Shown: piece after piece, positions 1 to 32,214 of the stretch
Layout of the letters: each line of letters starts with the position of its first letter
How positions within the stretch are numbered: position 1 is the stretch's first letter
Virus record (IMG/VR): IMGVR_UViG_3300030117_000657
Location: 1,309-33,522 of that record
Length of the DNA: 32,214 nucleotides
Origin: a virus
Strand: one strand, 5' to 3'
Notes under the pieces: model-generated
Seen by the model: only the letters and a program-made list of their open reading frames with translations
Told to the model about the DNA's origin: nothing
The model's database searches: none
Made by a program: the position numbers and the translations under genes

Positions 1-3000
1 AATGACGTAAAAGATTCACTCGACACTGCGTATGGGGCGCAGAACGTAGACGAGTTTGTAGCAGAGACGTTTGGCAACCCAGAGTTTCAACGCAAGCTGG
101 CTGGTATAAACGTCAAAGGTGAGCCAATCAACGCACTGCAGCGGTTCTTTAACTCTGTTGCTAACGTGTTACGCCGTGCCATGAAAATGCAAACAAAACC
201 TGTGGGTTCTGCACTCAATCAGGCAGATCAGCTAATTGAAGCCATGCTTGCACCTGCACCAGAGTTTCGTAACGCTGGCAAGATGTATATGGGCGGTAAC
301 GTGATTGACATGGTCAAGAATACTGCAGCCCGTGTTAAATCACCGTCTACCCCTGCCGCCAAGTCTGAGTTTTTAAGAAAGATAGCAGACATAATAAACG
401 GGGGCGCAAGCAAGCAAACAAAGGCTTTTACTTTATTCTCCCTACCTCTTCAAGCTGTTACTGATCTTGCTAAAAAATACAATCTGCAAAAGGTAGCTGT
501 AAAGATACAAGAAACCATAGAAGAGCAGGTGGGCGACACAAATAAAGCGGATGTCAAAGTTGATGGTACTCTAAAAGCTCTTGAGGCATGGCAGAAAAAC
601 AACCCGACTCGTACAGCGAAATTTAATAACGTCATATATCAAAGCACCACTGAAGGCGTTGATCCTACGGACAAACTGAAAACTGAAAACGGCAAAGAGT
701 TTTTGTTGGGTGAAGATGGTCATAAAGAAACTGATCCTGAAAAAATAGCCTTGTGGAAAGACATGACCAAAAAAGGAGGGGAGTGGAACTCTTTAGGCGC
801 AAACGGGCAGGCTACATACATAAAAATGCGCGACGCGTATCAAATTATATACAAAGACCTAAGAAAAGTTGTTGATGGACAGATTGATGATCTTGTGGCC
901 GATGCAGATGACAAGGTGCAATTAAAACAGTCAATCATGCAAAAGCTCTTTGAGGGCAAAAACATACGTCCATACTTCCCACTGACTCGTAAAGGCGATA
1001 GGTGGGTAGAGTACACGGCTCTCAACGAGAGAAAGAATCCTTTGACAGGTGAAGTTGAGACCACCACAGAGACCGTATACGAGGCGTTTGAATCTATCGT
1101 TTCTAGGAACGAACGTATAGAAGAATTAAAAAATGATCCAAGGGTCACTGATAAGCGTAGTATAAAACCTTATTCTAACAGTAAAGAAATAGACTTTAGA
1201 AATGCTGCACCGGAGTCCTTTGTAAGCAAGACACTGGAAATATTGGAAAAGTCCAAACCAGATAGCAAAGCCTCACCAGAAGAGAAGGCTGCACACGCAG
1301 ACCAAAGAAGACAGATAATGGAGTTGTTTATAAACACACTCCCAGAAACATCTTTTGCTAAGTCCATGCAGAAACGTGGCGGTAAAGACGGTAAAGGTGA
1401 GTTAGGTTTTGACCGCGATGCTTTTGAAGCGTTTCGTTCTAGGGCTTACGACCTGTCCAGACAAGTGCAACGATTAAAGTACAGCAATAAACTAAGAAAA
1501 CTAGAAAGCGAGTTAGAGAAAGAATTTAAATCGCAGTCTGGCACGGACCAAGAAAAGTCTGTCATAGTCAGAGATGAGTTGTTGGAACGTTCTAGGTTTG
1601 CACGTAATCCGCCAGACAACACCATGAACAGACTTGCTGCACAGGCCAATCGTATAGCGTTCCTTGGCACTATTGGGTTCAACATATCTTCTGCTGTGGT
1701 TAACGCCTCACAGATACCGCTTGTTATGGCTCCCATGTTAAACGGCAAATATAGAAGCACGTTGGGTGTAGGAGCCGCGCCGAAAGCGGTGTTCAATGCC
1801 ATGGCGTTAATAACAGGTAGTGGATTGAACCGTAAGATATCTGAAATAGATCCAGAAGCAGGCACCGCAAAAGTCAGAGGCACACCGTCAATAGACAACT
1901 ATTACGAAGCTGGTAAAGACGGTAAGTTGTTTGTGCGAAAAGATTTAGAACTTAGCGATGAAAAACGTAAAAAACTTGAGAGGCTTACCCCCCTTGTTCA
2001 AATGGCAGGGGCAAGAGGACTGCTTAATCGTTCGTTGTTCTACGATACACTAGGTATTGACAAAACAGGACGTGATAGGGGTGCATGGGAAAGCGTGAAC
2101 GCATATGGCGCACTAGCGTTTCACGTACAGGAAAGTCTTAACAGACAAACAGCTTTAATCTCTGCGTTTGATCTTGAGATGCAACGTATGGAAAAAAGTG
2201 GGAAAGTTGATCCGCAGGCGGCGGCAACAGAAGCCCTACGCATGACGCAAGAAATGAACGGTGGTGCCGCTCTAGCCACCACAGGACGTATAGCCCAGCA
2301 GGGTATAGGTCGTGTAGCCATGATGTACAAAGGGTATGGAGTGCAGATGTACTACACTCTATTCAAGACTGGCGACATGGCCATCGACAGTATGCGCAAG
2401 AGCGGCAAATACACCGCAGCAGAGTCCAAAGCTGCTAAAGAACAATTCTTCGGAGTGTTGCTTTCTTCCAGCCTGCTAGCAGGTGTACAAGGTATGCCGT
2501 TTGTTGGTGCTACTTTAATGCTGGCTAATATGTTCTTGGGTGATGACGAAGACGATGCAGAAACAATCTTGCGTAAACATATTGGCGAACTAGCGTATAA
2601 GGGACCACTTAACGCTATAACAGGCACTGACGTAGCATCACGTATTGGTTTGTCAAACTTACTGTACCGCGACAACCCATACAACAGTGACGCATCAGAT
2701 GCTGATAGGGTTATGGAAGTTCTTGGTGGCCCCGCTTGGAGTGTGTACGGACAATTTAGACGCGGTCTAAAAGACGTGATATCCGAGAACGGAGACTTTG
2801 AGCGCGGAGTAGAATCCATGCTGCCAGCTGCTTTTCGTAACTTTTACAAAGGTTTACCCGGTATTGGTAGGTTTGCCAGAGACGAAGGAATATTGACACG
2901 ACGTGGTGATCCCATTGTTGATGACGTAACAACTGGCGGTCTAGTTGCGCAAATGTTGGGCTTCCCACCAACAGAATACACGCTAGCTCAAGAACAGAAC

Positions 3001-3297
3001 CAAGCTATAAAACGTATAGATCGTGCAGTTAGTACAGAACGCACACAACTTCTCAGGCGGTTGTACATAGGATTACGCATGGGTGATGACGTAAGTGATG
3101 TGTACAACAGGATATTTAAATTCAATTCTGCGCATCCTACAGCGGGTATCAACGCTGCTACTATAAAGCGATCAATGAAGCAACACATGCGTACGTCCGT
3201 AAAGATGCACAACGGTGTTACACTTAGCCCTAACATGCAAGCAACCTTGAAGGGTCATGTAGCAGAGTATTGGGGGTATGATCTCTTTGACGAATAA
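1..3297 (+). CDS. Giant polyvalent/internal virion protein, C-terminal 1098 residues (5' end outside window)
   Basis: The frame is open from base 1 with no stop and ends at TAA 3295-3297. The GTG at 166 is therefore not the true start and the gene enters from the left. The first visible residues (EFVAETFGNPEFQ, about 17-29) resemble the large-polyvalent-protein-associated segments of very large phage proteins. The rest is charged and helix-rich. It has a hydrophobic stretch at about visible residues 813-845 (FFGVLLSSSLLAG and following), then an acidic patch (GDDEDD). Giant proteins of this kind are thought to be packaged in the capsid and ejected with the DNA, often carrying N-terminal enzymatic domains; that part is not visible here. 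It is the last gene of the rightward late transcript and converges on the - strand replication genes. The polyvalent family is likely; an enzymatic activity cannot be assigned. Confidence 0.75.
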   Translation, partial: NDVKDSLDTAYGAQNVDEFVAETFGNPEFQRKLAGINVKGEPINALQRFFNSVANVLRRAMKMQTKPVGSALNQADQLIEAMLAPAPEFRNAGKMYMGGNVIDMVKNTAARVKSPSTPAAKSEFLRKIADIINGGASKQTKAFTLFSLPLQAVTDLAKKYNLQKVAVKIQETIEEQVGDTNKADVKVDGTLKALEAWQKNNPTRTAKFNNVIYQSTTEGVDPTDKLKTENGKEFLLGEDGHKETDPEKIALWKDMTKKGGEWNSLGANGQATYIKMRDAYQIIYKDLRKVVDGQIDDLVADADDKVQLKQSIMQKLFEGKNIRPYFPLTRKGDRWVEYTALNERKNPLTGEVETTTETVYEAFESIVSRNERIEELKNDPRVTDKRSIKPYSNSKEIDFRNAAPESFVSKTLEILEKSKPDSKASPEEKAAHADQRRQIMELFINTLPETSFAKSMQKRGGKDGKGELGFDRDAFEAFRSRAYDLSRQVQRLKYSNKLRKLESELEKEFKSQSGTDQEKSVIVRDELLERSRFARNPPDNTMNRLAAQANRIAFLGTIGFNISSAVVNASQIPLVMAPMLNGKYRSTLGVGAAPKAVFNAMALITGSGLNRKISEIDPEAGTAKVRGTPSIDNYYEAGKDGKLFVRKDLELSDEKRKKLERLTPLVQMAGARGLLNRSLFYDTLGIDKTGRDRGAWESVNAYGALAFHVQESLNRQTALISAFDLEMQRMEKSGKVDPQAAATEALRMTQEMNGGAALATTGRIAQQGIGRVAMMYKGYGVQMYYTLFKTGDMAIDSMRKSGKYTAAESKAAKEQFFGVLLSSSLLAGVQGMPFVGATLMLANMFLGDDEDDAETILRKHIGELAYKGPLNAITGTDVASRIGLSNLLYRDNPYNSDASDADRVMEVLGGPAWSVYGQFRRGLKDVISENGDFERGVESMLPAAFRNFYKGLPGIGRFARDEGILTRRGDPIVDDVTTGGLVAQMLGFPPTEYTLAQEQNQAIKRIDRAVSTERTQLLRRLYIGLRMGDDVSDVYNRIFKFNSAHPTAGINAATIKRSMKQHMRTSVKMHNGVTLSPNMQATLKGHVAEYWGYDLFDE

Positions 3298-3300
3298 AAA

Positions 3301-3322
3301 ACCCCCCGCCGGAGCGAGGGGT
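3301..3322. terminator. Terminator between converging transcripts
   Basis: The hairpin ACCCC-C-CGC / GCG-A-GGGGT (one mismatch, loop CGGA) starts four bases after the stop of the giant + gene. On the - strand it is followed by TTTTTT (complement of the A run around 3296-3300), giving a classic intrinsic terminator for the leftward replication transcript. For the + strand the U-tract is weak, so it acts mainly leftward. Confidence 0.75.
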
Positions 3323-3369
3323 AAAGTTTGGGAGAACGACAGTCGGAGGGATCTGTCCCTGACACATTA

Positions 3370-3597
3370 TCATGTGATTCTCCAGACACGCAACCCCAAT
3401 TTGGCGTCCTCTATCGTAACCCTAGTTTCTATCCGCCAATCTTTTTCTGCAGTTATACGTTTAATCTGGCTCTGTGCTTCTTCAGTATTGATGCACGGGA
3501 CAAAAATAGATGCGTTTATAACCATCTTATCCCAATCAACAACAACTCTGACCCCATCAGGATTTAAGTCATCTGTCTTCAGAATACCCTGCGTCAT
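3370..3597 (-). CDS. Hypothetical small protein, last gene of the leftward transcript
   Basis: A 75-residue protein I do not recognise. It is mixed alpha/beta in composition with no signal peptide, membrane segment or metal motif. Its start ATG (3595-3597) lies inside the end of the upstream gene (28-base overlap) and lacks a clear Shine-Dalgarno sequence, so translation would depend on coupling. An internal ATG at residue 25 is an alternative start. The dense overlap, the same strand and the terminator about 50 bases downstream support it being real, but it is the weakest gene call in the left part. Confidence 0.5.
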   Translation of the reverse strand: MTQGILKTDDLNPDGVRVVVDWDKMVINASIFVPCINTEEAQSQIKRITAEKDWRIETRVTIEDAKLGLRVWRIT

Positions 3598-3832
3598 CTA
3601 ATGCCGATCTGGCTGCGCCTATGTCCGTAGGTTTGTGATAATATTTTCTGTGGTCTGTTTTCACCGCTTCTGGGTCGTCATCTGCAAAAGCATTGGGAGG
3701 TAGGTTTTCACTAGCACGTTGACATGCCAACTTATCTGCCTCTTTTTCTCTGACATATACCTGATCCATACCGAACACAGATGCTGATCCATAGTTTTTA
3801 CCTTCATATAAATTTCTATAGTGTCTCGCCAT
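3569..3832 (-). CDS. Hypothetical 87-residue charged protein
   Basis: The start is supported by GGAG eight bases before the ATG at 3832. It overlaps the primase-helicase stop by 17 bases and the next gene by 28, typical of translationally coupled phage genes. The protein is rich in Tyr, Asp, Lys and Arg and looks soluble. It has no motif I can assign: a single Cys, no zinc pair and no membrane segment. The position directly behind the primase suggests an accessory role in replication, but that is only context. Confidence 0.6.
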   Translation of the reverse strand: MARHYRNLYEGKNYGSASVFGMDQVYVREKEADKLACQRASENLPPNAFADDDPEAVKTDHRKYYHKPTDIGAARSALDDAGYSEDR

Positions 3833-6620
3833 CTAGTTTCTCCACTGAACAATCAACAATAATTACATCCGTTGGGGGTAAGTTCATGTGCGTGCCTTTA
3901 CTCAACCGCATCTTAGACTTCTTGGCCCCCAGCTTTGTTTTAAGATCGTATATAAACGAGTTGTAGTTTATTTGTTGTTCGCCACACCATGCCTTTAACG
4001 GCTTGGGTATAAGGTACGCACGTTTTAAATCTGTTTCGTAACGAGCAACCAACTTTCCTCTGGGTAGTGCCTCTGGAATAATAACCGACTCTATGTCTTT
4101 ATTCTGCTTGCGGAGATCGTCAGTGCTTTTAATCCACAGGACGTTACTCCAATGCTCATGGATATAATCGTTAAGTACCTCTTCTACACCAACGCTCATA
4201 TCCTCGACTTGTCGCTTGTTCTCCTTTAGCTGTTCTACCCCCCACTTAAATACTTTCTTAGTATCATAATTCACAAGCCCTGCACGTTTTGCAAGTATAA
4301 GTCCTGTGACAGTGGCAGATACAAGCACAGACCAGAACCTGTTTTCAGCAGTCAGACTAGCTTGGGCGTCTACTTTGGCTTGTACTTTTACCAGTAGCTT
4401 CTTTGCGTCTTCTAGATTGTTCATCAGGTATTGCACGTATTCAATGCCAGCGTGACCGTAGTTGTCTTGTATCGCGGCAGAAAACTTGTCAGTCTCTTCT
4501 TTTGTCTCAAAGTGCATACGCTTAACACGGCACTCTAAAATGCGCTGTGCTTCTGCCTTGGGCATAGCCTTTATAATACTTATGCGCTCGACAATACTGG
4601 TGTTGCCTGTGGTTACAGACAGCAGACTCCATGCCTCTCCCCGATGCCGCTCGGTATTGCTACCGCTAGCCATGCGTCCACGTTGTCTGCCGCCTGTAAG
4701 CTGATATGCAAGGTTACTTAGTTCCCTACCATGCGCGTTGGTCAACTCATCCATATATAACGGTATGTTATGATACACCTCACCTCTATTCATCTTTGTG
4801 TTATAGGTGTCGCGCTCTGTAGTTACCAAATCTTCGGGTTTACCCCACACAGATACCCCTGCTTCCATAGCCGTGGTTTTACCCACACCAGAGTCCTTGC
4901 TGTATATATGCAGAGCCGCACATTTAATTGGTAAGAACTGCATCAGAGGAGAGCCAAAGGACGTGCCTACTACAAACTGGTGCAATTCAAACCCGTCACG
5001 GTTGTAAAAATCCAAGGTCTCTTTCCATTTTTCCATTGTGCCTCGCGGCTCAAAAGAAGCAAACAGCCCTGCAGTTTGTGTGGATGGCGGGTTGAACTCG
5101 ACCTTGTCTTTGAACACTTCCTGATTGCCAAGCACAAAAGAACTGCCACCTTCATCCGTCCAACCAAACTGTCTATGTGCCTGATCCGCAGTGCTGCTGG
5201 CTTGTAATTCGTTAACCCAAGTTGTTGTATAACTCATAAGCTCATCCATCTTTGTTACTGCCACACCTTGCATGGACATATGTTTACGGAACTCTTCTCT
5301 GGAAGTAGCCGCTGTCAGAGGTAGAGTAAACTCTCGTACTCCATCTCGCGGTAGGTGTAGTCGCATTACAACAGCTTCACCCAGCTCCACGTCGCGTAGT
5401 CGTCTAACAACGTATAAGTCGTTATGGTATATTACCTTCTCATCAGGATCTCCATCGCTGTTAGTTATCCTGATGTATACCCCGCCGTTTGCGCCACGGA
5501 AGTAGGGCCGCGGGTATTGAGGAATTATGTACTGGTTTATAGGGTTGTTCGGGAGGTTCTCTGCAGGGGCTTCAACAATGTTATCTTCCTCGGTAGCCTC
5601 ACGTATGCGCATACCTAATGAGATAGGTGATTTTATCTTGCCCCAGTTCGGACAATCTACACATATACCCGACTCGTACTCGTCAAATGTATTACATAAG
5701 TACGGACCTTTTATGAGGTCCACTTTCTTTTGTGTTATACTTGCACTGTAATCAGGGTGGTTTTTTGATATGGCATAAGCAGCTTCAACGCCATCAGCGC
5801 AGAACTTGGCTATGGATAGCCCCGCCCTCCACATAGGTTCGGTACAGTCTGCTTGATCTACAAGTATGTTGCGTAGCTGCCTACACCCTTTGCCAGCCTG
5901 TGTCTTACGTAGTATCTCACGAAACGTGCTTTCCACATTACTGTTAAGTGTTGTCGTGACTGCATTGTTACCGTTAGGCACGTACCGTTTTGGCACGGGC
6001 ATGGGGTCGTTGCCCAATAGTTCTGAGAACGCATCAAAGTCCACAGGTTTTATTGTGGTCTCAAAAAAGAAGCCTACGGGGGCTGGTGGCGTGTCTTTGT
6101 GGTTGTGGGTGGTTGGTATGCGCAACACCCGCGCAGCGTCCGCTGTGACCGCAGGATCAGCCAATAAATTATGGTCTACGCACAGCTTCTTCAATCGCTC
6201 TGCTACGGGCAACCAATCATCTATAATTACTGAGTCCTGCAAAGGCCAATAAACATGCACCCCGCGCCCAGAGTTTACCATAACAGGTTTAGGTAAAGAT
6301 AACTTCTTACAGAATATCTTCAGCGCACTAATTGCATCGGACTGTGTCGCATAGTCTTTGCTCGCGCCACAATCCAAATCAAGAAACATAGAACTTAAAC
6401 GGTTTACATTATCAACCTTACGCGACCCTGCTTCACTGAATGTAGCTAGCGCGTAGTATGCGTCATAACCCTCTGCGTCTAGATTTTGCGCAGCATCTAT
6501 AACCTGATCTATCGACCCGTAGAATTTTTGTACTCTACGGTCATCACTGGTGCGGGAAGCAAATACGCAGTAATACCCTTCGTCTGCCAACACCGCCTTT
6601 AAAAATATTTTCGTTTCCAT
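3816..6620 (-). CDS. Primase-helicase: AEP-type primase fused to DUF927-type ATPase
   Basis: About 934 residues. The N-terminal third has archaeo-eukaryotic primase signatures: FLDLDCG (acidic metal-binding DxD, about residue 80) and NSGRGVHVYW (about residue 115). A Cys cluster follows (CNTF...GICVDCPNWGKIKSPI, about residue 325), as in other phage AEP primases. The C-terminal part has a P-loop, IYSKDSGVGKTTAM, and a downstream acidic motif (LYMDEL), matching DUF927 superfamily helicases. It should make primers and unwind DNA at the phage fork. The frame opens at 6653, but the ATG at 6620 (METKIF) is preferred because GGTG lies six bases upstream and the earlier residues are unlike a primase N-terminus; ATG 6632 is also possible. 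It follows a structured spacer after the ssDNA-binding gene. Confidence 0.85.
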   Translation of the reverse strand: METKIFLKAVLADEGYYCVFASRTSDDRRVQKFYGSIDQVIDAAQNLDAEGYDAYYALATFSEAGSRKVDNVNRLSSMFLDLDCGASKDYATQSDAISALKIFCKKLSLPKPVMVNSGRGVHVYWPLQDSVIIDDWLPVAERLKKLCVDHNLLADPAVTADAARVLRIPTTHNHKDTPPAPVGFFFETTIKPVDFDAFSELLGNDPMPVPKRYVPNGNNAVTTTLNSNVESTFREILRKTQAGKGCRQLRNILVDQADCTEPMWRAGLSIAKFCADGVEAAYAISKNHPDYSASITQKKVDLIKGPYLCNTFDEYESGICVDCPNWGKIKSPISLGMRIREATEEDNIVEAPAENLPNNPINQYIIPQYPRPYFRGANGGVYIRITNSDGDPDEKVIYHNDLYVVRRLRDVELGEAVVMRLHLPRDGVREFTLPLTAATSREEFRKHMSMQGVAVTKMDELMSYTTTWVNELQASSTADQAHRQFGWTDEGGSSFVLGNQEVFKDKVEFNPPSTQTAGLFASFEPRGTMEKWKETLDFYNRDGFELHQFVVGTSFGSPLMQFLPIKCAALHIYSKDSGVGKTTAMEAGVSVWGKPEDLVTTERDTYNTKMNRGEVYHNIPLYMDELTNAHGRELSNLAYQLTGGRQRGRMASGSNTERHRGEAWSLLSVTTGNTSIVERISIIKAMPKAEAQRILECRVKRMHFETKEETDKFSAAIQDNYGHAGIEYVQYLMNNLEDAKKLLVKVQAKVDAQASLTAENRFWSVLVSATVTGLILAKRAGLVNYDTKKVFKWGVEQLKENKRQVEDMSVGVEEVLNDYIHEHWSNVLWIKSTDDLRKQNKDIESVIIPEALPRGKLVARYETDLKRAYLIPKPLKAWCGEQQINYNSFIYDLKTKLGAKKSKMRLSKGTHMNLPPTDVIIVDCSVEKLDGETL

Positions 6621-6643
6621 AACTAACACCATAACCGAAAAAC

Positions 6644-6696
6644 ACTGCGGCAAGGGTGTCGGTACACACCCGTTTCAGCCTCGGCCTAGCCGCAGT
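6644..6696 (-). other. Structured intergenic RNA element between ssDNA-binding and primase genes
   Basis: An outer perfect 8-bp inverted repeat (ACTGCGGC 6644-6651 / GCCGCAGT 6689-6696) encloses an inner hairpin (GGGTGT 6654-6659 / ACACCC 6666-6671). On the - strand the outer stem is followed by GTTTTT. It could be an attenuating terminator that lowers primase expression relative to the ssDNA-binding protein, or an RNA processing element. Confidence 0.5.
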
Positions 6697-6709
6697 ATGG
6701 TATGGTGGT

Positions 6710-7396
6710 TTAGTCGTCCCAATCGTCCACGATAGAACTTAGATCGTCACTATCTTTTGCTGGTGCAGAAGGAGCGGCTTTCTTTGCCGTCTTTTTAGGC
6801 TCTTCTACTGGCGCTTCGGACACTTCGGCAAATGGATTATCGTCTGTGGTTGCTTCAAATCCGTCTACTGGTTTAAATGGTGACTGCTCCTCCATAGGTT
6901 TAAGGTCGATGACCTGCACTGCGCGTAGACGGAGTGATACTCCTGTCCCCATTGATCCGTGATATGGAACAAATGTGATAGCAATGTTAACCGTACTTCC
7001 CGTGGTCAGCAAGAAACCATCATCTAACTTCACACCCTTTGAATCGTACTGCGCAGGCTTGTCTGTAGCTTCTGTCCCATACGCACCCTTGAGTTTTGCT
7101 TTGTAGGTATACATGCCATCCTCGTCCTTCTTGAAGGGCATGGACAACTTCTCAGGCCAGTCAGGGTTTTCTGCCTGACGTGCCGCGTACGCAACTTTCA
7201 TACGCTTATACAAGTCTTTCGCTTGTCCTTCTGTCATACGGAACTGGATAGTATACGATGCGCCATCATCAAACACGTCACAAGGCACAGACTTCCTCAC
7301 TTTGGGTGAAGCGTCATACTTGTAAGTCCGGTTAATCCGAGGCCACAGGGCTTCCACATTTTCTATGTTATGGTTCATGTTTACAGTTTCAGACAT
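6710..7396 (-). CDS. ssDNA-binding protein, DUF2815-like (T7 gp2.5-type role)
   Basis: 228 residues, start fixed by GGGAG seven bases upstream of ATG 7396. The body (residues 20-165) looks like a DUF2815/OB-fold phage protein, with long beta-rich stretches around TIQFRMTEGQ and a YDSKG-KLDDGFLLTTGS segment. The C-terminus is disordered (EEPKKTAKKAAPSAPAKD) and ends in a strongly acidic tail, DDLSSIVDDWDD. Acidic tails of this type in phage and bacterial single-strand binding proteins recruit polymerase and helicase. It sits between the HTH gene and the primase and should coat displaced strands during replication. The family call is from sequence feel, supported by size, tail and position. Confidence 0.75.
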   Translation of the reverse strand: MSETVNMNHNIENVEALWPRINRTYKYDASPKVRKSVPCDVFDDGASYTIQFRMTEGQAKDLYKRMKVAYAARQAENPDWPEKLSMPFKKDEDGMYTYKAKLKGAYGTEATDKPAQYDSKGVKLDDGFLLTTGSTVNIAITFVPYHGSMGTGVSLRLRAVQVIDLKPMEEQSPFKPVDGFEATTDDNPFAEVSEAPVEEPKKTAKKAAPSAPAKDSDDLSSIVDDWDD

Positions 7397-7413
7397 ATCA
7401 TTCTCCCAATGTC

Positions 7414-7704
7414 TTATTGATCTTCGTCAAGTAATTCTAATAGGTCAGCATCCTCGTCCGTTGCCACTTCTGGCTTCGCCACTGGCTCTACCGTAATCTC
7501 ATCCTCATCGTTATTGATGTCGGGTGCAGTCTTCTTGGTTGTTAGTGCTTCCGATATATCAGGGATGCAAAATCTATAGGTGTTGCCTACACGAATGTAG
7601 GTATCCTGCGGAATTTGATCCTGACGCACCCAAGCACGTATTGTAGATACAGAAACACTGAAGTGTTTTGCCACATCTTCAATGGGTACATACTTTGCTT
7701 CCAT
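7414..7704 (-). CDS. Small HTH DNA-binding protein (MerR/excisionase-like) with acidic tail
   Basis: 96 residues. Residues 5-30 (VPIEDVAKHFSVSVSTIRAW) form a clear MerR/excisionase-type helix-turn-helix with the typical S-STIRAW recognition helix. A wing follows (YIRVGNTYRF, 36-45). The last 35 residues are acidic (ITVEPV...DEDADLLELLDEDQ). The start ATG overlaps the upstream stop as TAATG, and AGGA lies seven bases before it. It may act as a transcriptional regulator or replication accessory. It is one of two visible HTH candidates for a protein that reads the 18-bp palindromes of this window, but nothing in the sequence proves that link. Confidence 0.75.
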   Translation of the reverse strand: MEAKYVPIEDVAKHFSVSVSTIRAWVRQDQIPQDTYIRVGNTYRFCIPDISEALTTKKTAPDINNDEDEITVEPVAKPEVATDEDADLLELLDEDQ

Positions 7705-8096
7705 TACTTTTTCCTCACAGCTATAGAATATTCAGAGTCGATGTTTAAGCCGTCTGGCTTTGACTCGGGGTTCTCTTCCAAAAACTGTTTAAGGTTTGCT
7801 TGATTAAGTCGTTTCTCTAACAACTCTGGAACCTGATGCTCAAGTACAAACGCGTGCATCTTTTCCCAGTCGTTAGTCCAATACTTTTGTTTTACAGACC
7901 TGTAAAACAGCCCTTCGGAAGTTCTCACACTCTCGACATTATGCGCACTGCAGTAGTCGAGTAGTCCTTGTTTGACTCTCTCTAATTGACGAGAGAGGAC
8001 AGAGTCCTTTTCTTTATAATCAGCCGACAACTTCGCCCGCTCTTCACGGATCTTAATATAAGTTTTAGTCAGCTTGTCTGCGGATATGTCACCCAT
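7704..8096 (-). CDS. Conserved phage hypothetical protein, coiled-coil N-terminus
   Basis: 130 residues, strong start (AAGGAG seven bases before ATG 8096). The N-terminal 50 residues are a charged helix (KIREERAKLSADYKEKDSVL) likely to be a coiled coil, followed by a compact segment with SEGLFYRSVKQKYWTNDW. I recognise this pattern as common in phage replication regions, loosely like Gp157/host-nuclease-inhibitor-type proteins, but no function can be fixed from sequence. Its stop overlaps the HTH gene start. Confidence 0.65.
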   Translation of the reverse strand: MGDISADKLTKTYIKIREERAKLSADYKEKDSVLSRQLERVKQGLLDYCSAHNVESVRTSEGLFYRSVKQKYWTNDWEKMHAFVLEHQVPELLEKRLNQANLKQFLEENPESKPDGLNIDSEYSIAVRKK

Positions 8097-8147
8097 ACCG
8101 TTCTCCTTAGATATAGTGTTTCGTACAATCTAGTAGCGGTATGTGTG

Positions 8148-9686
8148 TTAGTCAAGTATTTCTTTATAAAGGTCGATTATTTTTGTGTGTACGTCTATTC
8201 TGTTGTCTAACAGTGTGTAAACACGTTTCTCTACAGCCGAGCCGTGGAGCTGAACGACGGTGCATTTATGTTTTTGTCCTGACCTGTGAACACGAGCGTT
8301 AGCCTGTGCATATGTTTCCAACGAACTGGTTGGTCCCCACCACACCACAGTATTTGCCGCAGTAAGTGTAACGCCGTGAGACGCAGCTTGAGGTTGTATG
8401 ACAAGCACCCGTGGATTTGGCGTTTCTTGAAATGTTTTGAATATTTGTGTGCGGTTTGCAGCAGGCACATCACCCCTGATTATGTCGGTAGTGATGCCAT
8501 CTTTACGTAGTTTCTCTGTAAGAATATCAATCGTGTGCTTGAATGGCACGAATATCAAAACCTTCTGACTGGATTCGTCAATCACTTCTCGTAACACTTT
8601 GTAACGATGCGTGATGTCGAACTCCAACACATCGCTCTCGTCTGTGTACACAGCCCCTGCCGATATTTGTAGCAACTTACTCATCACCACGGCGGCATTG
8701 ATTGCAGTAATCTGTTCGCCTGTGATCTGCATGACTAGCTTCTTGCGTAACTGTTCGTAGTATTTCTTTTGCTGGCGAGTAAGTTCTACCTCGCGCTTGA
8801 CATAAACCATGGGTGGCAGGTCAAGACACTCGTCTTTCGTAAATCGTATGGCTGGTTGCAGTGCGCGGAACACTGTGTCAGTGGCGTTCTCTTTGGGTAT
8901 CCATTTAAAGTTTGTTATTTTAACCATGATCTGATCGCGGAAAGAACCAAAGAACCGTGGCACTGCTGTGGGGTTTATCAACTTTGCCAACCCATAAGCA
9001 TCCAATGGACTCTGTGCGGCTGGAGTGCCTGTCATCATCCACAGCCATGTGTCTGCGCCGACTAATTTGTTTAGAGTCTTCCATCGGTTGGTCTGGGCGT
9101 TCTTATAGTGTGTAGCCTCGTCCACGATGATTAGGTCAAACCCGCCTGCGGCTATCTCATCTTTTACAATAGCCAGACCATCATAGTTTATGATGACGTA
9201 CTCAGCACCCTGTTCGATTATCTCCTTGCGTTTTTTGCTGCTACCATGGGCCACGTCAACACGGCGGTGAGGCGCAAATGTAAACAAGTCATCACGCCAT
9301 GCGCTATCCATGATCGAGAGCGGACAGATAACTAACACACGATTGATTATCTTTTTGTTAAGCAAAAAGTCGGACGCCCATATAGCACTGGCGGTTTTGC
9401 CAGTGCCTTGCTCGTTAAAGCAGAAGGCTTTCCTGTTTAGTGTAAGAAATGCAGATGTTGTTTTCTGATGCGCGAAAGGCTCATAGCTTCCGGTCCATAA
9501 ATATTGTTTCTCTATGGGTGATGGAGCTTGGATGTTTAGGTTCTTGAGTACCTGTGTTTCGTCCACGCCCCACTTGACCACAACCTTGTTATCAGACAAG
9601 GCTTTGCTCTTTGGTATTACTTCTGTCACCTGTTGCGGGTTACGTAAACGCAACAACAACGCCCGTCCGTTCTGAATTATCTCCAC
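8148..9686 (-). CDS. SNF2/superfamily 2 helicase
   Basis: 512 residues. Motif I is FNEQGTGKTAS (residues 90-100), motif II IIVDEATHYKN (186-196), motif III MMTGTPAAQSP, and motif VI QANARVHRSGQ near the C-terminus, the signature of SNF2-type SF2 ATPases. Such phage proteins are DNA translocases or helicases for replication or recombination. The start is GTG 9684-9686, with AGGAG seven bases upstream. That Shine-Dalgarno overlaps the right end (on the transcript) of an 18-bp palindrome, so anything binding the palindrome or folding it could affect initiation. It is the leftmost gene carrying the palindrome. Confidence 0.9.
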   Translation of the reverse strand: MEIIQNGRALLLRLRNPQQVTEVIPKSKALSDNKVVVKWGVDETQVLKNLNIQAPSPIEKQYLWTGSYEPFAHQKTTSAFLTLNRKAFCFNEQGTGKTASAIWASDFLLNKKIINRVLVICPLSIMDSAWRDDLFTFAPHRRVDVAHGSSKKRKEIIEQGAEYVIINYDGLAIVKDEIAAGGFDLIIVDEATHYKNAQTNRWKTLNKLVGADTWLWMMTGTPAAQSPLDAYGLAKLINPTAVPRFFGSFRDQIMVKITNFKWIPKENATDTVFRALQPAIRFTKDECLDLPPMVYVKREVELTRQQKKYYEQLRKKLVMQITGEQITAINAAVVMSKLLQISAGAVYTDESDVLEFDITHRYKVLREVIDESSQKVLIFVPFKHTIDILTEKLRKDGITTDIIRGDVPAANRTQIFKTFQETPNPRVLVIQPQAASHGVTLTAANTVVWWGPTSSLETYAQANARVHRSGQKHKCTVVQLHGSAVEKRVYTLLDNRIDVHTKIIDLYKEILD

Positions 9687-9696
9687 TGTGTTCTCC

Positions 9697-9714
9697 TTTA
9701 CGGAATTCCGTAAA
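9697..9714. promoter_or_regulatory. 18-bp palindrome, copy 1
   Basis: Exact TTTACGGAATTCCGTAAA, flanked C/C. It fills the gap between the stop of the basic HNH-like gene (0 bases) and the GTG of the SNF2 gene (10 bases) and contributes the first A residues of its ribosome-binding site. Confidence 0.85.
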
Positions 9715-9960
9715 CTACTTTTTCTTTTTGTAGTTGCGGCTGCGGTTTTTCTTTGGGCTTTCCAGCCGTGTACCGTCTTTGTTTCTACCGCCCTTGGATA
9801 GTGCCTTCTTGTGACTTACGTCTTTGCCTTTGCGGCTTACACCTTTTTTGTCGTAAGCACGTCTGGCACGTTGCCGTTCCATTCTATCTGGGTGTTCACC
9901 CCGCTCTTTTTGTTTCTTGTATTCTTTCTTGTATGGTCTTGGTGATTTTGTGTATGGCAT
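9715..9960 (-). CDS. Small very basic protein with HNH-like motif
   Basis: 81 residues, about half charged and mostly Lys/Arg. The segment GKDVSHKKALSKGGRNKDGT resembles the HNH pattern D-x-x-H...SxGGxxN found in small phage proteins. The usual second histidine is not evident and the canonical DVDH aspartate is Ser, so nuclease activity is doubtful. A nucleic-acid-binding role is likely from charge. GGGAG precedes the ATG, which directly follows the TAG of the Cas4-like gene. Confidence 0.65.
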   Translation of the reverse strand: MPYTKSPRPYKKEYKKQKERGEHPDRMERQRARRAYDKKGVSRKGKDVSHKKALSKGGRNKDGTRLESPKKNRSRNYKKKK

Positions 9961-10626
9961 CTAGTTGCTCCCGTTGTGAACACACTCCAGAACAACACAG
10001 TGTCGGCGGCATAACCCACTGGGATGGGCGTTCCATACGTTCTTTTCATGTGCAGTCTCCATGCGCTTGTAGTTACTCAACCACTTACCCCAAAGAACTG
10101 GCATCGCATCGCGGTGATAAGTGTCCTTAACAAGGTCTCTGGATATAACAAACAGCAGCCCTGCCATCACCTTTGTGACTTTGGGAAAGTGCTTGAACGT
10201 GGCTAGTGCCATCAACTCTAGTTGACCTTTGTCCGCATACTTGGCTGATTTACTAGTCTTATAGTCTACCACCCTAGCAGTATCACCATCCATGATAACC
10301 AGATCAGCAATGCCGCGCCACCAAACTTTTTTGTCAAAAAAATCACAAGGCTCTAAATTCTCTGTGAGTCCCATCTTTATCTCACATAACTTGTCACCAC
10401 GCTTTGCCTTGAGGCTATCCAACGTATCCTGTGCAAACTTAAAGTTGTTGGGTAGGGGTGTTCCATCTCGCACGTATTCTTCTGCGGCAAGATGAAAAGC
10501 CGTGCCATACGACATGGCATCGGTCTCTGGCTCGGTATAATCCTTAGCGATCTTGAGGTGGTAGAACTTCTTGGGACATTGCTCAAACGCCTTAATCCTA
10601 CTGAATGACCACGGCTTTATGCTCAT
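9961..10626 (-). CDS. Cas4/RecB-like PD-(D/E)XK exonuclease with four-Cys cluster
   Basis: 221 residues from ATG 10626, which overlaps the upstream stop as ATGA; the frame extends seven codons further upstream but without a ribosome-binding site. The fold markers in order are FSRIKAFEQCPKKF (C17), GTAFH (H45), GIADLV (D108), VVDYKTSK (D121, K123) and Q135, the RecB-family nuclease core. The C-terminus has C206, C210 and C215, which with C17 give the four-cysteine arrangement of Cas4/AddB Fe-S nucleases. It probably resects DNA ends for phage recombination or replication. It is coupled to a zinc-ribbon gene and the polymerase upstream. Confidence 0.85.
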   Translation of the reverse strand: MSIKPWSFSRIKAFEQCPKKFYHLKIAKDYTEPETDAMSYGTAFHLAAEEYVRDGTPLPNNFKFAQDTLDSLKAKRGDKLCEIKMGLTENLEPCDFFDKKVWWRGIADLVIMDGDTARVVDYKTSKSAKYADKGQLELMALATFKHFPKVTKVMAGLLFVISRDLVKDTYHRDAMPVLWGKWLSNYKRMETAHEKNVWNAHPSGLCRRHCVVLECVHNGSN

Positions 10627-11009
10627 GGCAAGTAGCCCCCATGCCATAAAAGTTTTTTCTTCATTTTATGAGACTGACCTGTGAGCGAATAACTTTGTAA
10701 CTCTTGAAGAGAGGTTAGTGGTTTCGGTGGTAGTCTCTTAGTAACCCATCTTGCACTGGCAGTAAGTTGTGGCTTGCCTACATCTTGGTTACACAATGCA
10801 AGAGTTAACTCTGCTCTACAACTATTGCAGGTAAACTCCACAATAACTCCGCTTTGTGTATACACTATTCCATGCGACATGGACGTTGTATTCATAGTCA
10901 ACTCAACTGATCCACACTTATTGCAACATGGAAAGCCATCCCTTGTTACTAGGTCGGCATTATGACCTAGTTTCCCATAACCTATCTCCATGTCGTATTC
11001 ATCAATCAT
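10623..11009 (-). CDS. Zinc-ribbon protein, polymerase-coupled
   Basis: 128 residues. Two Cys pairs (CCNKCG near residue 28 and FTCNSC near 60) are spaced as in a zinc ribbon. The C-terminal half is basic (RWVTKRLPPKP; KMKKKLLWHGGYLP). Both ends overlap neighbours by ATGA, so it is translationally coupled between the DNA polymerase and the Cas4-like nuclease. No family recognised; nucleic-acid or protein binding is likely. Confidence 0.7.
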   Translation of the reverse strand: MIDEYDMEIGYGKLGHNADLVTRDGFPCCNKCGSVELTMNTTSMSHGIVYTQSGVIVEFTCNSCRAELTLALCNQDVGKPQLTASARWVTKRLPPKPLTSLQELQSYSLTGQSHKMKKKLLWHGGYLP

Positions 11010-12832
11010 TCACAGTCTCCATATGACTTGCCAGTGCCAGACTCGCAGTTAATAGGCAGACCTTCTGCCCAATCGGGTATCCAACGCATACACTCTTCAA
11101 TGTACGCTTGTGCCTCACCCACTTCTTCGTCACGAACACAGCACACAACAGAGTCATGCACTGTTAATACTACGCGATGTTTCTTAGCTATCTTTAGCAT
11201 TTGTTCACCAATGATGCAACGCGCTATGGCTTGGCATACGTTCTCTATGACCTTACCGCCATAGATACGGTTGCGTCCTCTGCGTGTCTTGTAGTGAAAC
11301 TCTGTGCCTTTTTCTGTGGTATTAAATCCAAGATCGTCATAGCGCAACAGCAGTCCAGACGGTAGGCGTATGGCACTATCGCGTGGACTTACCTCTAGCA
11401 CACTGCCGCAACCCAATGACGCATTGTCACCTCTGGATAGAGCCACGAGGGCTTGTTGTGCGTCACGCCATAACTTGTTTATTTTCCAATTAGCTTCGCG
11501 GTAGATGCTGATGACCCGCCGTGCTTCATCCAGTTCCATATCAAAACCAAAGTTCTTGAGTTGCGCTTGGAACTTGAGTGCGCCCATACCGTAGCCAGCA
11601 CCAAGAATAGTTGTCTTGCCAACAAACCTTTGGTCTTTGGTCACATCAGACTCTTGTACACCATAGATACGTGATGCCATCTTTACATACACATCTTCAC
11701 CAGCCCTGAACGCGTGTGTGAGATCGTCCTGTTCCGCAAGCCATGCCAGCACTCGCGCTTCGATCTGCGCCGAGTCTGCGTCTACCAGCGTATACCCGGT
11801 GGGCGCAATGATACTACGCTTTAACTTCTTACCATTTACACCACGGCTGGGCAGGTTCTGTAGGTTAATCTTGTCATCACCGCCCCACCTACCAGTATGC
11901 GCGGCGTAATATCTGACAGGTACAGGTAACATGCCTCGCTTGGCTATGTCGATAAAGCGTTGTGTCCGTGTCTCTTCCAATGTGGACTTTGTACCCAACC
12001 GTGCCGCTACTAACGCTTGCACCTGTGGATTATCATGGTCTGCCAGTGCTTTGAACTCTTCGTCCGACTTGGCAAAAGCAAAGGTCTGCTTGCCTGTGGC
12101 AGGGCTTTCTTTCATAGGTGGCTCAACGCCAAACGATTTGAGCAGTTCCGCAAACTTGGGATTGCTCATCAAATCTTCTTTGACCACTCCGGCACTCTCC
12201 AACAACTCATCCTTACGGTCACGTGTTTCTGTGAGGTGCTGTTCTAGTAGGCCCAGATCTAAGTCCAACACTGGCTGTACAAACATACGCAGTGTCAGGT
12301 CTATGAGTTTTAGTTCCTGACGAGGAAAGCCCTTCGCCATGATAGTGAATAGTTTATAGGTAAGGTCAACGTCATTGACGCAGTAGTCGCCGTACTGTGC
12401 TAGTTCAATCTCCGTAAAGTCCTCTCGCCTCTTGCCGAGTGCCTGTACGACCTCTGTTCCCTTAACACCAACACCATACTTTTCACTAACCGCCCTGAGA
12501 CTTGCGCTAGTTTCAACCCCATGTATAGCACGGGCAATGCACATAGTATCGGCATACACGCGAGGGCGAATATTATACCGCCAGTTAAGAATAGCACCAT
12601 CAAACATGGTGTTATGACAAAGTAACATAGCATCCGACCAATCGAATGATTGCAGATACTTCTTAATCTGTTCATGTGTACCACTAGCCCACTCCGTCTC
12701 TCCGCTATTTACTTTGACACCTACGCCGATCACCTCAAAACGAGGATCACGGACGTAGGCTTCAGTGGTTAGTTTCGACAGGGAAAACTCCCTGTCGTAA
12801 TAGGTTTCAAAGTCGAGAGTGATTAAGTCCAT
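11006..12832 (-). CDS. polA: DNA polymerase, family A, with 3'-5' exonuclease
   Basis: 608 residues. The proofreading domain is intact: LDFET (D7, E9), CHNTMFDG (72-79) and YCVNDVDLTY (150-159). Polymerase motifs are A, VDADSAQIEARVL (D351), B, KTTILGAGYGMG (K406, Y414), and C, LTVHDSVVC (near 558). There is no 5' nuclease domain, as in T7-type replicative polymerases. ATG 12832 overlaps the upstream stop as TAATG. It should be the phage replicase, working with the AEP primase-helicase and ssDNA-binding protein on the same strand. Confidence 0.95.
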   Translation of the reverse strand: MDLITLDFETYYDREFSLSKLTTEAYVRDPRFEVIGVGVKVNSGETEWASGTHEQIKKYLQSFDWSDAMLLCHNTMFDGAILNWRYNIRPRVYADTMCIARAIHGVETSASLRAVSEKYGVGVKGTEVVQALGKRREDFTEIELAQYGDYCVNDVDLTYKLFTIMAKGFPRQELKLIDLTLRMFVQPVLDLDLGLLEQHLTETRDRKDELLESAGVVKEDLMSNPKFAELLKSFGVEPPMKESPATGKQTFAFAKSDEEFKALADHDNPQVQALVAARLGTKSTLEETRTQRFIDIAKRGMLPVPVRYYAAHTGRWGGDDKINLQNLPSRGVNGKKLKRSIIAPTGYTLVDADSAQIEARVLAWLAEQDDLTHAFRAGEDVYVKMASRIYGVQESDVTKDQRFVGKTTILGAGYGMGALKFQAQLKNFGFDMELDEARRVISIYREANWKINKLWRDAQQALVALSRGDNASLGCGSVLEVSPRDSAIRLPSGLLLRYDDLGFNTTEKGTEFHYKTRRGRNRIYGGKVIENVCQAIARCIIGEQMLKIAKKHRVVLTVHDSVVCCVRDEEVGEAQAYIEECMRWIPDWAEGLPINCESGTGKSYGDCE

Positions 12833-13371
12833 TACTCCCCTGACTCCCCATGCACAAGTTCTGCCGCCAACGCCATGTAACCAGACGCATCGCGGAAGTT
12901 CTCTATACTTGGGTTCTGGTGCGACCTAGCAATCTTCAAGAGTGCCAGCATAACGGGTACTTGTTCGGGTTGTATGTCATAACCTGTATAACCGTACCAG
13001 AGTTGAGCAGTCAGATAAGCGTTAGACCAAAACTCTCCATGCTCCTTTTCTCTGTCGCCAGTCACCAAGTCCTCGGCTTCCCGCAGCACCTTTGCGCGTA
13101 CCCTTTCCTCTACTGGTTTATTCTCTAGCGCATAAGTGTTGTAGGTGTTACCGGAGTTATCCTTGAAGGTCTCTGTGATAACAGGTTTTACGTTGAGGCT
13201 TTGTGCTTCTTGCTCGAAGACCTCCTTTGGTGTGCCTCTTTGTGAACGAATGTTGTACACATACTTCTCACTGCACCCACAAACTTTCGCTACGTTTTTG
13301 ACTTTCGCTAGTGGGTGATCTGCAAGATATTTAGCTACTTTCTCATACTTTGTCTTTTTCTTCTGTGCCAT
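12832..13371 (-). CDS. HTH protein with DUF6378-like C-terminal domain
   Basis: 179 residues from ATG 13371, chosen for GGGAG six to seven bases upstream; the longer frame starts inside the previous gene without a site. The N-terminus is basic with an HTH (LAKVKNVAKVCGCSEKYVYN, about 21-40). The C-terminal part (DREKEHGEFWSNA; LALLKIARSHQNPSIENFRD) matches the DUF6378-type domain common in phages, function unknown. It is immediately upstream of the polymerase and coupled to it. It is the second visible candidate for a sequence-specific regulator. Confidence 0.7.
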   Translation of the reverse strand: MAQKKKTKYEKVAKYLADHPLAKVKNVAKVCGCSEKYVYNIRSQRGTPKEVFEQEAQSLNVKPVITETFKDNSGNTYNTYALENKPVEERVRAKVLREAEDLVTGDREKEHGEFWSNAYLTAQLWYGYTGYDIQPEQVPVMLALLKIARSHQNPSIENFRDASGYMALAAELVHGESGE

Positions 13372-13567
13372 GATGTTCTCCCATAGGCCATAGTGGTAGT
13401 TCCAACTGGTTCGGGTCTTTGTGTTTTTGTATACCCCCACCAGACATTGTTAAGTTGCACGTCCTGCACACGACAGGCTCAGTGCTGTAGTCTACGCTAG
13501 TCCTGCATAAGGGGCATTGGCCCAAGTCAATACGCGCTTGGAATGTACCGTCCCCCTCGTCAATCAT
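13343..13567 (-). CDS. Small zinc-ribbon protein
   Basis: 74 residues with CPLC (18-21) and CRTC (34-37), a compact zinc ribbon, then a Pro/Leu/Trp-rich tail (PNQLELPLWPMG). It overlaps the next gene by 29 bases and the previous one by 8. GGGAG precedes ATG 13567 at a slightly long spacing. No known family recognised. Confidence 0.65.
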   Translation of the reverse strand: MIDEGDGTFQARIDLGQCPLCRTSVDYSTEPVVCRTCNLTMSGGGIQKHKDPNQLELPLWPMGEHHGTEEKDKV

Positions 13568-13814
13568 CTTTTTTCTCCCTCTCTTCTTTTTCTTCTTCTT
13601 TGTCCCGCCTCAACGACATTGATAGTGCCAAGTGAAAGTGTTGCACTGCGGCCTTCAACTGATTCATGTCGAACTCTGCTTGTGCAATCTTACCGTTGAG
13701 GTTCTTAATCTGATTGACAGCGTACTTCTGATCGTCCTTCAACTCGTCGAACAAATACTCGTTGCCATCTACTTGTAACTTGTTATCAGTCATTACCCTA
13801 TCGTCACTCGTCAT
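13560..13814 (-). CDS. DUF6447-like coiled-coil protein
   Basis: 84 residues. The centre (YLFDELKDDQKYAVNQIKNL) followed by heptad-like IAQAEFDMNQLKAAVQ matches small phage proteins of the DUF6447 type; the end is highly charged (DKEEEKEEREKKDD). The start is ATG 13814 (GAGG upstream) or ATG 13793 (AGGG upstream), and I cannot decide between them. It is part of the overlapping cluster ahead of the polymerase. Function unknown. Confidence 0.65.
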   Translation of the reverse strand: MTSDDRVMTDNKLQVDGNEYLFDELKDDQKYAVNQIKNLNGKIAQAEFDMNQLKAAVQHFHLALSMSLRRDKEEEKEEREKKDD

Positions 13815-14520
13815 CTTCTTCTTCCTCCTCGTAGGTGTTGATGATTGGCATACGCCACTTTGGAATAGGTTTCAGTTTCTTGTTCTTCTTAAAATATATC
13901 TGCCCAGTCATGTACCCACGCATACCTGTGCCGTGATGCGGCATGTGCTTTCCGCAATCTGTACAGATAAACTCGGTCTGCCCATATTGTGCAAGCATCA
14001 CTTCGCCAACATCTTTTGGTGGGCTTCCACAGTGTATACACACATCACCATACCATGTGAGCGTACCTGTGAGTGGGTCTTCCTCTATCAAGTTAGTGTT
14101 TGATATGTCATGGGGGGATGCGCGGAAATGATGTTGTTCTTCGATACCGTGATCCAGACCATTGTAGTACATCCACCCACCGTCAATAGCAGACGGTGCT
14201 TCGCGTGTACCTTTTTTCGCACAAGCGGCTGACAACTGACCAAGAACATGCGGCGCAACATGTTTAGTGCCACTGCCTATGAACCTGTTTAGTTTTGGTA
14301 AATCGCATTTACGCAATGCGGCCTGTTTGTGTTCTTTCTCTTTCTCTTTTTCTTTCTTGTGGAGAGCGCGTTGTGTATCGCGTTCTAATTCACGCAATGC
14401 AAAAATCGGTGAGTGGACAGGCAGGTCGTTATTCGGTTTTTTCTTCTTTTTCTTAGTGCCTATGGGCTTACGTTTGCCGTACTCTGCCAAAACTTCTTTA
14501 CGCCGTTTTGATATCGCCAT
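13804..14520 (-). CDS. Basic protein with C-terminal zinc ribbon
   Basis: 238 residues from the third of three tandem ATGs (14520), because GGAG lies six bases before it. The N-terminus is very basic (KRRKEVLAEYGKRKP; TKKKKKK), then a charged helix (KKEKEKEKEHKQ). The C-terminal third has CIHCG and CTDCGKHMPHH, a zinc ribbon with trailing histidines, and the protein ends EEEEEDDE. It is the third zinc-ribbon protein in this cluster. Probably nucleic-acid binding; not recognised further. Confidence 0.65.
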   Translation of the reverse strand: MAISKRRKEVLAEYGKRKPIGTKKKKKKPNNDLPVHSPIFALRELERDTQRALHKKEKEKEKEHKQAALRKCDLPKLNRFIGSGTKHVAPHVLGQLSAACAKKGTREAPSAIDGGWMYYNGLDHGIEEQHHFRASPHDISNTNLIEEDPLTGTLTWYGDVCIHCGSPPKDVGEVMLAQYGQTEFICTDCGKHMPHHGTGMRGYMTGQIYFKKNKKLKPIPKWRMPIINTYEEEEEDDE

Positions 14521-14537
14521 CATCATCTCCGTTGGGT

Positions 14538-14572
14538 GGGGGAGGGAAAATGTTTCAAAAAAACCCTCCCCC
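14538..14572 (-). other. G/C-rich hairpin ahead of a ribosome-binding site
   Basis: Perfect 9-bp inverted repeat GGGGGAGGG 14538-14546 / CCCTCCCCC 14564-14572 with a 17-base A/T loop. On the - strand transcript it ends about 10 bases before the GGAG of the next gene. With no U-tract after it, it is more likely a 5' stabilising or processing hairpin than a strong terminator. Confidence 0.55.
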
Positions 14573-14648
14573 CTGCAAGATCACCACCCCCTTGAAAGGT
14601 AAACTTAGGGCGGCTCTTACTGCAGTGGTTAATTACGGCACTCACTGC

Positions 14649-14951
14649 TTACCGTCCAAACGGTATCGTGTTGAGGCTTTGTGCTACCTCACCGACATTG
14701 GTCTCGTTTATGACTAACGCAAGACCACCCTGTTTGGATATATTATCCAAGGCTAACTGCTGTAGTGGTGTGGGCTTGTTCTTTCCAGCCTTACACTCGA
14801 TGCCAAAGAAAGTTCCCTGATAACATCCTACTATGTCTGGCACACCACTGGTGCCGTAGCCACCTGTTACTGGATAAAAGTAGTACGCACCCAAGTCTTT
14901 GAGGACTGCCACCACCTTCTTCTTTACTTTCGCTTCGGGCGTCATCGCCAT
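14649..14951 (-). CDS. VRR-NUC domain nuclease
   Basis: 100 residues from ATG 14951, chosen because GGAG lies six to seven bases before it; a GTG at 14990 has no site. The protein is essentially one VRR-NUC domain: GTSGVPDIVG (D39), FFGIECKAGKNKP (E52, K54) and TPLQQLAL (Q64). This PD-(D/E)XK subtype cuts branched DNA and is common in phages as a Holliday-junction resolvase-like enzyme. A 9-bp hairpin and one 18-bp palindrome sit in its leader. Confidence 0.9.
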   Translation of the reverse strand: MAMTPEAKVKKKVVAVLKDLGAYYFYPVTGGYGTSGVPDIVGCYQGTFFGIECKAGKNKPTPLQQLALDNISKQGGLALVINETNVGEVAQSLNTIPFGR

Positions 14952-14977
14952 CTGTATCTCCGTGTCGGAACTGGTTT

Positions 14978-15005
14978 CATGGGGCGACACACATGCCGCC
15001 CCATG
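14978..15005 (-). other. Leader hairpin upstream of VRR-NUC gene
   Basis: Perfect 9-bp arms CATGGGGCG 14978-14986 and CGCCCCATG 14997-15005, loop of 10. It lies between an 18-bp palindrome and the ribosome-binding site of the VRR-NUC gene, a layout repeated before the metallopeptidase-VWA gene. Confidence 0.6.
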
Positions 15006-15006
15006 G

Positions 15007-15024
15007 TTTACGGAATTCCGTAAA
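15007..15024. promoter_or_regulatory. 18-bp palindrome, copy 2
   Basis: Exact copy flanked G/G. It sits between the terminator of the upstream gene and the leader hairpin of the VRR-NUC gene, 55 bases before ATG 14951. Confidence 0.85.
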
Positions 15025-15032
15025 GTTTATAA

Positions 15033-15059
15033 GGAGAGGGTGCTAGCTTGTCCCTCTCC
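15033..15059 (-). terminator. Leftward intrinsic terminator-like hairpin
   Basis: GGAGAGGG / CCCTCTCC, 8-bp stem, 11-base loop, followed on the - strand by TTATAAACTTT. It begins 10 bases past the stop of the gene at 15070-15480 and ends just before palindrome copy 2, so the palindrome would begin a new transcript unit. Confidence 0.6.
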
Positions 15060-15069
15060 CCCACCGATC

Positions 15070-15480
15070 TCAACTCGGCGGTATCTCTTCAACATTTTCA
15101 ATGTTTGGGCAAAGTGAACTAACATCTACACCGTCACCAGTGGGGTATCCGTAGTTATCTAGTGACCACTCGTAGCTATCCACCTCACCGTTGTACAACG
15201 CGACACAAAAGTTCATCTCCCATCCTTCCTTGCCACATATCCAGAACGTATACTTGTCTATACGCTGACCCACGTCCTCAATCTCCTGCGTGGGTGGTTT
15301 AGGATCGACCATCATCAACAACGCAATCCGTTCTTGCACCCACTGGGGTAAATCTTCTACAGTAACGTAAGTGCCTTCCAGTTTGTTGTCAACCCTATCT
15401 ATGCCTATACATGACACTTGGACAGTATTTGTATCAGGGTCTATTGAAACACGGTATAACGTGTCATGATCTAACGACAT
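15070..15480 (-). CDS. Hypothetical acidic protein
   Basis: 136 residues from ATG 15480 (GAGGG eight bases upstream); the longer frame overlaps the previous gene by more than 50 bases without a site. It is acidic and beta-rich with no recognisable motif; the middle (WVQERIALLMMVD) is a short amphipathic helix. The start overlaps the upstream stop by 17 bases. Its partner upstream also ends in a similar VSMLAMVENDTYVDDVG pattern, hinting at local relatedness. Confidence 0.65.
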   Translation of the reverse strand: MSLDHDTLYRVSIDPDTNTVQVSCIGIDRVDNKLEGTYVTVEDLPQWVQERIALLMMVDPKPPTQEIEDVGQRIDKYTFWICGKEGWEMNFCVALYNGEVDSYEWSLDNYGYPTGDGVDVSSLCPNIENVEEIPPS

Positions 15481-16339
15481 AGAACAAACCCTCGTCTGCG
15501 CGGTAGCCAACATCGTCAACGTATGTATCGTTTTCGACCATAGCCAACATCGACACCTTACCCATTATATCCTCGGGCAGATCATCAGTGTAACGTGTGA
15601 ATTCGGTTGATACATTTGCGTGCCACGCACCCTTGTGTAGATCATCCACCATGCAGACGTCGAATGTCTGCTTGCCGAACTTCTCAAACACACGGACAAA
15701 GTAACAATGTATGGGCTTGTCCTTGAGTGACTTGTACTCGTCAAGTAAACTGAACATGGTAGTCAACTCAGTGCCAAACGAAGCGTCAATGAATTCATGG
15801 CCTGTATCCACAAGGTTACGCAACTCGGTCAGCATCCTGTTGGACTGACTGCTCTCATGGTCAAACAGGCCACGCATTGCGTTGCGATATTCATTGCCAG
15901 CACCACCCTCACTTTCCTGTGACTTTCTCGCCGCATTTTTGATGTTTGCCCTCGCCATCTCGCGTGGTGAGAAGTTACGGAGAAAACGCTTGGCGTTGCG
16001 TACGGCCGTGGCGATATTGATCGTCATCTTCATGTGATGCTGATCTTGATATGTGGCGTACTTGTCGTTGGTAATAGTGCGAGACGCTACCATATACATA
16101 GCGTCACCCTCAACCTCGGTGCGAAAGTCACCGTACCCGATATACCCCATGGGGTACGGCTCGTCAGGGTAATACACCCATGCCTTCTTACCACTGTTGT
16201 ACACCACGAACTCGACACCACGAAATGCCTCACGCACTTTCTGCATGAGCAATGACAGCCCACTGGTCGGTGGTATGGTGTTGCCGTTGTTCTCTTTGAG
16301 CATCACACTCACGGTCACGTCACTGAAGTTCTTTGCCAT
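15464..16339 (-). CDS. Hypothetical 291-residue protein
   Basis: Starts at ATG 16339 with AAGGG upstream, four bases after the stop of the preceding gene. The N-terminal 100 residues are beta-rich with a GYIGYGDFR motif, then a basic helical part (NAKRFLRNFSPREMARANIKN), then an acidic C-terminus. No family recognised and no signal or membrane segment. It belongs to the 15-21 kb block of uncharacterised early genes linked by palindromes. Confidence 0.7.
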   Translation of the reverse strand: MAKNFSDVTVSVMLKENNGNTIPPTSGLSLLMQKVREAFRGVEFVVYNSGKKAWVYYPDEPYPMGYIGYGDFRTEVEGDAMYMVASRTITNDKYATYQDQHHMKMTINIATAVRNAKRFLRNFSPREMARANIKNAARKSQESEGGAGNEYRNAMRGLFDHESSQSNRMLTELRNLVDTGHEFIDASFGTELTTMFSLLDEYKSLKDKPIHCYFVRVFEKFGKQTFDVCMVDDLHKGAWHANVSTEFTRYTDDLPEDIMGKVSMLAMVENDTYVDDVGYRADEGLFYVVRS

Positions 16340-16343
16340 CTTC

Positions 16344-17315
16344 TTACCCTTTCACTGTCTTGGTGAACCCGCAGGTCTTGTTGATCCACCTGTTGTATTC
16401 TGCCCTAACTACTTTTACGTCATTGTCTGACTGGATGTTACGAATAGTACCATAACTTGACACAAAGTCAACAGCCATGGCTAGACGTAGCGGATGGTTT
16501 TGTTTGGTGATTACCTGTCGCATGACCTCCGGTGTAATCGGGTTCCAGTACCCTCCACCTGTTGCCTCACGCACTTGTCGCTTCATCTCACTCCGATAAC
16601 CCCAGTCATCGACTTGGAGCATAGGAGCCATGGCACTGATCCACGCAAGGTAACTTGCCATGGCGTCCTTGTACTTGGCCTTCTGCTTCTTGTTGACCAA
16701 GGTACGAGGCGGCTTGGGTGCATCACACTCGTCCCCAACAAGCGTAAACTTGTTACCGTGATCTTCACGAAGGAACGTCAGCGCTGATCCGTCATCGGTT
16801 GCCCGCATCCATGAGGTAAAACCATTGGGAGTTGCATTAGCTTCATACACACAACGTGGCACATACATACACTTGGGCAAGTAGTGCTTGCCACTGTTGG
16901 CGAAGACGTACTGCTTACCGTATTTGATGTCGAGCATCATGCCGCGTGGTAGCATCCTGTCGAGGAACGAGTAGTGGCTCATGTGCGCACCGTTGCCAAT
17001 GCCGTTGCGTATGGTCACAGTCTCGGTGCCATCCTTGTGTCGTCTCCACACCACAGGCGATAGCGCGGCGATCTCTGCTTTTGTTAAGCCCACCCTTGAG
17101 TGGTGAGAATAGTAATGATACACGTCATCGTAGTAGCCCCCGTTCATGAGCGCGTAGCAGTTTGCTGATATCTTCTTTACACGCTCATGGTCACGCCTAC
17201 GGTCGCCGACCGGACGTACGTCCTTGCCTTTGTTCTTGCCACGCATAGGCTTGGTTCTGTTGTAAATGTTCTCCACCTCTGCGAATGATGTTGGTTTGAT
17301 ATATGGCGTTGCCAT
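16344..17315 (-). CDS. Hypothetical 323-residue protein
   Basis: Start ATG 17315 with AAAGG upstream, 15 bases after palindrome copy 3. The N-terminus is basic (RGKNKGKDVRPVGDRRRDHER), followed by a Tyr/His-rich part (YYDDVYHYYSHHSR) and a GNGAHMSHYSFLDRMLPRG segment. A Cys-containing stretch (LPKCMYVPRCVYEAN) and a helical C-terminus follow. I do not recognise a family. It is conserved in length with no sign of decay and lies directly downstream of the metallopeptidase-VWA gene. Confidence 0.7.
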   Translation of the reverse strand: MATPYIKPTSFAEVENIYNRTKPMRGKNKGKDVRPVGDRRRDHERVKKISANCYALMNGGYYDDVYHYYSHHSRVGLTKAEIAALSPVVWRRHKDGTETVTIRNGIGNGAHMSHYSFLDRMLPRGMMLDIKYGKQYVFANSGKHYLPKCMYVPRCVYEANATPNGFTSWMRATDDGSALTFLREDHGNKFTLVGDECDAPKPPRTLVNKKQKAKYKDAMASYLAWISAMAPMLQVDDWGYRSEMKRQVREATGGGYWNPITPEVMRQVITKQNHPLRLAMAVDFVSSYGTIRNIQSDNDVKVVRAEYNRWINKTCGFTKTVKG

Positions 17316-17330
17316 TGTTCTCTACCTTTC

Positions 17331-17348
17331 TTTACGGAATTCCGTAAA
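17331..17348. promoter_or_regulatory. 18-bp palindrome, copy 3
   Basis: Exact copy flanked C/C, one base after the stop of the VWA gene and 15 bases before the next ATG. The gap leaves room only for a ribosome-binding site. Confidence 0.85.
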
Positions 17349-17349
17349 C

Positions 17350-18555
17350 TTACATGTTGCTTGATTTGACATGAACTGTGATACCACAGTCGGGCTTGGC
17401 ACTGTCGTTGTCGATGACAACCCACAGCACAGGACATGACCACTGACCCCACGACCCACCAAGATAGCCATCGGTAATCACGATAACAGCTTGTGGTGTG
17501 ATGTGCTTGTCGGTCATGTATTCGGGGACACACTCGACAGTCGTGCCGCCACCACCCTTGGGTCGCGTTGACTGAACCATGGTGTCCAGATCTTTGGACT
17601 CGTACCTCTCGTCCTGACACACTTGGGTGTCCCAGTACAACAGACGCACAGCCTCGGGATGCACAGTGTCAGCGATTGACTTGATCTCGGTCAGTGCCAC
17701 CGATACCTCACGATCACCGATAGATGCTGACATGTCAGTGGCAATCACCAACTCGTCAACACGCTCGGAGATACCGCTTGGCAGATACACACCACCAGAC
17801 ATGAAACGCCTGTTGGGTCTGCGCCACGTTGAGTAGTCACTGCCTGTGCAAGTGGTTGTGATGAAGTCACGCATGACCTCGCGCCAATCGACTTGCGGCT
17901 GGAGCAACTCTTGCAAGTCACGATCACCACCTGTACCCATCTTGCCAGCGATCAACGCACCCTGACGTATTGCCTCGTCAATGTCGCGCTCCAACTCGCG
18001 TTGCTCATCGGCAGATAGTTCTTGCGCACCCTCAAAGTCGTGATCGTCCAATGGCTGACCGCCACCGTCACCGTCGCCACCATCGCCACCTTCTTGTGGT
18101 GGGTCTTGCTTGAGCATGTTGAACACTTGAGCCGTATCCATGCCACGATACTTCTCGTCATAACAACCTACTGTGAGTGGGCCTGTCATGGTTGCGAAGC
18201 CGTCCTTGTTGTCATCGGAAATCTTGAGGTTGATGACATAGTCCATCGCCATGTTGGCAAGCCGTGGGTTCTCGTCCCACAGATGCTTCCAAGTCTTGAG
18301 ATGAAGATACAGCTTGTGGTAGCACTCATGCAGTATGAGATAGCGAAACTCTGGATCGTTGCACTGATCTGCGAACGCACGACCATACACCTCGTCACGT
18401 CCGTTGGTGTAGGCTGTTGGTGTTGTCTCGCAGATACGCTTCTCACCGATCATCAATACGCCAGCCAGTGCGACATACTTGGGATTGCCCATGATGTCGA
18501 TGACACACTTGTTGAGCCGTTGCTCGGTAGTCAGTTGTTTTCCAATAGCAAGCAT
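17350..18555 (-). CDS. Metallopeptidase-like + VWA-like protein (DUF2201 type)
   Basis: 401 residues. The N-terminal half carries HECYH (76-80), the HExxH zinc motif, with NMAMDYVINL (101-110) as the expected following helix. A Gly/Asp linker (155-170) leads to a C-terminal VWA-like domain: VIATDMSASIGD (MIDAS DxSxS, D274-S278) and GGGGTTVECVPEY (MIDAS threonine). This matches the DUF2201 putative metallopeptidase/VWA family, normally paired with a MoxR AAA+ ATPase, which is present one gene upstream. MoxR/VWA pairs act as remodelling chaperones or metal inserters; the phage substrate is unknown. AAGGA precedes ATG 18555. Its leader holds a 9-bp hairpin and palindrome copy 4. Confidence 0.85.
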   Translation of the reverse strand: MLAIGKQLTTEQRLNKCVIDIMGNPKYVALAGVLMIGEKRICETTPTAYTNGRDEVYGRAFADQCNDPEFRYLILHECYHKLYLHLKTWKHLWDENPRLANMAMDYVINLKISDDNKDGFATMTGPLTVGCYDEKYRGMDTAQVFNMLKQDPPQEGGDGGDGDGGGQPLDDHDFEGAQELSADEQRELERDIDEAIRQGALIAGKMGTGGDRDLQELLQPQVDWREVMRDFITTTCTGSDYSTWRRPNRRFMSGGVYLPSGISERVDELVIATDMSASIGDREVSVALTEIKSIADTVHPEAVRLLYWDTQVCQDERYESKDLDTMVQSTRPKGGGGTTVECVPEYMTDKHITPQAVIVITDGYLGGSWGQWSCPVLWVVIDNDSAKPDCGITVHVKSSNM

Positions 18556-18565
18556 TGGTCTGTCC

Positions 18566-18590
18566 TTTCTGGGTGAGGCACACGCCCCAC
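18566..18590 (-). other. Leader hairpin upstream of metallopeptidase-VWA gene
   Basis: On the transcript, GGGTGGGGC pairs with GCCTCACCC around a GTGT loop (9 bp, one G-U). It lies between palindrome copy 4 and the AAGGA site. Coordinates are approximate to a few bases. Confidence 0.5.
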
Positions 18591-18597
18591 CCTGTTG

Positions 18598-18615
18598 TTT
18601 ACGGAATTCCGTAAA
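18598..18615. promoter_or_regulatory. 18-bp palindrome, copy 4
   Basis: Exact copy flanked G/G, two bases after the stop of the small gene at 18618-18818 and 42 bases before the VWA start. Confidence 0.85.
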
Positions 18616-18617
18616 GA

Positions 18618-18818
18618 TTACTTCTTGTTACGTCTTTTTCGTTTTGGTTCTACATACAGAGTGAAATTCCAAATGGGTTTGCCGTTACCTTGCTCCCCCA
18701 CTACTGAGCGCCACTCCCACTTGAAGTGTTCGTTCAAGTGTTCTTCCAATGCAGATTCCATCGCGTTAATAACTTGAGTGGAACCCCCATACATGATGTC
18801 TTCTTTACATTCTTTCAT
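18618..18818 (-). CDS. Small hypothetical protein between MoxR and VWA genes
   Basis: 66 residues with an excellent ribosome-binding site (GGAGG six bases before ATG 18818), 10 bases after the MoxR stop. The N-terminal half is acidic helical (INAMESALEEHLNEHF), the C-terminal part beta-like, ending with a basic tail (EPKRKRRNKK). No family recognised. The position inside the MoxR/VWA pair suggests a partner or regulator of that complex. Confidence 0.65.
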   Translation of the reverse strand: MKECKEDIMYGGSTQVINAMESALEEHLNEHFKWEWRSVVGEQGNGKPIWNFTLYVEPKRKRRNKK

Positions 18819-18828
18819 TGTAACCTCC

Positions 18829-19923
18829 CTACTTCTTGTCAGCCGCGAACATGTAGTTGTTGTCCATGGCCCACTGGGTGAACTTCTTGTTTGTCATAAC
18901 GAGTGACTGCTTGGCGTACTTGGGTGCGCGTACGCCATTGGCGAACATACCCTGTGCCTCTTTGTCGAGACGGACTAGGTAGTCCATCCATGAGTCAAGC
19001 CAGTCTCTCTCCAAAGATGCTAGGGTGCGATACACCACCATACACACACCGGCAGCACTGCTCGGCACCTTGGCGTTCTTTGGGTCTTGCTTGATCGACT
19101 CGGCACTTGGCAGTTGGTCAGCCAGCTTGACAAACGCCATCAAGTCCATCGCACCACGCTCACCGATAGTACCCATGAGTGCGGCTGTCACGGTCTGATC
19201 GTCTAGTCCATCTCGCGCCTTGAGTATGTCACTCGCCGCTTCCAACGAGCGGGGTGTAACAAACGCGGCTCTCTGCTGCTTGGGATGGAAGATGTACGGA
19301 TTGTCGTCTGGGTCTTTGATGTCCTCAAACGAGTAGAATAGTTGCGGGTTGTCTTTACACCAGCCCAATAGCGTGTGGTCGATTTCATTGTTGATACCCC
19401 ATTCAATCCATTCCATGTTGGTAGGCTTGCGTGTAGTCACGACCGTCATGCGGTTGCGAGCATGTGGTGGTAACAAGTCACCGACACCCTCGGAACCTTT
19501 GTTGGTCGTGGCGAAGATAATGCTGTCAGGGTGTAGCGTGTAGCTACCGATTTTACGCTCCAGTATAAGACGTAACAGTGCGTTCTTGACAGCAGGATTG
19601 GCCTTGCCGAACTCGTCAACCATGATGATGACAGGCGTGTGATGATGCACACCAAGCTCTTCATTGGTGAGATACGTCACATAGCCTGTGCCATCATCCA
19701 TCTTGGCGAGGTTGGGTATGGTGATGTCACCCAAGTCCTTGGTCGTACAATCGAAGTAGCACGGTGTGTGATTGGGCAGTGCCTTGGCAAGCGTGGTAAG
19801 AAGTGTTGACTTGCCTGTACCCATGTCACCCTGCACAAGCACGGTGCGCATTTTACCTATTGCTAGAACCACTGCCTCAACTTGGTCAAGTCCCAGTGCG
19901 TACATTGTTGTTGCTGTATTCAT
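18829..19923 (-). CDS. MoxR-type AAA+ ATPase
   Basis: 364 residues from ATG 19923, whose GGAG site overlaps a less likely ATG four codons upstream. Walker A is GDMGTGKST (32-40), Walker B IIMVDEFGKA (99-108), sensor 1 ATTNKG (N141), with arginine-finger candidates in HARNRM (R156, R158). This is the MoxR/CbbQ-like AAA+ layout, with a C-terminal helical lid. Such ATPases form hexamers that deliver energy to a VWA-protein partner; the VWA gene is one small gene downstream. It probably remodels a protein or metal centre during infection. It is preceded by palindrome copy 5. Confidence 0.88.
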   Translation of the reverse strand: MNTATTMYALGLDQVEAVVLAIGKMRTVLVQGDMGTGKSTLLTTLAKALPNHTPCYFDCTTKDLGDITIPNLAKMDDGTGYVTYLTNEELGVHHHTPVIIMVDEFGKANPAVKNALLRLILERKIGSYTLHPDSIIFATTNKGSEGVGDLLPPHARNRMTVVTTRKPTNMEWIEWGINNEIDHTLLGWCKDNPQLFYSFEDIKDPDDNPYIFHPKQQRAAFVTPRSLEAASDILKARDGLDDQTVTAALMGTIGERGAMDLMAFVKLADQLPSAESIKQDPKNAKVPSSAAGVCMVVYRTLASLERDWLDSWMDYLVRLDKEAQGMFANGVRAPKYAKQSLVMTNKKFTQWAMDNNYMFAADKK

Positions 19924-19949
19924 GATAGTCTCCATTCTTTCAAGAGTTG

Positions 19950-19967
19950 TTTACGGAATTCCGTAAA
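19950..19967. promoter_or_regulatory. 18-bp palindrome, copy 5
   Basis: Exact copy flanked G/G, one base after the stop of the DUF3150-like gene and 26 bases before ATG 19923 of the MoxR gene. Confidence 0.85.
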
Positions 19968-19968
19968 G

Positions 19969-20889
19969 TTACATGCCGATTGATGGTAGTGATTTGATTA
20001 CCTCGTCCACGGTGCGCTTAGTCTCTGACCGTAGATGGGCATCCTCGCGCAGTGCATCAGCATTGACACCACGAAAAGCATCTTCAAGTTTCATTTGTGC
20101 CGCGTTCATCTGGCTGTCGCCTGTGACGTTACACACGTTAAGAAGTTCTACCATGTCAAACACGTTACCAACGAGACTGTCACGAAAGACTTTCTTCTTT
20201 TCATGATCTGAGTAGTCGAGCCGCTCGGACATATGCGAGAGTGCGTCATGTAAACGTGTCCACACGTCATTCATTGCGTTGTTTAACTGTGCCGAATAGT
20301 AGGACTGATAGTGATCCTTGACTTGCTCGGTTGCCTCATTGCCGATGTCGATACGAAAGTCACCAGCATCAGGCAGTGGGATATACGACAAGCGAAACCC
20401 GAACTTGTTGCGTAGACTGTCAACGGATGGATACTCGTTGCGATCAAACAAGTCACCTAGCTTTGCGGATGCTTGAGTGATCTCCCATTCGTAACTGTAC
20501 AGAAACAAGTCAACAAGCCTGTCATACTCGTTCTGGATGTCAGTCATTGCCTGATGATACTTGAAGTATTGAGCCGTTGGCAAAAGACGCAAGCCTGTGT
20601 CAGACCATGGCATTGTCATGGCGTAGTGTATGTTGCGGCTGTTGGCTGTGAACTTCTGTACCGCCATGAGTTCTTGGCAGTCAGCGAGCAGCTTCTTGTG
20701 TACAGACGCTACACCGGACGCGGCATGGTTGTCTGTGGTAACATCTTCTGATGCTTTCTTGTCTTTCTTGCGTCCTGTCCATGTTGAGATGGACAACTCA
20801 CAAAGCATGGCAGATGATCCGATGCTTGGTGTGGATGGTGCGGGGTTTACGGAATTCCGTAAAGTTTCGGTTGAGATAATCTGTGTCAT
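19969..20889 (-). CDS. DUF3150-like protein
   Basis: 306 residues, start ATG 20889 with AGGAG six to seven bases upstream. The segment LCELSISTWTGRKKDKKASE (about 29-48) and later MPWSDTGLRLLPTAQYFKY resemble DUF3150 proteins, which in phages and mobile elements occur near MoxR AAA+ and VWA genes; I rate this moderately. The rest is helical. Oddly, palindrome copy 6 lies inside the coding sequence and encodes residues 9-15 (TLRNSVN). The alternative downstream ATG (residue 28) has no ribosome-binding site, so the site really seems to be translated. Confidence 0.7.
   Translation of the reverse strand: MTQIISTETLRNSVNPAPSTPSIGSSAMLCELSISTWTGRKKDKKASEDVTTDNHAASGVASVHKKLLADCQELMAVQKFTANSRNIHYAMTMPWSDTGLRLLPTAQYFKYHQAMTDIQNEYDRLVDLFLYSYEWEITQASAKLGDLFDRNEYPSVDSLRNKFGFRLSYIPLPDAGDFRIDIGNEATEQVKDHYQSYYSAQLNNAMNDVWTRLHDALSHMSERLDYSDHEKKKVFRDSLVGNVFDMVELLNVCNVTGDSQMNAAQMKLEDAFRGVNADALREDAHLRSETKRTVDEVIKSLPSIGM
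20846..20863. promoter_or_regulatory. 18-bp palindrome, copy 6 (inside a gene)
   Basis: Exact copy flanked G/G, 26 bases into the DUF3150-like coding sequence. It is the only copy inside a coding sequence. Confidence 0.8.
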
Positions 20890-20912
20890 GTCGTTCTCCT
20901 GTGTGACAAGTT

Positions 20913-21101
20913 TTAGTGCATTGTGTGGACGTAACCGAGTTCGGTCAGTTCTTTGATAGTCTCCGCGATAGCCACTGCAATATCTTCTGCATATGACTGT
21001 GACGGCTGTGTCCAGCCGAGGTCTTCCAAATGCTTGAGGTGGTCAAGCGCCATCTCTACACGGCGCAGGGTGGGGTTCTCAATGTGTGCGTAGTTCTTCA
21101 T
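20913..21101 (-). CDS. Small hypothetical protein next to the origin-like region
   Basis: 62 residues. Helical, with a basic/acidic mix (RRVEMALDHLKHLEDLG; EDIAVAIAETIKELTELG), looking like two or three helices. There are no motifs. GAGAA before ATG 21101 is a weak site, 15 bases after palindrome copy 7. It is the first - strand gene after the 750-bp non-coding region. Confidence 0.6.
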   Translation of the reverse strand: MKNYAHIENPTLRRVEMALDHLKHLEDLGWTQPSQSYAEDIAVAIAETIKELTELGYVHTMH

Positions 21102-21116
21102 CGGTCATTCTCTTTC

Positions 21117-21134
21117 TTTACGGAATTCCGTAAA
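21117..21134. promoter_or_regulatory. 18-bp palindrome, copy 7
   Basis: Exact copy flanked C/C, 15 bases before ATG 21101. On the - strand it shares a 27-base block with copy 9 (palindrome plus GAAAGAGAA). Confidence 0.85.
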
Positions 21135-21150
21135 CTGTGGTTGTAATGTA

Positions 21151-21172
21151 CCAAAATTTAGTCGAATTTTGG
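21151..21172. repeat. Inverted repeat CCAAAATT-6-AATTTTGG
   Basis: Perfect 8-bp arms with a TAGTCG spacer, 16 bases right of palindrome copy 7. Its A/T-rich, operator-like geometry suggests a dimer-binding site or small hairpin. Confidence 0.5.
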
Positions 21173-21274
21173 CGATGATGAATACTACCACAGGTAGCGT
21201 TTACTGTCAATACATGGTGAACAGTTATTATAAATATATAAATAGGGTAAAACTTGGTGAACGGTGTGTTGTTG

Positions 21275-21620
21275 TGTAATGTACTGTAATGTTCTTATGT
21301 GGTGGTGTGTAACGCATTGGAAAGACAGCAATGTTCTTTTGTTCGTTTTTTGAGGTTTTTGGACACCTGCCTCGACGCCCTCTCAGACTTTACGGAATTC
21401 CGTAAACTACCCATGTACCCTCCAACAAACCTTAATAATATTTGAAAAAACGAACATTACACTACTACTACAAGATTAGATAAGATTAGATAAGTTCTGA
21501 TAGGCAAACCTCGGCATTGCCTGCTATGCATCACCACGCCCCACCACCAAAACATAATGTTCTAACAGTGGCAAAAAAAAACGAACATTACGGAACATTA
21601 GAAAGAACATTAGAACATTG
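21275..21620. repeat. GAACATT iteron cluster
   Basis: Copies (either strand) at 21277-21284 (variant TAATGTAC), 21287-21294, 21330-21336, 21452-21459, 21555-21562, 21583-21590, 21593-21600, 21605-21612 and 21613-21620. The last four are 8-12 bases apart, about one helix turn, as expected for initiator-bound iterons. AAAAAACGAAC precedes two direct copies and occurs inverted at 21341-21351. Confidence 0.65.
21389..21406. promoter_or_regulatory. 18-bp palindrome, copy 8
   Basis: Exact copy flanked C/C, in the middle of the iteron cluster and 287 bases from the nearest gene start, so it is not simply a gene-leader element. Confidence 0.85.
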
Positions 21621-21646
21621 GCTCAACGCGGCTCTAAGTAACTGGT
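21620..21646. repeat. Direct repeat, copy 1 (27-base core)
   Basis: Core GGCTCAACGC(G)GCTCTAAGTA plus ACTGGT; one base differs from the other two copies. It abuts the last iteron and is 10 bases from palindrome copy 9. Confidence 0.75.
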
Positions 21647-21655
21647 TTCTCTTTC

Positions 21656-21673
21656 TTTACGGAATTCCGTAAA
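21656..21673. promoter_or_regulatory. 18-bp palindrome, copy 9
   Basis: Exact copy flanked C/C, between direct repeat copies 1 and 2, with no gene start nearby. Confidence 0.85.
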
Positions 21674-21724
21674 CTTGTTATGACACACAACGCTTCCAGC
21701 CAATTGCATATGTTTTTGTATTTG

Positions 21725-21759
21725 ATGCGAGTGGCTCAACGCAGCTCTAAGTAACTGGT
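21725..21759. repeat. Direct repeat, copy 2 (35 bases)
   Basis: Identical over 35 bases (from ATGCGAGTGGCTC to ACTGGT) to copy 3, starting 51 bases before it. Confidence 0.8.
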
Positions 21760-21775
21760 CTCTTAACGTGTCACT

Positions 21776-21810
21776 ATGCGAGTGGCTCAACGCAGCTCTA
21801 AGTAACTGGT
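21776..21810. repeat. Direct repeat, copy 3 (35 bases)
   Basis: Second perfect 35-base copy. It ends 12 bases before the terminator of the small gene at 21856-22056. Confidence 0.8.
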
Positions 21811-21822
21811 TTCAAAAGGCAC

Positions 21823-21850
21823 AAAAAAAGGCAGGACCGAAGCCCTGCCT
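21823..21850 (-). terminator. Strong leftward intrinsic terminator (UUCG loop)
   Basis: On the - strand AGGCAGGGC-TTCG-GTCCTGCCT (9-bp stem, one G-U, UUCG tetraloop) is followed by seven T. It starts five bases after the stop of the 66-residue gene and shields the origin-like region from leftward transcription. Confidence 0.9.
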
Positions 21851-21855
21851 GATCT

Positions 21856-22056
21856 TTATTTGAACAGTCGATATTCCCGAGGGAAGTCTTGCATCCGTTC
21901 ATTCGCTTGGCGTTTAGCAATTAGTGCCATTGCCAAGTGATGCCTTGCATAACCGCGATGATGGCCAGTATCTTCTGATTTTTCCAGCCATTCAGTAAGT
22001 TGTTCTTCTGTGTAATTAGTACACAGTGAATATTCAGTGTCGTTTAACTTAGTCAT
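21856..22056 (-). CDS. Small hypothetical protein
   Basis: 66 residues, AGGAG eight bases before ATG 22056, overlapping the preceding stop by 8 bases. Helical and charged, with TEEQLTEWLEKSEDTGHHRG in the middle. No family recognised. It ends just before a strong terminator, so it closes a short transcript with the membrane protein gene. Confidence 0.65.
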   Translation of the reverse strand: MTKLNDTEYSLCTNYTEEQLTEWLEKSEDTGHHRGYARHHLAMALIAKRQANERMQDFPREYRLFK

Positions 22057-22294
22057 CTAACGCGCTCCTGTATCCAAAAAATGCAACAAGACCGCCTAAG
22101 ATAATCCATCCAGCCTGCAAAGCGATGCCCCATATAGGCCATGGATCAGTAGATATTTCGCCGATAGACATACCGATTAAGACCATCAGTATGCCTAGAA
22201 ATGTTATGACAACACCAGCAATACGCCGAAACTTTTTAGCGCGTTGCTGTTGCTGTTTTGCTTTACGCCACCGTTCTACAGTTTGATCTTTCAT
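22049..22294 (-). CDS. Small membrane protein, two transmembrane segments
   Basis: 81 residues with a basic cytoplasmic N-terminus (KAKQQQQRAKKFRR), hydrophobic segments at about 25-42 and 54-74, and a short loop with STDPWPIWG. AGAGGA precedes ATG 22294. The topology is compatible with a small holin-like or host-envelope protein. However, its early-region, origin-side location argues against a lysis gene; host takeover or anchoring of replication are alternatives. No family recognised. Confidence 0.65.
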   Translation of the reverse strand: MKDQTVERWRKAKQQQQRAKKFRRIAGVVITFLGILMVLIGMSIGEISTDPWPIWGIALQAGWIILGGLVAFFGYRSALDD

Positions 22295-22316
22295 AACGTA
22301 TCCTCTTATGATGAAA

Positions 22317-22338
22317 GGGCAGGACCGAAGCCCTGCCC
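22317..22338 (-). terminator. Leftward hairpin, second copy of the UUCG terminator stem
   Basis: GGGCAGGGC-TTCG-GTCCTGCCC on the - strand, sharing a 20-base core with the terminator at 21829-21850, but followed only by TTT. It lies 9 bases after the stop of the 202-residue gene, so it is probably a weak or partial terminator. Confidence 0.65.
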
Positions 22339-22347
22339 TAAGTTGTT

Positions 22348-22956
22348 TTAGTGAGTCACCGACTTGGTCGGTGACTTAGTCAGCTTGGCAATCTCTTTTA
22401 GAAGCTCGACCACCTTTGCCTGATTTTTCAAGTGGTGAGGTTTTGCCTTATCGGCATTTGCCATTATCTGGCCTAGTGCCTTGTTGGCGTGGATGTTAAC
22501 ACGTTCCTGCAAGGGCTTGACGCCACCGGTCTTCTTCTTAGTCTTGCCAGAATTTATGGCATCGACCTCGGCGGCTTTGGACTTGCGAGTGCTGATCCAT
22601 GTACCGACCTTTTGTCCTGCCGATGTCCTGTCAGCCTGCATAGCAAGTTGTACCGGTTCAGAGCGCTTTTTCTTAAGCGCCATAAACTCTTTATTGCTGG
22701 GCTTGAACGCTATCCTTTCGGCCCGAGTAAGCAAGGGCTTTCTAAACTTATCCTTTGCGTTATTGGCCACGACCTGACGGAACGTTTCCCATGCCTCGGG
22801 CGATAACGTACCGCCAGACTTGGGACTTGTGAACGTCATTTCGGTAAATTCGCGGGTTTTGATTTCCGCCATTACCAAACCGTCAGCACCCTCGGCCTTG
22901 TTAACAGTACGCACAAATGCAACATCCGGTGTTGCCACGTTAGAACGATTAGTCAT
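22348..22956 (-). CDS. Hypothetical basic protein, first leftward gene
   Basis: 202 residues from ATG 22956 with AAGGA upstream, 19 bases after palindrome copy 10. The N-terminus is beta-like (MAEIKTREFTEMTFTS), followed by a long basic region (KPLLTRAERIAFKPSNKE; KSKAAEV...GKTKKKTGG) that is probably nucleic-acid binding. No family recognised. The final codons and stop lie in a 10-bp perfect hairpin (22354-22363 / 22367-22376), an odd overlap of coding sequence and RNA structure. As the first gene of the early strand it is a candidate early regulator. Confidence 0.65.
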   Translation of the reverse strand: MTNRSNVATPDVAFVRTVNKAEGADGLVMAEIKTREFTEMTFTSPKSGGTLSPEAWETFRQVVANNAKDKFRKPLLTRAERIAFKPSNKEFMALKKKRSEPVQLAMQADRTSAGQKVGTWISTRKSKAAEVDAINSGKTKKKTGGVKPLQERVNIHANKALGQIMANADKAKPHHLKNQAKVVELLKEIAKLTKSPTKSVTH

Positions 22957-22975
22957 GATGACTAGATCCTTTCTG

Positions 22976-22993
22976 TTTACGGAATTCCGTAAA
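22976..22993. promoter_or_regulatory. 18-bp palindrome, copy 10
   Basis: Exact copy, uniquely flanked G/C so that it extends to 20 palindromic bases, 19 bases before ATG 22956. Confidence 0.85.
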
Positions 22994-23097
22994 CTCTATG
23001 AGCTGGCAGTATGCCTTGCTCTGATGGTTATAATATGGCACATCGGCGCGGTAATTGAAATGGATAGACTGTAAACGTGTTATTATTTATCTAATAC

Positions 23098-23115
23098 TTT
23101 ACGGAATTACGTAAA
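23098..23115. promoter_or_regulatory. 18-bp palindrome, degenerate copy 11
   Basis: TTTACGGAATTACGTAAA: one base differs, breaking one base pair of the palindrome and the central GAATTC. Flanked C/C. It is the rightmost copy, in the divergent control region. Confidence 0.75.
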
Positions 23116-23188
23116 CATGGCAAGCAATAGCAAAACCTGACAGGCGATGACCCACCCCACCCCCATGACCCGCTATATGTCAGCAGTT

Positions 23189-23204
23189 ACATACACGTGT
23201 ATGT
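23189..23204. repeat. 16-bp palindrome centred on CACGTG
   Basis: ACATACACGTGTATGT, a perfect palindrome unrelated to the 18-bp family, about 160 bases before the terminase small-subunit start. A candidate operator for late gene control. Confidence 0.5.
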
Positions 23205-23298
23205 ATGTCTAATTTATACGAACAATCCTGTTTTTTCTGGGTTCGACCCCCCACCCCCTCTCACACAGGAACACCCCCTGGTAGGAGTCCCAACCTCC

Positions 23299-23327
23299 TT
23301 GCACAAAAAAATATTATACTGTATATG
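23299..23327 (+). promoter_or_regulatory. Weak sigma70-like promoter for terminase genes
   Basis: TTGCAC, 17 bases, TATATG; an overlapping TATACT at 23315-23320 is a better -10 but lacks a -35. It lies 35 bases upstream of ATG 23362. Low confidence. Confidence 0.25.
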
Positions 23328-23361
23328 TCGATACCAACGGTTAACAGCCTGCGATAAACAC

Positions 23362-23973
23362 ATGAGTATTATGGTAGAACCCGAGCTTGGGGTGGCAATT
23401 CCTGATGAGTTACCACCTATGGATCTCAAACAGCGCACGGATGCGGCTAGTGAAACCGCCAAGGAACTTGCTGACCACGGGTTAGATGTCGAACCTACCA
23501 AGGAAGATAAGGATGTAGCCGCTAAAATTACGATGGCCTACGCCGATGACCCCGACACAACCTCTAAAAAAGTCACTACGAAGAAGGCAGCAGCACTTAC
23601 ACCTGCCTCATTGATACTTACAAACAACATATTGCAGGAGTTTGGTCACTCTGTCGTGGAGAGTGCCGTGCAGGTACGCCACCTTGTGACCAATAAACTC
23701 ATCGAAGAGACCGAAAATCCAGATCCCCGAGTGCGGATACGCGCTTTGGAGCTGCTTGGTAAGATATCTGACGTTGGTTTGTTTGCAGAAAAGTCGGAAG
23801 TGACCATAACTCACCAGTCTACGGACGATTTGCGCGCAAAATTGCGTGAGAAACTGCAAAAATTGAGTACACCACAGGAAAAAATACAGGATGCTATCGT
23901 AATTGATGGTGAATCGCTGGATGTTGACGTTGAACTTGGTCTGAAAGAGGACGAAAAGTTCGATGACGACTGA
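23362..23973 (+). CDS. Terminase small subunit
   Basis: 203 residues from ATG 23362. The ribosome-binding site is poor and ATG 23371 is an alternative; the upstream GTG extension reads unlike a protein. The conserved core (ESAVQVRHLVTNKLIEETEN; RIRALELLGKISDVGLF) is typical of phage terminase small subunits that bind the packaging site. The C-terminus is acidic. It overlaps the large subunit start by 11 bases, the usual pairing. It should mark the genome for packaging and load the large subunit. Confidence 0.8.
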   Translation: MSIMVEPELGVAIPDELPPMDLKQRTDAASETAKELADHGLDVEPTKEDKDVAAKITMAYADDPDTTSKKVTTKKAAALTPASLILTNNILQEFGHSVVESAVQVRHLVTNKLIEETENPDPRVRIRALELLGKISDVGLFAEKSEVTITHQSTDDLRAKLREKLQKLSTPQEKIQDAIVIDGESLDVDVELGLKEDEKFDDD

Positions 23974-25510
23974 AAACTTCACTGAATTAGAGGTTCAACA
24001 GATGTTGGACAACCTAGATCACTATACTCCTGATGAAATAGTGGAGATTGACCGTCTTGTTGACGAATTAAGTAGCAGAAAGACCAATCAGGCGGCTTAT
24101 GATGACCTGATTGAGTTCTGTAAGCGTATGCAGCCTGATTATATTGTTGGAAAACACCATAGGATGCTTGGAAACATGCTTATGGACATTGCAGAGGGTA
24201 AAAAAGATCGTATTTGCGTCAATATCCCACCCAGACACGGTAAATCACAGCTTGTTTCTATCTTTTTTCCTGCATGGTTCTTGGGTCGCAACCCCAACAA
24301 GAAGGTTATGATGGTGTCACACACCACTGATCTAGCAGTTGATTTTGGTCGTAAAGTGAGGAATCTTATATCCACTGACGAGTACGCATCTATCTTTCCC
24401 GCAGCAAAACTTGCGGTGGATTCCAAGTCTGCTGGGCGTTGGAACACGAGTGTAGGAGGTGAATATTATGCGTGTGGTATTGGTTCCTCTATTGCTGGCC
24501 GTGGTGCTGACCTCTTGCTCGTTGACGATCCCCATTCCGAACAAGATGTCATTAACGGAAATTTTGAAGTCTTTGAAAAAGCATACGAATGGTTCACCTT
24601 CGGAGCGCGTACACGACTAATGCCCGGTGGGCGTGTAGCTATTATCCAGACACGCTGGCACATGGATGACCTCACAGGACGAGTCACACGGGACATGGTA
24701 CAGAACGAGCGAGCTGATCAATATGATGTAGTCGAGTTCCCCGCAATACTGGATATAGTGAACAAGAAAACAAAGAAGTCAGAGCAGAAACCACTATGGC
24801 CTGAGTTCTTTGATCTTAACGCGTTACTGCGTACCAAGGCATCAATGCCCACATTTCAGTGGAACGCGCAGTATCAGCAGGAACCCACCGCAGAAGAGGC
24901 TGCACTTATCAAGCGGGACTGGTGGGGTGTATGGAAACAGGAATATCCACCCGATTGCGAATACGTTATCATGTCTTTGGATGCGGCAGCAGAGACGCAC
25001 AACCGTGCTGACTTTACAGCATTGACGACTTGGGGTGTGTTTCTGAATGAAGAGGTGGATAATTATAATATTATATTGCTAAACAGCATAAAGAAGCGTA
25101 TGGAGTTTCCAGAGCTAAAACAACTTGCCCTAGAAGAATACGAAGAGTGGGAGCCAGATGCGTTCATCGTCGAGAAGAAAAGTGCTGGCACGGCATTGTA
25201 CCAAGAAATGCGTAGGTCTGGTTTGCCTGTACAGGAATATACCCCGCATAGAGGCACAGGAGATAAGTTGGCCCGATTAAATTCCGTATCAGATATTGTT
25301 GCATCAGGCATGTGCTGGATGCCGGAGACTCGCTGGGCCGAGGAAGTTATAGAAGAGATTGCAGGATTTCCGTTTATGAGCCATGATGACTTGGTTGATT
25401 CAACGGTTATGGCCCTTATGCGATTCCGTCAAGGGGGCTTCATACGTCTGCCTAGTGATGAACCGGAAGAACAGCAATATTTCAGACGGCGTAGCGGCGG
25501 GTATTATTAG
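23963..25510 (+). CDS. terL: Terminase large subunit
   Basis: 515 residues. ATPase: Walker A IPPRHGKSQ (88-96) and Walker B LLLVDDPHS (184-192). The nuclease domain begins near MSLDAAAETH (about 330), with IVEKKSAGTALYQ and the final acidic motif HDDLVDSTVMAL near 480. It is the packaging motor and headful or site nuclease that fills the capsid through the portal. The start overlaps the small subunit. Confidence 0.95.
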   Translation: MTTENFTELEVQQMLDNLDHYTPDEIVEIDRLVDELSSRKTNQAAYDDLIEFCKRMQPDYIVGKHHRMLGNMLMDIAEGKKDRICVNIPPRHGKSQLVSIFFPAWFLGRNPNKKVMMVSHTTDLAVDFGRKVRNLISTDEYASIFPAAKLAVDSKSAGRWNTSVGGEYYACGIGSSIAGRGADLLLVDDPHSEQDVINGNFEVFEKAYEWFTFGARTRLMPGGRVAIIQTRWHMDDLTGRVTRDMVQNERADQYDVVEFPAILDIVNKKTKKSEQKPLWPEFFDLNALLRTKASMPTFQWNAQYQQEPTAEEAALIKRDWWGVWKQEYPPDCEYVIMSLDAAAETHNRADFTALTTWGVFLNEEVDNYNIILLNSIKKRMEFPELKQLALEEYEEWEPDAFIVEKKSAGTALYQEMRRSGLPVQEYTPHRGTGDKLARLNSVSDIVASGMCWMPETRWAEEVIEEIAGFPFMSHDDLVDSTVMALMRFRQGGFIRLPSDEPEEQQYFRRRSGGYY

Positions 25511-25521
25511 GGGTCAATATT

Positions 25522-27981
25522 ATGGCAGTTGAAAAAGGGTTATATCAAGCTCCTGTGGGCATGGACGAGGCGCTTCCAGAAGGAGAGATGCCCGCAACAG
25601 ATCTGGAAATAGAAATCGTTAATCCAGACATGGTTACTCTTGATGACGGTAGTGTCGAGATAACTCTTATTCCCGGTCAAGATATGCAGGATATGCCGTT
25701 TGATGGCAACCTCGCTGAGAATATGGAAGAGGGAGATCTTGCCTCTTTGTCTGATGATCTGATTGGATTGATTGATTCTGATATTGATAGCCGCAAAGAG
25801 TGGGCTGATACGTTTGTAGATGGTCTGGATGTACTAGGATTTAAGTACGAAGAACGCACTGATCCGTGGCAGGGAGCATGTGGAGTGTATTCCACAGTTC
25901 TAGCAGAAGCCGCCATACGGTTCCAAGCAGAGACCATGAGTGAAACATTCCCGTCGCTTGGTCCTGTTAAAACAAAGATTCTAGGTGAAGAGACTAAAGA
26001 TAAAGAAGAAGCCGCTGCTCGTGTTAAGGCTGACATGAACTACGAGCTTACCGAGAATATGGTTGAGTATCGCCCAGAGCATGAGCGACTCCTGTATAGC
26101 TTGGGGCTGGGTGGCTCGGCATTTAAGAAAGTATACCACGACCCCAACATTGGGCGTCAGGTTGCGCTGTTCATTCCCGCAGAAGATTGTATCGTGCCGT
26201 ATAGTGCGTCACATATTGAGACTGCAGAGCGCGTCACGCACGTTATGCGTAAGACAAAGAATGAACTGAAGAAGCTACAGGTCAATGGGTTTTACCGTGA
26301 TATCGAACTGAGTGAGCCAGAGCCGTACCACTCGGATATTGAGATCCGTAAGGCTGAAGAGGGGGGATACTCTCTGACTGACGATGATCGGTATGCACTG
26401 TACGAAGTACATGCTGACCTTGTGATTGACGGTATTGATGATTCCGAAGACGAGATTGCCAAACCGTATGTAGTGACTATAGAACGTGGGTCGGGAGAGA
26501 TCCTAGCGATTCGTCGTAACTGGAACCCTGAAGATCCACTATCGTTGAAGCGTCAGCACTTCGTACATTACCCGTATGTACCGGGGTTCGGCTTCTACGG
26601 TCTGGGGCTTGTTCACATCATTGGTGGATATGCTCGGGCAGGAACCTCCTTGATACGCCAACTTGTCGATGCCGGTACGCTCGCTAATTTGCCCGGTGGA
26701 CTAAAGTCCCGTGGGCTGCGTATCAAGGGGGATGACGTTCCTATTGAGCCGGGAGAGTTCAAGGATGTGGATGTGCCGTCAGGTAGTATTCGTGACAACA
26801 TCATGCCTCTACCATACAAAGAACCGTCTCAAACACTTCTGGCATTGCTGGATAAGATCACTAACGAAGGCCGCAGACTGGGCGCTATTAGCGACATGAA
26901 CATATCTGATATGTCTGCTAATGCTCCGGTAGGAACGACGCTGGCGCTTTTAGAGCGTACACTGAAGCCAATGGCTGCAGTACAGGCCCGTGTTCATTAC
27001 GCCATGAAGCAGGAGTTCAAGCTCCTCAAGGCTTTAATGGCTGAATACGCGCCAGCAGAGTATTCGTATCAGCCGGTACGGGGGGAGGTTACTGCCCGTC
27101 AGGCTGATTACATGATGGTAGATGTTATCCCCGTCAGTGATCCTAACAGCTCTACCATGGCGCAGCGTGTAGTACAGTATCAAGCTGTCCTGCAGATGTC
27201 GTCACAAGCACCACAGATCTACGACTTACCTCAACTGCACAGGCAGATGATTGAGGTTTTGGGAGTAAAGAACGCAGATAAACTTGTTCCTGTGAAGGAT
27301 GACATGAAGCCTGCGGACCCATTAAGTGAAAACATGAACGCGTTGATGGGCAAGCCTATGAAGGCATTTATCTATCAGGATCACGAAGCGCATATCGGCG
27401 CACACATGGCATTTATGCAAGACCCACAGGTCATGGGTATGATTGGGCAGAACCCACAAGCAAAACAGATTATGGCATCCCTGCAGGCCCACATTGCAGA
27501 GCATCTTGGCTTCAAATACCGCAAAGATATCGAAGAGCGGATGGGAGCCGAGTTACCACCACCAAACGAACAGCTTCCAGAAGAGGTGGAAGTACAACTC
27601 GCACGCGTGGTTGCAGAGGCTGGCAAACAGCTTACACAGGCAAATCAGCAACAGGCTGCACAGCAAGCCGCACAACAACAAGCACAAGATCCTATGTTCC
27701 AGCTTCAGCAGCAGGAGTTACAGGTCAAGGCTCAAGAAGTGCAGCGTAAAGCACAAAAAGATGCTGGTGACATGCAGATCAGGCAAGAAGAGCAGAAACG
27801 TAAACTTGTCAAGGATATGGCAGATGCCAAACTTGAAGAAGAACGTATCAAACTTGAAAAGCTAGAAATTGGCATCGACGCTAAAAAAGCTGGTGTACAG
27901 TTGCAGGCAAATAAAAAGGCTGCAGAAGATAAGACAGAGTTGGAAGTTCTTAAACTAGCTACAGGTAGGGGTAAAGAATAA
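25522..27981 (+). CDS. Portal protein (P22-like size)
   Basis: 819 residues, start ATG 25522 with GGGG upstream. The long portal pattern of podovirus-type phages is visible: DSRKEWADTFVDGLDVLGFKY near the N-terminus, DPWQGACGVYS and a central PGFGFYGLGLVHIIGGYARA. The C-terminus is Gln-rich (QQAAQQAAQQQAQD) followed by a long charged coiled coil (residues about 725-815). The dodecameric portal is the DNA channel. The Gln/coiled-coil tail could form the barrel that protrudes into the capsid, as in P22; that is inference from length and composition. Confidence 0.88.
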   Translation: MAVEKGLYQAPVGMDEALPEGEMPATDLEIEIVNPDMVTLDDGSVEITLIPGQDMQDMPFDGNLAENMEEGDLASLSDDLIGLIDSDIDSRKEWADTFVDGLDVLGFKYEERTDPWQGACGVYSTVLAEAAIRFQAETMSETFPSLGPVKTKILGEETKDKEEAAARVKADMNYELTENMVEYRPEHERLLYSLGLGGSAFKKVYHDPNIGRQVALFIPAEDCIVPYSASHIETAERVTHVMRKTKNELKKLQVNGFYRDIELSEPEPYHSDIEIRKAEEGGYSLTDDDRYALYEVHADLVIDGIDDSEDEIAKPYVVTIERGSGEILAIRRNWNPEDPLSLKRQHFVHYPYVPGFGFYGLGLVHIIGGYARAGTSLIRQLVDAGTLANLPGGLKSRGLRIKGDDVPIEPGEFKDVDVPSGSIRDNIMPLPYKEPSQTLLALLDKITNEGRRLGAISDMNISDMSANAPVGTTLALLERTLKPMAAVQARVHYAMKQEFKLLKALMAEYAPAEYSYQPVRGEVTARQADYMMVDVIPVSDPNSSTMAQRVVQYQAVLQMSSQAPQIYDLPQLHRQMIEVLGVKNADKLVPVKDDMKPADPLSENMNALMGKPMKAFIYQDHEAHIGAHMAFMQDPQVMGMIGQNPQAKQIMASLQAHIAEHLGFKYRKDIEERMGAELPPPNEQLPEEVEVQLARVVAEAGKQLTQANQQQAAQQAAQQQAQDPMFQLQQQELQVKAQEVQRKAQKDAGDMQIRQEEQKRKLVKDMADAKLEEERIKLEKLEIGIDAKKAGVQLQANKKAAEDKTELEVLKLATGRGKE

Positions 27982-28127
27982 TGCTTAATAACGCAAAACC
28001 TCTAAAAAAGGTCATTAAGGGTCTGAAAAAGGCATCAAAAACTCACGCTAAACAAGCAAGGACATTAACAAAAATAGAAAAAAACCAAAGAAATCAACGC
28101 AAACGCACATTTAAAAAGAAGAAGTAG
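27981..28127 (+). CDS. Small lysine-rich protein between portal and next head gene
   Basis: 48 residues: ATG 27981 overlaps the portal stop (TAATG), TAG 28125-28127 is two bases before the next ATG. Extremely basic with two Lys clusters and a KKKK C-terminus. The tight spacing on both sides and the shared strand support a real gene; it could condense DNA or be a minor head protein. No family recognised. Confidence 0.65.
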   Translation: MLNNAKPLKKVIKGLKKASKTHAKQARTLTKIEKNQRNQRKRTFKKKK

Positions 28128-28128
28128 A

Positions 28129-28326
28129 ATGGCTAAAACCGTCTTTGATGTGCTTTCTGACAAACTGAACGAGGATAAAACCTCTGCATTACAGTTTCTT
28201 GGTAGTGGTGGAGCTAAAGACTTCGCCCAATACAAGGAAGTTACAGGCTTAATCCGAGGTCTTGACGCCTGTCTTAACTATGTAAATGACCTCTCGCGCA
28301 ATCAACTGGAAGATGATGATGACTGA
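28129..28326 (+). CDS. Small acidic head-region protein
   Basis: 65 residues: VFDVLSDKLNEDKTSALQFL then a KEVTGLIRGLDACLNYVNDL helix and an EDDDD end. Such small proteins are common between portal and scaffold in marine phages; function unknown. Its last codons overlap the ATG triplets of the next gene. Confidence 0.7.
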   Translation: MAKTVFDVLSDKLNEDKTSALQFLGSGGAKDFAQYKEVTGLIRGLDACLNYVNDLSRNQLEDDDD

Positions 28327-28696
28327 AGCAATCAAAAAAATTACTCCCGATGAAGATTGGGATGCACAACTACCCAAGCCTTGTGGATACCGCATATTGG
28401 TAGCTTTGCCTGATATTGAAGATTACTATCAAGGTAGTAGTCTGCTAAAGACAGACAGTGAAAAACACAAAGAGTACATCATGTCTATCATGGGAGCAGT
28501 TATCGACATGGGCGAAAGCGCCTATAGCGATGAAGAGCGATTTCCTTCCGGTCCATGGTGCAAGGTGGGTGATTATGTGATGTTCCGCATGAACACAGGC
28601 ACTAGATTCAAGGTAAACGGCAAAGAGTTTAGGTTGATGAATGACGATTCCATTGAGGCAGTGGTTCCTGATCCTCGTGGTATCTGCAAAGTATGA
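28319..28696 (+). CDS. GroES-like co-chaperonin (Cpn10-type)
   Basis: 125 residues from the third ATG (28319), seven bases after GGAAG. The fold pattern is that of a Cpn10 barrel: CGYRILVALPDIEDYYQGSS (mobile-loop region, 22-41), MGAVIDMGESAY, and WCKVGDYVMFRMNTGTRF (81-98), with KEFRLMNDDSIEAVV at the end. GroES normally reads a C-terminal D-V...VGD-V pattern; VGDYVMF fits. Placed in the head module, it probably partners host GroEL to fold the capsid protein, like T4 gp31, though unrelated in sequence. Confidence 0.8.
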   Translation: MTEAIKKITPDEDWDAQLPKPCGYRILVALPDIEDYYQGSSLLKTDSEKHKEYIMSIMGAVIDMGESAYSDEERFPSGPWCKVGDYVMFRMNTGTRFKVNGKEFRLMNDDSIEAVVPDPRGICKV

Positions 28697-28707
28697 GGGG
28701 TTAAGTA

Positions 28708-29718
28708 ATGGCGTTTCAAAAGATTGAATACACATTCCCAGACGAAGATACTAAAAAGCCAGAGATTGAAGTGGAGAGTTCCGATGCCGTTGAGGTTGAT
28801 CTTTCTGGCAAGAAACCTGAGAAGTCTGAGGCAAACCCTGCGAGTAAAGAGGACACTGAAGATGTTGGATTTGAGGTTGAGGTTGTTGATGATACGCCAA
28901 AAGCTGATAGAGGGCGTAAAGTTTCTGAGCCACCGGCTGATATTACTGATGAAGAACTTGAAGAATACTCTGACAAGGTCAAAAACAGAATCAAACATTT
29001 CAGCAAAGGCTACCATGACGAAAGGCGGGCAAAAGAAACAGCCCTCCGCGAAAGGCAAGAGCTAGAAGCATATGCCAAAAAACTGATAAATGAAAATAAA
29101 GAACTAAAAGGCACGGTTGGTAAGAATCAATCAACTATGCTTGACCAAGCCAAGCGATCTGCTGCGGGAGATCTAGAGCAAGCCAAATCTAAATACAAAG
29201 AGGCATATGAGGCTGGAGATGCAGAAGCAGTCGTTGAAGCACAAGAAAACTTAACCGCTGCTAAGATTAAGGCCGATAGGCTAAATAATTTCAAACTTCC
29301 TGCTTTACAGGAAGAAGAAACTCCTGTTAACTTACCAACAGAAACCGCCCCAGTGGTAGTTGATGCTAGAGCTGATGAGTGGGCGCGGGCCAACCCGTGG
29401 TTTAACTCTGACGATGAAATGACATCACTAGCACTAGGGTTGCACGCAAAGCTTCAGAAAGATGGCGTTGTCATCGGGAGCGACGAATACTACGAGAAGA
29501 TAGACACTCGTATGCGCCAAGTATTCCCTGAGAATTTTGAGGATACTGTAGAAGTCGAAGAACCGAAAAAACAACCAAATGTGGTTGCACCCGCAACGCG
29601 GAGCGTAGCACCTAAGAAGATCAAGCTAACGCAAACACAGGTTAACATCGCTAAACGACTTGGAGTACCTCTAGAATTATACGCCCAAGAGGTTGCAGCA
29701 GAGATGAGGAAAAACTAA
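28708..29718 (+). CDS. Scaffolding protein
   Basis: 336 residues. The N-terminus is acidic and disordered (EVESSDAVEVDLSGKK and onward). A helical central part (about 90-200) is likely a coiled coil (RQELEAYAKKLINENKELK). A conserved ARADEWARANPWFNSDDEM follows, common in phage scaffolds, then a basic C-terminus (KKIKLTQTQVNIAKRLG) of the kind that binds coat subunits in P22. It overlaps the next gene as TAATG and is located upstream of the capsid gene. Confidence 0.8.
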   Translation: MAFQKIEYTFPDEDTKKPEIEVESSDAVEVDLSGKKPEKSEANPASKEDTEDVGFEVEVVDDTPKADRGRKVSEPPADITDEELEEYSDKVKNRIKHFSKGYHDERRAKETALRERQELEAYAKKLINENKELKGTVGKNQSTMLDQAKRSAAGDLEQAKSKYKEAYEAGDAEAVVEAQENLTAAKIKADRLNNFKLPALQEEETPVNLPTETAPVVVDARADEWARANPWFNSDDEMTSLALGLHAKLQKDGVVIGSDEYYEKIDTRMRQVFPENFEDTVEVEEPKKQPNVVAPATRSVAPKKIKLTQTQVNIAKRLGVPLELYAQEVAAEMRKN

Positions 29719-30167
29719 TGGCCGAAAACCGTATAGACCGTGAACAGACCACCCGCGAAAAAACGACCCGTACTAGAGCTTGGCAGAGACCTGAGACCTT
29801 GCCGTCACCGAATCCCGAGCCGGGTTACGCATTTCGCTGGATTAGAGTCGCCACGCAGGGGCAAACTGACGCCACTAATGTTTCTTCCAAGTTTCGTGAA
29901 GGTTGGGAGCCTGTAAAAGCTACAGACCATCCAGAGATTACAATGGCTACTATCGAGAACGAGAAGTTTAAAGACAACATTGTGATTGGTGGGCTTATAC
30001 TTTGTAAGGCTTCACAAGAACTGATTGATGAACGCACCGCTTATTACGCGCAGCAAACTAAAGGCCAGATCAAATCAGTTGATAACAACCTTATGAGAGA
30101 AAACGACCCTCGTATGCCGCTCTTTCAGGAGCGACAGTCAAAAGTTACTTTTGGCTCTGGGGGTTAA
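29718..30167 (+). CDS. Hypothetical head-region protein
   Basis: 149 residues, start coupled to the scaffold stop. The N-terminus is basic (REQTTREKTTRTRAWQRPE), then a FRWIRVATQGQTDATNVSSK segment and helical remainder. It lies between scaffold and capsid; probably a minor structural or assembly protein. Family not recognised. Confidence 0.65.
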   Translation: MAENRIDREQTTREKTTRTRAWQRPETLPSPNPEPGYAFRWIRVATQGQTDATNVSSKFREGWEPVKATDHPEITMATIENEKFKDNIVIGGLILCKASQELIDERTAYYAQQTKGQIKSVDNNLMRENDPRMPLFQERQSKVTFGSGG

Positions 30168-30180
30168 CATTAAACCCTTG

Positions 30181-30194
30181 TTGTCTGGAGACAA
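30181..30194 (+). other. Hairpin presenting a ribosome-binding site in its loop
   Basis: TTGTC-TGGA-GACAA: a 5-bp stem whose loop and 3' arm contain GGAG, eight bases before ATG 30199. It could modulate initiation of the head protein gene. Confidence 0.35.
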
Positions 30195-30198
30195 ATAG

Positions 30199-30831
30199 AT
30201 GGCATATCCTACCATTGATGCCCCATATGGCCTCCGTCCAATCGGAATGATTGGTGGCCATAGCTATGCGGGTTCTACACGTAAGATCCCCATCGCTTCA
30301 AACTACGGCACGGCCCTCTTCTATGGAGATGTGGTGCAGTATAAGAACGATGGAACTATCATTATCACCACATTACAGAATGACACTTCTGTAGTAGCTG
30401 GTGTTATTGGTGTATTCATGGGAGTAAGTTATACTGATCCTAATACAGGTCAGCTAACCTTCCGCCAAAGCTATCCCGGTAGCATCGTAGCTTCTGACAT
30501 TGAAGCCTACGTATGTGACGATCCGAACGTGTTGTTCAAAGTGGTGAACTGCACGGGTGCTTCTGCTGATGGTGCTGCTTCTGGGCTGCTTCCTGCTTAT
30601 GTTAGCCGTGCTAACGCAATCTCCTGTAACGCGGAGCTTGTGCTTAACACTGGTGTGACAGCGTCAGGTAACAGCCGTATGGGCGTCTTTATTAACAACG
30701 TGGCAACAATTCTGCCGATTACCGTTGTTGATGTCGTGCCTGATACAGCAAACAGTTCTGGTAACTTTGTCGAGTTTATTGTCAAATTCACGCAGGGTTA
30801 TCAACGTTATCAACAAACCGCTGGCGTATAA
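30199..30831 (+). CDS. Structural head protein, decoration-like
   Basis: 210 residues, beta-rich and Gly/Ser/Thr-rich: APYGLRPIGMIGGHSYAGST then YGDVVQYKNDGTIIITTLQN. It lies just upstream of the capsid gene, where phages put decoration or head-completion proteins. The C-terminal part is beta-strand with FTQGYQRYQQTAGV. No enzyme motif. Confidence is moderate, from position and composition. Confidence 0.7.
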   Translation: MAYPTIDAPYGLRPIGMIGGHSYAGSTRKIPIASNYGTALFYGDVVQYKNDGTIIITTLQNDTSVVAGVIGVFMGVSYTDPNTGQLTFRQSYPGSIVASDIEAYVCDDPNVLFKVVNCTGASADGAASGLLPAYVSRANAISCNAELVLNTGVTASGNSRMGVFINNVATILPITVVDVVPDTANSSGNFVEFIVKFTQGYQRYQQTAGV

Positions 30832-30844
30832 GGAGGGGTAGACA

Positions 30845-31753
30845 ATGGCTATTTCACGCGCACAACTACTTAAAGAACTCCTTCCCGGCCTGAACGCTCT
30901 GTTCGGATTGGAGTACGCAAAATACGGTGAAGAACACGCAGAGATCTTTGAAACAGAGACTTCTGATCGCTCTTTTGAGGAGGAGACCAAATTATCGGGC
31001 TTCTCAGCAGCACCAGTCAAAAACGAAGGCTCTGCCATCGAGTATGACAATGCACAAGAGGCGTTCACCGCTCGCTATACACACGAGACCGTCGCAATGG
31101 GCTTTTCAATCACCGAAGAGGCTATTGAAGATAACTTGTATGACTCACTGTCAGCTCGTTATACGAAGGCACTCGCTCGTGCTATGGCGTACACAAAGCA
31201 AGTCAAGGCAGCGACTATTCTTAACAATGCCTTTTCTAGCGGCACTACATACGGCGACGGCGTAGAGCTTTGCTCCACGGCTCACCCGCTTGTTAGTGGC
31301 GGAACCAACTCTAACGAGCCTGCAACAGCGGCTGATCTTAACGAGACTTCTCTGGAAGCCGCCGTTATTCAGATTGCTGGTTGGACTGACGAGCGCGGTC
31401 TGCTGATTGCTGCAAGGCCACGTAAGTTGATTATCCCACCGAACCTGCAGTTTGTTGCAACTCGCTTGCTGGAGACTGAAGGACGCGTGGGTACAGCGGA
31501 TAACGACCTTAATGCGCTTCGCAATAATGGTTCTATCCCTGAAGGATATACGATCAATCACTATCTGACAGATACTGATGCGTTCTTCCTTCTGACTGAC
31601 GTTCCGAATGGCCTGAAGCACTTCGTACGTAGCCCGATGGCTACCGCTATGGATGCTGACTTCAGCACCGGCAACAGCCGGTACAAGGCCCGTGAGCGTT
31701 ACTCATTCGGTGTATCCGATCCACTGGGCATCTTCGGATCGCCCGGAGCATAA
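30845..31753 (+). CDS. Major capsid protein (HK97-fold type)
   Basis: 302 residues with a near-perfect ribosome-binding site (AAGGAGGGG) and followed by a strong terminator, consistent with high expression. The pattern fits a phage capsid protein: LLPGLNALFGLEYAKYGEEH (N-terminal), an E-loop-like ETSDRSFEEETKLSGF, TVAMGFSITEEAIEDNLYDS and a C-terminal YSFGVSDPLGIFGSPGA. Confidence 0.85.
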   Translation: MAISRAQLLKELLPGLNALFGLEYAKYGEEHAEIFETETSDRSFEEETKLSGFSAAPVKNEGSAIEYDNAQEAFTARYTHETVAMGFSITEEAIEDNLYDSLSARYTKALARAMAYTKQVKAATILNNAFSSGTTYGDGVELCSTAHPLVSGGTNSNEPATAADLNETSLEAAVIQIAGWTDERGLLIAARPRKLIIPPNLQFVATRLLETEGRVGTADNDLNALRNNGSIPEGYTINHYLTDTDAFFLLTDVPNGLKHFVRSPMATAMDADFSTGNSRYKARERYSFGVSDPLGIFGSPGA

Positions 31754-31757
31754 CGAT

Positions 31758-31790
31758 GAGGGGGGAGTGGCTTGCTACTCCCCTCTTTTT
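31758..31790 (+). terminator. Strong rightward intrinsic terminator after capsid gene
   Basis: GAGGGGGGAGT...ACTCCCCTC hairpin followed by TTTTT, starting four bases after the capsid stop. Confidence 0.9.
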
Positions 31791-31857
31791 ATTATAGCAT
31801 ACAGTATCCCTGACAGTTACATTGAGTAGCTGACACTTGCCACGACAGGAGATAGAC

Positions 31858-32214
31858 ATGGCAAACACGACCTTTAACGGTGCAGTCCGCTCCGAAAACG
31901 GATTCAAAGTTGTAACCAAAAGTGCCACCTTGGGTACTTTTACAGAGCAGCTTAATGCCACCAGCGGTGGTTCTCTTGAAGTTCAAAAAGTTGCTACATC
32001 TGGTAGAGACAACATCGTTGCAGCGGGCACCACTGTAGGTGCAAACAACGCCAGCCTAGGCACAGCAGCCACAATCTTTAACGTCGCTCCTAACGCGCAC
32101 GGTTCTGGTATTGCCGACGCAGCAATCAACACCTTCATCAACAAGATTGGTGGAGATATCGTCACTACGATTCTTGTTGATCTGCATGGTGGTTTGGCAT
32201 CCGGCGGCGCTGCT
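31858..32214 (+). CDS. Structural-type protein, truncated by the window end
   Basis: The frame starts at ATG 31858 with AGGAG six bases upstream and is open through base 32214 (119 codons). The visible part is Gly/Ala/Thr-rich and beta-like (FNGAVRSENGFKVVTKS; AAGTTVGANNASLGTA), as in phage head or tail surface proteins. It follows the capsid terminator, so it starts a new transcript or depends on read-through. Confidence 0.75.
   Translation, partial: MANTTFNGAVRSENGFKVVTKSATLGTFTEQLNATSGGSLEVQKVATSGRDNIVAAGTTVGANNASLGTAATIFNVAPNAHGSGIADAAINTFINKIGGDIVTTILVDLHGGLASGGAA

Follow-up and report, generated by a model that had tools for sequence, protein, structure and literature searches.

In plasmid RK2, the KorB/O_B system combines one regulator with about a dozen scattered palindromes of the TTTA...TAAA kind, some of which are located far from promoters. 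The boxB element of phage lambda, an RNA hairpin whose loop is conserved, occurs in one or two copies, and lambdoid N/boxB pairs are also type-specific. The stoperators of cluster A mycobacteriophages (L5, Bxb1, TipsytheTRex) are asymmetric 13-bp sites that follow the direction of transcription and are each recognized by a repressor monomer; a bound site blocks transcript elongation. They occur genome-wide in temperate phages, with an immunity repressor that contains an HTH (PMC9283540, PMC6550527). A search of the open-access literature returned no description of the palindrome that is analyzed here.

The window, i.e. the whole 32,214-nt stretch of viral DNA that was analyzed, contains ten perfect copies of an 18-bp palindrome and one copy with a single mismatch at 23098. 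The copy number expected by chance is 0.02, and none of 100 dinucleotide shuffles reached 11. All copies were found where the initial annotation had placed them, and, in agreement with its claim that none lies outside 9.7–23.1 kb, the scan detected no match with up to three mismatches elsewhere in the window. The list of open reading frames also bears out that seven copies shortly precede a start on the − strand: 9697–9714 (0 nt past the basic81 stop, with the SNF2 helicase start at 9686 following after 10 nt), 15007–15024 (16 nt before the start, at 14990, of a VRR-NUC-like 113-aa gene), 17331–17348 (between the stop of a VWA gene and the g323 start at 17315, with a gap of 15 nt), 18598–18615 (42 nt before the start of a VWA (DUF2201) gene at 18555), 19950–19967 (between the DUF3150 stop and the start of a MoxR-like ATPase gene at 19935, with a gap of 14 nt), 21117–21134 (in the g62 leader, 15 nt before the start at 21101), and 22976–22993 (19 nt before the start of a candidate regulator gene at 22956). 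Four of them (9697, 17331, 18598, and 19950) lie 0–2 nt past the previous stop, as had been noted. Two further copies (21389–21406 and 21656–21673) are located in non-coding leaders, and the one-mismatch copy (23098–23115) is found in the stretch that separates the regulator gene from a divergent TerS-like gene. The palindrome had been said to mark nearly every gene junction; it does mark junctions, but only about 8 of the ∼20 at 9.7–23.2 kb. The copy at 20846–20863, which had been counted among these marks, is not intergenic, as it lies in frame within the DUF3150-like gene (19969–20889, − strand), close to its 5′ end, and encodes the residues TLRNSVN. The GAATTC core, to which meaning had been attached, is incidental, with other sequence at this position in most relatives.

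An inverted repeat of their own, 17–18 bp long, is present at the same junctions in ∼96 related viral contigs, and the palindrome system is common to more than 100 phages, mostly marine and uncultured. The repeat is nearly uniform inside one phage and differs between phages (TTACGG, TTAGTG, TTAGGG, TTAGTC, TTATAC, and others, several of these types being known from just one or two phages). Each phage has one dominant site type, in about 8–13 copies; G003, a phage of the TTAGTG type, retains two foreign TTACGG sites. The initial annotation had named copies scattered through related phages without conserved positions as a refuting result, and the opposite was found: across relatives the sites mark the starts of DUF3150 (78/86), MoxR (80/92), g323 (47/56), and SNF2 helicase (27/38), and the junctions of PolA, the PD-(D/E)XK nuclease, SSB, and primase are never marked. 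The junction at 9697 is also marked in L001 (with one base changed), L002, L004, L006, and L007. For the in-frame site of DUF3150, both the peptide and the reading frame vary in relatives with the site type. The late half of the genome is devoid of sites in the three whole relatives that were mapped in detail. When placed on the MoxR tree, the site type changes at least 16 times, often between phages that are ∼90% identical elsewhere.

Judging from sequence co-variation, the site version of each phage is apparently matched to the product of the first gene of its early cluster, g202 (22348–22956, − strand), a candidate palindrome reader of 202 aa that is all-helical and has a pI of 10.3. Among 29 gene families, g202 has the strongest partial association with site type (0.72), and in close pairs its identity is 70% when the types are the same and 22% when they differ, whereas most core genes show no drop. 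The type-specific motif (residues ∼107–134) is located in a basic helix (residues 100–135) and fits the site type in 48 of the 49 contigs outside the set used to find the pattern, the 49th being without any site. IGA...DF/DL is paired with TTAGTG and IGS...KDL with TTAGGG, and the pairing of TTAGGG with IGSxxxD(L/I) reappears in several separate parts of the MoxR tree. A site is found close to the start of 44 of the 47 regulator genes. The g149 family likewise tracks site type (0.67; 83% versus 59%). Two HTH proteins of the window had been put forward as possible readers and are not supported, as neither HTH follows the site type: the HTH encoded at 7414–7704 hardly differs between phages of the TTACGG and TTAGTG types, and that at 12832–13371 has the same recognition helix in both. 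For g202 itself, no Pfam family was matched at the E-value used, and its orthologs gave Pfam and PHROG matches only at chance level. The g202 model contains no recognizable DNA-binding fold and has no significant structural match, although the lack of a match does not exclude such a fold. Searches for fold relatives of two g202-family models (Foldseek, VIA-align) returned common helical arrangements only, with best Z scores of 5.4 and 6.1.

The placement of the sites relative to promoters is also characteristic. In the window, a sigma-70-like promoter (TTGACA-17-TAGTAT with TG before the −10 element; 21182–21210, − strand), which is a consensus match only and has counterparts in relatives, has its predicted start ∼40 nt upstream of the copy in the g62 leader. 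For 135 strong promoter-like matches, the nearest site lies at +25 to +199 from the predicted start in 72%, mostly at +25 to +150, compared with ∼14% for random positions, and at −50 to +24 in just ∼3%. This is not the placement of a classical core-overlapping operator, which would lie within about −60 to +20. A role of the palindrome as a promoter element was rejected, as there are no conserved hexamers and no flanking motif at a fixed distance. An intrinsic-terminator-like hairpin (21829–21850, − strand) would stop transcription of the regulator operon (g202, TM81, g66b).

Of the functions initially suggested, that of an operator recognized by a phage repressor or activator is the best-supported class, based on the conserved positions and the co-variation with g202. 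With moderate confidence, we propose that the palindromes are duplex DNA sites of a g202-family homodimer that would act mainly as an RNA polymerase roadblock and would be autoregulated, lineage-specific, and switched together with its site. Each palindrome would be bound as a duplex by a homodimer of g202 or its relative, and the bound protein would obstruct RNA polymerase in transcribed early operons, first downstream of the promoters and then once more at selected gene starts. Its own gene would be repressed as well, and early transcription would thereby be damped or shut off. Every lineage would possess its own protein/site specificity, and a switch of the pair as a unit is expected if the regulator also shuts down early gene expression in phages of its own type that infect the same cell; such phages would form an immunity-like group. 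Binding, dimerization, roadblock or repression, and the role in superinfection are all steps that we infer, and the palindrome system may determine between which phages interference can occur. Against the proposal stand the g202 model without a recognizable DNA-binding fold, the strand preference of some spacers, the tracking of site type by g149, the foreign sites of G003, and the small number of phages behind several site types.

Some of the same observations would suit an RNA hairpin (a 7–8-bp stem with a 3–4-nt loop) that is bound by g202 and controls either antitermination, in the manner of nut/boxB, or translation, as an operator: g202, like lambda N, comes first among the early genes, its type-specific motif is a basic helix, and the sites lie just past promoters, in transcribed leaders and in the vicinity of start codons. 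Some of the putative loops are also strand-biased when compared with their reverse complements (CACG 14:2, AATC 12:2, ACA 11:1), which is not required of a symmetric DNA site. However, the spacers are free in TTAGTG phages (CCG/CGG 12:11, TCA/TGA 5:5), so RNA recognition would need the stem, and the major groove of an A-form stem is poorly accessible. Stem deviations lack the excess of G.U on the transcribed strand that would be expected of RNA. A strict count of single mispairs gave 6 G.U, 4 A.C, and 33 others, and a wider count, which takes in two-mismatch hits, some of them by chance, gave 50 G.U and 62 A.C. Moreover, TTACGG sites are perfectly palindromic through AATT, and arm and spacer vary while the total length is constant at 17–18 bp, even with arms down to 6 bp, which places the half-sites one helical turn apart. 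The absence of a G.U preference and the one-turn spacing of half-sites favor DNA over RNA and also disfavor the folded RNA processing site that had been suggested earlier; we regard an RNA hairpin as unlikely. No described RNA family was matched at the sites, the sole match being Mu-gpT-DE at 31808–31860.

If the sites are DNA, g202 might still be an activator or a processive elongation factor that is loaded downstream of promoters. The same co-variation and position data apply to this reading, early activation may matter more than repression to a lytic phage, and no match to tyrosine or serine recombinase families was detected in nine records (the record of the window being a fragment). However, the promoters are near-consensus, so activation should be unneeded, and placement at +25 to +150 suits roadblocks better, which makes this reading rather improbable. 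A DNA-organizing, partition, or packaging mark that is read by g202 in a parS- or KOPS-like manner would agree with multiple palindromes within one region and with the similar size of parS, but it is very unlikely for sites that are placed at particular gene starts, next to promoters and the regulator gene, and are missing from the late half of the mapped relatives. Hairpin promoters of an N4-type virion RNA polymerase, suggested by the giant virion proteins that are present and by the similar stem and loop sizes of N4 early promoters, are hardly credible given the near-consensus sigma-70 promoters upstream of the sites, the site inside a coding sequence, and, as a weaker point, the lack of an RNA polymerase family match (PF00940 was found in 0/9 records and likewise in no control). 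The phage-polymerase mark of the initial annotation has no support either, as no T7-like RNA polymerase was found, although a diverged N4-type enzyme would escape the search.

If the roadblock reading is true, stoperator-like control reaches beyond temperate actinobacteriophages to a large phage group without a detected integrase and involves a protein family without a detected relative in Pfam or solved structures. The natural series of protein/site pairs would be a source for a recognition code, and type-swapped orthologous phages, ∼90% identical elsewhere, would constitute natural experiments. There would also be a testable reason for the diversification of phage regulators, namely that phages of one type may silence one another during co-infection. 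More tentatively, and with slightly more doubt than confidence, we suggest that g202 is the founding member of a new family of sequence-specific DNA-binding regulators that lack an HTH and, in lytic phages, form transcription roadblocks at some ten dispersed palindromes; their specificity would have diversified by protein swap and site conversion, so that abundant uncultured phages would fall into immunity-like groups that exclude one another, with a readable helix-to-half-site code.

Among isolated phages, no match above 60% identity was found for the two proteins tried, and the MoxR protein has no relative in the genome collection. A distant cultured relative, Rhizobium phage RHph_TM3_14A (MN988472), carries an 18-bp inverted repeat, GTTACC-N6-GGTAAC, in at least 12 exact copies. 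Like the sites of the window, many of these repeats are located at gene starts, but they are spread over the whole record and also occur inside many genes. The first early gene of this phage was considered as a g202 homolog and shows no homology. In the part that was read, Pseudomonas phage KPP25, also considered as a cultured relative, lacks a comparable multi-copy inverted repeat.

KorB of RK2 is a ParB homolog, in contrast to g202, which has no Pfam match at the E-value used, and no ParB-family CTPase appeared among the general Pfam matches. With lambda N/boxB, the system shares a first early gene, sites right after early promoters, and type-specific pairs; it differs in its free loop (in TTAGTG phages), its about 8–13 copies, and the absence of an RNA wobble signature. 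Compared with cluster A stoperators, the sites are 17–18-bp palindromes confined to the early half and not asymmetric 13-bp elements, g202 has no recognizable HTH, whereas the cluster A repressor has an N-terminal HTH and a Stoperator domain, and no integrase was detected in the nine records, whereas the temperate cluster A phages carry an integrase or parABS. Both systems have a short site in numerous copies, located at promoters and in small gaps between genes and mostly outside promoter cores, a site sequence that differs among related phages together with a phage-coded (here candidate) regulator, and a site upstream of the regulator gene, which suggests autoregulation.

The 18-bp palindrome TTTACGGAATTCCGTAAA was found by a window scan in ten exact copies and one copy with a single mismatch, all within 9697–23115, against a chance expectation of 0.02 for such sites in shuffled sequence. 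The initial annotation had it marking nearly every gene junction of this stretch; this wording was too strong, as ~8 of the ~20 junctions have a site. The copy at 20846 lies within the DUF3150 ORF. The ~700-bp non-coding leader at 21134–21829, which has two isolated sites, is partly kept in the related viral contigs L009 and L006, along with repeated AATGTTC-like motifs. The source contig is 33,522 bp long, of which the window spans 1309–33522, and the genome layout is revealed by related contigs of ~60–68 kb, in which the early half is divergent from the late half. In these relatives, the early half contains a DUF927 primase, T7-type SSB, SNF2 helicase, PD-(D/E)XK nuclease, PolA, and the MoxR/VWA/DUF3150 set, and the late half begins with a small-terminase-like gene, TerL, and portal. 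The proteins tried gave no close relative among isolated phages or sequenced genomes, and no tyrosine or serine recombinase families were found in the nine records searched. The major capsid gene is closely followed by an Rfam match to Mu-gpT-DE RNA at 31808–31860 (+).

Relatives were collected via MoxR and PolA, and most of the contigs compared are fragments. The exact 18-mer also occurs in ten other contigs at the same gene junctions; in L006 the ends are altered around a preserved 16-bp core, TTACGGAATTCCGTAA. At the junction before MoxR, nearly all relatives fetched have an inverted repeat, the sequence of which differs per phage. In 96 contigs, two of which (ACCTGC and CTAGCC) were later omitted as doubtful, a scan found one dominant site type per contig, named here by its half-site: TTAGTG (61), TTAGGG (14), TTAGTC (5), TTACGG (4, the type of the window), TTATAC, GTAGTG, and TTACGC (2 each), and singles; several types are represented by one or two phages. 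The spacer is 3 or 4 bases and the full site 17–18 bp. The set of marked junctions is fixed across relatives, exact sites are restricted to the early and divergent regions in the three whole relatives mapped in detail, and the MoxR tree requires at least 16 changes of site type. GAATTC is also found within AGGGAATTCCCT, the palindrome of L094 and L110, which makes this a second type to have the EcoRI core. In contig G003 (L022/L175; TTAGTG type), a ~290-bp block (49418–49704) with a TTACGG site at each boundary is inserted directly after a resident TTAGTG site and carries g62 and a new DUF3150 start; its relative L021, 97% identical outside the block, lacks it. In this natural experiment, foreign-type sites are therefore tolerated.

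The site in the 5′ coding part of DUF3150 is retained by the majority of relatives having a site at that place, and the encoded peptide and reading frame vary with type: ETLRNSVN (TTACGG), NVSAALT/VSDTLT (TTAGTG), DVSPRTNN (TTAGTC), VLGNSLT (TTAGGG), and NGSDSLQ (GTAGTG). Because peptide and frame shift while the site stays, selection here evidently acts on the nucleotide sequence and not on the protein. On the transcribed strand, no preference for G.U among stem mispairs was seen, either in single-mispair sites (6 G.U, 4 A.C, and 33 others) or in a wider count (50 G.U versus 62 A.C). The spacers CACG, AATC, AAAT, and ACA are strand-biased; those of TTAGTG sites are free in sequence and unoriented. 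Since G.U preference is missing, TTAGTG spacers are free, and the half-sites are separated by about one helical turn, a protein dimer bound to duplex DNA is favoured, short of proof.

The readers proposed earlier, the HTH proteins at 7414–7704 (MerR-like) and 12832–13371, do not hold up, as neither tracks site type (the MerR-like protein has a partial association of −0.24). The gene that does is g202 (22348–22956 (−), 202 aa), the first of the early region. With MoxR distance allowed for, its partial association with site-type difference was the highest among 29 gene families (0.72), and its identity in close pairs was 70% for the same type versus 22% for different types. The second-highest value, 0.67, belonged to g149 (15070–15519 (−)), with close-pair identities of 83% within versus 59% between types. 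Independence is overstated in this test, since its data points are pairs of phages that are themselves related; the tree and fresh contigs therefore outweigh the correlation value. Aligned g202 orthologs contain a type-linked motif at window residues ~107–134: QQQIGA(R/K)xxD(F/Y) goes with TTAGTG, IGSxxxD(L/I)(R/K)N with TTAGGG (spacers of 3 and 4 bases alike), (I/V)GSRxxK(I/V) with TTAGTC, QQTGAKLVKV with TTATAC, and ADR...K with TTACGG. A fresh motif scan, in which the pattern fixed QQ and G[AS] but left open which site type pairs with A or S, and new and old contigs were told apart by name, found the predicted type in 48 of 49 previously unused contigs; the remaining one had no site. A site lies near the start of 44 of 47 candidate regulator genes. 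AlphaFold2 models of g202 and its L061 counterpart are all-helical (mean pLDDT 86.8 and 89.4), with the type-specific motif in a long helix. No significant match was found among solved or viral model structures, Pfam returned nothing for g202, and searches with orthologs and against PHROG gave chance-level matches only.

For most of the 135 promoter-like matches (at least 10/12, in and around site regions), the nearest site is at +25 to +150 from the inferred start, and promoter overlap is rare. In the window, TTGACA-17-TAGTAT at 21210–21182 is followed by the site at 21117–21134, and a terminator-like hairpin (21850–21829) sets the putative regulator operon apart. This placement resembles roadblock or stoperator use. 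The stoperators of cluster A mycobacteriophages are similarly dispersed, similarly positioned, and diversified to match their repressor; however, each is a 13-mer lacking symmetry, the protein that binds it is a monomer with an HTH, and the phages concerned are temperate. On evidence that is sequence-based throughout, the palindrome system appears to work like stoperators, yet is not a member of that group by the features tested. Among cultured phages, Rhizobium phage RHph_TM3_14A (L213, MN988472) has GTTACC-N6-GGTAAC repeats across its whole record, about every kilobase, within and between genes, early and late; no homology to g202 was found in its first early gene, and its repeats offer a parallel that is open to experiment.

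Follow-up and report, generated by a model that had tools for sequence, protein, structure and literature searches.

Cluster A mycobacteriophages such as L5 and TipsytheTRex are described, in the available passages of PMC6550527 and PMC9283540, as carrying 20-30 dispersed stoperators per genome, with a motif that varies among subclusters along with the repressor. The L5 stoperators are 13-bp asymmetric sequences bound by a monomer with a helix-turn-helix (HTH); most cluster A sites lie in short intergenic spaces, and the one at the repressor gene is proposed to be autoregulatory. For cluster K, the available passages of PMC3203893 describe inverted repeats (SAS/ESAS) directly upstream of translation starts, at the same gene families and with a consensus that varies by subcluster; the ESAS are imperfect repeats of 17 bp, spaced by 4-13 bp, that adjoin a 13-bp SAS.

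Here, we analysed a 32,214-nt stretch of viral DNA (positions 1,309 to 33,522 of IMG/VR record IMGVR_UViG_3300030117_000657; hereafter the window) in which repeated palindromes and the protein of the first early gene form what looks like an undescribed gene-control switch. A search of titles and abstracts, with most subscription journals outside its coverage, found no published description of it. Like the cluster K elements, these are inverted repeats upstream of the starts of the same gene families, with a type-dependent consensus; unlike the window system, the ESAS have no covarying protein in the passages of PMC3203893.

Palindromic sites in the window and its relatives

The 18-bp palindrome TTTACGGAATTCCGTAAA is present in the window as 10 exact copies and one 1-mismatch copy across 13.4 kb; with up to 3 mismatches allowed, 11 matches are found where 0.02 are expected. 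The sites, none of which is assigned a strand, are exact copies except the last.

9697..9714: 10 nt upstream of the helicase gene 8148-9686 (site present in 15/22 loci of relatives)
15007..15024: upstream of the nuclease-like gene
17331..17348: 15 nt upstream of gene 16344-17315 (29/41 loci)
18598..18615: 42 nt upstream of the VWA gene (29/67 loci)
19950..19967: 14 nt upstream of the MoxR gene (43/58 loci)
20846..20863: within the DUF3150-like coding sequence
21117..21134: 15 nt upstream of the 62-aa ORF 20913-21101
21389..21406: noncoding DNA
21656..21673: noncoding DNA
22976..22993: 19 nt before the first early gene's ATG
23098..23115: one mismatch, divergent region

The original prediction was that each member of a MoxR, VWA and DUF3150-like module has its own palindrome. 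Exact copies do lie in this part of the window (17331, 18598, 19950 and 20846), but they are not specific to the module: the site set belongs to the genome type and spans early genes, also outside the module, and module-private palindromes are ruled out by the identical sequence at sites elsewhere in the window. The copy at 20846 sits about 9 codons past an ATG that has its own AGGAG, and in relatives the DUF3150 site falls no more than 100 nt into the gene in 11 of the 21 loci that could be tested. The site at 23098 is inside a weak promoter-like match (23123-23096, minus strand), a class of match not above chance in number (6 found, 4.2 expected). Rfam gave no match at gathering scores within 20800-23300.

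A repeated palindrome family, meaning at least 3 palindromes with a common 6-nt stem, was found in 67 of 73 dereplicated relatives, with 3-13 sites in each of the 67; Markov shuffles of the 73 gave at most 1 copy (72 genomes) or 2 (1 genome). Since the loci were fetched using MoxR, VWA or first-gene proteins, the sample is biased. The palindrome is uniform inside one genome and often another one in other genomes, and the flanks of homologous sites can stay while the palindrome between them is exchanged. On the terminase side, 13 kb of DNA is 96-99% identical in genomes G001 and G002; their first-gene tracts are about 30-50% identical, and their MoxR and VWA sites 28-35%, between 60-nt flanks at 88-98%.

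One explanation, which we regard as unlikely, is that the palindromes are mRNA hairpins near the ribosome-binding site that the first-gene protein binds or cuts to control translation; lambda N with boxB and the coat-protein hairpins are examples of such RNA-hairpin control. In support of this, a Shine-Dalgarno sequence and start lie within 60 nt downstream of 280 of 520 sites, with a peak at 10-25 nt, versus 762 of 2920 in the control, and the 3-4 nt centres would make good hairpin loops, whose length differs within some genomes and whose letters are often strand-biased (CACG 18 to 1, AATC 16 to 2). However, stems are exact (495 perfect sites, 24 with one internal mismatch), and among the one-mismatch sites G-U pairs are not preferred (2 sense, 4 antisense, 18 other). 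Several types are moreover symmetric to the single central base, where an RNA loop could not pair (54/54 A-N-T, 60/61 C-N-G), and sites also occur in coding sequences and noncoding DNA. Among GTTAGTG-type sites whose centre has 3 nt, symmetry there is rare (72/194).

Neither a conserved promoter element at -40 to -7 nor, in the flank profile, a second strongly conserved block within 40 nt of the palindrome was found in the 520 sites. The hairpin promoters of an N4-type virion RNA polymerase were ruled out by palindrome centres that are not conserved; a search for T7-type RNA polymerase had no match in 20 records, and is uninformative because its control also matched nowhere.

The first early gene and its covariation with palindrome type

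22348..22956, minus strand: first early gene, 202 aa, member of the family that we call FAM, proposed operator-binding regulator (profile and synteny)
21829..21850, minus strand: terminator-like hairpin with a T6 tail, following the first three early genes (7 such hairpins found, 3.0 expected)

We consider it probable, from patterns of sequence, that the palindromes are binding sites of a regulator which the phage itself encodes in its first early gene and which would block early transcription as one half of a lineage-specific regulator-palindrome pair. FAM is a fast-evolving, all-helical family, of which an iterated HMM detected a member in 37 of the 50 loci that extend far enough upstream; the other 13, mostly of other palindrome types, have no detectable member. 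The window's protein, assigned through profile iteration and synteny, is only 12-19% identical to GTTAGTG-type members, and its AF2 model is a weaker one (mean pLDDT 71.5) with a long helix at 100-135. FAM is without described relatives in the libraries searched: at E<=1 it matches nothing in Pfam or NCBIfam, PHROG matches reach only E 0.002 and 0.15, there is no significant PDB match and the best BFVD match is at E 0.033, and no recognised DNA-binding domain or fold, including HTH, was detected in the Pfam, NCBIfam and fold searches. The missing fold match does not imply a new fold.

Between close pairs of phages (MoxR at least 85% identical), first-gene identity is 0.63 in 26 same-type pairs versus 0.22 in 19 different-type pairs, a split reached by 4 of 5000 permutations. 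No comparable split was seen for MoxR, DUF3150, VWA, 16344, 15464, 15070, 14649, DUF6378 or polA, the last five and 16344 with only 7-18 pairs each. Among 54 representatives of 151 loci, the top six of 165 columns by type association, residues 96, 97, 99, 104, 107 and 108, all fall within helix 89-121. At residue 108, D goes with an inner G and K with an inner C in the GTTAGTC types L036, L086 and L108 and in GTTATAC; the exceptions are L103 (Q), TTTACGG, the window's type (T), TTTACGC (E) and TTCGGGC (T). At residue 107, one GTTAGTG-type member in the fuller table, L342, on the same contig as L081, has K, contrary to the pattern at that position. Independent type switches between close phages are scarce, numbering about three. 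Sequence comparison shows that the palindromes are repeated, that they turn over by type, and that they covary with this single protein and a single helix of it.

The tract of the first gene is replaced as a sharply bounded block, as would be expected if its locus and the palindromes changed hands as one linked hypervariable unit, with no direct interaction between them. We judge this improbable: sites lie up to about 13 kb off with conserved DNA in between, and the covarying columns are grouped in one helix. The adjoining terminase-side gene, moreover, is 86% identical in the window and G008, whose types differ, versus 80% in G001 and G008, whose type is shared, and therefore does not track palindrome type. 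That a host-encoded DNA-binding protein reads the palindromes, with phage type following host, has a precedent in the regulator SrpA, which binds palindromes in Pseudomonas phage K5 (available passages of PMC5945682), yet is highly improbable, as the covarying protein is encoded by the phage and TTTACGGAATTCCGTAAA occurs in 32 stretches of the genome collection, never more than once in any of them and often in a shared orthologous Flavobacterium context, so that no host regulon is visible and such a regulon was rejected.

Other candidate regulators were rejected. The HTH protein 7414-7704 shares its HTH part almost unchanged with a GTTAGTG-type genome, and DUF6378, DUF3150, 16344, 15464 and others do not track palindrome type; two diagnostic residues in DUF3150 were first suggestive, yet L075 and L085, of different types, are 94% identical in it. 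Plasmid-type partition (ParB) was absent from 14 records. Tyrosine integrase PF00589 was found in 0/19 records (controls positive 14/14), and PF02195 and PF00239 in 0/14 each, several records being fragments; lysogeny functions (integrase or partition), as expected of temperate immunity, were thus not found in the records searched.

Under the regulator reading, every phage lineage would pair one regulator with one palindrome. This regulator, probably dimeric, would read two half-sites with the helix bearing the covarying residues; the mixed 3- and 4-nt centres of some genomes argue against a rigid dimer, which should not tolerate them. Binding directly upstream of its own gene would provide autoregulation, and occupancy of about 10 early-region sites, before or just inside DUF3150, MoxR, VWA, 16344 and the helicase gene, would block transcription initiation or elongation, in the manner of the mycobacteriophage stoperators, which halt elongation, such that the early region would be shut off later in infection and that of superinfecting same-type phages possibly silenced as well. 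DNA binding, dimerization, repression or roadblock, timing, exclusion and immunity are all steps that we infer. Counted in favour of the regulator reading, besides turnover and covariation, are the exact stems, the symmetric centres of several types, and the absence of a conserved promoter element and of a tyrosine integrase in the sites and records searched. Counted against it are the absence of any recognised DNA-binding domain or fold in FAM, the mixed centre lengths, the strand-biased centres, the rarely symmetric GTTAGTG-type centres, the few switches, the 13 loci without a FAM member, cyanophage MinM2 with palindromes and no detectable member, and the low identity and weaker model of the window's own protein.

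A bolder version, possible but doubtful, is that strictly lytic phages have an immunity-like specificity, in which a new class of operator-binding protein, with a simple residue-to-base code in one helix, is exchanged together with about 10 palindromes between phages that are otherwise nearly identical, under selection for escape from repression by co-infecting phages of the same type. The natural allele swaps (96-99% identity over 13 kb, with another first-gene protein and other palindromes) are ready-made controls for a joint change of specificity, and allow one to ask whether integrase-less phages keep immunity groups. FAM offers a candidate protein-DNA recognition code, and the palindrome set may indicate which genes, including the MoxR/VWA module, fall under common early control.

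The DUF3150-like, MoxR and VWA gene run

21182..21210, minus strand: promoter-like match TTGACA-17-TAGTAT with TG, upstream of the run (consensus match only)
19969..20889, minus strand: DUF3150-like protein, 306 aa (Pfam match)
18829..19935, minus strand: MoxR-type AAA+ ATPase, 368 aa (AAA_5, PHROG 1297)
18618..18818, minus strand: small ORF, 66 aa, not conserved (ORF list and relatives)
17350..18555, minus strand: DUF2201 putative metallopeptidase with VWA domain, 401 aa (Pfam)
16344..17315, minus strand: conserved protein, 323 aa, no assigned function (found in relatives)
15464..16339, minus strand: conserved protein, 291 aa, no assigned function (found in relatives)
15070..15519, minus strand: conserved protein, 149-aa ORF, no assigned function (found in relatives)
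14649..14990, minus strand: small nuclease-like protein (weak RecU match, E 0.011), by reading of the sequence possibly VRR-NUC-like

In a marine phage family, the DUF3150-like, MoxR AAA+ and DUF2201 metallopeptidase-VWA genes keep the same order. All three minus-strand genes proposed originally were confirmed, with the MoxR motifs and, in the partner, both HECYH and DMSAS. AAA_5 exceeds its cut-off in the MoxR protein, which matches PHROG 1297 at E 7.5e-49, as do DUF2201_N (64 bits) and DUF2201 (51.9 bits) in the VWA protein. The DUF3150-like gene does lie upstream, at 19969-20889, although its Pfam score (E 7.7e-5, 22.6 bits) is slightly under the 24.9-bit gathering cut-off of PF11348. The predicted small gene between MoxR and VWA exists as an ORF, but just 3 of the examined records had a match to it, and it is therefore not a conserved member of the module. 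In relatives, Walker A and Walker B patterns are each present in 65/66 MoxR proteins, and HExxH in 63/64 and DxSxS in 64/64 VWA proteins, such that a Walker A/B ATPase adjoins a VWA protein with MIDAS, of the branch that has HExxH. The expected co-occurrence across related phages was borne out in 150 of 152 MoxR loci with VWA, though mostly fetched with those two proteins; less circularly, DUF3150 and MoxR are present in 98/98 loci that hold a first-gene protein plus 5 kb or more of DNA downstream of it, and VWA in 97/98. PADLOC returned two weak matches, to MoxR only (mad8, E 1.4e-6, residues 18-56; PDC-M37B, E 0.0043).

Our best reading is that MoxR, VWA and DUF3150 make up a separate conserved enzyme module that would be under the regulator's control. 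To judge from its families, it is most likely an ATPase that remodels or metallates some target via its VWA/metallopeptidase partner.

Comparison with described systems

In phage N4 (Schitoviridae), as in the window, a MoxR-like ATPase (gp24, AAA+) adjoins a DUF2201/VWA-type protein (gp25, now annotated 'HNH endonuclease'). Unlike in the window, no DUF3150 is annotated or matched in N4; MoxR matches in N4-like phages are only 24-28% identical among the matches listed, and no repeated palindromes were found in the scanned stretches of N4 (35 kb) and SBP1 (45 kb). The only isolates with a DUF3150 match are the cyanophages MinM2, Pag-Yong1 and Pra-JY27. We found no paper on DUF3150, or on MinM2 with cyanophage, most subscription journals being outside coverage. 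MinM2, whose homologue of the DUF3150-like protein is annotated DUF3150, resembles the window in having MoxR and VWA and, before many of its genes, a palindrome of its own, CGGTTCAG-N-CTGAACCG, but its sites extend across the whole genome and no first-gene homologue is detectable.

Relative to the cluster A stoperators, as presented in the available passages on them, the stems here are palindromic and only the centre is strand-biased, whereas stoperators are asymmetric, 13 bp and in one orientation; and in place of a repressor with an N-terminal HTH plus a stoperator domain, which binds as a monomer in L5, there is an all-helical protein in which no HTH was detected, in phages in which no integrase was found. 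The likenesses are that repeated sites are dispersed (11 in the window, 3-13 per relative with the family), that most of them occupy short stretches between genes, that a site lies at the gene of the candidate regulator, and that the site motif diverges jointly with this candidate repressor.

Gene content of the window and its relatives

Of the 33.5-kb virus record, the window covers 32.2 kb. Its genes for replication (polA, helicase, primase, ssDNA-binding protein and exonuclease) lie on the minus strand, and those for the terminase, portal and head on the plus strand. By terminase protein its nearest isolates, at 41-47%, are the Pelagibacter phages HTVC027P and HTVC023P, phages 023Pt_psg01 and DSL-LC04, and cyanophage MinM2; at the DNA level, positions 15400-23100 had no match among the phage records of the collection. 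A GroES-like co-chaperonin gene lies between the portal and head genes (28286-28696; PHROG 3188, E 1e-11), and a very large ORF, whose 3' part occupies positions 1-3297, matches giant phage proteins, DarB-like ones among them (PHROG 10089, E 8.1e-55). The genes on which the analysis centres are:

22348-22956, minus strand, first early gene (202 aa)
19969-20889, minus strand, DUF3150-like gene
18829-19935, minus strand, MoxR AAA+ gene
17350-18555, minus strand, DUF2201-VWA gene

The original prediction of a module ordered DUF3150-like, MoxR and DUF2201-VWA agrees with what we found in the window. Relatives repeat the order DUF3150-MoxR-VWA-16344-15464-15070-14649-polA-exonuclease-helicase, in which conserved neighbour genes are named by their start coordinates, with exceptions such as loci L149 and L159, where VWA precedes DUF3150. 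The small nuclease-like protein encoded at 14649-14990 presumably resembles VRR-NUC proteins. Across 50,697 phage records, DUF3150 was matched only in MinM2, Pag-Yong1 and Pra-JY27, and matches to MoxR (471 records) and VWA (689 records) were common, every one of them below 60% identity; in phage N4, gp24 and gp25 form an adjacent MoxR/VWA pair. The PHROG label of HNH endonuclease for the VWA family is supported neither by the Pfam match nor by the HExxH and MIDAS motifs.

Palindromes that differ in sequence at matching gene positions

Eleven palindromic sites of the TTTACGG type occur in the window, 10 of them identical. Some are placed 10-42 nt upstream of several starts, one sits within the DUF3150 gene, and others occupy noncoding DNA or the divergent region. 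In relatives, the same gene positions are occupied by other palindromes, for example TGTTAGTG-NNN-CACTAACA, GTTAGGG-ANT-CCCTAAC, TTTAGGG, GTTAGTC, TTTACGC and GTAGTG, and a mosaic genome (L019/G008) has TTTACGG sites at two places around its DUF3150 gene in addition to GTTAGTG sites. The repeated family is limited to the early region in near-complete 60-kb relatives and is genome-wide in MinM2 (L242, L205, L243), across which palindromes resembling CGGTTCAG-N-CTGAACCG number approximately 35, those of the early region often 21-28 nt before annotated starts. No stem exceeded two copies in the 20-50 kb scanned of each of N4 and SBP1, which have MoxR and VWA without DUF3150, or of each of four terminase relatives. 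The sequence TTTACGGAATTCCGTAAA is present once, in orthologous context, in many Flavobacterium genomes (L206-L237), and these single occurrences are probably unrelated.

The window also holds other repeats. A 38-nt repeat (GGCTCAACGC.GCTCTAAGTAACTGGT) is present in three copies (21612-21649, 21725-21762 and 21776-21813), and in relatives CCAGTT...GCG..GAGCC motifs resembling it come after palindromes. Two near-identical, GC-rich, terminator-like stem-loops (GGCAGGACCGAAGCCCTGCC) lie at 21826-21849 and 22314-22337, and GAACATTA units, possibly iterons of a replication origin, recur in noncoding DNA at 21445-21460, 21576-21591 and nearby.

The first early gene and the reading of the palindromes

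We sought a protein whose divergence tracks palindrome type. That of the conserved neighbour genes does not, and these were rejected as partners. An iterated profile collected 38 first-early-gene ORFs, window 22348-22956 among them, in 37 of the 50 loci with enough upstream DNA. In close pairs, defined by MoxR proteins at least 85% identical, mean first-gene identity was 0.63 where palindrome type was the same vs 0.22 where it differed, the lowest same-type value being 0.35 and the highest different-type value 0.37; among the genes tested, the first early gene alone gave this separation. Loci L012 and L013, for instance, have MoxR and VWA proteins that are 98% identical (the L013 VWA is partial), first-gene proteins that are just 18% identical, and different palindromes. 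Phages of the AATACTGT type have a different first early gene, with matches in only three loci (L149; the same gene is G019:52089-52631), that is possibly analogous to the covarying one.

The first-gene protein was present in 195 loci, 151 of which also have at least three palindromes, several being overlapping pieces of one contig; dereplication, the sole treatment of kinship, reduced the 151 to 54. Among these 54, residue 104 is A in 25/26 GTTAGTG loci vs S in 7/8 GTTAGGG loci, and residue 107 is N or G in 26/26 vs K in 7/8 (Fisher 1.5e-6 for each). With kinship corrected in this way only, the two residues split GTTAGTG from GTTAGGG best of all columns. AlphaFold2 predicts the GTTAGTG-type protein to be a confident all-helical monomer (pLDDT 88) in which residues 96-108 fall in one long helix; the next-ranked columns, residues 46 and 50, lie outside it. 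Searches of PDB and BFVD with the first-gene protein returned no significant match.

Judging from sequence, we favour the view that a protein would read the palindromes as duplex DNA, since the stems are exact and without G-U preference, the centres are symmetric in several types, and the sites covary with one helix. Action at the RNA level is kept alive by centres that are of mixed length and strand-biased, and by the nearness of sites to Shine-Dalgarno sequences. Interference with elongation, or a roadblock, would fit better than one promoter per gene, because the sites are start-associated and no upstream promoter element accompanies them. The records searched, some of which are fragments, yielded no integrase, resolvase or ParB, so lysogeny is unsupported here.

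Likeness to known systems

Comparison systems include lambda N with boxB, coat-protein hairpins and the N4 hairpin promoters. The placement of the sites is like that of SAS/ESAS (PMC3203893), the comparison being one of site position. The site here is symmetric and the first-gene protein has no detected HTH; we therefore do not class the palindrome system as a member of either stoperators or SAS/ESAS. Of known systems, stoperators (PMC6550527, PMC9283540) come closest to the way in which the palindromes and first early gene would work.
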